The position numbers were made by a program, and so were the translations under genes. From the NCBI GenBank assembly GCA_001599295.1, contig BCGN01000004.1:682346-746345 (forward strand): DNA of 64,000 bases, written 5' to 3'. Under the pieces are notes generated by a model. It worked only from the letters and a program-made list of their open reading frames with translations, searched no databases and was not told where the DNA came from. Each line of letters opens with the position of its first letter. Positions within the stretch are counted from its first letter, which is position 1. Below, piece after piece: positions 1 through 64,000 of the stretch. The stretch comes from Sporopachydermia quercuum. Lineage: Eukaryota > Ascomycota > Sporopachydermiomycetes > Sporopachydermiales > Sporopachydermiaceae.

Positions 1-275
1 ACTTTTCAGCACTGTCAATCGTTATTTGACTGGCAAGTTTCCATTCTGTGGCTTCCTCCTTGGTGCGATACCAGATAGATGGGATCAAAACTGCAAGAAG
101 GCAATACCAACAACTGATAGATCTAGTTAACGAAATAAATTAGTTGTGCCGGACTTTGATTTTTTGTTTTCTCCATCCTTTTCAGTCCCTCCATTATATT
201 AGAATTAGGTCAACTACCGTATCCCTTCAAAGTGAACTAACTGGAAGTCATTCATTCANAATAAGCTTACAGCAA

Positions 276-1895
276 ATGAGTTCTGCAAATCGGCAAACTA
301 ATGCTCAACCAAATGGAGAGCGGGCACCTTTACTTCAACACGATCAGGAATTAGGTCCGGAAGAAGAATATTACGAAGAAGAAGAAAGCAAATCAACCAA
401 GATAGTTCTGTACTCGTCGTTGGTAGGATTAGTTGTTTTGGTTTTATTTTTATTTGTCTACTATATTCCTTTTGTTTTGTATCCGCCGCAAGAGGTAACA
501 AATATTCTTCCATTGACTAAGGTTGCAAGTTTGAATCTCACAAAGTTAACTGATGAAGCTAGTATTCTCCCAATAGATACACAGAGAAAATCACCAAAAC
601 GGAAGGTACGAAAGCATACTAAAGATTTGGAAGACTATAAATCAAACTATGAAAATTTCCCATTATGGGATGATTGGTCTCTAATGAGAGAAATTCCTGA
701 TACGAGAATCATTCTTTTTGGAGATGTTCATGGGACCTACGACGAGCTGGTAGAAATGTTAGACATTCTGAACTATACTTCAACAATAGTACCTGGAACC
801 ACAGATAGGGTTTACAACGACAAGGTTGTTCTATTGGGCGACTTTGTATCAAAAGGTCCAGATTCCTTAAAAGTTGTTGAACTGGCATATAATGAGTCAT
901 TTTCTTGTGTTCGAGGCAATCATGAAGAAATCGTGCTAGATAAATATGCAAAATTTCACCACTTACCATATTCAAAGATCAACCTTACAACAAATGATTC
1001 AGACTCCAAACCTAAGAAAAAAAGGCCTCATAATGCCACATCAATTGACGACTACTTAGAATCTGAGGGCAGTGATGTTAGTATTGCAGTTAACAGAGGT
1101 TCAGAAAAGTGGATTGCTAAACATCTTCCTCCAAATCATGTTCGATACATTTCATCTTGTCCTTCTATTCTTGAGTTGGGGCCCTTTGCTATCAATGTCA
1201 AGAAGCCAAAAGGAGTGGGTTTATTTAATGAGTTTTCTGATGAAGATCTAGAATTTATCACCGATGACGTTGACGATGACGATGACGATGAGGATAACGA
1301 AGATCTTTTCCCAGTTTCCGGGAAAACAAGCGATGGACTTGGACTTGGTGCAATCCCTATTGCCATCAAATCTCCCAGAATCAAACATCAACATTTTGGA
1401 ACTGTGCAGATTTCAAAACGATTCAAGAAAATTAATAGAGCCGTTGGTGTTCATGCAGGGCTCCAATGGAATCGCAAGAACTTGGAGAATCAGAATCCAA
1501 TTGCAACTTTCTCTATGAGAACTTTGGGCGGTCCTAATTTTACTATCCCATTTGAATTGAACCATTGTCAAGGTCAAATTGACGAATTGTATCCTCCTGA
1601 GGATGAAACTAATCCCAGTGTTTTGAAAAAGGATCCCAATTGTAAGAATTGGGCCTTAGTATTCAATGATTATCAAAAGACAGCGTTACCAGAACACAAC
1701 CGAACAACGGTATTCTATGGTCATGATGCATCAAGAGGTCTTAACATTAAAAGGTTCACTAAGGGTGTTGATACTGGTTGTGTTTATGGAGGACGGCTTA
1801 CTGCGTACATTATCACTATCACTCAGCAACCTAAAAAGTCATATCCGCTTATTTCTCATGATACAGTTTCTCTGAAATGTAAACCTTACGCATAG
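276..1895 (+). CDS. PPN2: Vacuolar endopolyphosphatase, Ppn2-type metallophosphatase
   Basis: Calcineurin-type metallophosphatase of about 539 residues, orthologue of S. cerevisiae YNL217W, which cleaves inorganic polyphosphate in the vacuole. Seen: a single membrane segment at about residues 43-69 after an acidic tail, so a type II membrane protein. The metal-ligand motifs follow in order: GDVHG (about 149-153), GDFVSKGPDS, GNHEE, VGVHAGLQW and YGHD near the C-terminus. A DDDDDDED acidic insert sits between the third and fourth motifs. The frame is open upstream of 276, but codon 276 is the first ATG and gives the natural MSSANRQ start. RAP1 follows on the same strand, as YNL216W follows YNL217W in S. 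cerevisiae. The family assignment is secure; the vacuolar location is taken from the orthologue. Confidence 0.93.
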   Translation: MSSANRQTNAQPNGERAPLLQHDQELGPEEEYYEEEESKSTKIVLYSSLVGLVVLVLFLFVYYIPFVLYPPQEVTNILPLTKVASLNLTKLTDEASILPIDTQRKSPKRKVRKHTKDLEDYKSNYENFPLWDDWSLMREIPDTRIILFGDVHGTYDELVEMLDILNYTSTIVPGTTDRVYNDKVVLLGDFVSKGPDSLKVVELAYNESFSCVRGNHEEIVLDKYAKFHHLPYSKINLTTNDSDSKPKKKRPHNATSIDDYLESEGSDVSIAVNRGSEKWIAKHLPPNHVRYISSCPSILELGPFAINVKKPKGVGLFNEFSDEDLEFITDDVDDDDDDEDNEDLFPVSGKTSDGLGLGAIPIAIKSPRIKHQHFGTVQISKRFKKINRAVGVHAGLQWNRKNLENQNPIATFSMRTLGGPNFTIPFELNHCQGQIDELYPPEDETNPSVLKKDPNCKNWALVFNDYQKTALPEHNRTTVFYGHDASRGLNIKRFTKGVDTGCVYGGRLTAYIITITQQPKKSYPLISHDTVSLKCKPYA

Positions 1896-2180
1896 TATAT
1901 ATTACCGTACTAGATCATCATTTGTTGTTGGATTCTCCAATATCTTACAAACTGGTGATCTAACAGTACACTGTTAGACTTTCTCATCATTCCAACACTT
2001 TCAGTTGCTCGACAGCTTCATATATCTTTATCTTATTCATACCTTTTAATAGAAATAGTTCAATTCCACTGTGAACTCTTTGAATATGCTGATCAAATAC
2101 TGTCATCAACCGCGCCTCATCCCACCCTATGGCTGACAAATTCTATCACTGTCTCATCTCCCATATGTCTATTGTATCTT

Positions 2181-2186
2181 CACGTG
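2181..2186. promoter_or_regulatory. CACGTG E-box upstream of RAP1
   Basis: A perfect CACGTG palindrome lies 405 bp before the RAP1 start codon. In yeasts such sites bind bHLH factors such as Cbf1 or Pho4. Function here is inferred from the motif only. Confidence 0.35.
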
Positions 2187-2306
2187 CCTCTCCTAAATCA
2201 CATGACATTCATTTCCCATCATCAGTCTTTCTCCTTCCCCTCTCAAATCAATGAAAACCCAACCACCTTCAAAAACAAACAACTTCCTTTCAGAAAGAAG
2301 AGTTTT

Positions 2307-2488
2307 ACACCCTTTCCTTCCCATTCAACTAACCTGATACTGAAAAGTGGTTTAATCAGATTTAGTACTATCTTACACCCGTCAACACAGGTTATTACTC
2401 TATTTTGCAAAAAATAGTACGATAAGAAAAGTAAAAAAACCGTTGTGTTTAGTCCCTCTCCCTTGATAAGGAACGCTGTTTTACACCC
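2307..2488 (+). promoter_or_regulatory. Three TTACACCC motifs upstream of RAP1, candidate Rap1 sites
   Basis: The hexamer ACACCC occurs at 2307-2312, 2375-2380 and 2483-2488, each time preceded by TT and always on the coding strand. The last copy, ACACCCATAACC, is close to the known Rap1 consensus ACACCCRYACAYM. All three lie 100-285 bp before the RAP1 start, which suggests autoregulation. The motif match is seen; binding is inferred. Confidence 0.5.
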
Positions 2489-2590
2489 ATAACCGCCAAA
2501 GAGTTGGTTAGCTTTTAATAAATATTCGCAAAAGTCAATTAAGACTTTTGTGATTGTAATAATATATCAACCACCTTCTCAGAACCTCAT

Positions 2591-4750
2591 ATGTCAGAAC
2601 ATGGGAGTCATAGTCGGGAAGACTACAATTCGTTTACAAACGATGATGTTACCAATGGCAATGTTGATGATTTAGAAGTGTCAGTTGACATTGTTNTTGG
2701 GGATGCGACAAACAATGGTAATAAAGACCTACTTGAGCCAGATAATGGCAATGTCCAAGTTGATACTCGTCTGTTAGAACGTGATGCATTAGCAGAGGCT
2801 CAAGCAGCTTCCGAAAATGAAGAATCAAATGATGATTTGCAAGCACCTGATCACGAAAATGATAACCAACCTATAAAAATGTTTACCATTCATGATCCCA
2901 GTACTGGCAGACTGGCATCATTACGATTTTATGTTGATCCTTCGATTCCTAATTCTGCTAGTATAATTGAATTAGTTGTTTCAAATGGTGGTGACTTATC
3001 GACTCCTGGTAATGATACAATTAATTTAGTTCATCGTAGCTATAAACAACCCGTTGTCAGAAGGCCATATCCAACATATGATGTACAATATATTTATGAT
3101 TGTTTACACGAAGGTATCTTGAAAGATGTGTCTACATACTTGGTACATGTTGGAGAAACAGAGGAATTTGATGATGCTATTACTTTAGCTAGAGAAGCCG
3201 CATCTGCTGGTGGTCAAGTATTGGATCATGTCAGTTTATCGGAAAATAGTAATGGCAATGGTAACACAGGAGCTAATTCAGTCAGACATGTTACTACCAA
3301 TCAACTAGGAATGAATAGTACTGATCAAGAAATCAGTAAACCAAAAAAGAAAGAAAAGAATTCTTTTACTGTTCATGAAGACGAATTAATTCTTCATTGG
3401 GTAAGAAAAATGCCTCATAAGCGTTATTCACATGCGTTTTATAAAGAACTCTCTGGTCAAGTCCCAAGACATACACCCCAATCAATTCGTGATAGATATA
3501 GAAAGTTTCTTGATAAAAGGCTTGATTATGTGTATGTGCCAATCCCTGATTCTCGTTTGAGTTTGAGTGATGATGAAGCTTTTCTGAAAAATGAAGATGG
3601 TAGTTTTGCTCGCCAGGAAAAACCAACTGAAACGCTGAAAAGAAAATTCACGGAACAAGATGATTATGATTTAGCGTTGTATGTTAATGCTCATCCTAGT
3701 TCACCCCGTTCGCAAAACTTTTTCAACAACTATGCCAAAACGAATGCAAGACATCCTGGTGATTCATATCGTGATAGATTCAGAAAACATTTAAGCCGTC
3801 GAACAATTGAAAGAGTGATAAGAGATTATGAAGAGAAATATAGTCTACCCCTAACGGAGATCCATCCACCAACAGTTGTTCCAGCTAGAAGAAGAGGTTC
3901 ATATCCTCCCAAGCATGAAAATACTGAATCCATAACACCACAACAAGTTACCACCGTTCAACAAGATCAGCAGAATGACCAGCAATTACAAGCATTACAA
4001 CATATCGGTGACGAAGAACTACGACAGTTTGAAGAACGTGCAAAGAGATCAGTTAATGAGTTGAGTGTTGATGAATTTGATCCTGATATAGCCCAAAGTG
4101 CAGTGGAACAAGTCACTAAGGTTGATGTCGATGATAAACGATCACAATTTGATCCTGCTTTAACTGATTTTGCAACGGATGAAGACAAATATGCGCCAGC
4201 AGTCAAAAGGGTTCGTAAGTCTAGTAAAAGAAAAGAACGTGAATATGCTGAAGAACAGGCCAAAGCTGCAGAAGAAGCTGCTGCTGCCGTTGTTGCTGCT
4301 GCTGCATTGTCAGACGTCGATCTTGTCGGAGCAACAAATACTATTTCTGATGAATTGTTGAATATGGATGCCATCGAATCTGCTTCTCATGGTATTCATT
4401 TTACTCCCTATACTCCACCAGTCAATTTCTATGAATCATTAAGACATTATGTCACGGAATCTAAGCGAAATAATGACATTAGTATTCTTTATGAAGGCAT
4501 GACAAAAGGTTTAGGAATGCCAGAAGATTTATATGAAAATCTCTTCAACAGAATTATTGGTGGTATTCATTTATTTGAACAACTCTGTCACTCCTTTTTC
4601 GAGAAAGGTGAGTATCCCACTGATGTTCCTGGTTTATGGTCTTTGGAAGATGATCGATTACTTGAAGAAGGTGCTAATGATGATATACTCATGAGAAAAC
4701 ATGGAGAAGCAAGAGTTGAAGCTAGGAAGAATTATCTGGGAATAAAATAG
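2591..4750 (+). CDS. RAP1: Telomere- and promoter-binding protein Rap1
   Basis: Orthologue of S. cerevisiae YNL216W, which binds telomeric repeats and many promoters. The 719 residues carry the full Rap1 layout. A BRCT domain lies at about 94-185. The first Myb-type DNA-binding domain is at about 255-316 (VHEDELILHWV to YRKFLDKRLDYVYVP) and the second at about 350-416 (KFTEQDDYDLALYV to RDRFRKHLSRR). An acidic, Gln- and Ala-rich linker follows, then the C-terminal RCT domain from about 610, with the family signature VPGLWSLEDDRLLEEG at about 677-692 and KHGEARVEARKNYLG at the end. The RCT recruits Rif and Sir proteins in S. cerevisiae. C. albicans Rap1 is known to lack it, so its presence here is informative. 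One ambiguous base falls in an early codon. Confidence 0.96.
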   Translation: MSEHGSHSREDYNSFTNDDVTNGNVDDLEVSVDIVXGDATNNGNKDLLEPDNGNVQVDTRLLERDALAEAQAASENEESNDDLQAPDHENDNQPIKMFTIHDPSTGRLASLRFYVDPSIPNSASIIELVVSNGGDLSTPGNDTINLVHRSYKQPVVRRPYPTYDVQYIYDCLHEGILKDVSTYLVHVGETEEFDDAITLAREAASAGGQVLDHVSLSENSNGNGNTGANSVRHVTTNQLGMNSTDQEISKPKKKEKNSFTVHEDELILHWVRKMPHKRYSHAFYKELSGQVPRHTPQSIRDRYRKFLDKRLDYVYVPIPDSRLSLSDDEAFLKNEDGSFARQEKPTETLKRKFTEQDDYDLALYVNAHPSSPRSQNFFNNYAKTNARHPGDSYRDRFRKHLSRRTIERVIRDYEEKYSLPLTEIHPPTVVPARRRGSYPPKHENTESITPQQVTTVQQDQQNDQQLQALQHIGDEELRQFEERAKRSVNELSVDEFDPDIAQSAVEQVTKVDVDDKRSQFDPALTDFATDEDKYAPAVKRVRKSSKRKEREYAEEQAKAAEEAAAAVVAAAALSDVDLVGATNTISDELLNMDAIESASHGIHFTPYTPPVNFYESLRHYVTESKRNNDISILYEGMTKGLGMPEDLYENLFNRIIGGIHLFEQLCHSFFEKGEYPTDVPGLWSLEDDRLLEEGANDDILMRKHGEARVEARKNYLGIK

Positions 4751-4945
4751 TCATGAGAAAGAATAGTGACAAAAGAAAGTAAAGTAAGAGAGACATAAAT
4801 TGCACCTTCAATGAATCTATGATGATTTTAAGTACAATAATTTTGTATATTTTTATTATTCTTATGAAACCCGTTGTATATTAATCTGAACTACATTAGA
4901 TGAGATCGAACAACACGACTTATTTACTGTAAACAAACATTCTAT

Positions 4946-7267
4946 TCAAATCGTAGCAACTCCTTCTTCTCTAGGTTCTTCTTTGACAATAATATCCTCC
5001 TTGCTTAGAAGCTGCCGTAATTCAGGTTCAACATGAATGTACGTGTTTTTAGATGATGATGCTGACGCTGATAATTTATTATTAGTACTAGCAGTATCTT
5101 TTTCCTTCTTATTGCTTTCATCGTCGTTAGCACTACTGTCAGCTTTGCTTTTACCTTTATCATCATCTTTTGGAACTTCAGCTTCATTGGCACTCTCAGT
5201 ACGTTTATTTTCGTCGTCTGTTGGATTTTCTCCAGTATATCCATTTTGCAAGTTTGATTGATCAATTAATAGAATCCTGTTCCTGAATTTCAAAAACAAG
5301 TACTCTGCTCTTATCAAAATATCTTCTAATTCAATTTGGCCACTAAGATCATTCATATACTTGAGTACTTCATCAAATCTAGTCAGATTCTCCATGATGA
5401 TTCTTTTATGTTTATGAAGAATAGCCAGAGCAACAAATAAGTGAAACTGAGAAGAATAGTAATTTGTCCATAGAACTTCCCACAGTCTGCAGGTATCCTT
5501 CCAATCAAATTCTCGCTTGAACCACACAAGAATCATTCTGAAAAAGAAGAATAAGTTTGCTGAGTCTGTTTTCAACAAATGCTCATATAAGTCAGGTAAC
5601 ATAAAATTCGTCAAATGAGAAAGACATAATAATTGATCTTTCATACCTGATTGAGACCTTAGGAACCCTCTTTCCGTCTTTTCCATGAATTTGGTAAAAG
5701 CAGCAAATGATAAGTGCTCAGATCGATCTAAAGTTATATATAAAGGAGATAACAAATCTGACATTCCTTGAACGTATCCTAGATTTATATCGTATTGATT
5801 GAATGTAAGAAGAATACGTTTTAATGCTTCAAGGTTTTTATTGGTATACTCACTAATCTCTTCTGTATTAGGATCCGTATTTTTCATATCGAGTTCTTTA
5901 TACTCTTCTCTTGATCTATCAGTTCGCATTATATCTTTGAAGATACGGAAATTCTGATCTTTGAAATATTCATCTTTAGTTCTTAAATCATAATCTTCTT
6001 CCCACTGATTCAAATACATATTATAGGTGTCTTTCCAACCTTGAGAAATATCCTCACGGGCTTTACTAGAAGAGCTCCAAGGATAAACACCCAAAAGAAA
6101 CAGCCATGCTTCTTTTCTAACGCCATCATTTTTTAATCCACCATGGAAAATACGTTCAATAACCTCATCACTTGTAATAGATAAATGGCCAGTATGATCA
6201 AAAAATTGTTCCCATTCGACCTTAGTAACTTCATTTCGTCTTTGAATGACTTCTTCATCAATTGCACTATCTCCAGTTTTACTGCCTTTCTCATTAGCAC
6301 CAAATAACGTCTTATAGCGATTATCTAACTTCATACTCCGTATTCTACTCCTTTCTGCATCTTCAGAAACCTTTAATGCCCATTTGGCCAAGTAAACTTG
6401 AGCAGATTCAAAATCCTGACCGACTTGCTTGACTTCAGGGGTCTGTAAGTATGACTTAATGATTGGTGGTGAATTATCAACAACTTCCTTCACAGTTTTC
6501 TTAGAAAATAATGAAAGCTTAGCAAGTTTTTCCAATACCTGAAACTTAACATCATTAATAGTATGTAAAAGGTCAGGTTGCTTCTTATTTCTCTTTATGT
6601 TTTCAGCTTGGGCAGCCCGAGGACTGAATGATCTTCTATCTGCTTCATCAGGGTTGATCAAATAACAAGAAGGTTCTAAAGTGGATCTTTCAACAACTGC
6701 GAATCTTTCTAATGCAGTAATAAATTGATCACCTCCCCAAAAGAGATGAGAGCCAGATTTAGAGGAAGAAAATGGGTCAAAAGCTTTATTTCGTTCTTGT
6801 TGTTCAGCTTTTGTAGATGGACATGTATCGTCATGAAAAAAAAGAACAGGACATCGATTGAAGCTATCGCGAGGATTTATTACTATTGAGCCATACCACC
6901 AGCCAGGAGACGGGAATCTTACTTCAATCGAAAAGATTCCTTTCAATTGAAGTGAGAATGAATACTCAGATATAGAAGACAATAATGGTTTAGCAACAAA
7001 GTACTCCCTTGATGTGCCTCCGTATTCCATATCTACCATGTTATAGATCTCAGCTTCTTCTTTATCAAGCATATGTTCGGGAACCCAAGCAAGTAATAAA
7101 TCTTTGTTAGTTTCAGTGCCATGTTGTTTGGCAATGAATAAAAACCCTGGTATATTATCTTTTGAATCTGACGAAGGATGAAGATAGATTTGAGATTTCA
7201 CATAGAGGAGCTGTATAGCTCTTTCTGAGTTGATAGCTATTGTGCTTTTAGGATGTAAATGCGACAT
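4946..7267 (-). CDS. GYP7: Rab GTPase-activating protein Gyp7, TBC domain
   Basis: Orthologue of YDL234C, the GAP that switches off the vacuolar Rab Ypt7. It has 773 residues. The N-terminal half has the Gyp7/TBC1D15-type region (FPSPGWWYGSIVINP). The TBC domain spans about 370-600, starting at FHGGLKNDGVRKEAWLFLLG. The catalytic arginine finger is in IMRTDRSREEY (about 446) and the glutamine finger in LGYVQGMSDLLSPLY (about 497). The C-terminal 90 residues are low-complexity Ser/Lys/Asp-rich. The gene converges on RAP1 with a 195-bp gap and is divergent from IES2. In S. cerevisiae it sits next to MFG1, which here is one gene further on. Confidence 0.94.
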   Translation of the reverse strand: MSHLHPKSTIAINSERAIQLLYVKSQIYLHPSSDSKDNIPGFLFIAKQHGTETNKDLLLAWVPEHMLDKEEAEIYNMVDMEYGGTSREYFVAKPLLSSISEYSFSLQLKGIFSIEVRFPSPGWWYGSIVINPRDSFNRCPVLFFHDDTCPSTKAEQQERNKAFDPFSSSKSGSHLFWGGDQFITALERFAVVERSTLEPSCYLINPDEADRRSFSPRAAQAENIKRNKKQPDLLHTINDVKFQVLEKLAKLSLFSKKTVKEVVDNSPPIIKSYLQTPEVKQVGQDFESAQVYLAKWALKVSEDAERSRIRSMKLDNRYKTLFGANEKGSKTGDSAIDEEVIQRRNEVTKVEWEQFFDHTGHLSITSDEVIERIFHGGLKNDGVRKEAWLFLLGVYPWSSSSKAREDISQGWKDTYNMYLNQWEEDYDLRTKDEYFKDQNFRIFKDIMRTDRSREEYKELDMKNTDPNTEEISEYTNKNLEALKRILLTFNQYDINLGYVQGMSDLLSPLYITLDRSEHLSFAAFTKFMEKTERGFLRSQSGMKDQLLCLSHLTNFMLPDLYEHLLKTDSANLFFFFRMILVWFKREFDWKDTCRLWEVLWTNYYSSQFHLFVALAILHKHKRIIMENLTRFDEVLKYMNDLSGQIELEDILIRAEYLFLKFRNRILLIDQSNLQNGYTGENPTDDENKRTESANEAEVPKDDDKGKSKADSSANDDESNKKEKDTASTNNKLSASASSSKNTYIHVEPELRQLLSKEDIIVKEEPREEGVATI

Positions 7268-8447
7268 TATGGATAATTGGTTAATGAGGATATAATTAGT
7301 TAATGATGATCTGAATGGAAAGATTCACTCTTATTTAATCCTTCAGCGAAAAATAATTAAGAAACTTATCCCAAATCGAATATTCAATTAAAGTAAGTGA
7401 TAATAAACCGTTGTAGCTTCCAATAGTGGTAGAAGTCTTGCTTGAAGTCTTCCTTGAATCTAACACTGCTGACAATCAGTAGTCACTAATCAGATGAGAA
7501 ACAACCAATCTTACTATATGTCTGCCCTGCGAGATACCAAACCGGCTGTAGAACTGGAGAGAATCAAAAATATATCCTTGTTATATTCTCAATATCAGCA
7601 GTTATTTCATGAATTCAAACTTCTCCCTATTTATCCATTGTCCTTATATGAATGACAGATAAAGCCATAAGTCAAATCATCGCCTTCAATTATATAGCGA
7701 TTTTAACTGTAAATGGAATAGGGTCATAGAAACTTTAAATGTATTTGAGTTTGATGTTTTTCGAATGGTGGGCAAAGAGTGTGGGAAAGGAGAGCTAATG
7801 GCTCATTTCGCAGGNTAGCTAATGAAATTCTAGCTGATGAGAAAGTGTCCTTCAATGGTTGCTATTCTTATTTATGACTCTCTTTTTGAAATTTTTACTT
7901 CTAGTGTAACTGGGGAAATTTTACCTGGATGATTTACTTTTGACGTTTGATGATGAGATGGAAAATGAAACTGATAAGGTAATTGAGTTTTTGACTTGCC
8001 TCCGCAGCTTTCATGCATCATATATGCAGTAATAATGCTATTTGTTTGTCTTTTGTTCTGTTAATTTCCTATGGCGGAGAACGCGCTTCACAAGAACTAT
8101 ATCAGAACCAGAGTGAAGCTTTGGCAAATATATTATTCTTCTGATTACTATTTTCTCAAAACAACAGTGTCATAATTTGTTTATNAACCACTATTTACTT
8201 TGTTTTTTGGTCGACGCTGCGTGTCATTGAAGAGCTTTGACTACCAATATCGGAGATTATACTGCTTAAACGATATTTATCGTTTCCGAAATTGATATAT
8301 GTCAATTCACAAAAGAAGCNATTTGTCCTATCACTTCCTCTTGGTTTCAACCATTAGTACTAATTAACTATAAAGAATTCCCAGAAATAAATTTATCAAT
8401 ATATCTTGTACATCTATTATACAATAATATTGAGTGAGTTTAGTAAC
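7268..8447. other. Intergenic, divergent GYP7/IES2 promoter region
   Basis: This 1.18-kb stretch separates two divergently transcribed genes. It is AT-rich, has three single ambiguous bases (7815, 8185, 8320) and no reading frame longer than about 60 codons. I see no tRNA or repeat. It should hold both promoters. Confidence 0.6.
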
Positions 8448-9790
8448 ATGGGCAAAAAACCTCAAAAAACGGGTTTAGATTCTGACTCTGAATTGTCAGA
8501 ACTGTCCTCAGGAGAAGAGGTACTGGTAGAGAATGTTGACAAAAGTATGTATAGAATTACTGTCNTGAAACTTTCAATTATTATGCAAAAGAGTACTAAT
8601 GGAGTTTGTATTTAGAGCTTTCTAAGCTAACAGAAGACTCAGAAGATGAGGATTCAAATCTAGATGATTCAGTAGACGATTCGGAAGGGGACTTGTCATC
8701 TGGTTCAGAGTACGAAGATGAAATGGTATCAGAGAAGGTCAATAGCAAAGGAAGTAGAAGGTCTTTAAGAGCAAATCAAAAACAGAGTAATTCACGCTCA
8801 GACGTCAATTNCGATAATGATAATGATTCTGACGACGAAAACGAAGAAGACGATGACATGGATGACGATGACGAGGACGATGTATCAGAAGATGATGAAG
8901 TGGATGATGATGATTACGGTGACGACGATGAGGCTATACGATCTACTAGATCTCATAATACGCATTATATCAAAAGAGACATAACAGAGGATGCTGAAGA
9001 AGGAGAAATTGGGGAAGATGATGATGAAGAGGAAGAGGAAGAAGATGATAACGATAATGATAATAATGAGCATGACGAGGACGAGGGTATGTCACAAGAA
9101 GTTTCTCAAATTGAGATTGCCCGTCCTGTGCATGGAAATGGTGAAGTAGATGATGAAGATGACGAAGAAAATGAAGTTGAAGANGATGAAGAAGCCGATG
9201 AGCAACCAGATGAAGAGGATGACGATGAAGGTGACGATAACGAAGATGGGGACCTAGATGATGATGATGAAATGGATGATGATGATGATGATGATGAAAG
9301 CTCGGTTGCTGATGGACGTAATATAGATATTGCGGATGACGATGAGGTAGAATCAGAAAGTGCATGGACCACGGGTTATTCCACCCCCGATTTATCCCGA
9401 ATGACAGAAAGGCAACGACAGATGCTTACGTCTGAAAAAATAGATAATAATATTGAAGAGCAGTATTCCAAACTACCAGCGTTTCAGTCATCAAAGAAAA
9501 GAATATGGACAGAGGAAGAAATACAATTGAAACGTGCTGAAATGGCGAGAAAACGGAAGAATTTGAGTCAAAAGAGACTAGAGGAGGAGAAGAGAGATAC
9601 TTTAAATAAATTACTACGGAAAAGAGCAGGAAAATCTGATTCTCGGACTGATGAAGAAGATAGATTTGCATCAATTATTGATAAGCCTAGAAGGCCAATG
9701 ATAGAGCATGAGGCTTTTATCACATGGAGATCTAATAGCTCGAAAGAAACACTGACTGTTCCTAAGCAGCTTTTCACGTCTCAAACGTGA
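8448..9790 (+). CDS. IES2: INO80 complex subunit Ies2, spliced
   Basis: Orthologue of YNL215W, a subunit of the INO80 chromatin-remodelling complex. Two exons: 8448-8544 and 8616-9790, 423 residues. The 71-nt intron has a GTATGT donor, a TACTAAT branch at 8594-8600 and a TTTAG acceptor; splicing joins VENVDK to KLSKLTED in frame. The middle of the protein is an extremely long Asp/Glu run, with two ambiguous codons. The C-terminal part holds the PAPA-1/INO80B-like signature EEEIQLKRAEMARKRKNLS, EEEKRDTLNKLLRKRAGK, then EHEAFITWRSN, which defines the family. The position between RAP1 and PEX17 matches S. cerevisiae. The acidic tract length is probably not conserved. Confidence 0.9.
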
Positions 9791-10730
9791 TATGGCTCTG
9801 CTTTGTTATATTCATTCAATGAAAAACTGATGTATATCAAGTTACCAGCTCTATATTTCTGCTCAATACTATTCATTCATGTTTATGGTAGAGAGAAACT
9901 GGTGTAGTTTCCTAGAGCAGCTGCTGGAAGTTCGAACATGTAATTTATCTTAAACCTTATTCGAAGTGCAGATTTGGTATAAGAACTTTAATCGTAACTC
10001 CATCAACCTCTCTTTATTGGAGACAGACACACAGTCAAATTCATACTCAGAAGTAAATAGCTCATAGCATTATCATTCTTTGGATATTAAATCCTGTTAT
10101 AAATAACGTTCAATTATAATGCTAATGTCTTAGAATTTTTATTTTTCCTGAGCTCCTTCCCATATATTTTCCTACTAGCTTACTTTTCAGTCATGTGAAC
10201 CCCTACAATGCTCGTAATGCATGTATTATGCATAAATCATCCTCTCCTTGAACTTAATTTCATGGCGTAATTTTTCCATCAAAGTTATCCACTATTATAC
10301 TTTTCTGTAAGCTCTGCCCACATTATCAAAGATTCACATTGACAGGTTAATTTAACACCGGCATCCAGCGCAAAAACCACTAATGCAGATATCATTCTTT
10401 TTCCTTATCGACAGCAACAACACGGTTTATGATTACTAGTTGGCTTTCACTGTGGTGCTATATTAACTGATAGAAGTTACCTGAGACATCTATCANAGAT
10501 AGGACAGAATTCTAGATTGAAAGGCTTTTATTATCTGAATAGTACCAACAGGTCTGTCTATAAGTACAAAGAATTAGTAGATAAAAATTGAATTCTGCGC
10601 TAATTTTTTGCTCATATTTTGTTCAAGAAAAGAGGATGATACTTTTCCGATAATTGCAGAAAAACACGCTAAAGGTTTTTGTTTGGCTTGGTAGTTTTGA
10701 ACAAGGTTGTCTTGTGTCATCGATTCAACA
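9791..10730. other. Intergenic, MFG1 upstream region
   Basis: A 940-bp gap between two genes transcribed in the same direction. It holds the IES2 3' end and the MFG1 promoter. It is AT-rich, with one ambiguous base near 10496. I see no gene, tRNA or repeat; long leaders are common for filamentation regulators. Confidence 0.5.
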
Positions 10731-13289
10731 ATGAACAATATACTGTCTTCACGTCAAGCTGAACTATCGAAGATGAAGACAAGAATGACCAACAACCCGC
10801 AGGTGGCTATGTTGGATGTTCTGCTGCCAAAGGGATCGCAAGACGTGCACTTATCTAGTCGTGGTGGAAACTCCATGCCCGAGAATAGACCTCTGAATAA
10901 CATGAATCATCCCCAGCAGCAACAACAGAAGGAGCAACAACGTCCAATGCTTCCCTCTCAGCAACCACAGAATCAAACACAGAATCAGAGAGTTCAGACT
11001 CAATCCCAGTCTCAGTCGCAAGCTCAAACTCAACAACCATACTCACAACAAAATACAATAGCACAGCGTAAATCTTCAGCTGATCCCTCGTCTGTAATGT
11101 CGTCTCAAATGCAACCTCAGCGACCTGTATCCAGAGAAGCTCCTTCAAGAGCGCCTATTATATCTCATCAAATAAATCGAAGCTCATCAGCTAATGGAAT
11201 TTTACAACCCCCTTCCCAAGCNCAAATTCTCCCTCAACAGCAGCAACAGCAACAGAGACTAAACGGTCAACCTCAGCCTTCNCAGCCACATATTCAAGGT
11301 AGAAGCCAGTTTCCACAAGGCCAAATTCAAGGCCAAGGGGGTCCGGAGTCAATCTCCATACAACGGATTCAAGCAGGACATGTTCCCGCTCAGGGATCGC
11401 CGCAAGGAGCACAGGGTCCTCAAGTAGGACCAAGACCTCCAGGTTCCATTGGGTCAAGTGGTTCAAGNGGCTCAAATGATTCTAATGGATCCAAATTGAA
11501 TGCTCGTGGTCCACAGGCGAGTGGTCCTTATTTTGCTCGATTGCCATCACAACATCAAGTTGGTAATCGCATCGAAATACCAGGAGGATCTAACCAAATA
11601 AGACAAGGNCCACAAGGGAACAGAATTCTTAGCCAACAAGTTCAATCACCATCCGGGGTACCAAGTGCAGCTGCACAGTCACCGGAAGTGCCTTTACATG
11701 CTCCACAGCAACAACAGCAAATGGCCAATAATAACCCTGAGCACCAAGGCTTCCCAGCTCAGAATATGCAGAACCAGCGAAATAATAGTCCTCATAATCA
11801 AAACCCAATGACTCAAACATTGTCAATGAATAGTTATAGAAGATATGTCTCACATTTCGGTATTGTCAAGTTCTTAGATTTCTGTGACTGTTGTGGTATG
11901 AAAAACGATGCTATCAAAGACCTGTCATTATGGCAAACGCTTATCAAAGAATTTTTCACGGAAAATGGGGTCATGAAATATTTTGTTCGATTACCTTCGA
12001 AAGAATTGATGAGATTCGAGTTAATTTATCCTTCGATACCTAAGTTTTTCCATTCAATTATTGAATCTGGAGTTATGAAAATGGAGCTGAATCCTGGGAA
12101 TCTACGAGCTCAACCAATTGCTAATAACTGTACATTTGTTGAGAGTACTGGTTTGTCCATAACCCATTGGTATCCAGATGGATCATTTGTTACATCTCAT
12201 GGAGGAGTTCGGACTATGTTCAATCAAGCTATGAAAATCGAATGGATAGATATTTATACTTATGAATATATTCCAGGGTTTTCCTGGCATATGCTAGAAA
12301 GGTACTTGGCTTCTGAAGATGNCAATACTGCATTATCATCTGCTTCATCAGGTCTTGAACTCAATGGCGNTAACCAAAAATCTAGTAATGGTATTGATGG
12401 AATGAATCAAGGACTCAATGGAAATTATACGGGAGGTCGACCAAATGGAGGACCAAGTGGTAATTCTACTATAGCTGGTATTAAGAATAATTTTTCAATA
12501 TTCAAAGATATGTCGCCGTTTGGTCTTTCAACGTCGGTTATAAGAATGCTAAGTATTTCTGACTTGATGTCATCTTTAGCTGATCTTATGTCTTATTCTA
12601 TTGCTCATAATAACATGTCTCCAACTGAGACATTAGAACAATATGTTCAAGCAAATAGACCCACGCCTTCGCCAGTTAATCCTCCAGGAACTATGGTTCC
12701 ACCAAGTCCTGCTGGTGCACCAATTGTTCCTCAAACGGTTAATGCTTCTGTTCATGCTGCTGCTGTAGCAAGTTCTGTTCCTTATTTGAAGAGACAGCCA
12801 ACGGCATCACAAGTACAGCCGCAAGTCCAATCACAACAAGCACAGTTATCACAATTACAAAGGCCAAATCAAGGACAACCAGGACAACAGATTATCCATC
12901 AATCTCAAGCTCAAGGTCACCAAAAACCTCAAGGGCCACCGCAGAGTCAAAGTCAAAATCACATTCCAAACCAAAATCAGAACCAAAATCAGAACCAAAA
13001 TCAATCTCAGCCTCAGAGTTTACAACGCCAGAACCGATTTTCCGTTAACTCCCAATTTCAAGAATCATCACTTCAAGATGATATGAGTTTGAACTTATCA
13101 CAGGCTTCTTTGATCAATAAGAGAAGAAGACTCAACTCCAACTCTTCTGAGCCTGGTGTATTCAATCAACCAACCGTTCGTAAAATTAGTTCATCGTCAA
13201 GTTTTATGAATGATGGTATTATTGGAGTTGGTCCTGATGTGTTGTATTCTGGTCGACCTCATATAGGTGATATGAATGACATGAAATGA
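10731..13289 (+). CDS. MFG1: Filamentous-growth regulator Mfg1, LIM-binding domain
   Basis: Orthologue of YDL233W, a co-regulator that works with Flo8 and Mss11 in filamentous and adhesive growth. It has 852 residues from the ATG at 10731; the frame is open a little upstream but without another ATG. Residues 1-360 are Gln/Pro/Ser-rich low complexity. The LIM-domain-binding (Ldb/SEUSS-like) domain lies at about 365-515: YRRYVSHFGIVKFLDFCD, GVMKYFVRLPSKELMRFEL, WYPDGSFVTSHGGVRTMFNQ, EYIPGFSWHMLERYL. A further conserved piece is NNMSPTETLEQYV at about 627. The C-terminal third is Gln-rich, with an exact tandem of an Asn-Gln repeat near 12970-13010. Six or so ambiguous bases fall in the gene. Longer than the S. 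cerevisiae protein, mainly through the Gln-rich ends. Confidence 0.85.
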   Translation: MNNILSSRQAELSKMKTRMTNNPQVAMLDVLLPKGSQDVHLSSRGGNSMPENRPLNNMNHPQQQQQKEQQRPMLPSQQPQNQTQNQRVQTQSQSQSQAQTQQPYSQQNTIAQRKSSADPSSVMSSQMQPQRPVSREAPSRAPIISHQINRSSSANGILQPPSQXQILPQQQQQQQRLNGQPQPXQPHIQGRSQFPQGQIQGQGGPESISIQRIQAGHVPAQGSPQGAQGPQVGPRPPGSIGSSGSXGSNDSNGSKLNARGPQASGPYFARLPSQHQVGNRIEIPGGSNQIRQXPQGNRILSQQVQSPSGVPSAAAQSPEVPLHAPQQQQQMANNNPEHQGFPAQNMQNQRNNSPHNQNPMTQTLSMNSYRRYVSHFGIVKFLDFCDCCGMKNDAIKDLSLWQTLIKEFFTENGVMKYFVRLPSKELMRFELIYPSIPKFFHSIIESGVMKMELNPGNLRAQPIANNCTFVESTGLSITHWYPDGSFVTSHGGVRTMFNQAMKIEWIDIYTYEYIPGFSWHMLERYLASEDXNTALSSASSGLELNGXNQKSSNGIDGMNQGLNGNYTGGRPNGGPSGNSTIAGIKNNFSIFKDMSPFGLSTSVIRMLSISDLMSSLADLMSYSIAHNNMSPTETLEQYVQANRPTPSPVNPPGTMVPPSPAGAPIVPQTVNASVHAAAVASSVPYLKRQPTASQVQPQVQSQQAQLSQLQRPNQGQPGQQIIHQSQAQGHQKPQGPPQSQSQNHIPNQNQNQNQNQNQSQPQSLQRQNRFSVNSQFQESSLQDDMSLNLSQASLINKRRRLNSNSSEPGVFNQPTVRKISSSSSFMNDGIIGVGPDVLYSGRPHIGDMNDMK

Positions 13290-14436
13290 ATCATTGATTC
13301 AAACTAGTACGTTTGTATAGTATGTTAAGCTTATGCCTGAAAGACTTAAAGTGCAGGAGAATTTTTAGCATTATATTATGACTATGAGTTCAATGATTGT
13401 ATCTCTATTCTGTTGCACTTTAGTTGTATTATTTTAGATTTATTTGTATTGTTATTTTCTGGTAGCTGGTCACCATCATCATCATTCCATTTCAAGTTAA
13501 ATTGAAAGTTGAGACTTGAGAGGCGNGTGTTGAAAGTTGAAAGCTAATGTATCTATTAGACATAATTCATGTAACTGTTTTATTGATTTTTATGTAGTAA
13601 TTTTTTATCTTGTATTTCACATATCTTTTGGTCTTCTTTTTATTTTTTCCTGTATTCCATCATGCCAATACTATGAATAATAAAGTAGGAGTTTATTGCT
13701 TCACTTTGCTCTGCAACACGTATGGTTCTTGCTGTTTCCACCGGACTGGAGGATATCTATCTCATTTATAATACTTAATCGTATNATAAAGGCCAGGGAT
13801 AGGATACATATATCAAGCTAGTATGATAAGCAATTATTATTTCTCAGCTGTTCAATTGATAGTTCCTATCCCTTTGTCCTGATTTGAAACTGATTTTCTT
13901 GTCATTAATGTCATCATATCTTGAGTCATGTCAAGTTTTGCTAATAACATAACACTTCATATGTTATGCACCATTATGCATAAGAACAATAAATTTAAAA
14001 TCAGATCACGTAATCGGTATAGTCTATATTAAAGGTGTGCCACCCCAACCTTTGACTAGGTTAGTGCTTTTTGGCCCTCGGTATTGAAACAATCTTTTTA
14101 TTTGCTTGAAGTTACCTTTAGCAACTTTACTAAATGTTATAAGCGAACAGTAGATCAAGGAAGGGAGGACTAAACGTTCTGAACAGTATATGTTTGGCTA
14201 AGATTGCAGTAAGTCAGTTTTAATTAGGTGTTGAATCTGTTANTAAGCATTTGCTGAAGGAATCTTTGAACAGTTTATTATAACATTGTGCTTGTTCGTA
14301 TATTAGATTATAAAGGAGTACTCGTTAACCTATATCTGATATTAGTATCTATAGAGCTTATTATTCAAAGGTGTTCTGACCCTGAAAACAAAGCATGCTA
14401 AGCCATCGGTGATTTATATTTGTTGTTACTGAAGAA
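13290..14436. other. Intergenic, MFG1 to PEX17
   Basis: A 1.15-kb gap between two genes on the same strand. In S. cerevisiae the tiny OST4 gene (36 codons) follows MFG1. I looked for its MISD-type start in this stretch and did not find it. Ambiguous bases occur near 13526, 13785 and 14243. No other feature seen. Confidence 0.5.
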
Positions 14437-15117
14437 ATGTCCGACAGAAATCTTCCAATTCCTTTTCCTGAACCAGAGGATCTAGAGCCTGTCTCTACAT
14501 ACTATAAACGTAGTAATAATGCAACACTACAATATGTATTGAATTTGCTATTCTACTCAGGAACTCTTTCTGTGGCTAGTTATCTAGTTGCTGCCTTAGT
14601 CATCAGGCCGCTATTAGAGGAAAATGTTTTGTTACGAAGGGAATATTCTGTGACTCTGTTGAAAAGAATTCGAAAGTTCAATCAAATACTTGAGTCGAAA
14701 CATATTGAATTGGAAAAGTCTCAAAGAACAATTGTGGAGGACGTGAGTCCAACAGAATCCGAAAACAAAGGTTTCAACTCAAAAGTCATGTTTGATATTG
14801 CTCCTAAAGCAAAATCAACAACACTCAATCGACTATCGGAACTATTGAGCAAAGTGGCTGATATATGCCCTAGTGAAGATTCCACTAATCAGAGCACTAA
14901 GTATACACACCTTAATTCTCTGCAATATAGTGTTCGTGAACTACAGAGCTATAGTGATTTAGTTGTTCCTTCCGCAGTTCTGAAGAAGAAAACAGCTGCA
15001 AAAGGCTTGGCACCAGTTGGTGTTTCATATTATGGCGATGATGCTGGCTCAATAACAACAGATATCAAACGAGAAATTAGAGGAATTAAAGGTATGGTAA
15101 TAACTGGAGGTATATAA
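14437..15117 (+). CDS. PEX17: Peroxisomal docking-complex protein, Pex17-like
   Basis: 226 residues, probable orthologue of YNL214W, the Pex14-associated peroxin of the peroxisomal import docking complex. One membrane segment lies at about 27-50 (LQYVLNLLFYSGTLSVASYL) followed by a pair of long helices (EENVLLRREYSVTLLKRIRKFNQILE) and a C-terminal IKREIRGIKGMV motif. This is the same layout as budding-yeast Pex17: one N-terminal membrane span, charged coiled coil, and a short basic end. Sequence conservation in this family is low, so the call leans on layout and position: it lies between IES2 and RRG9, the order and strands of YNL215W-YNL214W-YNL213C. Confidence 0.78.
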   Translation: MSDRNLPIPFPEPEDLEPVSTYYKRSNNATLQYVLNLLFYSGTLSVASYLVAALVIRPLLEENVLLRREYSVTLLKRIRKFNQILESKHIELEKSQRTIVEDVSPTESENKGFNSKVMFDIAPKAKSTTLNRLSELLSKVADICPSEDSTNQSTKYTHLNSLQYSVRELQSYSDLVVPSAVLKKKTAAKGLAPVGVSYYGDDAGSITTDIKREIRGIKGMVITGGI

Positions 15118-15389
15118 TGTTTAAGTAAAATTTCTTATTAATAGTATAATATATGTACAAGTAATCATATTCTGGATTTAATGTTCATATTGTGGTCAAC
15201 TTTTCTGTTTATCCATCTAATCTTTGTTCTTTAACACGAGAATTTGGATCAAATACTTGTATCTTTCCTATATTTTGCTAGCATTATTGCTTGATATTGT
15301 CTATAGCTGTGAGAAAATGGTTCATTAACTAAAAATTGATCACTTCTGAACGCTCGTTCACCTTTTGTGGATAATTATTGAATCGCCAT

Positions 15390-16274
15390 TCAGAATATGT
15401 TGTCAGATAGGTCGCCTACTGGCTTTCTAACCTTCTTCTGTTTCTTTTGTTTCAAATAACTTCCGGTGGAATCTCGAGCCAATTTCTGTGTTTCTTCGTC
15501 TATTGTCCTCTCTGGTCTAGGTTCACTACTAATCTTGATAGGCTTTCTTTTCTTAACGCCTTCTCTCAAGCCTGAGTACTCGTCAATCAAATTCGCTTCC
15601 TGAGACATTTCAAACCCATCCCTCTCTAGTAGTGCTTCAACAGTTTCTTCTCTAGCTCGTAGCTTTAGTTCTTCCTGAACTTTTTCTTTCCTTCGATGCC
15701 ACCTTTCATCGATCTTAGCCGTTTCTTCCTCATTAGGTTTCCATTTGCTTTTCAAAATCCGTCGAATAACTTCCGGCGAGACTTTAAACATGTTTGCTAA
15801 ATCTCTAGCTGACATAGTTGGATTTTGTTCACGTATCATTCTCACGGCTTCAATTTGGGATCGTGAGAGTTTCTTTTTGGGATTCCAAGGCTGTTCATTG
15901 AATTTTTCCTTCAGAGCATATTTCTGTCGTTTCCATTCGGGCAAAGACTTGTCTTTTCGCCAGTGTGAGGGTCTTGCGTTCATTTCCTCGACTATTAGTT
16001 CCAGTTTTTGCTGTGTTGTCAATTTGTTGAATTCTTCTTCAGAGTCTTCGTTCTCTTTACTCCCTCGTATTGGTCCTGATGGTCCTAATGGCGGTAGCTT
16101 CCAAATAGTTTTCAGCAAACAGTTCGAGCTTGAAAATGACGTACATTGAATATAATTGATACCACTCATTGGCGTCGAGTATTGCTTCATTTGTATTGGT
16201 TTTACCAATTCCGCCATTCGATAAGCACTTTCTTTTGCTCCACTTGAGCATAAACTAGATATGCTTCGTATCAT
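15390..16274 (-). CDS. RRG9: Required for respiratory growth protein 9, mitochondrial
   Basis: Orthologue of YNL213C, needed for mitochondrial genome maintenance and respiratory growth; neugrin-related family. 294 residues. The N-terminus (MIRSISSLCSSG) is Ser/Arg/Lys-rich without acids, as for a mitochondrial presequence. The family core is at about 105-180: LPEWKRQKYALKEKF, QPWNPKKKLSRSQIEAVRMI, MSARDLANMFKVSPEVIRRI and LKSKWKPNEEE, which looks like a helix-turn-helix. The C-terminal third is basic and Glu-rich. The gene converges on PEX17 and is divergent from VID27, matching S. cerevisiae. Confidence 0.9.
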   Translation of the reverse strand: MIRSISSLCSSGAKESAYRMAELVKPIQMKQYSTPMSGINYIQCTSFSSSNCLLKTIWKLPPLGPSGPIRGSKENEDSEEEFNKLTTQQKLELIVEEMNARPSHWRKDKSLPEWKRQKYALKEKFNEQPWNPKKKLSRSQIEAVRMIREQNPTMSARDLANMFKVSPEVIRRILKSKWKPNEEETAKIDERWHRRKEKVQEELKLRAREETVEALLERDGFEMSQEANLIDEYSGLREGVKKRKPIKISSEPRPERTIDEETQKLARDSTGSYLKQKKQKKVRKPVGDLSDNIF

Positions 16275-16991
16275 ACTTAATGATACTTACAAACNACGAC
16301 CTATTTCTATTCTCATGATCCTCACCAAAATTTCAATAATGCTCCAAGCCAAAAATGCAATTCTATCTCCTTAATCCCTAATAACATCAATCTTGCCAAA
16401 AAATACACCACACTCTTTACAACCAATATACTACAACCTTTGCATAGTTATCTTTTATTCACCCTCACAATAATAATAGTATTTATTGTTCTCACAGTAC
16501 TCAGGAATTTTTTTTCCAAATCGCTTTTGTCACATTGAGATCCGATGTTAACTTTCAGATGATAGCTAGAAATATATCGGATTATATAATCATTAAAATC
16601 CAACAATGGTTTGTAGTCATTTGCCCTGTTAGTCTCAAACCTTAACCTAACTCCAGTTTTGTTTGTTTACAATTTATTTGATTTGGTAATCATATGGCAA
16701 AACATTTCCATCCATACTAAAGTAAATTTTAATTAAAGGCACATACACAACCACAAAAAAAAAAGGATACCAACCGACAGATTGATGGCAAAGGTTCTTA
16801 TCAAATATCTTTGGGACTCAATCTACGCATGTTCGTTTGTTTGTTTATTTCTTTGCGAAAGAATAGGGCCAACTATCAGAGATTGAAATTGATACAAAGG
16901 TTTTTTTATTGATATTAAGCAAGTTGTGTCACTGCAGCGAAGGGTTGATTGTCATTGTCACTCGTCACTGTCACCGGTTAGCAATCGCAAC
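16275..16991. other. Intergenic, divergent RRG9/VID27 promoter region
   Basis: This 717-bp AT-rich stretch lies between divergent genes. It contains a poly(A) tract at about 16755-16765 and no plausible gene. It should carry both promoters. Confidence 0.55.
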
Positions 16992-19633
16992 ATGAATTTC
17001 ATTAAAAAGATCTTGGGATCGTTGAACAACAACGAAGAAGTTGTATCTATTCCCTCAGGGGCACTATATCTATCACGATCCCCTAACTCACCGAGGGGCA
17101 AAGATGAGTGCATGTAAGTAATGTCTTTGGTTAACAAAAGCGTATAGTCAGCGGTATTATGAAGAAAGAAAAAATTGTATGATAGAGTTCTAACCAGTTC
17201 CATTATAGTTTTACAGATGCTACTGCCACTATCAGGCAAACCACTATTGAATATCAATACCAACTAGTTGTTACTAGGAATGAACACAATGATTCAGCCG
17301 AAGGTGAAGATGGGGATGAGGATACGGATAGTGTTTTGGATGAGCTGAAGGACGACGAATGGTCATTTTTACTAGATGAATCACTTAAACTTCACGCTTT
17401 GACAAGAGATGATAATCAATTAGTTATTGCATGGTCAGATATATCTGGTGACCCTGATGATACATTTGTTTACATTTGTTCACTATCTACGAAGCAATCT
17501 CAATTTGATTCCTTCATTATCGCCGCTTATCGATGTGAATATGAACGTAAATACAGGAAACCATCTGATGGAGTTTCTTTAGAAAATTTACAAGAGTTTG
17601 TATACAACCCTACAGCGACAGCGGTAGACGTCAACAAAACGCCATCTCCATACACTAGTCCAAGGAAAAGCAATGTTGGATCAAAGTTCAAATCCAATAC
17701 TTATGTTACACAGGATGATGATTCTGATTTAGAAGCATTTCATGATTCAAATCCTCCCCACGAACCACCTGCTACCAAGAAAGAGGACACTATTGAGAAG
17801 GTAGCAGAGGTTGTTAACGAGGAATCCAAAGAACCTCAGGTTGTCTTAACTGCTGAAGAGGCCGAAGATATTAATGAAGTTATCACTGATCCATCTGCCT
17901 TAGACAATGGAACGGTTCTTACTAAACAATCGGCCGAGCTGCACTTTTTTGATTTAGAAACAGCAACATTCGTTATTCAAGAAGCTGCTGCTATTGCAAA
18001 GGTAATCGACGTTGGCAAGTGGCATTATTGGCTTCTTTTGGAGAAACAAGATGGCACTAAGTTGTTAGGTGCCTATATTTCTCCAACGATGAATCCAAAC
18101 TTCAATTTTGATCATTTAGCATTTATTTTCAATTTTGTGGAAAATAACGTTGCTGTGTCTTATTTATTGAAGTTTGCTGACTTTGCCGTCATCACTGAAT
18201 TTCAAGAAGGATTTATGATTGCCCTTTGGGAAAGTCTCAATAAGTCAAGATGGATCAAAGCGACTGACCAAGAAAAAGATTATGTTTTAGATGCTTTTGA
18301 CAAGATGACATTGGAAGATGAAGAAATGGTGGATGCACCAGAATACTCTGACGATGATGATGATGATTATTATAGCGGTAATGAAGGAGAGGAACCTGAG
18401 AAAGCTATAAAATCAGGTGCTTCTAAGTTAAATGCTGACGAAGACTCAGAGGATGAAGAGGATGAACTAAGGAGAAAATATTTTGCTACATCTGATAAGA
18501 ACAGTCAGTTAGAAGTTGGTTACAAGAACAATCGTTCTTATGTTGTGAGAGGGAAGAATATTGGTGTATTCAAACATTCAGATGACGACGAACTGGAATA
18601 TTCAGGTGTTATCTCTAATGTTAGAGGTCCCAATGGTAATCCGTTCTCTCCAAAAAAGATTATGCTTCATACAGGTGACAGTTCATTGATTGTTCAAGAT
18701 GGAAAATCAGATAACAGTTTGTTTAGAATGGATCTGGAATATGGAAAGATTGTTGATGAATGGAAAATTGGTGAAAATGGTGAAAACATTGTCAAGGCCT
18801 TTGGCCCTACTAATAAATTTGCTCAAATGACAGATGAACAAACCTTCTTAGGTATATCTAATAATAGTTTGTATAAGATTGATCCAAGATTATCAGGTAA
18901 TAAGCTCGTTAATTCAGATATCAAGAAATACAAACTCAACAACGATTTTTCCTCGCTCAGTACCACAGAAAACGGTTATATTGCTGTTGCCTCAAATAAA
19001 GGTGATATTCGTCTCTATGATCGTCTTGGCATTAACGCTAAAACTCATCTTCCAGCATTGGGTGAAGCTATTGTGGGTATTGATGTTAGTGCCGATGGTA
19101 GATGGATTTTGGCTACGTGTTCAACGTATATTTTATTAGTTGATGCACTAATCAAGACAGGAAAGAACGCTGGAAATTTGGGTTTCAAGAAATCCTTTAG
19201 TAAGGATGCTAAACCAAAACCAAGAAGATTACAAATCTCCCCAGAACATGTTGCTTTAATGATGGCAGAAACTGGTAAAGGTTTGAAGTTCACTAAGGCA
19301 CATTTCAATACTGGTGTTAATGCTAAAGAACAAACAATCGTTACCTCCAGTGGCCCTTATGTGATAACTTGGTCTATGAAAAAGATACTGAAACGTGAAA
19401 CCCAACCTTATCTCATCAAGCGATATGATAATGAAGTTATTGCTGATAATTTCAAGTTCGGTACCGATAAAAATGTCATCATTGCTTTACCTGATGATGT
19501 TGGTATGGTGAACAAACGAACTATGAAGAAACCAACAAGAGAATCATTGATTACTCCAGTTAAAGAGCGATTATCAATAGCGCCTAATCGTTTGAGCAAT
19601 TTGAGAGAAGAAATCGTCAATAGTCCATTTTAA
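16992..19633 (+). CDS. VID27: Vid27 family protein, spliced
   Basis: Orthologue of YNL212W, a cytoplasmic protein linked to vacuole import and degradation of gluconeogenic enzymes; its exact activity is not known. Exons 16992-17113 and 17209-19633, 848 residues. The 95-nt intron has a GTAAGT donor, a TTCTAAC branch and a TATAG acceptor; the join restores GKDECIFTDATATIRQTT, the conserved N-terminal family region. The only other nearby AG (17197) breaks the frame. A PH-like middle region (about 235-340) is followed by an acidic linker (YSDDDDDDYYSGNEGEE). The C-terminal beta-propeller domain runs from about 470 to the end (LLVDALIKTG, GPYVITWSMKKI). S. cerevisiae VID27 has no intron. Confidence 0.93.
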
Positions 19634-22146
19634 GTAAATTTCTCATACACATATAATCACATATAATCTCTGCTTAATTCTCTTTTCTTCAAACTCACCA
19701 TCGAACTGTTCCCTTCCCATAGTATAGTATAATAGTTTAGTTTAATAACAATTAATCACTAAAGATTTATTCATTATGTCAATTCAGCTAGCTATCATGT
19801 GATATTCATCCAAGGACCTTTCATTTAGAGCCCACTAACCATTTCAAAATAGACCCAAACTCATCTCAAATCAACCATTCATGCCGTAGAAAGAAAGATT
19901 AACCTATTTCAATATATTCTTATTCTATATTATCGGATGTCCGTTATCTAGTGCTTTTTGAGGCCTTCCAGTAGAGCCTCCTCGGAACATCCCGTGGAAG
20001 CAATTAAAGTTCACAATTCTATGTAATCTTTCCTAATTAATTATAAGGTTTGAAGCTTATTGTGTCAGAAGTCCAAGCTTCGAATGTACAAGATTTGTAA
20101 ACCAAGCATTACGAGATATCCAGTTCTCAGAATTCCCATTTCCAGCTCTTCCTTGGTTTCGCCGCTCGATGACAAGTTCAATGGTTTCAGCTATCCTGGT
20201 ATATAAAATATAGGACTCAATATCGTCATTTGTGTTGATCAATACCATCCTTCAGGAACTTATCAACCAGCGAGGCACCACTTTGTTCGGAACCGGAATT
20301 TTCAGGCTCCTTAGGCATTATTCACTTTAATTTAGAAAAACCCTTTAAAATTAACGCAATACTCATTATGCTGTATTAGATTTTATATAATAATACTGAG
20401 AAATTTGTATTTATGAGCTTTTTGATGGTATAATAACTATCATTCAAGCGCGCGCTGTCGCTAATAAATGAAGATTTCAATAGATCCTGAATTGAGACTT
20501 GTCGTAGTTATAGTTGTACACGCCGTCTTGTAAAAATCGACAAAAATAATAGGCAAAATCCCAGAATGACTGAAAACAATAAAATTGCAGTTAAAAAAAG
20601 GTAATCGAACGGAGAAGACTATTTATTGATTATGGTGAGGTGGTTGGAGTAAACTCGGTGACAGAATTACGGGAGTTTGCGATGCATATTCGGAACAACC
20701 GAGGAAATCAATTTAGCGGATTGAGATCTTAAATTTCAATGATTATAAGAACTTTATTTCTTTTCCTTATCTAAAGAAAAACTTGGGTGTGATAGAGCTG
20801 ACGACCAGTAAATAAGAGATCAGATATAACAGAAAAGGATTAATTTGACTAGTAAATGAGATGATAATAGTTCAATTGATTTTCTTTTTTAATTTGCTAA
20901 GTAGGAACCATGAAATCTTTTAGCGAGTGTTGGGGAAGAGTTAGGTCAGTAATATACAGCTTATCAAGTTCTTTAGCTCATGTGGGGATTTTTACATACA
21001 CTCACTAGGTGAAACTCATTGGGTATATTCCAAAGGCATGTTTTTGAAACATGAACTTTTGCACCATTCAATAATTCTATGGTTTTAGATGAACAGCAAA
21101 CGTATTAGGAAAGTAACTCATTTTATCCTACCATATAAAGATTTCCCATTGATCTGAAAACCAGAGGTTCACTAAAATTTTGTAATAGCATTAATGCCCT
21201 ATTGTCCTTCTTATCAATTAAAGGAAGGCTCACGTTCTAATACTGCGATATAACAGACCTATCAGCAGGAGACCATTGATAACGACTGAATGAAGANTGG
21301 AAACTTGCAGGTTAAAGTTTCTGGAAACATATAACTAGCTCAATTTGGGATAATTTTTTACTGCTAACTTTGGCAGTAAGTAAAACCTTAAATGTAATTG
21401 TTTATCAACTGTAATTTGATCTCATAAAACTGAAATATCAACTGAGATAGAGACTCTCCTTCAATTATCAATATTTTTTCAAGGGCAGTTCATTATAATA
21501 TACTCTAATAATTAGGNATTTACTGAAAACAGCATGTTCCAAGTTATTAATATTCTACAATCTGAAGACATGTACAGTATTATGCAAATCTCCACTATNC
21601 AACCTAAACTCGATAGCAGTAGGTTTAAACTTTAAGGGTTTTTCTCATATGAATACAGTTATAGTTAATGTGATGTCTTCAACTTTATTTGTGTCCTCCA
21701 AAGGCCGTTACGGATTTTTCCTTTCTTCTTATTCGTATGTGCGATTTTCTTGGCCAGTTATATAAACATTTTGCTCCCCCAATTGAAAACATTTCTTTGG
21801 AGTAATCTTCATCGATATTTTTCTGTTCTGAAAGGTATTTATAAAAGGCCGGACTTTTGTATTTTATACTCTTTATGATAGTTTAGAGTGAATTGCTGAA
21901 CCACAGTTGATAATCGAAATCGTCCTCTCATATCTAAGCTAAGGCTTCATCACGGAATTATTATAAAGTAGATCCATCAGACAGTGAGATCTTCTTTTAC
22001 TGGCAAAAAAAAAAAGGAAGATAATTATTCGAGGTTGAACAAACCAAATTTCACGGTTGCAATTTTTAATTCTGAATTGCTGTCTTATTTCGGTAGTGAT
22101 AGAGCACTTGGAACATTGCTAGTTGGTCTACTTAGAACTAAGCATC
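19634..22146. other. Long intergenic stretch, VID27 to GUD1
   Basis: Apart from the doubtful small gene at 20057-20318, this 2.5-kb stretch holds no reading frame of note. It is AT-rich. A poly(A) run lies at about 22004-22015 just before GUD1. In S. cerevisiae the neighbour of VID27 is the small mitochondrial gene MRX7 (YNL211C), so a short gene is expected around here. No tRNA recognised. Confidence 0.45.
20057..20318 (-). pseudogene. Possible small gene split over two frames
   Basis: An ATG at 20318 opens 30 codons (MPKEPENSGSEQSG and on) that stop at AAA-TGA-C, near 20226. The +1 frame across that stop stays open for about 60 more codons (DDIESYILYTRIAETIEL to HSKLGLLTQ) and ends at 20057. 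Read as one product it would be about 90 residues with a long amphipathic helix. I do not recognise it. It could be a host gene with one sequencing error, a real +1 frameshift gene, or chance. Removing a 55-nt GTATTG...TAG segment would also join the frames, but it is shorter than any other intron here and has no good branch point. Its place next to VID27 fits MRX7, but I cannot confirm that. Confidence 0.28.
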
Positions 22147-23553
22147 ATGTTGAATCTATACTACGGAACAATTGTCCACTCATTATCTTTGGAAAAGTTT
22201 GAGATTCGACCTAATACCGTTGTAGGTGTTGATTCCGAAGGCATAATTATTTTTATTGAGCATGATGTCGAGGATATTAATGAGGTAACAACCAAACGGG
22301 AATTAGCCAGCTCAGACTATCAACTATACAGTATTAACTCACAAGACAATGATATCAACAACTTTTTCTTCCCAGGATTCATCGACACACATATTCATGC
22401 TGCCCAGTATCCAAATTGTGGTATTTTTGGTAATACCACTTTACTGGACTGGCTTGAAACTTATACATTTCCGCTGGAATCAAGTTTCTCTGAATTGGAA
22501 TTAGCTAAAGACGCTTACACGAAAGTTGTGAATAAGACTCTTCTTTCTGGTACTACGACAGCAGCATATTTTACTACAATCCATCCAGAGGCCTCAAAAC
22601 TATTAGCTGATATTGCTTTAGAGAAAGGACAAAGAGCTATAGTTGGTTCAGTGTGTATGGATAGAAACGCTCCTGATTACTATCTTACCTCTACGGATGA
22701 TTCAGTGAAGAACTCTGTTGAAGTTATGAATCATATCAATAAAATTGATCCTAAGAATGAAATCATTGCACCATGTGTTACTCCAAGATTTTCTCCTTCA
22801 TGCACATCCGATTTAATGGGTAGATTGGGCAAATTAACTAAAGAACATAACTTATACGTTCAATCTCATATTTCTGAAAATACTAAAGAAATCGATTGGG
22901 TATTAGAACTATTCCCTGATTGTGCTAATTACGCTGATACTTATCATAAATTTGGTTTACTCTCAGAAAAGACTATTTTAGGACATGCATTACATCTTAC
23001 TGAAGATGAAATCAATCTGATAGTTCAACAGAAAACTGGTATCGCTCATTGTCCTATTTCAAACTCTTCTTTAACATCCGGTGAATGTCGCGTTGCTCAT
23101 TTACTGAGAAGTGGATGTAAAGTGGGATTGGGTACCGATATCTCTGGCGGATTTTCTCCCTCTATTTTAACTGTTTGCAGACATGCTTTATTAGTGTCTC
23201 GACATTTAGTCATGACAAACAAGCAGGAAAAAGACAAATTATCTATTTACGACATTTTGTATTTGGCAACTTTGGGTGGTGCAAAAGTTGTTCATAGAGA
23301 AAATGAGATTGGTAATTTTGTTGTTGGGAAGAAATGGGATGCTCAGTATATATCATTGGATCATAATAAAAATGAACTTGATTTATTCCCATGGCAGTTT
23401 GGTTGTATAAGAAATTCAGATGGAACTATAAAGACTCTTACTCAGGTGGAGAAGATTGATTTACATATTACCAAATGGTTCTTCAATGGTGATGATAGAA
23501 ATACTGTGTGTGTTTGGGTGAATGGTAGATTGGTAGTTGACAAAACTAAATAG
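22147..23553 (+). CDS. GUD1: Guanine deaminase
   Basis: Orthologue of YDL238C; hydrolyses guanine to xanthine and ammonia in purine salvage. 468 residues from the ATG at 22147 (MLNLYYGTIVHS). Amidohydrolase-fold zinc ligands are all visible: the HxH in PGFIDTHIHAAQYPN (about 76-90), the histidine in VQSHISENTKEI (about 240), the histidine in LGHALHLTEDE (about 280) and the aspartate in GLGTDISGGFSPS (about 330). The CVTPRFSPSCT segment is the family substrate loop. Length agrees with the yeast enzyme. In S. cerevisiae it is four genes from GYP7. Confidence 0.95.
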   Translation: MLNLYYGTIVHSLSLEKFEIRPNTVVGVDSEGIIIFIEHDVEDINEVTTKRELASSDYQLYSINSQDNDINNFFFPGFIDTHIHAAQYPNCGIFGNTTLLDWLETYTFPLESSFSELELAKDAYTKVVNKTLLSGTTTAAYFTTIHPEASKLLADIALEKGQRAIVGSVCMDRNAPDYYLTSTDDSVKNSVEVMNHINKIDPKNEIIAPCVTPRFSPSCTSDLMGRLGKLTKEHNLYVQSHISENTKEIDWVLELFPDCANYADTYHKFGLLSEKTILGHALHLTEDEINLIVQQKTGIAHCPISNSSLTSGECRVAHLLRSGCKVGLGTDISGGFSPSILTVCRHALLVSRHLVMTNKQEKDKLSIYDILYLATLGGAKVVHRENEIGNFVVGKKWDAQYISLDHNKNELDLFPWQFGCIRNSDGTIKTLTQVEKIDLHITKWFFNGDDRNTVCVWVNGRLVVDKTK

Positions 23554-24133
23554 ATTTAGATTTACATTAGATTCAATGGTTAGATTTCTTTTAATATATG
23601 TATAAATTGGTTGGTTAATATTCATAATACTCTACAGTTTAGAAAGAAAAAATGGAAAACAGGTAATTCGTATTGACATATTTCGTCCGTACTGTTAAAC
23701 ATAAGGGAATAATCTAAAAGCTGATGACAGGTAGCTGGTTGATCAGCCCAGTTCCGAGAGATTACTGGTTACTTATTAGTTGTTTAAACTACTGATCCAT
23801 TGTATTTCAACGGTAATTTAAAATGTAAAAATGCTGGTTTAACTAAAGCAAGCGATGGGACTTTGGCTCCTTTCCATGTTTAATTTTTGTTCTCCCTTTC
23901 ATGAATTTTGCTACTATTGCATTGATGCGGTAATCATTATATATTCAACAGCTTTTACCTCATGTCTTATTCATCTCTTAATATCGGCTTAGTAATTGTC
24001 TCTTTTCGAAATGATGTTGCTAAAAGGTTCTATTGCCGAGTTGTCTACAGAAATCTTCAGATGTATTCATTTTTTCTAACACATTCTCACTTTCTCCTCC
24101 AATGCATGTTCGAGTCAGCTGACAGCTACACAA
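23554..24133. other. Intergenic, convergent GUD1/SSU72 ends
   Basis: A 580-bp gap between two converging genes. It should contain only 3' ends. No gene, tRNA or repeat seen. Confidence 0.5.
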
Positions 24134-24812
24134 TCAGAAATAAGACAATGAATACTGTATGGGGTATTTGGAGAAGCTCAGTTGGAAATCCGACAAAATC
24201 GACATTACATCTTGTTCAATATCCTTACTATTATTGATCCTGTTCGCCAACTCCAGAATTGCTTTTCCTCCTCCTTTAGCTTCTTCCGTATTATCTTTGA
24301 TATCCACATTGATCACATGCACGACACGGTTTAGCTCTTCTCCTCTATTCATCAAATCTATTGTTTCTTGTTAGTATACAATTTCGTAGAAGCAAATCAT
24401 TAAATGGAAATCTATCCTCGTGAAGGATTGTTTAATTCCACTTACCATCTATCACTGTATCAAAACATTTTTCTTCACAGGTAAATACTACATCATACAC
24501 CTCACGCATATCCTGCCACCTTTCCGGAGCAGTTTTCACTTGTCGATTTCGGTCAAGCATATTCAACACTCCATTCATTGAGTATAGTTTACTATTAGAG
24601 TCCGAGAGCTCCTTATAAATAGAGTCGTACGGGGTGCCAAAAGAATATACATTGGGTTTATCAATTGAAGGACCAGGTAGTCTCACAGCTGAACCAGTCC
24701 CATAGGACCATACATTAAATCCATTTTCTTTCAGCACTTTATGAGCCTCCATTGATCTGTTTTGATTTGATGCACATACTGTGCAAAATCTAATATTTCG
24801 GTTTACTGTCAT
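24134..24812 (-). CDS. SSU72: RNA polymerase II CTD phosphatase Ssu72, spliced
   Basis: Orthologue of YNL222W, which removes Ser5 phosphate from the polymerase II tail and works in the cleavage and polyadenylation factor. Exons (minus strand) 24812-24446 and 24357-24134, 196 residues. The 88-nt intron has a GTAAGT donor, a TACTAAC branch at 24376-24370 and a TAG acceptor; it joins DTVID to DLMNRGEEL, restoring the conserved CFDTVIDDLMNRGE-type region. The low-molecular-weight phosphatase loop CASNQNRS (CX5R) is near residue 13, with conserved [22 protein letters not shown] and [16 protein letters not shown]. It lies next to ATG4 on the same strand, as in S. cerevisiae. Confidence 0.95.
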
Positions 24813-25467
24813 AATTCTATTGTTTCCAGAAATCGTACAATATGACGTTTTGATAACATCAAATTTTGTTTTATCAATGGATCAAATGACTACTATCTAT
24901 CCTGTCTGAGTTTTCTAGAATGATCGAGATAAAGATTGGTTGTAATAAAACTATGGTTACTTAGACCTGATAGAACCCGAACTACTTGTTCAAATCCGAA
25001 ATTGCTATTGTAGCTAATGTGGTTCTAGTCTTTTGACTCTAATCAAATACTACCTGTTAATCAGTAAAACATTTTGAATATGGCATAACATAAGACGATT
25101 GATGAACTGAGAGAGAATCGTGAGCAAATGGTTCATATTTTTCCTCAGATTCAATCAATCCTACAAATTTTATGACAATAGAGTAAGGGGTCACTGCTAT
25201 ATAATTATGATGTAATCATTAATACAATGGATAGAGAAGTAAGGTTCTGTTTATGTATGGGTCTCGCAGGAATTAAATAGGCCTACAAGTATGACTATTA
25301 TCACGTGTGATCCTTATCATCACGTGCTCTGAGCTAGTTTTTTCACACCTATGACCGGCGTATAAAATTTGTTGTTTCCTTGGTTAATAATGATGTCTTG
25401 AAATGAACAGTCAAATTGTTGGGGTGATGCATAAGATTGCCTCGCTTTGAGATTTAGAATAGTAAGT
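24813..25467. other. Intergenic, SSU72 upstream region
   Basis: A 655-bp gap between ATG4 and SSU72, both read leftward. It holds the SSU72 promoter, including the paired CACGTG sites listed separately. A tRNA-like B-box string near 24987 has no matching A box. No gene seen. Confidence 0.5.
25301..25326. promoter_or_regulatory. Paired CACGTG sites between ATG4 and SSU72
   Basis: TCACGTG occurs at 25301-25307 and again at 25320-25326, 19 bp apart, about 500 bp before the SSU72 start. CACGTG is the core bound by yeast bHLH factors such as Cbf1 and Pho4. Which factor, and which gene, is not shown by the sequence. Confidence 0.45.
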
Positions 25468-27279
25468 TTAAGATGCGTCCAGTTCAGTTTGCTCCGTAGC
25501 TGGTTTCGTATCCTCGAGCTTATTGATAAACACCTTTGAGTCTTCCACTTTATCTTCAATATCCATTCTTAAACTTATTGCACTTTCTCCTGTATCAGTT
25601 CGTTCAACTAATGAAGAATTCAACATTTCATAATCAGGAGCACTAGTAGTAGAACCACTGTCTCCTATATATTCTTGCTCATAATCATTCTCGTTTGAAA
25701 CAATACGTTCAATATTATCATGTCCATGGTCATAGCCAGACGGGCTAGAGCCTATCATGACAATACTTGAGTTAGTGTCTGATCCTGGTACTGACGCAGG
25801 TATGTCTGTAGCTTGTGCTTTGCTTGCTTCAACCGCTTCATTTTTAGTGAGGTAATCGATATTTTCATTTTCTATTACATCTTGATCAGGAATGTCTGAT
25901 GTGNATATGTTCACAAGAGGAGAATCTTCCTTATCACTAAACTCTTCCATTCCCACTCCTATATCAACAAATCCATTATTATCTGTATCAAGATCGTTAA
26001 ACGAAATGGATACTCTACGACCAGTGGAGCCGCCTGATGAAGAAGTATGATTTCTTTCAGATATATTGATTATTTTGTTATTCTCTAAACCTGATTTCCA
26101 ATCTTCATAATCATCTTCATTGGTTAATAAAAATCCAATCAACATACTTGGNTCCATGTCCTTTAATGGAAGACGATATAATTTACAACTGTGCGTAGAT
26201 TCCAAGTCCCTTTGATCTATCGTAAGTTGTCCATTTCCCTTCACACGAAGCGCAGGTGCACTGTGATGTGGATCAGAATAAAACAAATGATCTCCTTGAA
26301 ATCCATAAAAGTAATAGCTTGACCGTGGACAACCACCAGCAATCCCGGTACTCTGTTTCAATTGTAATGTCTGTTTTAAATCATCCCAATAACTTTTATT
26401 TACACCTTTCATTCCCAACCGCAAAGGGAATAAAACAAGTGTTGGAAGGAACTCATTATTCTTTTTCGTTTCTTTCATAAGCTCTTCTTCGTATAGATTT
26501 CCTGAATCTGATGCTATGAATACTCTCAAGCCAACTTCTCGGTATCTGTCGCATATATACTTGAGACCTTGAGCTGCAGCTGAAGGACCAAACCAACTCC
26601 CAGGTTTTATACCTGAATAAATAGAACCACTTTTGACTAAATGATGAATAGCAAATGGTGCCAAAGGATCGTCAATGAATAATGATATTATGTTTCTATG
26701 AAATCTGTCATTTTCGTTTGCCTCGCTTTCTGTTCTCTTTGAATCTTCTTCCCTCAACCTCCAACTTCCGTCGGATATCTCGAGCTTTATTAGTGTATTG
26801 GCCAGAAGTGTTTGAGCTGTTCTAATCATGCATCCCCAACCGACATCACTTGTTCTTTCATTGGTAGGTTTGAAATAATTCTCCATTTTCTCGTAAGTAG
26901 TATTATAAAAATTACTTTTAAGAGCACTGGTNAATTTATTATTAAACGGTGACACATCTTTCTCAGTATTATCCTGGTCAACTTTATCGTTGCTCTCATT
27001 GATCGTCTCTTCGACAAAACTATGAAACATCGGGATAGGAACAAAATCTACTCGGTAACGAAGCCATATCAAAGTATAAACGTCCTCAATGAAGTCTGCG
27101 GGCCAATCAATATTGCTATCGTTTTTGTCTGAATATTCTATTGAGTAAGTTCTTCCTAAAACAACAATAGGATCTCTCTTATCGATAGGTTTGATATCAT
27201 TGACTTTTGACCATGCTCTGTGTACATTGTTTAGCGCAGCCTTAGCTATATTAGCAAACACTGTTTCTGATATGTCCAT
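25468..27279 (-). CDS. ATG4: Autophagy cysteine protease Atg4
   Basis: Orthologue of YNL223W; the protease that trims Atg8 and later frees it from phosphatidylethanolamine. 603 residues. Catalytic cysteine in SDVGWGCMIRTAQTLLAN (about 146-163). The aspartate and histidine are in FYSDPHHSAPALRV (about 335-348). The conserved glycine-rich segment GIAGGCPRSSYYFYGFQGDHL precedes them. The C-terminal 200 residues are acidic and low-complexity, which makes the protein longer than the 494-residue S. cerevisiae form. Three ambiguous codons. SSU72 lies downstream on the same strand, as in S. cerevisiae. Confidence 0.95.
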   Translation of the reverse strand: MDISETVFANIAKAALNNVHRAWSKVNDIKPIDKRDPIVVLGRTYSIEYSDKNDSNIDWPADFIEDVYTLIWLRYRVDFVPIPMFHSFVEETINESNDKVDQDNTEKDVSPFNNKXTSALKSNFYNTTYEKMENYFKPTNERTSDVGWGCMIRTAQTLLANTLIKLEISDGSWRLREEDSKRTESEANENDRFHRNIISLFIDDPLAPFAIHHLVKSGSIYSGIKPGSWFGPSAAAQGLKYICDRYREVGLRVFIASDSGNLYEEELMKETKKNNEFLPTLVLFPLRLGMKGVNKSYWDDLKQTLQLKQSTGIAGGCPRSSYYFYGFQGDHLFYSDPHHSAPALRVKGNGQLTIDQRDLESTHSCKLYRLPLKDMXPSMLIGFLLTNEDDYEDWKSGLENNKIINISERNHTSSSGGSTGRRVSISFNDLDTDNNGFVDIGVGMEEFSDKEDSPLVNIXTSDIPDQDVIENENIDYLTKNEAVEASKAQATDIPASVPGSDTNSSIVMIGSSPSGYDHGHDNIERIVSNENDYEQEYIGDSGSTTSAPDYEMLNSSLVERTDTGESAISLRMDIEDKVEDSKVFINKLEDTKPATEQTELDAS

Positions 27280-28918
27280 TTTGTTATTCTTGTATAGATA
27301 TTCAGTTTGAGAAAAATATGCTAGTTATTGTATATGAACTTCATACACCAAAGTATTGCTCCATAGTCACTGTTTGAAATCAAGTTTGAGAGACTGCAGA
27401 GTTAGTGTTGATTGCTCTTTCAGTCAATGTGCCGGAAATCGCTGTAGCTTAATGACAGGGAAATTCACTGCAGAGTCAACAATCTTTCAGTCAATATTAG
27501 CTGTATTGGAGCCAAATCAACTACTTATAATCACCCCCTACAAAGCAATCAGGTCCTGATTGCCTGTTGTTAAACAAAAGTGTATTTTTTTCACAGCTTT
27601 TCTTTACCGGTCTTCTATCGATCTAGACGTAATAATCATACGATCATTAGTCGTCAAACTATCTACTCACCTAGTATTAATTGTAAACTGCTGATTGTAT
27701 GGATAACATAACAATAAAATATCATCGTTGTGATGTATCTGTTGTGTCACTTTTATCTTATCGGTGGCAGAGTTGTTAGGAAGATGAGATAGATCGATGT
27801 ATCTGACAAGCTGACAACACTTAGGACATTTGGATAGTAAACTTGTGACAAACGTTATCAGTGTAATGAAAGGCTATTAAGTTAGAGTAGAAAGAGAAGA
27901 CTTTCGAGAATAAGTCTTTTTTTTGAGTGGCTTAGTGATTCTTGAGATATAATACTTGACCTATATGTATGGGGAAAGCGTTTTTCGTGTATATTTGCAA
28001 ATTTATTTATTGTTACTTACAATCCTTCTACTGAGTCATCCTTGCCCCACATGTTATCCTACAGTCAATTGTCATGACAATTGCCAAACAAAATATACAT
28101 AAAAATCAGTGAAACCGGTCATTATCTTCCAAATGTCTTCCAGTCTGATAAATAATAGGAAAAGATAATCAATTATCATACGCTAAAAGATTCTTTTTTA
28201 ACATAGATCTCAATAAAACATATTCTGTCGCAGTCTTTCTTATATATAGTTGACTCAATTATAACTAAGACAGGAGTTAAATGTTCACGTAATCTATAAA
28301 ACATATCACATGACATTCATGCTATCTATTCATCCATCTAACAAAAGCAATGTATTTCCAACTTTCTCCCATTTTGTCTTCATTAAAATATCGTTCACGA
28401 TACTCCCCTTTCATCAATATTTTCTGGTAAAATTTCACGCAGCTATCTCATATAACATTATTCTTCCGATATATATGCCGAACTTGCCTTCACAAGAACC
28501 CCATCCCAAGAAAAGTTCCTCGGCCTAAAATCTATCATGAGTTACCCGTTTGGGTATTAATACGGTAAAGGCTAATTTCAATGCATCNGATAAGTCAACT
28601 TTGTTCACGAAAAACGAATGTGATGAGATATANAAGAGGTATGTTGCTTGCCTGTATCAGTTGATAGGTAAGAAGGTGGGTAAAGGAAAAGGATATGAGT
28701 CTATAAACTGAAAAATTNTTTAGTTGTGAGGTTGTTGTTATTTTTTCTAGGTGATCGGAGTATATTCTAAGTGTTCAAAATACTCAAATTCGCAGAAGAA
28801 AATAAAACTGGTTGTTATTACAGTTATTTGTCTGAGATTCAGAGAGCTCGTTCGTAGCACCAGTGAACAGGGAATAGGATACTAGGATCAAACTCCTAGT
28901 GGATGTTATAAGACTTAG
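27280..28918. other. Intergenic, divergent ATG4/thioesterase promoter region
   Basis: A 1.64-kb AT-rich stretch between divergent genes. It has several single ambiguous bases (near 28588, 28633 and 28718). The short open frames in it (up to 72 codons) have no coding character. I see no tRNA or repeat. Confidence 0.5.
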
Positions 28919-30233
28919 ATGACAATTCGAGCTTTTGAAAGGTCATCAATTGGAAATCTGACGAGAAAATTGCTTGGTGGTTCAAGAATTGGTTCCATAT
29001 CTTCAATATCTTCCATTAGTAAGCATAACCTAGCTGCAAGGTACAATATCGTTAACAGTCAGCATAGAAATTATTTCACATTGCTAGACTCCAGCAAATC
29101 CACAAGCATGACAGACGCATCACCAATCGAATATCAACTTGGACTTGAGGAAATCAAACCAGATGTTTTCCAAAATATACACCGACTGTGGAAACCTATG
29201 GGAGCCAGAGGCATTTTTGGGGGCTCAGTTATATCTCAAGCGCTAATGGCTGCTTCATTAACTGTTAGTGATGCATTCCGGGTTCATTCTCTGCACTGCT
29301 ATTTTCTTTTTGCTGTAAGTATTTATTGGGATTTTGAGAATCTTTCTGTGCAATTGGTTTCATAGAACTAACAACGTAATGTTTAGGGTAATCCTGATTT
29401 ACCTATTCAGTATCATATTGAGAGACTCAGAGATGGGAAAGTAAGTGATCCGGACCGGAGAATTTTATGGATACGGCTGATTGGTCATGAGTATAACTAA
29501 TATCAAGCTTTTATTTGTCATTAGTTGAGGTATCTGCAGTAACTAACAATCTTACTAGTCGTTTGCTACTAGATCTGTTGAAGCGTTGCAAAACGACAAA
29601 GTCATTTTCTGCGCTTCAGTTTCTTTCCAAATCAAAGAAAATAAATCTAAAAGAATATTACATCATCAAGCTAGATTCCCTCCAAATGTTCCTGATCCAG
29701 AAAAGCTAACGTCCGTCACTTTTAATATTAATAAATCTGATAAATTACCTGATAACAATGTAAATTCAACTGAACCTGTTGATAAAGAAGGTGACCCAGC
29801 TGAATGGAGGCTCATCAGTGGATTTACAGATGATTATGGTGTGCTAAATGATGAACATAANGAACCTTATGAAAGAAGAGTGCGAGTTTTCATGAGAAGC
29901 AGAGGTAAAATCATATCTCCAAAAGCTCATGCAATGGCTCTTTCTTATATGAGCGATGCATACTTGATAGGTACTGGCTTAAGGGTGAATGGAACACCTT
30001 TTGAAAATATTTCAATGATGGTATCATTGGATCATACGATATATTTCCATGAGGAGTTTAGGGCAGATGATTGGTTAATGTATTGTATGAGGAGTCCCTG
30101 GACTGGTGATAACAGAATTCTTGCTATGGGTGAAGTGTTTACTAAGGATGGTAAACTTGTTGCCACATGTATTCAAGAAGGCCTTTGCAGGCTTAAAGAT
30201 GAAGAAGTAGTAGTAAATAAGTCTAAATTGTAA
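28919..30233 (+). CDS. TES1: Acyl-CoA thioesterase, spliced, with SKL end
   Basis: Type II acyl-CoA thioesterase (double hot-dog), like S. cerevisiae Tes1 (YJR019C), which hydrolyses acyl-CoA in peroxisomes. Exons 28919-29314, 29387-29440 and 29559-30233, 374 residues. Introns of 72 and 118 nt both have GTAAGT donors and an ACTAAC branch. The joins restore [40 protein letters not shown]. Family motifs: [35 protein letters not shown], and the second-domain MVSLDHTIYFHEEFRADDWL. The protein ends in Ser-Lys-Leu, a perfect PTS1 peroxisome signal. The first 63 residues before Met64 are Arg/Ser-rich with no run of acids and resemble a mitochondrial presequence. An internal start at 29108 would give a 311-residue peroxisomal form. 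Confidence 0.9.
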
Positions 30234-30714
30234 TTGCTTATGTTGGCATTTGAAAACAATAGTATAACAGTTTTCCTTATAATGAATTATATTGTATCGT
30301 TGCTTCTAAGATAGGCTTCTAAGTTTCAGTAGCATTTTACGTGAAATGGCATATAAGCGATAAAAAACGTCTGCCTTGATGTGACAGTAAAGGTTGTGTT
30401 GGTGCAATTGGTTTGTTGGAATGTATTGGTTGTAGCAGCATAATTATCGATGCAACGCTCCAAATGAATGTAAAGTGTAGAGTTTCTGTTGGAAGGGGTC
30501 TCATTATCGCTATGACATTCGTCTATCATCATTGTTTCAAAGATAAGGCAAATTATCAAAAGTTGTTTGATTGAGAGAACTACTTTAGCTATCTACAGTG
30601 TCCTTCAGCCTCATTTCTATAATACAGTTACCTCCCTTTACAAAACCAAGCATATCATATCATAGTAGTCATTAATATATACAAGAATTTCACTATAACT
30701 GTCTTTGTTTAATT
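30234..30714. other. Intergenic, convergent ends
   Basis: A 481-bp gap between converging genes. A leftward open frame of about 70 codons (to 30326) with four cysteines is present but has no close ATG-linked context, so it is probably chance. Confidence 0.45.
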
Positions 30715-31791
30715 TCAATTCAACCTGCTAATAATAGCTGATCTTAATTGATTAAATGCATCATCAACTTCTGAAACGTTATCACATTCAATAGGTATTA
30801 ACTTATCAACAACATCAAGATACCCTAAAGTGCTCTTAGTTATCTCAGGATATACATCTAGCTGCTCTTTCAACTTTTGCCTTTCAACCTTCGATAGCGA
30901 CTTCATTTTATCGATCTTCCTCTTTAATTTGTCTTGTTGAAATACAAAGTTAAACGCCAACCACGTAGGAATTAACTCAGTTTCAAACGACAGTAAATGT
31001 TTCAAAGAACAAGGCATCGAATCAATAATGATAATTCTTGGATTAGGTTTCCCTTCACACTTCTCTTTGGATAAATCTATTTCATGTTGAATCTTCTGCT
31101 TGATAACTTCGTTATATTTCTTTTCATCACTAATAACATCTTGTGATGATATTGGTATATACGTGAAGGTATTCGGATATTGATCTACAAGTCTTTCTGC
31201 CAAGAGAGCTTGCAGATCAGCAGTTCCTGGTGGACCTGTAAATAAAACAATTTTCACATTATCCTTAGGACGGAAAGCAAGCTCTTTTGACTTTTCATAT
31301 TCGATTTTGGGATCCTGTTTCACTTTAGTATCTAAAGTTGAGAGGAATAGTAAACCTGTTGCTAGGTATACAACCCACCACCACCTATTATTCCTTTCTC
31401 TGTAAATTTTGTCCAAATCAATATCTTCTTCCAGTTCTTCCTTTGTAAACTGTAGTAAAGTTTCTGGTTTATCAGCTCTTGGTACTACCTTAGGTTTCTC
31501 TCCATCAGCTGTGATGTTAGTGATGTTAGCTACTTGTGTCATCAGAAGGTCTANATCAGGTGTTTCAACTTTAGAATCTGTATTCGTTTTCATCCAGTCG
31601 TTTGGATTTTCAGAAGAGTCAGCTGAAGGTTTTTCTGTGCTACTTTCACCTTCATGGCTATTTATTGATTGTTCTTGTTTGGTTTCTACTGTTGTTTTGG
31701 TCCTGATGCTATATGCTCTTAGTCTGTTTCGTCCACAAACCAGTCTACGACTAAATATTGAGATATTTCTCTGACAAGGAAGTCTAAGCAT
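30715..31791 (-). CDS. Unassigned mitochondrial membrane protein with degenerate NMP-kinase-like domain
   Basis: 358 residues; I do not recognise a named orthologue. The start (MLRLPCQRNISIFSRRLVCGRNRL) is Arg-rich and acid-free, a good mitochondrial presequence. A Ser/Thr/Glu-rich linker follows, then a single membrane segment at about 137-155 (RWWWVVYLATGLLFLSTL). The C-terminal 190 residues look like a nucleoside-monophosphate kinase fold. There is a beta strand running into GPPGTADLQALLAERL (about 182-198) where an adenylate kinase has GPPGSGKGTQ, a strand PRIIIIDSMPCS, a strand LAFNFVFQQDKLKRKI, and a C-terminal IPIECDNVSEVDDAFNQLRSAI. The P-loop lysine and Ser/Thr are missing, so ATP binding in the usual way is unlikely. 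The fold call is inference from pattern only. The expected topology is one span in the inner membrane. Confidence 0.55.
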   Translation of the reverse strand: MLRLPCQRNISIFSRRLVCGRNRLRAYSIRTKTTVETKQEQSINSHEGESSTEKPSADSSENPNDWMKTNTDSKVETPDXDLLMTQVANITNITADGEKPKVVPRADKPETLLQFTKEELEEDIDLDKIYRERNNRWWWVVYLATGLLFLSTLDTKVKQDPKIEYEKSKELAFRPKDNVKIVLFTGPPGTADLQALLAERLVDQYPNTFTYIPISSQDVISDEKKYNEVIKQKIQHEIDLSKEKCEGKPNPRIIIIDSMPCSLKHLLSFETELIPTWLAFNFVFQQDKLKRKIDKMKSLSKVERQKLKEQLDVYPEITKSTLGYLDVVDKLIPIECDNVSEVDDAFNQLRSAIISRLN

Positions 31792-32394
31792 TGTATAGGA
31801 TCACAACAGCTAATAATATGGCAACAGATATTCTTTCTGAATTCTTATACTTCTAGTGTGTAGATATTATATGCAAATTAGATTCTGAATAGTGATTGAG
31901 GGCTGGAATTGCTCGAATAACGTTCCATTTACTTGACTTTGTACACTATGAGAAGTGACATTCAGAATCTGTTGTAATTTTGAAACCTTATTGGAAATTC
32001 CTTCTTCGGTTCATTGCAGACTTTCCAGCAGCCTCTTGCGAAAGAAACGTCAATTTATCAAGAATAAACTTCTACTTGGTAATCAGTTCAATGATTGATT
32101 GATGGTGGACTCTTCAATATAGAAAAAGAATAGAAAAATGGAAAAGAACTGAGCTGAGACATTAGGATCAATAAGGTTTGAAGAGTTTATTATTCCTGCA
32201 TGTTCATGTATAATTTTTAATAGAGTTGTGCCTACATGACTGTACATAGCAATTGAAACTTTATACTAAGATGACGAAAAGCGCAGAAGCATGAGAAAGT
32301 AAGTTCATCAAATTTATTCGTGATAAACTATGTAAATTTGAGTTTTATGAGGGTGTCAAATATTCAATCAAATAGTTCAAGATTATATAGTCAC
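31792..32394. other. Intergenic, upstream of the mitochondrial membrane protein gene
   Basis: A 603-bp gap between two leftward genes. It is AT-rich; no gene, tRNA or repeat seen. Confidence 0.45.
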
Positions 32395-33298
32395 TCAATT
32401 GTGATACTTCTCTAGACGCTTATCATTATATCTAAGATAACTGCCATTCAAATCATCACCTTCACCATGTAATGCTAGGTTGGCATACAAATTTCCAACA
32501 TAAGCAGGAGAAACTAATTCATTTTTAAATTTCAATTCAATAAACTTTTGCTGAATTTCTCCCATCTCGGCCCCATGCTTTTCTCGGATGTTATCTTGCA
32601 TATTGGTATCAACAACACCTGGTGCAACAGATATGGCAAAAATACCATGAGGTCCTTCCTCGTTCTTAACGGTACCCACAAAATGATTCAAAGCAGCCTT
32701 TGATGATCCATATGCACCCCAAGCAGTCTAAAAAGTTAGTAATCTTGTTTCAAGGTGGTCAAGTAGGTTGTTTTGTTCAAGTCCATATAATACATACATA
32801 ATAACTTGTCGAGGCACCTGATGAAACAGTAACTATTCTCCCTTTCGTTTCTCTGAGATGTGGTATACTTTTGCTAACTATATCAACCACTGAGAAAAAA
32901 TTGATATCATAAAGTCTCTTCCACTCATCTAACTTGCAATTCGCAACTTTTGCAACGGGTTCAAGAACTCCTGCGTTCAAAACTAGTGAATCGATCTTTC
33001 TATATTTCTCAATGGTGAATGTTATCACTTTAGCAATTACTGTACTATCTGTAATGTCACCAACTACATAAGAAAAGCTACCAGGGAATTTTGATTGAAG
33101 TTCCTTCAAAGCCGATTCAGTCTGTGATACACCAACAACTTTTGCATTCTTGGAAATCAATGACTCAACAATGCACTTTCCAATTCCTAGTTGCATTCTG
33201 TTAGTAAACCATTAATAACAATCATAGAATTCTCGCCATCTGTCTTTATTCATACCTCTGGAAGCACCGGTAACTATAACAACTGGTAAGGCACTCAT
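32395..33298 (-). CDS. Short-chain dehydrogenase/reductase, three exons
   Basis: 254-residue SDR, closest in kind to S. cerevisiae Irc24/YIR035C (sepiapterin- or benzil-reductase-like, NADPH-dependent). Exons (minus strand) 33298-33256, 33186-32798 and 32727-32395; introns of 69 and 70 nt with GTATGA and GTATGT donors and TTACTAAC branches. The first acceptor must be the CTAG at 33188-33187, since only this yields the cofactor motif TGASRGIGK. Other SDR hallmarks: NAGV, then the catalytic Ser-Tyr-Lys as SSGASTSYY...YGSSK, and VAPGVVDTNM. The second intron lies between Ser and the catalytic YxxxK. The substrate cannot be told from sequence. Confidence 0.85.
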
Positions 33299-34806
33299 GT
33301 TTTNATAACTAAAGCTGATTCAACACTGATAATACCAATCTTCTATTTGATATACTAAATTGTAATAATGTAGGTTGTTCGGATATTATCGATATCCTCT
33401 TAGATCTTATAGATAGAACAACGATTGGTTGATGGAAGGCAACTAACTCTATTAATAGCCAAGTTTCTCTCCAAAACAAATTCACCAAGTTTACACTTTT
33501 AAATAAAAACTCAGTAGCCAGATTAAGTAAACAAGTACCATTGATGATAGATTCAATCAGTACTAGGTCTAATCAAAAAGAAGAAAAGAAAGAAAGAAGA
33601 CAGGAAAGAAATGAGAATGAGTTATTTGGTGAAGGTCGAAAGGGAACAAATTTAAAGTTACGTACATATAGACGAGTTATTTTTATGGTGTAGATTGACT
33701 GGTAGTGGCTTCAAAGTTACGTATAGAGAGTTAGACAATAGCCTAAAATAACTCATCCGTTCCTTTCTTTCTGGTGTGAATCGGCCAGGAATATATTTAA
33801 AGTTAAGTATAGAACAAGGTTTAAGTTATCTTACAATATTTGCATTTGTGATGAACTTGTTTGGCAGATCAATGATTTCTAACTGTCTTTACTGAATAAC
33901 CAAAATACAGTAAGATTATTTGTAGATATGTTTGAAAATGACACCCNAAGAGAGCTTGATTAATAATTCACAAAGCTATTTGAGTGAAGTTTCAATTCCG
34001 TAGAGATGCTCATTTTTTATTGAGGATGGTAGAATGAAGATTTCAACGTGAAATAGCTCTTCACGTATGCTGTTTGAAAAGTTAAATTATAAACTAATGC
34101 CCTGAAGAATGGAGGTAAAAGAAGGCAAAAAAGAAGCTAAAAGTTGAAAGAAGAAAGCCAATCCCACAATATTAAATAGTAAATAAATACTATTAATCGA
34201 ACTCAGCTGAAATATTTCTAATCCGATTCAGTTTTTTACGTCAATCAACTACCATTCTATACGCAGAGGTATGCACATTCATGAGGTTTAGGCTACGTGT
34301 ATCCTTATCCACTGTATTCATCTTACTTAATAGCTGTTTTCTCCCCTTTTTTTCAAACCACTATCCCAATAGTACTTTGTCTTATTTTACAAATATCTAG
34401 TGAAAGTCCCGCTCTACTCGTTCTTTGACATTAATTTGTTACTTCTGCCGTGAACTTTTGTCATGGATATAAAGTTCCAAAAAAGAGTTTAAAGATTAAC
34501 CTAGCATATACTTGCATCATTAGCCGAAAGCTTATTGTGCTATCTATCAATCAGTTGTCAATTCACTCGAAGATAGAAAGAACATATAAACTAATTATTA
34601 ATTCAAATAACTATCAAAAATATCAAAACATATAGGCAAATTTATGTATCAAATAAATGGGCTAAAAGATTGCACAGAAGCAAACTCTTCTGAGTAATTC
34701 CTTCATTTCGACGGATCAATCATGAAAAAGCTCTTCTTCAGCTCAAATAATTACGAATTTCCAATACAAAACGTTTCTTCTTCATTGTTATTTTCTTAAT
34801 CACGTA
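33299..34806. other. Long intergenic stretch before GPA1
   Basis: A 1.5-kb gap between two leftward genes: the SDR promoter on the left and the GPA1 3' end on the right. It is AT-rich, with ambiguous bases near 33304 and 33947. I see no gene, tRNA or repeat. Confidence 0.5.
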
Positions 34807-36219
34807 TCATATGATACCACTTCTAGATAAGTTCTCGCTTATTATCATATCAGTTATAGCAGTTAAAACGAACTTCATACTAGTAGTATCAGTAGCACAG
34901 GTAAAATGAGTGTAAACCTGTTTACCAGTTTTATTCAGTCCCATAAATTTTTGCCGGAAAAATGAACAAGCAGCTTCAAAGTCATTTGATTTTCCATTAT
35001 AATCAGCATACCATTTGTTCAAGGGAGACTTTAGTAGCTTAGATTTCAAAATATCTATCTTATTAAGGAACAAAATTATCGGGGTACGATAGAATAGTCT
35101 TGAGTTGCAAATTGAATGAAAAAGTAACATTGCTTCATCCATTCTGTTCACAGACTCGTTTTCAAATAATGTTTGATCATACTCTGATATAGCAACAACA
35201 AATAATATAACATTGGTATCTTTGAAACAATTGATCCATTTCCTTCTTTCTGATCTTTGACCACCAACATCAACAATCAAGAAATTGAAATTCTTGATAT
35301 TAAACTTGGTTTGAGAGATACCAGTAGTTTTAATTCTTCCTTTCAAGATATCTTCATCAGAGCAAAGGTAATTAGGAACAGAAAATTTCCCAATGTTTTC
35401 AAAATAATAAACAGCTGAACCTTCTAACTGGAATTCATTAGATCTTCCCATGCATTGTCTTATGCCATTATCATGTTGCCATAATCCTTGAATTGCTTCA
35501 CTGACTTTTTCCTTGATCCTTAAAACACTATTCTCACTAACATAAGCATTTTGCTGGCTGTTCCCAATAGTCCTTTCATAGACTGATGGCCTTTTTGAAT
35601 TCAGCCCTTCATCTTCAATAATTTGATTTATCTCATTTTCATCAAGCTGTTTAATCGTACCATCAACATCTATTGCTCTATTGCTGAAACTTCTATCTGG
35701 AGGGGATACTCTTTCTGCATTCCAAACGGGAGAAACAACAGCTCCAGAGGTAACGTTACTTCTTATCTGTTGTGATTTATGGCTATATCTTACAACATAA
35801 TCATTGAGAAATGTTTTCCCGCCAGCTTTATCAGTATCAATCAGGTCCAATGACTTAACCGATAATATCAAATTTCTGTATTTTTGCAATGGAGAATTCT
35901 CTTTATCACAATCCAAAGGAATTCTGAATTTTCTTGCCTGGAAGATAAGAATTTTCATACTTTGAATAGTATCTGCCCAAATGACATTAACATACTTCAA
36001 TCTTTCATCTCTAGTGAAACCTTTGGAATGAATTAGCCTCAATTGTTTTAAGACTGTTGACTTCCCTGATTCACCAGAACCTAAGAGCAATAACTTTATC
36101 TGGCTTTTTTCCCTTTGATTGAATTGATTGAGTTTCTGATTGATTTGATCATTTTGTCTTCTTAGTTCTGCTATTGAATCATCATCGTCTCTGATTTCAG
36201 AGCTTGCTGCACAACCCAT
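34807..36219 (-). CDS. GPA1: Pheromone-response G protein alpha subunit Gpa1
   Basis: Orthologue of YHR005C, the G alpha subunit that couples the mating-pheromone receptors. 470 residues, close to the 472 of S. cerevisiae, including the yeast-specific insert (about 125-235) in the helical domain. Gly2 and Cys3 (MGCAASSE) are the myristoylation and palmitoylation sites. GTPase motifs: P-loop LLLLGSGESGKST (about 43-55), switch I RIKTTGI, switch II DVGGQRSERRKW, NKID (guanine specificity) and TCATDT. The C-terminus SRSGII is where the receptor contacts. A cluster of TGAAAC sites lies 700-820 bp upstream. This shows the organism has a pheromone pathway. Confidence 0.96.
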   Translation of the reverse strand: MGCAASSEIRDDDDSIAELRRQNDQINQKLNQFNQREKSQIKLLLLGSGESGKSTVLKQLRLIHSKGFTRDERLKYVNVIWADTIQSMKILIFQARKFRIPLDCDKENSPLQKYRNLILSVKSLDLIDTDKAGGKTFLNDYVVRYSHKSQQIRSNVTSGAVVSPVWNAERVSPPDRSFSNRAIDVDGTIKQLDENEINQIIEDEGLNSKRPSVYERTIGNSQQNAYVSENSVLRIKEKVSEAIQGLWQHDNGIRQCMGRSNEFQLEGSAVYYFENIGKFSVPNYLCSDEDILKGRIKTTGISQTKFNIKNFNFLIVDVGGQRSERRKWINCFKDTNVILFVVAISEYDQTLFENESVNRMDEAMLLFHSICNSRLFYRTPIILFLNKIDILKSKLLKSPLNKWYADYNGKSNDFEAACSFFRQKFMGLNKTGKQVYTHFTCATDTTSMKFVLTAITDMIISENLSRSGII

Positions 36220-36614
36220 ATTGATGTTTGTTTGAATAAATGTTATTATGCCTGCAGCGGATAAGATAGAAAGATTCGACGTCCACCAAATATTTGGANG
36301 TAAAAGCTATTGGTNGATTTTCAGTACCCTTATTGTTTTACACCTTCTCAAGTTTTTGAGAAAATGATATTTTTGAAAATGGTCTAAGAAGTACTTTTCT
36401 TTTCCTTGAAGCTCAACTTTCGCAATAGAACAAAGCAGATAACGAAAATCGGCCGTATGTAAATAAGGACCTCTAGCTTGCGGCGAATTACCGATACGTA
36501 ACTAACTATTATCCAAAGCAGGAGACTTGAAAAAGTAAATATCACCCAGAAGTAAAACCTGCAAAATAGCGAAGCAAAAAAACAAAACAATTCTCTTGAT
36601 CGTCGATATTGCAG

Positions 36615-36654
36615 GCTAAAGAGCTAAAGAGCTAAAGAGCTAGAAAGCGAAAGT
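36615..36654. repeat. 8-bp tandem repeat GCTAAAGA
   Basis: Three perfect copies of GCTAAAGA run from 36615 to 36638, followed by two degraded copies to 36654. It lies in the GPA1 upstream region. Confidence 0.85.
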
Positions 36655-36912
36655 AAGTAGCAAAGTGCACATATCATCAATCAAATCCTCCTTTGCTTAA
36701 TGGAAGGAACATTGAAGAATTCGCCATTTGGTACCGATTCTTTATCTTTTAGTTCAGAGATCAAACGCCTTGGTTCATTTCCCGCAATTTATTTAACTTC
36801 AAAACATTCAGTTTCTCATTCATTTAGTGACAGGTTATTGATCAAGACCTTCTTTCTGAATTATTCAAAACGCACTCAATTGCTAACAAGTTCACTAAAA
36901 ATCAAATTAGTT

Positions 36913-37041
36913 TGTTTCATAATGCTGAGAAGGGTAAGTGTAATAAACTTTACGAGGTTGAGATTGACATTACGTTTCAACTTTGTTAGTAACTTTAACT
37001 TTGAGACAGATTTTGAAACGAGATGTCTGAATAAGGTTTCA
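36913..37041. promoter_or_regulatory. Cluster of four TGAAAC cores upstream of GPA1
   Basis: TGAAAC or its complement GTTTCA occurs at 36914-36919, 36974-36979, 37014-37019 and 37036-37041. The first is the full pheromone response element TGAAACA (as TGTTTCA, 36913-36919). Ste12 binds this element in S. cerevisiae, where GPA1 is pheromone-induced. The sites are seen; regulation is inferred. Confidence 0.45.
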
Positions 37042-37319
37042 ACTTAGCCGAATGTGCAACAGTAAATTCAGAAAATGCTACCATTCGGATATGTTACAGC
37101 TGAGAGCTTTAAAGTAGCTGAAAGATGGCTGGTAGACAGATAATACACAGGTAAAGTAAATTGATTAGCAAATTAATAGAAGAAGAATTCCAAATGTATG
37201 TACGAAGTTAAAATAAACGGGTCTGTATTGTATTGATTGTATAATATGGTATCATAGTTTAGAACACCCAGTGTACCTGGACTGAACACCACGGACTAAC
37301 TGATCGTCAAAATGGTAGC

Positions 37320-38276
37320 TCAGTTAAAAGAAACAACACCATTTCTCGCCAGCTCTAAACCACGATCCAATTCTTTCACAACTCCAGCGGTGTTCAAAAT
37401 CTCAACTGTCTTTTTCACAATTGTTTCATCATCAACTTCAGTAACATCAGATGCAAATCTCACGGTATCTAGCCAAGCAGTAGCATCTTCTTTACTATAA
37501 TCTAAATTAGTTGAGATATAATCAACAGCCTCGTCATTATGCTGATTAAAGTATTCAACACCCTCATTAACAGCTTCTAAAAATTTACTAATGGTTTCTT
37601 TTCCTTGATCAGTCTTTAAGTCTTTACTCTGACTTGTGATAACCCATGATGGCCAAGGAGTATAAATTTCACCAATCTTCTTGATTTCTCCATTATCATA
37701 ATATTTCTTACTAGTGAAATATTCCCACATAAAAGCATCAGAATGTTCAACATTTGGGGCAAAATTTACGGAATCACGCAAGTTCTTGAAATTTTGAAGC
37801 ACAACGAAATCCTCGAATGGATTCTTAACATCTTCGTCAATCCAATTTTTCTGATACCCGAGAACAAATGACATAACGTATGATCCACTGCCAATACGGC
37901 TTATTCCAATTTTCTTACCCTTCAATTGATTTTCATCAGATAATTCACTTCTGTTGGCCCCAGTACTTATCGCCCAACAAAGCGGTGATTTAACATAAGT
38001 TCCAACTATACCATAGCTATCACTACCATTAGCCAATTGAGCAACGAATGCTTCCGTCAGTCCAACGGCAACATCGATTGTATTGTCACCAAGACTTTGA
38101 ATCAAGTGCCCCGAACCGGACGGATATGGTAAAAGTTCGACTTGCAATCCCCTTTTCTCAAAAAATCCTTTAGTTTGGGCAAAATGTAATGGAGTTGAGA
38201 AATGTTCCGGAACAAATCCTACTCTCAAGGTATTCATTTTGGCTAAACTAGTGCTGAAGAAGCGTCTAAATCTCAT
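37320..38276 (-). CDS. THI5/NMT1-like periplasmic-binding-fold protein (Ca3427 type)
   Basis: 318 residues with the type II periplasmic-binding-protein fold found in fungal NMT1/THI5 and bacterial taurine or pyrimidine binding proteins. The closest family I know is Candida Ca3427. Signs: LRVGFVPEHFSTPLHFAQTKG at the start of the domain, then VELLPYPSGSGHLIQSLGDN, DVAVGLTEAFVAQLANG and KGKKIGISRIGSGSYVM. It lacks the THI5 metal/active-site cysteine cluster, so thiamine pyrimidine synthesis is unlikely. The first 13 residues (MRFRRFFSTSLAK) look like a mitochondrial presequence, with an internal Met14 as an alternative start. The ligand is unknown. No S. cerevisiae orthologue comes to mind. Confidence 0.7.
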   Translation of the reverse strand: MRFRRFFSTSLAKMNTLRVGFVPEHFSTPLHFAQTKGFFEKRGLQVELLPYPSGSGHLIQSLGDNTIDVAVGLTEAFVAQLANGSDSYGIVGTYVKSPLCWAISTGANRSELSDENQLKGKKIGISRIGSGSYVMSFVLGYQKNWIDEDVKNPFEDFVVLQNFKNLRDSVNFAPNVEHSDAFMWEYFTSKKYYDNGEIKKIGEIYTPWPSWVITSQSKDLKTDQGKETISKFLEAVNEGVEYFNQHNDEAVDYISTNLDYSKEDATAWLDTVRFASDVTEVDDETIVKKTVEILNTAGVVKELDRGLELARNGVVSFN

Positions 38277-39426
38277 TCAGAAAATGGTGTAAGATAGATA
38301 GAGAGAACAATATATAAGCTGTATGCAATCCCAATTGTTAGATTGGCTCAGAAATATANAGGTTAAATGAATGAAACATAGTATCTTCATGTTTTAATCT
38401 GCTGTCGTATAAATAACCGTAAGTAACAAAAAGGACTTGACAAGAATGAAGTGAAGAATAGTCATATGATTTCATTGGTACTCAATTAAGATTAGGAAAG
38501 AGTGCATATAAGTGCATCAAACATACGTAGTGTAACTTTTCTTATTTGGATAGAAATGGCGAGAAAGGACAGTGGAAGAGGAGTTTGATTTTGCACAGGC
38601 TAAACGGTTTATTTAAAAGACAAAGCAGAAACTTGCTAATTAATCCCGAAACTTGATAATATATGTAGATTGGTTCTTAAAGCACGCAGAATATATTTAA
38701 GAGGGTAGTTCAGGAGAAAGCCTGAGACTTTTAGCTTGTGGGGGCAACACTTGAGATATGTTTCAGATGGTATTATGTATCAACAGACATAAAAAACACA
38801 CAACTCAGGCAACAAATTGTTCAGCGGAAATGCTTCCACATGTTGCCCAAAGTTCTCTTTTCGACCTCTTATATTCTCTAATTTCTTCTCTTACTCGAGA
38901 ATGAAATGTAGGTACCTTCCTGTGCACTTTAAGTTTCACCGATTCAGCACCTTCCCCCTTATGCCTCTATATGAATTATAATGCAAATAATGCATATAGT
39001 CACAGATTGCTGCATAGCCAACCATCTCCGAGATTTTCTCAGTTGTTCTTTATTAGCAGAACAAACACAGCATTTCTTATTGCGAACTAGTTGCTAATCA
39101 ACGAAGACATTATGATTTATTGAAATAACGACTAATCATTNATAATCCTATGTATTAATTCAGCTACTGTCTAGTTGCATATACTGATTTGATAGCAGAG
39201 TGAACCAAAAGAAGTTCAAGCTTCTAATAGGGAATAAGGTCTAGCCTAAGTTTTAGCACAGCTACAATCCATCGATCATTCAGTCACAAACAATTGCAGT
39301 ATAGAACTGGTTGTATAATATAAGTTACCATACAACTTTCATAACGTCGTTCATCTTATCAATGAAGAAAAATAAAACAGAATTGTCATAAATACTACTT
39401 TTCCTTTCATATTAAATTCTCACAAG
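38277..39426. other. Intergenic, divergent promoter region before DCP2
   Basis: A 1.15-kb AT-rich gap between divergent genes with single ambiguous bases near 38359 and 39141. No gene, tRNA or repeat seen. Confidence 0.5.
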
Positions 39427-42330
39427 ATGTCAATCAAACTACGAACACCTACAGAAATCGGCACATCAATAAACTATGCACTGGAAGATGTATTGGTGAG
39501 GTTTATTGTTAACTGTCCAGCAGAAGATAGAAGTACTATAGAGGTAAGTAGACAGTTTTCAATTGCTATCAAATCAAACGCATAAAACCATTATTGACAA
39601 TATGATGATAGACCTGTAACTTTCACTAACATACTTTTCCTCTAGCGTCTCTTCTTTCAAATAGAAGAAGGTCATTGGTACTATCTTGATTTTCTTAAAG
39701 CAACCTATGATTCTTTACCATACTACAATCTAAAGAAATTTTCAACGAAAACAATAGAGTATTGTCCTTCTGTTTGGAAATGGTCTGAATTTTCTTATGA
39801 AGAAGCATTAAAACTATTTGGCTTATATAAAGCAACTATCCCTGTAAGAGGGGCTATTATTCTAAGCAACGATATGAAAGAAGTGTTACTAGTACGAGGA
39901 ATGGGAAGTAAATCAAAATGGGGATTTCCAAGAGGTAAAATCAACAAAGATGAAGCTGACGAAATATGTGCTGCAAGAGAAGTCGATGAAGAAATTGGGG
40001 TTAATGTTTTACCTTTGATATCACCAAAAGATTATATTGAACGTGATATGATGGGTAAGAACTATAAGTACTATATTGTCTCAGGACTGAGTAATGATGT
40101 TATTTTTGCTCCTAAAGCGAGAAACGAAATCAGTCAAATTGCTTGGCATAAAATCTCTGCTTTAAAGACAAGCAATTCTCATGAATATTTAGGTGTACTT
40201 GAAGTAGAGAATCAGTTGAATCGCTGGATAAGGAATAAAAAGAAGAGCAAAAAAGCAGGAAAGCAGAAGAAGAAAGTAGTAAACAATGAGATATCTACGA
40301 ATAATGAGAATCAATCGAATGAAAGTTCCGATGGCAAAAATGACGGTTCAATGTCTGATCAAATTGCTCATGCTCAACTTCAGCTAAAAGCATTACTTGG
40401 CTTATCTGTTACGGGATCAGCCGATGATAGTACTACTGGTACTGAAACAAGTACAGAACAAAGNGAAACTCTCAATGAAACCGAATCCGGTAAAAATGCT
40501 TTACTCAAGCTTCTACATAAAACATCTGACAATGCTACTAAGCCAGAATTTACGGCGGAAAGTAAATCAGATCCCGAGAGCCTGTCATCTGCTCAGAAAC
40601 CAACTGATGAATCTGTCAAACCTCCTCAACTATCAGCATCCTCAAATCAATCTTCAACGGCTCCTTTCAACCCTTTGCAAATGCCATATCCTTATTACCC
40701 TGTCCACAATCCGGCCCAAGGTCACAGTTTCGGTATGGGTTTCCCACCTTTTGGCTTCCCACCAAATGGAGCAAATCTACCACCAAACGTTCAAGCACCT
40801 ATTATTCCTTTTCCTGGAGCTCAATTGTCTAATATGTCTCAACTCCCTNTTGGAAGTGTTCCAAGAGGTGCTCCTGGATCCCTACCGCTTATGCCTAATG
40901 GTTACCCATTCTCTGTCTTATTTGCCCATCCATTTCCTGGTGGTATGAACCCTCAACAACAAGTTCATTCGCCACCAACCAACAATCAACCAGCTCCTAT
41001 GATTCCCAGCCCCAATTCGATTCATTTACCGCCTGATTTGCCTCCGACCATTGCGCCGACACCTGTACAGGAAGCAGCTATAGCAAATATGGGTATAATG
41101 CAAGCTCCAGATTCTAGGAGTTTTTCCAAGCCTGCTTTTGCTTTCCAAGGACGCTTACCAATTCAAAGAGGCACTGGCGAGAATTCTGCTAAGTTGTTGT
41201 CGTTATTGAAATCAAATAACAAACCAGTGGCATCAAATGATGAATCTAAGAGTANTACTACTGCTAATACCACCAATGCTACAACGACCATTGATAATGA
41301 ACATCTCCCTGCTGTAAACCATGCAGCTGCTTTATTGAATATAGTATCAGGGAGATCGGCAGAGAAAAGCCCTGTAGCCAATGAACCAAAGCCCGATACT
41401 GAACCTTCTCCGGAAGTTGTTACTTATGCTGCTCCCGCTGCTCCTACGGCTTGTAAAGAAGAACCATCAAAAGGCGAAGCAGCAAAATCATTACTTGGAT
41501 TATTGAGGAAACCGACTCAGCAGCCCATTGGTTCTAAAGATAACTTCCAGGAGGCGGCTGCAACATCAGAAAACGATAACACTCTTTTAACTACTACGAA
41601 TGCACCAGTTAAGGTTATAACTCCAACTGCATCTAGGAACACCAATAACTATTCAGATTTAAATGACCATACAACATCAAGCAAAGCTAGTGGTAGTTCA
41701 CAGTTACTAGGAATCCTTCATAGAAAGCCACTAACTGATAGTAGTGATGCCATGAATAATAGTAATCTGAATGAGTCAGACGCTGCAACTAATGGCAATA
41801 GTCCAGCTGTTACTACTGCTACAAGTGCAACAACAAGTGCTGTAACAACCACTACCGACAACGGTAATGTTCAGAATGTTGCTAATGGTAACAGCTCCGC
41901 CAAATCCCTATTGGGTATTCTGAATAAAAGTAAAGCAGACTCCCAAGTATTTGATAATACTTTCAACGCTCAGCCAAGTGTACCAGCTTCAGCACCAGCG
42001 CCAGCACCAACAGTGCCTTCACAATCAGGATCAGCTATTAGTTCTGCACCAGCAAATCATCTACTTGGGCTTTTACATAAAAAGCCTCAGGCTCAGGCTC
42101 AGGCTCCAACCTCCAATTATCAAACTGTAGATTCTGTTCAAGGCTCAGATACTGCAAGCAGAAGGAAATCCAATGCCACTGCTTTACTTGGTTTACTGCA
42201 TAAGCCTGAGAGTAAGAAAGCAGATAATCCTGTTGATTTAGAACCAGAAGTACAACAAACCAATGAAGAAAACAGAAATGCAACCCAAGGAAATGCTAAA
42301 TCGTTACTTGATTTGTTACATAGAAGATGA
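39427..42330 (+). CDS. DCP2: mRNA decapping enzyme Dcp2, spliced
   Basis: Orthologue of YNL118C, the catalytic subunit that removes the mRNA cap. Exons 39427-39543 and 39646-42330, 933 residues. The 102-nt intron has a GTAAGT donor, a CACTAAC branch at 39624-39630 and a TCTAG acceptor. The N-terminal regulatory domain (LEDVLVRFIVNCPAEDRS, ERLFFQIEEGHWYYLDF) meets the Nudix domain; the Nudix box GFPRGKINKDEADEICAARE with EVDEEIG spans about 132-158. The long C-terminal tail is low-complexity and carries about ten short leucine-rich motifs such as ALLKLLHK, SLLGLLRKP, LLGILHRKP and SLLDLLHRR. These resemble the helical leucine-rich motifs that bind Edc3 and Pat1 in yeast. Ambiguous codons fall in the tail only. 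Confidence 0.95.
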
Positions 42331-42362
42331 GTGACTGAACGGACAGATAAATAGAGGAAATG

Positions 42363-42470
42363 TATAGTAATAGCAATAGTAATCGCAATTGCAATTGCAA
42401 TAGTAATAGTAATAGTAATAGTAATAGTAATACTACGAATAGTAATAGCTCTTGTAATACTAACAGCAAT
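42363..42470. repeat. Trinucleotide-type microsatellite (AGT/AAT)
   Basis: A run of AATAGT and related triplets starts about 35 bp after the DCP2 stop. It includes GCAATT variants and a pure block of five to six AGTAAT units near 42405-42435. Confidence 0.85.
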
Positions 42471-43295
42471 ATTCACCACACTTATAACAAACAACACTTA
42501 TCTTATATTAAACCTCGTACTCTGCTTCTCAATTTATTGTATTAGATAATTATCTTGTATATATAAAATCAAATCGACCGTTTACCCAACCCAAGTAAGT
42601 GCCTAAAAGAATGATAGCCGCGTACAAGAATCGAAATTAATGAAAATGATTAAAAAGAGAAAATAAGCTAACAATATACGATATTTATGCTGGTATCTTT
42701 GATAGTATTTTACCAACTAACTACCAATCAAACAGCGCAGAAACTCATAAAAGTCATAATAAAGCAATGTAACAATGACATCAAGGGAAGGTCAATAACA
42801 AAAAAGAAAGCAGGAAATCAAATACTTGAAAGCATCTAACAGACATTATGCTTATAATTGTTTAAGTATGAAAAAATTACTTTTGTTCGAATACAAATAA
42901 TTAGCTTATGATAATTAGGCAGAATAAGATAAGCTAAATCCAAGAGAAAAGAAAGCTGAAAGTGAGAAAGAACCGAAAATATAGGTGATTGATTCCAGAG
43001 CCATTTCGAGGTCTCTGCATTATTTTGAATAACATGAGCGAGTTCTTCAGATTTCTCATACTTTTCATTGCATTCAACGAATAAAAATGGAACTGTATGC
43101 TATGTTCTATCTTCAATTGTATTAAAAGACGACAGAATAATGGTGAATCAGGATCGAAATGAGTTTATTAAGATGACGGAAGAAGTGAAAGAACAAACAA
43201 TTCATTCCACTGTACTGAAAGAACAATCTGTTCATTTCAGCAGTCAGATTGGCAGATAAATATTAGTTTGAAATACCGACGGGAAAGTAGTCGCT

Positions 43296-43345
43296 TTTCC
43301 TGTTTCTTTGTTCGTTTATTTGTTTCTTCGTTTGTTCGTTCACAC
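43296..43345. repeat. Degenerate GTTC/GTTT tetranucleotide tract
   Basis: Imperfect repeats of TTTG and TTCG tetramers run across this stretch in the DCP2-RHO2 gap. It is simple sequence with no coding potential. Confidence 0.6.
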
Positions 43346-43527
43346 ATTGATAATGTGAGTTTTATGTTCATAGTATGAAAGTATGACCAACATATATAAA
43401 ACATTCAAAGCTGACTACTGCATTTCTGACTCCTAGCTTGCGTTTTCCATCATCCATGATAAATCATCACTTTCTCATACATCTTCAAGCCAAATATAGT
43501 TCTTTACCTCCTCTCTTCCACTTTCAA

Positions 43528-44758
43528 CTACAGAATAGCACAACAATTGTGCGATTCATCTTCCTGCGACACCAGTAAAGAATTCCTTGTTGCTACTTCA
43601 AAAATATCATCAACACCTTCACCAGTCAAAGCAGAACATTCCATATACCTTTTAGCACCTAGTTCTCTTGCTAAATCTTCTGCTTCAGTAATAGAAACAA
43701 ACCGTGAACCTTTTTCTCTCAATTGCCTTATAACATTTGAATCTGTTCGCAGATCACTTTTCAATCCTACAAATATCACTGGTGCTGTAGGAGCAAATTG
43801 CTCTGCCTCTGGTAGCCACTAAAGAAGGATCAGTTAGTAAATAAGCAGATATTTATGTAACAAGGCTCCTATTGCATTTCGTTCTTACCTTATTTCTAAT
43901 ATTATCTAGTGAATCTCTTGAATCAACAGCAAAGCCTATTAGGATGACATGGGCATTTGAATACGACAGAGGGCGTAATCGCTAGGACATGTTAGTTTTT
44001 TGTCGATAGTTGAAATGAATTGTATAAGTTTATGATTATAATTAACGTAACAATTGATATGTATGATGGCATAGAGTGATGTCATCCGATGCCATATAAC
44101 AATAACATTACTGCAGTGCCATCTATAGCATTTGACTATAACCCTTTTGCAGAGTGATTCTTCATCGTCAATAAAATGGATAAACTTAGTAAACTTATTC
44201 CTATCAGAAAGAACATACTTCATACTCTTCTTGGCCACTTTATTCATTAACATATGTTAGTAGTTGATTTGATATGGGTTCAAGATAGTAAATGACTCGC
44301 TATTCATTAAGTTTAATAAGGAGTTCTACTTACGCTGTATCCCATAAAGCTAGCTGAACAGCTTTGCCATCAACGCGACAATCAGTCACGTAATTATCAA
44401 ATACTGTTGGATGCTGTTTGAGAGGAAATAGGTTAGTATGATAAAACATGGTATTATATGATAATCTCTGCTTCTACTGTCATCCATGATTGGAACAACT
44501 TACATATTCTGTCGGAAATTCTCCCAGTGTGAAAACGTAAAGCAAGGAAGTCTTCCCGCATGCACCATCACCTATTATCACGATTTTCCTATAAAAAATA
44601 GTTAGTTATTAAGATATTTCTCATCAAAATCATGTTTATGATGTAGCATCAAATAGCTGGTAGCAAGCAAGTTGCAAGCAAGTAGCAAGCAAGTAGCAAA
44701 CAGCAAACACAACCAATCAACCAACTTACCTCCTTATAACTTCAGAACCTCTAGACAT
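43528..44758 (-). CDS. RHO2: Rho-family GTPase Rho2, six exons
   Basis: Orthologue of YNL090W, a Rho GTPase in cell-wall integrity and polarity. Exons (minus strand): 44758-44730, 44588-44504, 44413-44334, 44237-44219, 43981-43889 and 43818-43528; 198 residues. Introns are 141, 90, 96, 237 and 70 nt. The fourth exon is only 19 nt and encodes GQEEYE of switch II. GTPase motifs: [10 protein letters not shown]-loop, effector loop [36 protein letters not shown] (GLKxDL as in Rho2), [18 protein letters not shown], and a CAIL prenylation box. The match to S. cerevisiae Rho2 ([36 protein letters not shown]) separates it from Rho1 and Rho3. CTG encodes the conserved Leu of FTLG at 44527-44525. Confidence 0.94.
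44660..44703. repeat. 11-bp tandem repeat inside RHO2 intron 1
   Basis: About four copies of GTAGCAAGCAA (one with a TTG start, the last degraded) fill a third of the first RHO2 intron. On the sense strand the unit is pyrimidine-rich and lies between donor and branch point. Confidence 0.8.
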
Positions 44759-46264
44759 GCAGTGGAAATATCTAACTTCTGTTCTGATTTATAAACCTAT
44801 GTTTCTTCTATGTTCTTTCTTTTGTATATAACGCTTCCGAAGGATCAATATTGAGAAAACCTAAGTATCAAGCAAACGTTTTCTTTAATATCAGTTGAAT
44901 TCAATAGGCGCTTCCTTTTTTCTCTGAAAGTAAAAAATGAATGATGAATGCAAGTTGATATCAGAGCTTCTAAGCGGATTCTAATCTTTAGTACGATGTC
45001 TTGTATCAATACCAAATCTTGTTACCAGCTGTAAACAATTATATATCCTATCAAGTGTTGTATTGTACTGTAGCAGATAATCTAAGGCCCGGCTCTTTTC
45101 CGTTCTTAAACTCCTGAAACAAAATTTTTGCAATTAGTCAAGCTTTGAANTTGATTTGTCTTTTTGTTATAATAATGCCTTTGTATTGATACCAAGAGTA
45201 TCATCCATCGATTTATCAAACGAATCAACCAATCAACTACACCTAGCAAAGCAAAGTTCTATGATATATGGCAGTTCTTANATGAAACTTTCACAATGCA
45301 CTACTTACTGTTATCAAAGGTAAAAAAATAAGCTATAGGCTCACTTCCATTCTCCTTATTCACGATACAAGTTCAGTTCAATTCGATTCTATTCAATTCT
45401 ATTCAGTTCTGCTCACCACGGAACATTATTGATTTTGCATTCTCTCTATTTCATTTGCTGGACATGGAGCCGAACTAAAGCCTCGCTCAACTCTGTTGAT
45501 GGAGTTGCTTGCTTTATTCTGTAAGGTTCGTAAGTGTTTGNAGTTTAGGGTTTGATATGACATAATGTCATGTACGGAAGGAGAAGCTTGAAAAAGGAGA
45601 ATATAATGGAGAGTAAAAAATGGAGGATAAACATTGATGAGATAGAAAAAATTCGTCTTTTCGTATAANCTTTGCTACAGTTGTATTAGTTTGATTGTGA
45701 GTTTTGTATTCTTTGTTCTATGGGTATGTATGGTAATGAAGAAATTGGTATATGATAAGTTTGTATTGTTTTACAGGTACAGTTTAAACGCCAAAATGTG
45801 ACTAATGAAATAAGGTTGAAACGTGCATGGATTGTACATGAAAAACCGACTTTAAAGTTCCAGACTTAGTAACTAATTAATATTCTTGTTTAATTGTTTA
45901 ACGCGTGGACATCAGGCGTTCTTAATAGGAACTATTATAATGATAGTAATGATAATGGATGNATATGAGTAGAAAGCGTTTAAGATATGGTTGAATAGTC
46001 ATAGATACATTACTACAGAGATAGGAGGGCTTAAAATAGTATGGGAACTGAATTGAAATTGTAGTAGTTTTCAAAAGTATTTACAACATTAGGTTTCATT
46101 CAATATATGGCGATGGTGATTTTAGCAATTGTCAAGAGTTTATAATATGTAAAGAAGGGTCTCTTTAATAGTATAGAAATTCGTAGACAATGAGACAATC
46201 AGGGCAAAACACATAGAGACATGCATAGAGATACACATATGTAATAATATAACACCCTGTTGTT
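44759..46264. other. Intergenic, RHO2 upstream and NST1 3' region
   Basis: A 1.5-kb gap between two leftward genes. It contains a short imperfect direct repeat (TTCAATTCTA-like) at about 45368-45412, ambiguous bases near 45150, 45282, 45541 and 45668, and no gene or tRNA that I can see. Confidence 0.5.
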
Positions 46265-49200
46265 TTACCATCCGCTGAAAGCATTCAGTTTTGAGATACC
46301 ATGAGAACCACTGGCACTTCGTGTAGGTGGATTAGAGCCAAGATTACTGAATCCACTGGAATGGTCTGTATTCTGTNAACCAACACCCATCGAGGTATTC
46401 ATTTGATTCCCAAGTGTAGAGCCATCTCTTAACATATTACCAAACATCAAACCATTAGGCAAACTAGGATTAACATTACTTGGAGGAGGGACACTCATAT
46501 TGAACTGATACACTTTAACAAAAATAAGCCCAGCCAGCTCATCACCAGCCAGTTCAATATACGTAGCAGCACCGGGTTCATTCAACGTACAAGATTTCAA
46601 CAACTCTCCTTCAGGAATGGTGATATGAGGATTCATTTGTCTAGCAGCATCAACAAGCCTTTGAAGTTCAATTCCCCTAGGATCAGTTCCTTCTCCATTT
46701 AATTTGAGGGCTTCATATGTTTTAATAACAACGTCTCTAATCATTTCATTACTGCTAGGGCTATTTGAAGAGAAAGATTGACCAACTGTCGTTCTCGTAT
46801 TCCAAATGGGACTTCTTCCTGAAGGTACTGTTGGTAACATGGTATCTTGTCTGGGGTCTAGTAACGGATCATCAACAGGTCTTACTTCTGGTTCTGGTAC
46901 TGTTTCCTTAGTAGAATTCCAGACATTAGATTGATTTCCTAGTGAAATTCCCCAGTTATTACTATTAGGATTTGAGAAGAGTGAATTAGACGCAGTTTCA
47001 TCATTCAGATGAGTTCTTCCTACTAGTTCCGATAATCTGTCCACTGCAGNATCAAAACCAGTGTGGGAATTACTAAATCCATTGTTAGTTGACGGCCAGG
47101 GGTTATTAGCTGGTGGGATATTTGCATTGAGACCTTGGTTTAATCCTTGTCCTAATCCTTGATTGAGACCTTGATTCATTCCGGAGTTCAACCCTTGGCT
47201 CAACCCCTGACTTAGGCCTTGGTTTAGGCCGCTGTTGATACCCTGACCTAATCCTTGATTTAACCCAGTATTCATAGCTTGGGTTATATTATTAAATCCT
47301 TGATTCATTCGTTGATTCATATGACCTGATAGGTGATTGGGACCTCCTAAATTTCCCACAGAACTATTATATGTTCCATCCAAGAAAAGAGAATTATTTC
47401 CAGAATACGNTGGCGACAAAAGGTTAGGCTGAGCTCCAAACGAACCTTGCGGTATAGAAATTCCAGGGGGCATATTAGGTATACCATAACCTGCTGAAGA
47501 TGGACCACCAGAAAGCAGTGAAGGGAAAACACCTGTTGATGCACCTGGTGGTGCTGGGGCAGAAACTGGAGTAGGCGGAAGCTGAGGGAAAGGAATTGTG
47601 CTATTGATATTTTCATTTCGATTCTCAAACGGTGGTGGAATCTGCTGAACATTAGGTGCATGTGAGCTAATGCCACCGGTATCTACTTCAGTATTTGCAG
47701 CTAAGTTACTGCTGTTCATGGGACCAGCAGCATTGGAAGAACCAATAGTAGTATTTGATGGACTATTCCCTGTTGTTGAACCAATATTTTTCGGAGCTGG
47801 AATGACAGGTGAAGGGTTATTTAAAGAGCCCATAGAATTAGTACTGTTAGGTTTATAAAGAGTATTTAGCAGAGTTTTTCCCTTGCGGGTAAGTTCATCC
47901 ACTTTTGATGCTTTACTTAGCTCTTCACTTTCCTTCAATGCTTTAGCTTTGGCTTTGGCCTTTTCTTCTTCTGCTTCTTTCTTGGCTTTCAGAGCTTGTT
48001 CACGAGCAATTCTCTCCACTTCTTCCCTTTTCTTTCTTTCTTCCTGTTCTTCCTTTTTCTTTCTTGCTTCTTCCTCTTCCTTCTGTTTCTTCTTAACTAA
48101 AGCTTCTTTCTCTTTCTGGGCTCTTTCCAATTCTTCAATTTTTCGGATCCTAGCCTCTTCAGCAGCTTTTCGTTCATTCTCACGTTTCTTTCTTGCCTCT
48201 TCCTTCTTTTTCCTAGCTTCTTCAGCCTTACGTTCCTGCTCTTCTTTTATTTTCCTCTCAGTTTCAGCTTTTTCCGCTTCTTTCCTCAATCGTTCTTCCT
48301 CCTTGGCTTGTTTCTGCTGTCGCTTCTTATCTCGCTTCTTTTCTTTCTCCTTCAGCTTTTTCTCTTCTTTCTCTTTCTTTAGCCTTTCTTCTTCAGCCAA
48401 TTCTTCCAAGAATCTTTCCCGACGTTCATCAGCTACTCTTTCACGATATGCTTGTAACAGTCTTTGATGGAACATTCTAGTAGTGAATAATTGGATCATA
48501 CGTCTTCCTTCTTCGATACGTTGTTCTTCTGACATGGAATCTAAATCGTCTTCGTCTTCATTATCGTAGTAATCGTTTTCATCATCCTCATCATCATCCA
48601 AATCATCCTCATCGTCGTAGTAACCATCAGACTCCTCAAGATCAGCTGACAAGCTTTCCGGGTCATCGTTGACTCCATCACGGACTTCACGAATATCCCG
48701 ATCTCGGTTTTCTCTACCTTCTTCTCTTGCCAGTCTTCTTTCTGCTAGTTGTTCCATCATTTCAATGAACTTTCGACCGTCGTTTTTTAACAAATCATCA
48801 GCTACTGTCATTATACCTCCTTGGGCTTGGAAATTACTACTGAAGTTGAATATTGATTCTAAAAACTCCTGAGATCTAGAAGGTGGCACTGAAGGTCTGG
48901 GTATTTCTTCAGCGTCTTCTAGTACTGATTCTTCTGATTCCGAGAGTGTTGCGTCTTCAGGTAGATCAATTTCTTCTTGATTCGTATGTCCAGGCACTTG
49001 CTTTTGACCATTGTTTTGAAGAATTGAATGATTGGTATCTTGTTCATGATCATTATGGTTATGGTATTGGATATGGCCATTATTGAGGTCGTGATTGTGT
49101 GTTTGAGAAGAGTTGTGAATGCTATGATTGCTGAAGTTGTTCTGTTGTAGATGTTGATGGTTATGCTGATGTTGATGTTGATGTGGAAGCTGAAACTGCT

Positions 49201-50251
49201 GTTGATCCTGCGTTTCATGCAGTAGATTTGGATCTGTGTGTAAATGTTGATTCTGACCGCTCTTGTGATTATGATGGTGGTGGTGGTGATGATGATCGGA
49301 ATCATATCCCTCATGGTCATCAAGGTCGTCATCATGATCGTCCTCATCTTCATCTTCTTCTTCATCGTCATAATCGTCATCGTCATCGTGGTTATGGTCA
49401 TGGTCGTGAGGATGAAAATGGTGATGATCGCTATGCCTATGCCGATGTAACCCTTGATTAGGAGAGTGACCATGAGCAGCAGCTACTGCACTGTTGTTAA
49501 GCAAAGTAGGTAAAGCATGACGTATATCTTGAACCATTTTCGCAGCATGAGGATCAGATTCATCATAATGAGGAAGACTACTTGGCCCAATATCAATTGA
49601 ACCAGTATGAATTCGATCAGGATCAGGCGATATCATATTACCTTGCTCTAGCTCGGCATAGTAAGAGTCATACAACATTTCTAGTTCTTCTTCTATTGCN
49701 GTTCTTTTTCTTCCACATACAGAACAAGAACAACTGAGCTTTTGTTGATCTTTCATTGCTTTCAGTACAGCATCTTTTTCAATTTTCACTAAATCTTTCC
49801 GCTCTTTTTCCGACAGACTTAGCCAAAACTGCTTTACACCTTGCTGCTCTTCTACTGAGCTCATATTCCATATGCTCGCTTTCCCATTACCTTTTGATTT
49901 TTTCTTTGATCCGGAAACACTTTCACCCGCTCTACCATTAGCTATAGCTGCGGAAGCAGTAGCTTCAGCTATTGATTGAGATGATAATGGATCAATTCCA
50001 CGAACAATGACATCACCATTAGGGCCTTGTTGAATAATACGAGATGTAGGATATTCTGAATCTAAGTCCTCTTGATTGGAGTTTGCTGATTTCGACTTCT
50101 TCTTCTTCTTCTTTTTCTTCTTTTTACCCCCTGCTGAACTCACTTGAGATCCTTGATGTGAGGCAGAATTTGATTGTGCGTATTCAAATTCAACGTTTTG
50201 TCCGGCTATCAGTTTTTCATTCCCTGTTGGTACTGAAACGGATGATGACAT
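46265..50251 (-). CDS. NST1: Nst1 family stress-response protein
   Basis: Orthologue of YNL091W, a protein tied to salt tolerance and splicing in yeast and to P-bodies in some studies; its biochemistry is not known. It has 1328 residues from the ATG at 50251 ([10 protein letters not shown]). A Lys10 tract lies at about residue 40. The family core is at about 130-205: [36 protein letters not shown] and [18 protein letters not shown] His/Asp-rich tract lies at about 265-330, an acidic region at about 545-590, and a very long Lys/Glu/Arg coiled coil at about 600-780. A Pro/Asn/Gly-rich tail follows, with a tetrapeptide GLNQ-type array at about 994-1041. RHO2 is next on the same strand, as in S. 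cerevisiae. Several ambiguous bases fall in low-complexity parts. Confidence 0.93.
47126..47268 (-). repeat. 12-bp minisatellite coding GLNQ-type tetrapeptides in NST1
   Basis: About twelve consecutive four-residue units of the form Gly-Leu-Xaa-Gln/Ser ([16 protein letters not shown] and similar) are encoded here in the NST1 tail. Confidence 0.85.
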
Positions 50252-52426
50252 TTTGAACGGAAATCCTTTCGTCCAGGCTAATCTTAGTATCCAGTTCAAT
50301 CCCTTTCTATGGGTACCTAATGCCCACTATTGACAACTGGCAAATCTGTGTGCTGCTTGTAAAACTTCAACTCAAAGCTAGATGAAAAGACGTTAGAATT
50401 GCAGTCTATGATAGATATGTAAGTACTGTTGATAATAGTGATAATTGAAAGTAGAAGAAACACTCGACAAAAAGTTCTAATGGGCTCCGTGAAGTACTTG
50501 ATGACCTATGGCCAATGATTTAACATTGCTTTTCACCTGTGACGTATCTAATGCCGATGATGAACAAAGTGATCTATCAGCGCCATCTACCAACGTTTTT
50601 ATAATTCAACATCACTAGCAATCAATTTGATAATCAATAATGAATATAAGCTGTTGATTGCGGACAAATGAACTTGACAAGTACTGAATGAATACGTTTG
50701 TTCTATTTTCTGACACTGTAATCTTATCCCTAATCACTCAATGAACACAAACAGTAACGCCAGGGACACAAACTCCTCCAATGAAGCAACAGTAGGAAAA
50801 GGATCAATGATAACTATGCTTTAAAAGCAAATATATATTTATAACCAAACACACGTACTGAATATAAGAGATAGTTGACAGACATTAAATTTCAGCCAAA
50901 TAGCTTCTGCGGGTGAATGCAGGAAATTTTGTTGAATGGTGAGTTCCTGAAGAAACAGAAGGTGGCAATGATTCACAGGTGCTTCAACTTGAGATTCCTG
51001 GGTCTGAAAAGAATATGATATGAAATTTGAGTGATAGAATAGTGGTTAGACAAGATGAGTTGTTTTTAACAGTATGGAAATGCTACGCATTTATTATAAG
51101 TCCTCTATAATTACAGGCGGAGTTGGACATAGTACGTCGGGTTGAAAGAGTTATTTGAGAACATNTTGAATAGATGGGATATGGGACACATAGCTAGTAA
51201 GAAAAAGAGGGTATGTGCGAGATCAATGGGTACGATGGAGAAATAAGTAAATGGAGTTTCATTTGATAGACAAAATGGGCGGAAAGAGAGACAAAAATAT
51301 AAGAAAAATGCTCGTGGCTGTACATGTTGAAGTTTTCATACTCTTGGAAGATTTTCAGTCCAGTTCATCAGCCATCCCTTGGAGAAATCAAAAATAACGA
51401 GCGATTAGCATCGATCGAGAATAATAAAGAGCAAGAAATGTCTCGAGAGAAGAAAAATGTCATGTGCATGTCAGATGAGAACTATAGTATATCTCATCAT
51501 GTGTCAGGGTTAGAAAAGCACAGGCGGATAAAATGTGTGCATTCTAGGCTAGTGTTCTCATAGACATTTTCGGAAAATTGGGAATTATTCAAGAAATAGA
51601 CCGGTCTTATGAAAGTGTACGAGTTTATATTTATTTGCTGTAAAGCTACAACTTTTGATCCTNTCAGTGTCTTATAAGAGAGTTTTGACATTATAGAAAT
51701 TTGTCATGACATTTTCTAGTATACACATTGTTAATTTTATATATGATTACACTAACAGAAAAGAAGCTCCATTGTTCTCTCAGGTGAGGAGATCATTTCC
51801 GAAATCATAGTGAAAATATTAAAGTTTATTATTTTAAAAACTTTGAGCCTAACTTTGAGATCCGAAGATTACTTCTTTATTTCAATATTTGATTACAATC
51901 GCTTATCATAATGATTTGAAATATTAGATAGAGTGATTTGGATACTCAATGTTCCACAAAGATTGTTTTATGTTAACTTAAACCACATTATGTCAACTCC
52001 TCTCTCCGTCCTCATCCTTGGAGATCATATAATATCCAACCTCATTATTAAAGTTCTAGCAAAGATTCTAAACCTAAAGTTCCACGCGACTAATTTCTCA
52101 TACAATTGTTCATTTAAACTTCAGGGCCGTTCATTTTAATTTCCCTTTATGGAATCAAGCTTCAACATAGCCAAGGTTACTTTTCATTACAGTGCTCCTG
52201 CAGTTCTCTTCATATCTCTATTAAATCTATGAGTGAAAAGCTCCCTCTGCTCATCTGAACTGCGTTTCCAATCAACAGCTTAATATCAATCAATTTATTT
52301 CATCAAATTGCAGCAAGGAATTTGACAAACAGCTCCCATATCTTTCATGTAGTAAATATCATCGTGACATAAGTTAGTTGTCACCGTCATATTCACCATA
52401 TTACACTTCACCTAATTACAGTCAAA
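50252..52426. other. Long intergenic stretch, divergent NST1/YVC1 promoters
   Basis: A 2.2-kb AT-rich stretch between divergent genes with single ambiguous bases (51165, 51663). The open frames in it, up to 79 codons (51324-51563), have no recognisable motifs. I see no tRNA or repeat. Confidence 0.5.
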
Positions 52427-54619
52427 ATGTCTCTTCAAGCGTCAACTCAACATCCTTGGGATAACCTGATCAATTATTTGCCCGCTCCAAACCCTAGGCA
52501 AGTGCTGAGAATTGCAATTCGGCTCAAAGAACTAATTGATAAAGTAGTACCAATCGAATTCGAAACGTCACTGATTACCAAATCAGATTCTTCAATTATA
52601 ACATCTAACGTTATAGAACTGGTTAAAAAGTCCGCTGGTGGTAAAGGTAATGGAGAAAGAGGTACATCTTCACGTAAATATAGAGCTTGCTTACCATTTG
52701 CTCTCTTAACTGTTTCCAGATGGTATAAGGAAATGAAAGTCTCTGAATTGTATGATGCTGGTCTTTATGATGGTAGAAGCTTAGCAGCCCAATATATTGC
52801 TAAGAGGTTGATAGAAGAATGGGATGAAACAGATGAAGAGTACTTATTTATTAATGTGTTATGCCAGAAATTCAAAATTGTACGGAACCACAAAGTATCT
52901 GATCCTGCTAATATATTAGAATTAGCAATTGACTCTCATTCAACACTTGTTATCTGCTCAATTGGCTATCAAAGATGTATGAAATGGCTTTGGAGAGGGT
53001 GGATTATTCAAGCAGAAGATGAGCCAGAGAAGTTCGTCTTCTATAAAGGAACAGGAGTTTGTGATTTCAGATCTCATTTTGATCCTCAACGTATAAAGAC
53101 TCCAATGTATCAGAATATTATCATTATCCTGTTTTCATTTATTTATCTTTTTCTTTTCACTATGGGAACTACGTTCAGCTCACCTGATGAGATCAGTTTA
53201 AATATATGGGAAGTTGCATTTTATATTTTCACATTAGCATTCATATTGGATGAATGTGTTAAATTTTATCATGTTGGTGTTTCATATATTGGATTTTGGA
53301 GCGCATTCAATGATACAATGTATATTATAATATGTGTATCATTTATTCTAAGAATGATTGCATTTTCCAAAACTGACCCTGAAGTTATTGATCATTTGAA
53401 TGACAAAGCATTCAAAATCCTTGTATGCGTTTCACCAATGATGTGGACAAGATTATTATTCTATCTTGACGCTGAAAAGTTCTTTGGTGCACTTCTTGTT
53501 GTTGTTAAAGAAATGATGACAGAATCAATCGTGTTCTTTGTTTTATTGATAGTCATCATCATTGGATTCTTGCAAGCATTCTTAGGTCTTGATGCTGCTG
53601 ACGGTGCGTCTGAAGTCACCTCCTTAGTTATTAGTAATATGCTTCAAACTGTTATGGGAGGCGGAGATTTTGACGCGTTTGACAGATTTGAACCTCCATA
53701 TGCCAAAATCCTTTACTATTTCTTTTGCTTCTTAGTAACTGTTATTTTACTGAATATTCTTATTGCTCTTTATAATTCCGCATATCAGAACATTTATGAC
53801 AATTCTGATGATGAATACCTTGCTTTGGTATCACAGACTACTCTGAGATTTATAAGAGCACCTGATGAACATGTTTTTGTTCCTCCACTCAATTTGTTTG
53901 AAGTTTTATTGGCACCACTTGGTCTAATAGTTTCAAATCGGGTTTATGACACTCTTAATTATTATACCATGTTGATACTCTATTCACCTTTCTTACTATT
54001 TATATCAATATATGAATGCCGTGAAGCAAAAAGAGTATCGTATAATCGTCTAAGAGGTGCTCTGGATGATGATAATGAAACAGATACTGAATGGGATTTG
54101 GAAGATGGATATTCAAATAGTGGATTTTTAGGACTCGACGGCTCAACAGCTGAGAATATTCAACGTGAATTACTCAGCCAGAATCAAGCAGAAACAAGTG
54201 ATCCTGAGTTTATCATTGATCATGAAAACTGGTTAAAACAAGTTGATGAGATAGCACCTAAAGTTGATGATGCAGAAAAGTATCATATCAACTGGGAATT
54301 ATATCCTTTATTGACGAGAGTGAANAAGCTGACAGCCTTAGTGGAGAAATTGATAGAAGATAACTCAAATCTTCGCGAGAGTATTAGAGAAATGAGTAGA
54401 GAGCCAGATACGGATGAACAGAATATCAGCGAGGTACCTGAAGTTGTTGATGGTAATACCGATAGCACTNATAAGTCTAGAAATGAGGAAAATACATCTG
54501 GTGATAGTAAAAGTGTCAATGAAGAGCCCAAAAAGGATAATAATGACGGAAAACAACCATCAGTGATGAAGAGGAAGAATAACAACAGAAATAAAAAGAA
54601 TAAACGGAAGAGTAATTGA
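52427..54619 (+). CDS. YVC1: Vacuolar TRP-type cation channel Yvc1
   Basis: Orthologue of YOR087W (TRPY1), the mechanosensitive, calcium-activated vacuolar cation channel that releases calcium on hyperosmotic shock. 730 residues. A cytosolic N-terminus of about 225 residues carries the family segments ACLPFALLTVSRWYKEMKVS and LYDGRSLAAQYIAKRLIEEW. At least six membrane segments follow between about 226 and 455, with the pore region SNMLQTVMGGGDFDAF (about 405-420) and the last pore helix LYYFFCFLVTVILLNILIAL. A further hydrophobic segment at about 505-530 lies past the channel core. The C-terminus has an acidic patch (DDDNETDTEWDLEDG), where yeast Yvc1 senses calcium, and ends in a Lys/Asn-rich tail. 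Two ambiguous codons. Confidence 0.93.
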   Translation: MSLQASTQHPWDNLINYLPAPNPRQVLRIAIRLKELIDKVVPIEFETSLITKSDSSIITSNVIELVKKSAGGKGNGERGTSSRKYRACLPFALLTVSRWYKEMKVSELYDAGLYDGRSLAAQYIAKRLIEEWDETDEEYLFINVLCQKFKIVRNHKVSDPANILELAIDSHSTLVICSIGYQRCMKWLWRGWIIQAEDEPEKFVFYKGTGVCDFRSHFDPQRIKTPMYQNIIIILFSFIYLFLFTMGTTFSSPDEISLNIWEVAFYIFTLAFILDECVKFYHVGVSYIGFWSAFNDTMYIIICVSFILRMIAFSKTDPEVIDHLNDKAFKILVCVSPMMWTRLLFYLDAEKFFGALLVVVKEMMTESIVFFVLLIVIIIGFLQAFLGLDAADGASEVTSLVISNMLQTVMGGGDFDAFDRFEPPYAKILYYFFCFLVTVILLNILIALYNSAYQNIYDNSDDEYLALVSQTTLRFIRAPDEHVFVPPLNLFEVLLAPLGLIVSNRVYDTLNYYTMLILYSPFLLFISIYECREAKRVSYNRLRGALDDDNETDTEWDLEDGYSNSGFLGLDGSTAENIQRELLSQNQAETSDPEFIIDHENWLKQVDEIAPKVDDAEKYHINWELYPLLTRVXKLTALVEKLIEDNSNLRESIREMSREPDTDEQNISEVPEVVDGNTDSTXKSRNEENTSGDSKSVNEEPKKDNNDGKQPSVMKRKNNNRNKKNKRKSN

Positions 54620-54831
54620 AGTAGTTAGATGAATTCGTGGATAGTCGACAAATACCTTACNCCAGTACGAATACTCGTAATTGTAGTAACTTTATAAATA
54701 CTGACAAGATGTACTAGCAAATAGTGAAGTAAACTAATCAGCCCATTTCTTAAATACATCTTATATATACATATTTAGTATTAATAACAGCATATCATGT
54801 TTGTCCCTTTCTAAGAGTATTGCCTTCATCT

Positions 54832-56079
54832 TTACTCCCTACGTTTTTCTGCAACCCAATACTCACAATTATATATCCAACCACCCATGGCCCTATTATC
54901 ACCACCATAGCTACTTTTAATACCAGATTCCCTGAAAGTAAACTCAAATCCCAATTTATCAGCAAGTTCAATTAAATCATCCAATGACAGTTCTAGTCCA
55001 CGTCTGGTAGAAGTAACTAGTTCTTTAGTTAAAATAATTTCACCGTCATCATTAATCTTCTTAACATTTCTATATTCAGTAGCCATACTATTATCATCTT
55101 CAAAATGCCATAACAAAGGACCAAAGTTAATCCATTTTCCACCAAGTTTTAGACAATTATGTATGGTTTTCAAGTAGTCTATGATATTACTTGCGGTATC
55201 AATAAAAAACACTGTTACCACGTAATCCCAACTATCTTTATTCTCATTTTGAAACTCTGCTGACTCCTTGTTGAAATTCGGATCCATTGATTTGATATCT
55301 GGCGGTCCATATAAATCAGTAAATGATCCTGCTGACATTGACAATAGTTCTGTAAAATCAACATCTGGATTTTGCCTCATACATTCTTGAAATGTCTCTA
55401 AAGGATTTGAGTCAGGAATATATATTGGCCGAATTTGGTTTGTTCTTGCTGATAGATGGGAAAAACTGTAAATNAATGGGAAAAGAGTAAACTGATTAGC
55501 AACATACGTCTTGTTCAGTATATAAGATGATAGTAATAACATATGATATGAAAATTCATTTCCTTGAGCACTAAATCCTTGTTGAGCAAGCTCTAATGGT
55601 AATCTTCCTAATCCTGCTCCTGGAACAAGTATTTTCACCTGTGATCTTGATTGGAAATCCGAATGATGAGCCCTTAGGTATTCGAATATTCGCTCTTGAT
55701 ATAGTCTTCTCTCGCCTTCACCTTCTTCACTCCATTCTCGTACTATTTGTCTTAGTAATGATCTTACTTTATCAAGATCCTGTCCTGAGCATTTCGACCA
55801 TAAATTAGTATCGCTAGGAGCTTGCCATTCTTCTGCAATCTCCCGAGCAATGGTTTCAAAGAAAGTTCCGTTTGATGCTATGCAACTATCTAAAGCTTTT
55901 AAATGTGATTCGAACCATGGAATCAGTTGCTGTTCTTCAGTCGATAGAGAAGCATACTTCAATTCCCTTGGATTAGTTACTTGAGATCTAGACCATTTCG
56001 AAAATGATATAAATGCATCAAGAACTGAAGTTAGAGCTTTGTATTCTTCTGGATCGTTCTCTGGTGCTGAAGACTTCAT
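54832..56079 (-). CDS. Carnosine N-methyltransferase-like protein (YNL092W type)
   Basis: Orthologue of YNL092W, N2227 family, S-adenosylmethionine-dependent, like vertebrate CARNMT1, which methylates carnosine and related dipeptides. 415 residues. The SAM-binding motif ILVPGAGLGRLPLELA is at about 150-165, followed by NEFSYHMLLLSSYILN. The motif DYVVTVFFIDTASNIIDYL with KLGGKWINFGPLLWHFED is at about 295-345, and LELSLDDLIELADKLGFEF follows. The N-terminal WFESHLKALDSCIASNGTF region is family-typical. The natural substrate in yeast is not settled. It sits one gene from NST1 on the same strand, as in S. cerevisiae, with YVC1 inserted between. Confidence 0.92.
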   Translation of the reverse strand: MKSSAPENDPEEYKALTSVLDAFISFSKWSRSQVTNPRELKYASLSTEEQQLIPWFESHLKALDSCIASNGTFFETIAREIAEEWQAPSDTNLWSKCSGQDLDKVRSLLRQIVREWSEEGEGERRLYQERIFEYLRAHHSDFQSRSQVKILVPGAGLGRLPLELAQQGFSAQGNEFSYHMLLLSSYILNKTYVANQFTLFPXIYSFSHLSARTNQIRPIYIPDSNPLETFQECMRQNPDVDFTELLSMSAGSFTDLYGPPDIKSMDPNFNKESAEFQNENKDSWDYVVTVFFIDTASNIIDYLKTIHNCLKLGGKWINFGPLLWHFEDDNSMATEYRNVKKINDDGEIILTKELVTSTRRGLELSLDDLIELADKLGFEFTFRESGIKSSYGGDNRAMGGWIYNCEYWVAEKRRE

Positions 56080-56886
56080 GATCTTGTTTATTGTATTCGT
56101 TCCGATACTATAGGATCACTCCCAGAGAAGGACTTCTTCTCTCTGATTCTCCTAATCAGATTGATTATTCACTATGCATTCCTAATGATTTATTCACTAA
56201 CCAGTAAGTAGGATTATCTATAGAAACAGCACCGATGACTGCTAATAATCCACTTGATTCCATTGTTTCGTTATGTCTATGGTCATAATGTCTCATGATG
56301 GGTCATCAATTGAGGAAGTAGAACACAGAGACTATAGTTTCCGTAAGATTTGAATTTCGGAGATTATTACATTCTATTGATTATGGATCATGTAATCATC
56401 TATTATATACTCCCACAACCAATCAGAACTTTTTTAACTAGGTTTTCTAAGAGGATAGGAGTGTCTGTTAGTTAGTAGACAGTTAATACTTTACTCAGTT
56501 AGATANCCTATTAAGCTGGAGCATTCAGGTGAATGAATGTATTATGGGGTTAGCTCAGTTTTATGTTACAGAAAGTTATCTGATGAATACCGAGCAGATC
56601 TTATTTGCTATTTGTTTGATTGAATTCAGTATTGAATTGGCTTAAACCCGTATTCTCATAGTACTGATACTTGTTAATTCTGTATATATTTATGGGAAAA
56701 GAAAATCGCATTTTCGACACTTTAGATAATTAAAAGGAAGTTGAATGCATTCTGATTAACCTGAATCAACGATTTAAGTATTTTCTCCTCTTTATAGAAG
56801 GAACGACAGTATTCAATCAGAAGTGTTGTTGAGAAGAGAAACAGAGTGTTTAACAAGATAATATATCCGCATAAACGTACACAAAG
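56080..56886. other. Intergenic, divergent promoter region
   Basis: An 807-bp AT-rich gap between the methyltransferase gene and the complex I gene. An A-box-like TTAGCTCAGT occurs near 56550, but there is no B box or cloverleaf after it. Confidence 0.5.
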
Positions 56887-57207
56887 ATGTCAGGAGCAGT
56901 ACCATTCTCAGAGGCCAACAGAAAGTTAGTTGCTTCATTATACAGAAGATCATTACGAACGTCCTTGAGTTGGATCAACAGAAGAGAACATTTCAGAAAG
57001 ATGGCAGTTCAAGTCCGAGCCAAGTTTGATGAAAACAAAGATGTGAGAGATCCTAGAGAATTGCAGGAGATTTTGAAGAAGACTGAAGCTCTATTAACCA
57101 AATTCAAACACCCCGATCCAATTATTCCTCCTCAGAGACCAGGTGGAACCAAATACGATAGAAATATTCATCCTCGTTTGGATCCACCTATTGTGGAGCA
57201 ATGGTGA
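56887..57207 (+). CDS. Respiratory complex I subunit, NDUFB9/B22 type (LYR protein)
   Basis: 106 residues with the LYR motif at the start (VASLYRRSLRTSLSW) and the B22 continuation REHFRKMAVQVRAKFDENKDV, then PRELQEILKKTEALL and PDPIIPPQRPGGTKYDRN, ending PPIVEQW. This is the small accessory subunit called NI2M or NDUFB9. It binds the mitochondrial acyl-carrier protein at the tip of the membrane arm. The length fits fungal members. Complex I genes are absent from Saccharomycetaceae, so this rules out a close Saccharomyces relative. The stop codon overlaps a GTGAGT string, but there is no reason to invoke splicing. Confidence 0.9.
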   Translation: MSGAVPFSEANRKLVASLYRRSLRTSLSWINRREHFRKMAVQVRAKFDENKDVRDPRELQEILKKTEALLTKFKHPDPIIPPQRPGGTKYDRNIHPRLDPPIVEQW

Positions 57208-58853
57208 GTAATTTGATTGCTTGTATTATGTCATAGTTAGGAGGTGTAGGTAGAGTAACGAGGAAAGATCTGGTTGGCGTCGATGGAATCTTGTCAGGTT
57301 TACATCTCGCTGGAGATAAAGGATATGATAATTTTGGGTATTAAGAGTATTCGAAGCTTCTCTTCATACAGCTTCTGAACTGTTAATAGACAACAATTGT
57401 TATGAAGGCTGATGAACATAGTTCCTAAGACAGTTAGACTGTCTTATGACTGGGTTGGGGTTTTAAGAAGTTTCCAGGTAGCAGAGGTGTTTCATTGTGT
57501 CTTGGTAATATATTCTATGTTTATTATTTATTTTCATTTGGCTATATATTATAGAACGAATGTTTAACAATACACACTTTCATTGCATTTAATATTCTTG
57601 TTATCTCATAAGTTTGTTGTAGAAGATAAGTATGTCTACTTAGTGATAGTCTTTTACACTGAGTATTGTATATGCAAATAACTGCCGAAACTTAACACGA
57701 CTAGTCTTCCTAATTATTTTCCAATGCATAGGCTAATCGCGTTCAATTTGTTCCATCAAATCAAATGTCTTTTCAATTGCTTAGTACTTGCCTAACGAAA
57801 TGTCAACAAATAAAAGGTTATGAAATGATAGAGATTTCTATACAATCTACAACGTCATTTACCAATTGCCTTAACCATTACCTGATCTCATTTATTGCCA
57901 TATCTCCATAATATAAGTTAATACCCAGCGTTAGGCTGTTATTTTACCCTTTGAGCTACTATCTGCACCTGTTGGTCTTCCTTCCTATTGATCTTATGTC
58001 TCTTATGCTAATAATCAAGTCCCTTAATATAGTAAACAGTATTGCACCTCAACACCAACATCTTAAGTATTAACAGATCAGATCTCACTTCAAATATTAT
58101 GTATCATGTAATCTATTAAGGATAAGAAAGATAGGGCAGACCACAATGATCTAAATACATTTGGACTGCTCATTATTCCGTTCAGTAAATATGCTTGAAT
58201 AANATACTTTACCTTGTTTGGCAATTGGAGTTTGTTTAAATACTTATTTTTCTGGTGTTTTCCAATAATGTTCGAACATTAAAATTATGTCTCTGTTGAT
58301 AATCAGTACCTGCCAGTCTACACATTCCAATCTTTCTTATCTTTATACATGATGATGGCTGAATTTCATATGACATAATCAGTTTAAAACACAAATATAA
58401 ACCCCAAAAGTTACCTGAAGGCGGTAGCGGATTATCACAAGCTTGTCCGAATACTTGTTGATAGTTGTTGTTATCATTATTCCTACGATTGACAACATAG
58501 AAGAAAAGTAATCACATGGTAAATAAACAAATTATTCCATACAGTGAATTACGATAGAAATTGCATTTTCCAGCGACAGTTTAACGGGAATTGATTGTCT
58601 ACTGAACAAGCGGATAACTCAGGGATATAAGGAGAAAATACACACATAAAGTCGGTGAGTTATATTTACGATAATCCTGTTTTTAAGCTGAAAGTATAGA
58701 TAAAAGATCCAATATATGAAANCTTGTTGATATAATTAGACGGNTTTTATATACCTGTTTTAAATTAAGTGACGAATTGGAATCTGATTAGATAGTTTGC
58801 CATTTCAAGATTCTATCATATACCANCATTGCCCTAACCAATACTTAGAGACA
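57208..58853. other. Long intergenic stretch, B22 gene to VPS21
   Basis: A 1.65-kb AT-rich gap between two rightward genes with ambiguous bases near 58203, 58722, 58744 and 58826. No gene, tRNA or repeat seen. Confidence 0.5.
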
Positions 58854-59531
58854 ATGGATTCTTATTCAAGTATCAAACCTACCACAGCTGTTAAGCTAGT
58901 ACTACTAGGAGAGGCAGCAGTTGGCAAATCATCGCTTGTATTGAGATTTGTTTCAAATGAGTTCCAAGAGAATAAAGAACCAACAATTGGCGCAGCATTC
59001 TTAACACAACGATGCAGTGTTGGTAATCGAACGATCAAGTTTGAAATTTGGGATACAGCAGGACAAGAAAGATTTGCTTCGTTAGCTCCGATGTACTATA
59101 GAAACGCTCAATGTGCATTAGTTGTTTATGATGTTACGAAATCTGCCAGTTTCATTAAGGCTAGACACTGGGTTAAAGAATTACATCAACAAGCTAGTCC
59201 AGGTATAGTGATTGCGTTGGTGGGGAATAAGCTCGATTTATGTGAGAGTGAGGATGGAAATGAAGGGGAAGAGAACTCGAGTAGAAAAGTTGCATATGAG
59301 GAAGGTCAACAACTTGCTGAAGAAGAAGGATTATTGTTTTTTGAAACCTCTGCAAAAACTGGATTTAATGTTAAAGAAGTATTTACAAAGATCGCTACTC
59401 AGATACCAGAAGAATCAGGTAAAAGAGGTTTAAATGGTGAAAGTGTGAATGATCCAAGTGGTAATAATGAACGAATAGATCTTTCAGCACCAGCTGCTGG
59501 TAAAACTGGTGGAAATGCTTGCTCTTGTTAG
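58854..59531 (+). CDS. VPS21: Endosomal Rab5 GTPase (Vps21/Ypt53 type)
   Basis: Rab5-class GTPase for endosomal fusion, corresponding to the VPS21 (YOR089C) and YPT53 (YNL093W) pair that arose by genome duplication in S. cerevisiae; here there is one copy in this window. 225 residues from the ATG at 58854. Motifs: P-loop GEAAVGKSS (about 18-26), switch [13 protein letters not shown], switch [34 protein letters not shown]. The protein ends in CSC, a double-geranylgeranyl signal. The upstream frame has no ATG. The next genes are PTC5 and TMA46, as in YOR089-091. Confidence 0.94.
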
Positions 59532-59932
59532 GAGTTTTGGTATTCGTTTTGGTTTTCTGTCTCACTCTCAAGTCTTTATTTGGTTCTTCTCTATACTGTT
59601 CATTAGCTAACCGTTTCACTATCAAATCTTTATATGTCTTATATCCTATAGTATTGTTGTTATTTGATGTCTGCTTGTTTATTTTTATCCCTATTATTTT
59701 TCTTTTATCATTTTCCTCCTGCTTCATGGGCTGGGAATAATGGTGTATGGTGTATTTCACCTCGTTTGGAGTAGTCATAGTTGCCTAATAATACTTTCTT
59801 GCTGTTATATGTCTGTTTTATACGTAAGAGTATTTACCATTATAGCAGTCAATTGTCACGAGTGTTCTTTTATATCATCCATGTTTCATATATTTCAGTA
59901 TTGTATCTATTTACTATATAGCTCGCATTAAA
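59532..59932. other. Intergenic, convergent VPS21/PTC5 ends
   Basis: A 401-bp gap between converging genes; it should contain only 3' ends. Short open frames on the plus strand are hydrophobic by chance composition. Confidence 0.5.
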
Positions 59933-61579
59933 TTACAATTTTGGTGTCAATTCAGGGAATGTCTTTGTAGCTTGTTTGTTCACTTCAATCAAGCCATTTG
60001 GTGATTCATCATCACCGAAAAACACTACTGTAACGGTTAAATCGTCTCTATACCTTCTGGATTGAGGACTAGGAACACTTAGTAACATTCCGACTTGTTC
60101 TTTATCACTTCCACCTAATGCATTTCTAATCAAATGAGTGGCGACATTATCATCTTCAACAACATAGTTTCCCCTTCCTCTCCGGAATGGCTGTTTCAAA
60201 ACCCCGCTATCTGGTGTGACGTCTCTAACGGAAGGTAAAAATGAAGTTCTGTTGAATAAACCTAACCATGTTGATGATTTAGGAGCAACTGCTTGTGCTT
60301 GGGTAGTAGTTGATATGCCGCTTTCATCAGCCTTCTCAGTACCATTAACAGGCTTTATTTTCTTGACTTCCATCCATTTAGCAACCAATCCAACAATCTC
60401 CTCATTTGATAGCAATTCATACAACCCATCCGAACCAATAACCATAAATTTATCATTAGCAGTAATCTTAGTATTTGTTACTTCAGGATCAGCCGTAACA
60501 TAAGGTGGAGACTGTAATCTGAAGGGAGGTTTTTGGCCAAAGAAGTTTTGAGAGATCTTTTCTTGGATTTCTTTGGTCCACTTATATTTGGCATCACCAA
60601 ATGCTCTTGAAGGTTCTAGGCTTCCCAGAACTCTACCACGCGATACAACGTTTGGCTCACCAGGATGTTCTTTTCTTAGCCTGTCGGCTTCTNTAGGATT
60701 ACTACCAGTTTGATCAATACTTAAAGCTTTCACTGTCCAATTGCCCTTTTCATTATTAGAGCCTAAAACAACTCTGGAATCACCTGTAACGGCAACTCTA
60801 AGTGATCTTGTGGCACTATCGAAGAAAGTCAGTAAACCACAAGAGCCACTGAGAGCTGGCAGAATTAGGTCAGCAACGTTATTTCTATTAATGGTGTTCA
60901 TATTATCTAGTAATGTTCTCATATTCTTATTAACGATTTCATCATCTAACTCTAAAAACGCCTTTTTAATTGCTTGATCAACGATAGTAGGATCTGCAGG
61001 CAATACTCTGTATGGTGTCTTCTTATCACTATCCCTACCTGGTTTATAGGCATCAGTGCTTAATTCCTTGATTACGTAGTCAATCAATGAATCTCTGAGC
61101 TTGGCTGAGGTTGTCCAACCAGAGTGACCATCATAAACACCCCAGAACATCCAGTCAGAGTTCACAACTTGATCTTTACTATCAACTGATGAAACAGGCA
61201 CTTGAATAGTCTTTTCTGAACGATCATCTTCAATTGGATTATTACTAGGCAGCTGACAGATATCGTATCTAATAACACCGTTTCCCCTACCAACAATGTA
61301 ACTTTCCTCAAATTCTCTTAGCTTTTTATTGATCCCCATATCTGACATAGAAAAAGTTTTAACAGTCTTGTTTGGGATTATTGATGCTGATGAGAATGAT
61401 TTAGAAATGCCTGAGTCACAAGCAATTGGTTGATTCAGTTTTTTGAAGCTTGAAGAGATCCCAGTTAAACCTCCTGCAGGATAAAAAGCATATGACGCTG
61501 CAAGAATAACACCAGAAGTGACGGCAGCTCTAAACCCTAATGAGTTGAGTATGGATGGAATTCTTCTTGCTTGAGGCAT
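59933..61579 (-). CDS. PTC5: Mitochondrial PP2C phosphatase Ptc5
   Basis: Orthologue of YOR090C, the phosphatase that reactivates pyruvate dehydrogenase in mitochondria. 548 residues from the ATG at 61579 (MPQARRIPSILNSLGFR), an Arg-rich amphipathic start followed by a hydrophobic stretch (AAVTSGVILAASYAFYPAGG). The frame runs 22 codons further upstream without ATG. PP2C metal motifs: FWGVYDGHSGW (about 150), SGSCGLLTFFD, VTGDSRVVLGS, RVLGSLEPSRAFGDAKYKW, and VIGSDGLYELLSNEEIV (about 390). A second conserved aspartate is in RRYRDDLTVTVVFFGDD near the C-terminus. It is divergent from TMA46, as in S. cerevisiae. One ambiguous codon. Confidence 0.94.
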   Translation of the reverse strand: MPQARRIPSILNSLGFRAAVTSGVILAASYAFYPAGGLTGISSSFKKLNQPIACDSGISKSFSSASIIPNKTVKTFSMSDMGINKKLREFEESYIVGRGNGVIRYDICQLPSNNPIEDDRSEKTIQVPVSSVDSKDQVVNSDWMFWGVYDGHSGWTTSAKLRDSLIDYVIKELSTDAYKPGRDSDKKTPYRVLPADPTIVDQAIKKAFLELDDEIVNKNMRTLLDNMNTINRNNVADLILPALSGSCGLLTFFDSATRSLRVAVTGDSRVVLGSNNEKGNWTVKALSIDQTGSNPXEADRLRKEHPGEPNVVSRGRVLGSLEPSRAFGDAKYKWTKEIQEKISQNFFGQKPPFRLQSPPYVTADPEVTNTKITANDKFMVIGSDGLYELLSNEEIVGLVAKWMEVKKIKPVNGTEKADESGISTTTQAQAVAPKSSTWLGLFNRTSFLPSVRDVTPDSGVLKQPFRRGRGNYVVEDDNVATHLIRNALGGSDKEQVGMLLSVPSPQSRRYRDDLTVTVVFFGDDESPNGLIEVNKQATKTFPELTPKL

Positions 61580-62622
61580 TCTTAATCGTTGATCGTGTGC
61601 AACACTATTGTTGTCGGTTCTTATTGCTAAGTTTACTACAGACAACTAGAATTACCTAAACTCGTATTAATGTCAAACAAAAACTATTATCTATGTTATG
61701 TAGTTTTTAATGACAATACCTCAATCAGAATTTGCTCAGGACTCAAATTAATCAAGTGCAATAACTCTTTTATGATATTATATAGCAGAGAGCAATTTGA
61801 TAGCCAATATTTGATATGATTCTCTGTTGGAGATTCATCCACAATTGGGAAAATCCGGAAAAGATGGTAAAAACGGAAACTATGTATAGAAGGAGGAGCA
61901 CCAAGAGTGTTTTATGGAACTGACTTTTGCTTCAGATTAAAAGGAAATGTTATAAAAGACAAATCCTATATATGTATACTTGAGACTTGAGTCAAAGTTC
62001 GAATAAATGAGGAGTATTAGTTAATATTTAGTTCACTATCTTTTATCAGTCATCAATCACTCATCTCCCCATACATCTCATTAAATATTCACATAATCAT
62101 AAACTAGTTATCTCCTCATTCCCAAAAATTATAATCACATGACTTCTCAAGTGATAATGTAAACTCTGTTTGCTTCACCCAAGCAAAAAAACTTTTCTAT
62201 GTAAATTCTGAAGACATCAAACGACATGAACCAAAGAACCATCAAGGAATAGTCAGTGATAATCTTTACCGGATAGATTATCGTCTGCTATTAAATGAAG
62301 GCTCATTGGAGTTCATTAATTGGAAAGAAGGAAGATCAGATTTTTTTATCTAGGGTTAATACTTCAGACTGTGAGAAGTTATCAAAGGCGTCTCTGCAAA
62401 ACAGGAAGAAGCAAGTCATTCACATCGATCATCTTGACCGACATCCTGACTTGTAACCTTTTCTCGGACCGTTTAATGTACTAGCGAAAACAGAGGCAAA
62501 TAAGCTGATAATAGTAGATAATACGTGACTTTGAAGCATATCAGAGCTTTAGGGTATTAGAAACATTCGTTGAATAGAAATAGCAAACGTTAACGGTCGG
62601 GTCTTACTGACTAATCGTCAAA
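61580..62622. other. Intergenic, divergent PTC5/TMA46 promoter region
   Basis: A 1.04-kb AT-rich gap between divergent genes. No gene, tRNA or repeat seen; both promoters should be here. Confidence 0.5.
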
Positions 62623-63783
62623 ATGCCTCCAAAGAAGCAAAAAGGAGGAAATGATAAAACCAGAGCAGCCAAAAAGGCTCAATCTACAGCAGACAAAACC
62701 TTTGGTTTAAAAAATAAAAACAAATCGTCAAAAGTTCAGAAATATGTTCAACAAGTGGAGACTCAAAACAAGGAGAATGCCCTAAATAAAAGGAAAGAAG
62801 CAGAATTGAAACGTAAAGCTGACGAAAAGAAGGCAGCAGCATTAGCTAAAGCAGAAGCAGCGGCATTATTTAATCCAATTATCCAACAAAAAGTTCCTTT
62901 TGGTGTCGATCCAAAATCAGTTGTATGTGCTTTCTTCAAACAAGGAGCATGTACTAAAGGTGCTAAATGTAAATTCTCTCATAATCTCGATGCAGACAGG
63001 AAGGTTGCAAAGAAAGATTTATATACAGATGCTAGAGAGAAAGATGAGAAAATAGAAGACACAATGGATAAATGGGATGAAGAAAAATTACGAGATGTTA
63101 TTTTGTCAAAGCATGGTAATCCAAGAACCACAACAGATATTGTATGTAAGTATTTCATCGAAGCAGTTGAAAATGGTAAATATGGTTGGTTTTGGGTATG
63201 TCCAAATGGTGGTAATGACTGTAAATATAAGCATTCTCTACCGCCAGGATTTGTTTTGAAAACTAAAGAACAAAGAAGACTTGAAAAGCTGGCTGCTGAT
63301 TCTGCTCCAAAGATCACGTTAGAAGATTTTATTGAAACTGAAAGACATAAATTGCCAAAGAATCTCACACCTATTACTTTGACTACTTTCAATGAATGGA
63401 AGAAGAAGAGAAATGAAAAGAAACTGAAAGATGCTGAAGAAGCGTTGAAGAAGAGTAAACAATTGACTGGTAGACAAATATTGCAGAGTGGAAAATTCAG
63501 ATCTAATGTTGATGGTGAGTTTGATGAAGATAATGATGATGGATCTCATGGTACCATTTGGGATCTGAAACAGTTCAAATCTGCTGTTGATGAAGTTGAT
63601 GATAATGAAGTCAAGGATTACGGTGATGGTGAAAATATTGTATTTGATGATGATTCTAAAGATAAGGACGAAGGAAATGGCAATGGAAAAGAAGAGAACG
63701 TTAATAATAAGGAGAATGGTAGTGAGAACAAGCAACAGGACAAAGTTGATCCTATAGGTACAACTATTACTGAATCAAACTAA
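62623..63783 (+). CDS. TMA46: Translation-machinery-associated CCCH protein Tma46
   Basis: Orthologue of YOR091W, a DRG-family-regulating (DFRP) protein that binds the GTPase Rbg1 and ribosomes. 386 residues. A basic N-terminus ([20 protein letters not shown]) is followed by two CCCH zinc fingers: [20 protein letters not shown] (about 105-124), and one starting [12 protein letters not shown] and ending [12 protein letters not shown] (about 175-205). The DFRP region holds [14 protein letters not shown] (about 230) and [15 protein letters not shown]. The C-terminus is Asp/Glu/Asn-rich. Position next to PTC5 matches S. cerevisiae. Confidence 0.95.
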
Positions 63784-64000
63784 TATATTTAAATCAATAA
63801 AACATTATAAAATCACTATCATTTATTATTTTAATTGAGAGATTAATTAGTTTTTGGTTATCATACGATCAAACGTATAATTTATTCCGTTGTCATGATG
63901 GTATGTGAGGTATACTTCCTCAATAGTTTGATAATTTTACTCATTGGCTGAATAGCTGAGAATTTGATTATTCTGGTAATGTGTCGTTGTCGTTCTCGGA
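63784..64000. other. Right edge of the window
   Basis: The last 217 bases after TMA46 hold AT-rich 3' flanking sequence. No feature seen. Confidence 0.4.

Follow-up and report, generated by a model that had tools for sequence, protein, structure and literature searches.

A merged gene order, in which one region unites two sister regions of Saccharomyces cerevisiae, is the textbook signature of genome duplication. The non-WGD yeasts Ashbya (Eremothecium) gossypii and Lachancea waltii belong to the Saccharomycetaceae, as do all 11 yeasts behind the reconstructed pre-WGD ancestor. In these and other such species two sister regions are merged in one (PMC4529243, PMC5499181), a pattern called double conserved synteny, and the merged order in non-WGD species is regarded as established (PMC4529243). 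The reconstruction built from the 11 yeasts (Gordon, Byrne and Wolfe 2009; YGOB, Anc_ numbers; PMC2675101) comprises 4,703 loci on eight chromosomes. Hession et al. 2025 (PMC12711049) reported that pre-WGD neighbourhoods are recognisable in the outgroup gene orders of Phaffomycetales and Saccharomycodales at about 208 Myr, and the survival of ancestral order outside the Saccharomycetaceae is thus partly in print already, for Phaffomycetales centromere regions. Contrary indications are the generally low synteny within Barnettozyma (PMC12361814) and the Pdr clusters, which lack neighbourhood evidence in Yarrowia and Debaryomyces (PMC2763886). Passages of two other papers (PMC12925627, PMC2258174) hold nothing bearing directly on long-range order, and no mention of the two blocks described below in an outgroup yeast was found among the listings and passages of open-licence papers.

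We analysed a 64-kb stretch of the Sporopachydermia quercuum genome (the window), in which we recognise 25 gene models, seven of them with predicted introns. Like the A. gossypii and L. waltii regions, the window unites two sister regions in one, but those species have no complex I (PMC8080010), whereas the window carries the complex I gene NDUFB9. Set against the reconstructed ancestor, the window shows the merged order expected there, together with NDUFB9, which is unexpected there because the reconstruction describes a clade without complex I. The regions of Hession et al. lie near centromeres (PMC12711049), a setting that the window is not known to share. A sequence-only reading had treated positions 276 to 63783 as a single merged span; we find instead two merged blocks, A (276-19633) and B (43528-63783), with an inverted piece and a middle stretch (28919-42330) between them, the last of which belongs to neither block. 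Of the 18 genes which that reading had named, 17 are supported by profile searches against Pfam or by sequence comparison with PDB, the exception being PEX17, without a Pfam match; for PPN2 and RHO2 the support is at the family level only. Systematic names and positions in S. cerevisiae are assumed throughout the comparison of order and strand.

Block A begins with a forward-strand gene (276-1895) that we take to be PPN2 (YNL217W) from its position; a Metallophos match (E 2.8e-11) and weak PDB matches to other metallophosphoesterases support it as a calcineurin-like phosphoesterase. RAP1 (YNL216W; 2591-4750, +) has Myb_Rap1, Rap1-DNA-bind, Rap1_C and BRCT_2 domains, with RAP1 itself as top PDB match (E 5.9e-22). 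GYP7 (YDL234C; 4946-7267, -) has a RabGAP-TBC domain and is far closer in PDB to TBC1D15/TBC1D17 (E 9.2e-55 to 2.3e-47) than to GYP1 (E 2.8e-07). There follow IES2 (YNL215W; 8448-9790, +; PAPA-1, E 4.2e-19), for which the splice model predicts one intron at 8545-8642, and MFG1 (YDL233W; 10731-13289, +; LIM_bind, E 2.3e-50). The next reading frame (14437-15117, +), without a Pfam match even at E<=10, is PEX17-like (YNL214W) by place, size, strand and a presumed likeness only. RRG9 (YNL213C; 15390-16274, -; Neugrin, E 6.5e-09) and VID27 (YNL212W; 16992-19633, +; VID27 family, E 5.5e-177), the latter with one intron predicted at 17114-17208 by the splice model, complete the block. The claim that PPN2 to VID27 keep their S. 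cerevisiae order, with GYP7 and MFG1 slotted in by their own order and strands, is borne out, with order and strand concordant with both S. cerevisiae tracks for all eight genes at the assumed positions. No additional genes were found between the members of the block. The next gene along the S. cerevisiae YDL track is YDL232W, which we take to be OST4; a search with an assumed motif found no OST4-like small open reading frame, an absence that carries little information because OST4 may sit past the breakpoint after VID27.

In block A, and likewise in block B described below, genes from two distinct parts of the S. cerevisiae genome are interleaved, as judged by assumed positions. The sister regions are presumably joined in S. 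cerevisiae by ohnolog pairs (SSB1/SSB2 and CNM67/ADY3; VPS21/YPT53 and ECM3/YNL095C). Among the 48 pairs of window genes at most three genes apart, 18 lie within two S. cerevisiae ORF numbers of each other by assumed position, against 0.03 expected, although these pairs depend on one another and the thresholds were chosen after looking. The order and strand agreement with each track is eight of eight in block A, three of three in the inverted piece once it is turned round, and six of seven in block B, again at assumed positions. From the gene families, order and strands observed in the window we infer the ancestral state. Once the genome had doubled, most genes would have lost one copy or the other in the lineage leading to S. 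cerevisiae, and each ancestral stretch would have become two complementary half-lists there (YNL217-212 and YDL234-233; YNL090-092 and YOR087-091), while each would have stayed one list in S. quercuum. An alternative is that the S. cerevisiae sister regions arose through gradual segmental duplication and rearrangement, as argued by Martin et al. 2007 (PMC2134927), so that interleaving would be a by-product of rearrangement and not a trace of doubling. Wolfe's reviewer comment on that paper notes that a nested series of inversions would be required for each interleaved region (PMC2134927), and here an outgroup keeps the interleaving, with strands agreeing for eight of eight block A genes at assumed positions; interleaved order in an outgroup makes interleaving the older state, and we give the gradual alternative almost no credence. 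Very probably, then, S. quercuum is a yeast outside the Saccharomyces genome doubling that branched before the Saccharomycetaceae-Saccharomycodaceae clade and has retained the pre-duplication order. The eight concordant genes of block A would show that a piece of this order predates the loss of complex I, and the proposal that the merged order is older than the Saccharomycetaceae is supported. The window is a clean extra example of a well-known pattern, an expected one that leaves knowledge of the duplication unchanged; what it offers is 18 loci (8 + 3 + 7) at which the order can be checked independently in an outgroup, two inversions to polarise and a placement for a lost complex I gene.

Beyond VID27 lie GUD1 (YDL238C; 22147-23553, +), an Amidohydro_1 protein whose top PDB match is yeast guanine deaminase (E 2.5e-137), SSU72 (YNL222W; 24134-24812, -; Ssu72, E 7.5e-60; one intron predicted at 24445-24358 by the splice model) and ATG4 (YNL223W; 25468-27279, -; Peptidase_C54, E 3.1e-79). 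The sequence-only reading had placed these genes correctly after VID27 and missed that all three lie on strands opposite to those assumed for S. cerevisiae, with agreement in all three once the piece is turned round. Their position and orientation could be explained by one inversion, which would have brought GUD1-SSU72-ATG4 beside VID27. No direct repeat families of at least 24 bases were found in the window, and the sole inverted pair is a 31-base, 84% low-complexity match inside PPN2 and NST1; with no such repeats beyond this pair, a repeat-mediated inversion cannot be shown.

Another possibility is an assembly chimera, in which unrelated pieces were joined and the merged blocks share a contig artificially. 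The pieces are divided by two intervals lacking a clear gene, one of 2.5 kb (19634-22146) and one of 1.6 kb (27280-28918), and 60 ambiguous bases suggest a heterozygous or mixed source. These are single Ns, however, with no run of N anywhere in the window; third-position G+C is even across the four segments (0.276-0.295 in 24 of the 25 gene models, SDR excluded); the low-complexity match between PPN2 and NST1 is the only repeat of 24 bases or more; and a join would not produce the interleaving within block A or block B. We therefore consider a chimera very improbable, and the window does not look like unrelated contigs joined together.

Block B opens with a six-exon spliced model on the reverse strand (44758-43528), absent from the open reading frame lists, that is RHO2-like (YNL090W). 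It belongs to the Ras family and matches Rho GTPases in PDB, but RHO2 and RHO1 are not separated among the best 60 of 161 PDB matches, so that the support is for a Rho GTPase, and we take it to be RHO2, not RHO1, by its place. NST1 (YNL091W; 46265-50251, -; NST1 family, E 3.1e-44) comes next, then YVC1 (YOR087W; 52427-54619, +; LHD_TRPY1 and YVC1_C, with the calcium channel YVC1 in PDB at E 4.1e-167) and YNL092W of the carnosine N-methyltransferase family (54832-56079, -; CARME, E 2.3e-86). VPS21/YPT53 (YOR089C/YNL093W; 58854-59531, +) has YPT51 as top PDB match (E 1.7e-78), ahead of Rab5A (6.9e-59). PTC5 (YOR090C; 59933-61579, -) is a PP2C protein with just two PDB sequences at E<=1e-10, both pyruvate dehydrogenase phosphatase 1, and TMA46 (YOR091W; 62623-63783, +) has DFRP_C and zf-CCCH domains. 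The reported interleaving of RHO2, NST1 and YNL092W with YVC1, VPS21, PTC5 and TMA46 holds for six of the seven genes with a S. cerevisiae counterpart at assumed positions; VPS21 is discordant, its strand being flipped, which had gone unnoted, relative to both S. cerevisiae copies, YOR089C and YNL093W, at their assumed orientations. A small inversion may have flipped VPS21, and perhaps NDUFB9 too.

NDUFB9 (complex I B22/NI2M; 56887-57207, +) sits intact between YNL092W and VPS21 and is not known to have a S. cerevisiae counterpart. Its Complex1_LYR product matches the NDUFB9 chain of PDB 9iho (E 8.9e-37, residues 3-101 of 106) and NI2M of 6gcs (4.5e-33), whereas the best LYRM4 match is at 2.4e-04 and another 9iho chain at E 0.85, so that it is a LYR-family protein closest to NDUFB9 and not to other LYR proteins. 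The earlier suggestion that complex I was kept agrees with this intact gene, and the presence of a complex I gene puts the lineage of the window outside the Saccharomycetaceae. One loss of complex I has been placed in the ancestor of the Saccharomycodaceae and Saccharomycetaceae (PMC8080010). Our tentative suggestion, to which we give slightly less than an even chance, is that NDUFB9 here still occupies the ancestral site of a gene for complex I which that whole clade has lost. On this reading the neighbouring order outlived the loss, so that the vacated site could be pointed out in S. cerevisiae; we take it to adjoin YPT53 on chromosome XIV and VPS21 on chromosome XV. If this is true, relics could be searched for there and the same approach applied to other complex I genes. 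The slot of NDUFB9 is the most useful detail of the window.

If the yeast belonged not to Phaffomycetaceae but to a lineage of Pichiaceae type or a still more basal one, the order would be older still than argued here. The eight CTG codons of YVC1 that lie within a PDB alignment, judged by eye, face five Leu, one Ile, one Asp and one Asn, with no Ser or Ala; CUG therefore probably encodes leucine, which speaks against the CUG-Ser and CUG-Ala clades. With lineage codes as assumed, a leucine CUG and the complex I gene fit a Pichiaceae-type or basal lineage equally, and introns in seven of 25 gene models favour it, but gene order is heavily reshuffled even among methylotrophic yeasts (PMC3866509), Phaffomycetales still have ancestral order in common near centromeres (PMC12711049) and the closest outgroup clade is said to be Phaffomycetaceae (PMC6692504). 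We regard this more distant placement as unlikely.

The breakpoints may also have let in the middle 13 kb. Rfam gave no matches at gathering score within the window, and ARAGORN (bacterial code; intron-bearing tRNAs might escape) gave no tRNAs, so that the breakpoints have no RNA gene as marker. The middle stretch (28919-42330) holds six genes, in neither block: a TES1-like thioesterase (+; Pfam, two predicted introns), a 358-aa open reading frame (-), an SDR gene (about 33330-32398, -; Pfam) with introns apparent from the reading frames, GPA1 (-), whose top PDB match, to the 'Guanine nucleotide-binding protein alpha-1 subunit' of 9sh6, spans its whole length (residues 1-470), a Ca3427-like gene (-; Pfam) and DCP2 (+), with DCP2 box A at E 2.9e-24 and one predicted intron.

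Block A (276-19633) reads, from left to right, PPN2(+), RAP1(+), GYP7(-), IES2(+), MFG1(+), PEX17(+), RRG9(-) and VID27(+), which we take to be YNL217, 216, YDL234, YNL215, YDL233, YNL214, 213 and 212 in S. cerevisiae. Against these assumed positions, the YNL and YDL tracks are both in order, the strands agree in all eight genes, and no extra gene was found between them. With all eight genes conforming, the block illustrates ancestral order in an outgroup well. After it come GUD1(+), SSU72(-) and ATG4(-) (22147-27279), presumably YDL238, YNL222 and YNL223, with strands reversed 3/3 relative to these positions. In S. cerevisiae, PPN2 has ATG4 and SSU72 on its left; one inversion, with ends beside GUD1 and beside VID27, would join the GUD1 end of this piece to the VID27 end of block A.

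Block B (43528-63783) comprises RHO2(-), NST1(-), YVC1(+), YNL092W(-), NDUFB9(+), VPS21(+), PTC5(-) and TMA46(+), for all of which but NDUFB9 we assume an S. cerevisiae counterpart: YNL090, 091, YOR087, YNL092, VPS21 (YOR089C or YNL093W), YOR090 and 091. Strand fits track in six of these seven genes. The seventh, VPS21, lies opposite to the prediction from both YOR089C and YNL093W, and was thus turned round in one lineage or the other after they separated, possibly along with NDUFB9. The latter (56887-57207) sits inside the block, flanked by YNL092W and VPS21. If this position is ancestral, it marks where a gene stood that the Saccharomycetaceae lost together with complex I. The address of NDUFB9 is the element of the finding that most merits follow-up.

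The sequence-only reading had described one span of double conserved synteny from 276 to 63783. Two merged blocks do lie on one contig, but the single span does not hold: GUD1-SSU72-ATG4 is inverted, and the stretch 28919-42330, with TES1-like(+), a 358-aa ORF(-), a short-chain dehydrogenase (SDR)(-), GPA1(-), Ca3427-like(-) and DCP2(+), consists of genes sited elsewhere in S. cerevisiae or without placement there. What the contig carries is therefore a pair of merged blocks plus one inverted piece. The middle genes' homes are presumably YJR019C (TES1), YHR005C (GPA1) and YNL118C (DCP2). Block A, DCP2 and block B are all represented on chromosome XIV (left arm) in S. cerevisiae, a hint, as a lead only, that rearrangement inside a single ancestral chromosome gathered them.

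Mapped genes separated by no more than three positions in the window form 48 pairs; in 18 of these the S. cerevisiae ORF numbers differ by at most two, against 0.03 under random arrangement. As cut-offs were set after looking and pairs are not independent, the figure shows only that, granted the assumed S. cerevisiae positions, chance cannot account for the order. Within the reach of the tools the merged-order pattern is real, and the earlier claim of a pre-duplication order was essentially right, subject to the corrections given here.

Such order is a known pattern, of which the window is a further example. Merged order in species lacking the whole-genome duplication (WGD) is described as confirming that duplication (Wolfe 2015, PMC4529243), and a reconstruction from 11 yeasts gives 4,703 ancestral loci (Gordon et al. 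2009, PMC2675101). Martin et al. 2007 contested the duplication reading, and a reviewer comment by Wolfe inside that paper replies to the authors (PMC2134927). Hession et al. 2025 (PMC12711049) describe pre-WGD neighbourhoods near centromeres in Phaffomycetales and Saccharomycodales, ~208 Myr. That an outgroup should keep part of the ancestral order is therefore expected.

G+C ranges from 33 to 41% across the window (2-kb steps), which contains 60 single ambiguous bases, between 3 and 15 in each 8 kb, and lacks runs of N; the scatter of these bases matches expectation for a heterozygous diploid assembly. There are 25 gene models, 24 of them with no internal stops in an open-frame check (introns spliced out where needed); the 25th is the intron-containing SDR. 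Pfam families identify VID27, SSU72, ATG4, NST1, YNL092W (CARME), MFG1 (LIM_bind), IES2 (PAPA-1) and RRG9 (Neugrin), each presumably a family with a single S. cerevisiae gene, and TMA46 combines DFRP_C with a CCCH zinc finger. RAP1 (2591-4750) contains BRCT, Myb and Rap1 DNA-binding domains together with a C-terminal Rap1_C, which we take to be the complete S. cerevisiae-type architecture, and matches RAP1 in the PDB. Members of larger families were assigned via nearest solved relatives (PDB sequences): VPS21 to YPT51 (E 1.7e-78; Rab5A second, 6.9e-59), YVC1 to YVC1 (4.1e-167) and GUD1 to yeast guanine deaminase (2.5e-137). GYP7 matches TBC1D15 and TBC1D17 much more strongly than GYP1, and at E<=1e-10 the sole PDB match of PTC5 is pyruvate dehydrogenase phosphatase 1; we take TBC1D15/17 and PDP1 to be the respective animal counterparts. 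PPN2 is a calcineurin-like phosphoesterase at family level only, with weak PDB matches, and PEX17 has no Pfam match even at E<=10. The 358-aa ORF (30715-31791) matched no Pfam family above its cut-off; by eye it has one possible transmembrane stretch. The Ca3427-like gene (37320-38276) encodes a protein of the periplasmic-binding type (PF22384, E 6.8e-41); such a fold is of bacterial type, here in a nuclear gene of a yeast.

Residues 3-101 of the 106 in NDUFB9 align with the B22/NI2M subunit of complex I (PDB, E 8.9e-37). CTG codons are present in 22 of 24 models; by eye, the eight in the PDB alignment of YVC1 face Leu (5), Ile (1), Asp (1) and Asn (1), and Ser or Ala in no case. A complex I gene and CTG codons facing mostly Leu point to a yeast that probably lies outside the Saccharomyces families, in a lineage reading CUG as Leu. 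A tentative placement, offered as a guess, would be the Phaffomycetaceae, which Krassowski et al. (PMC6692504) name as the closest outgroup clade.

RHO2, as named in the sequence-only reading, is present as a Rho GTPase; with its coding sequence spread over six exons, it escapes the ORF lists. The predicted splice model on the minus strand (44758-44730, 44588-44504, 44413-44334, 44237-44219, 43981-43889 and 43818-43528) joins into a complete 198-aa protein ending in CCAIL. Rho1 and RhoA head its PDB listing and no RHO2-named chain is among the best 60 of 161 matches, so the name is based on place and sequence features. This gene (43528-44758) has five predicted introns and one exon of 19 bases; its S. 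cerevisiae counterpart presumably has none. Introns are also predicted in six further genes of the 25 (for the SDR, in a partial model). Eleven predicted introns (in IES2, VID27, SSU72, TES1, DCP2 and RHO2) start with GTAAGT (8), GTATGT (2) or GTAAGA (1); the preferred S. cerevisiae intron start is GTATGT.
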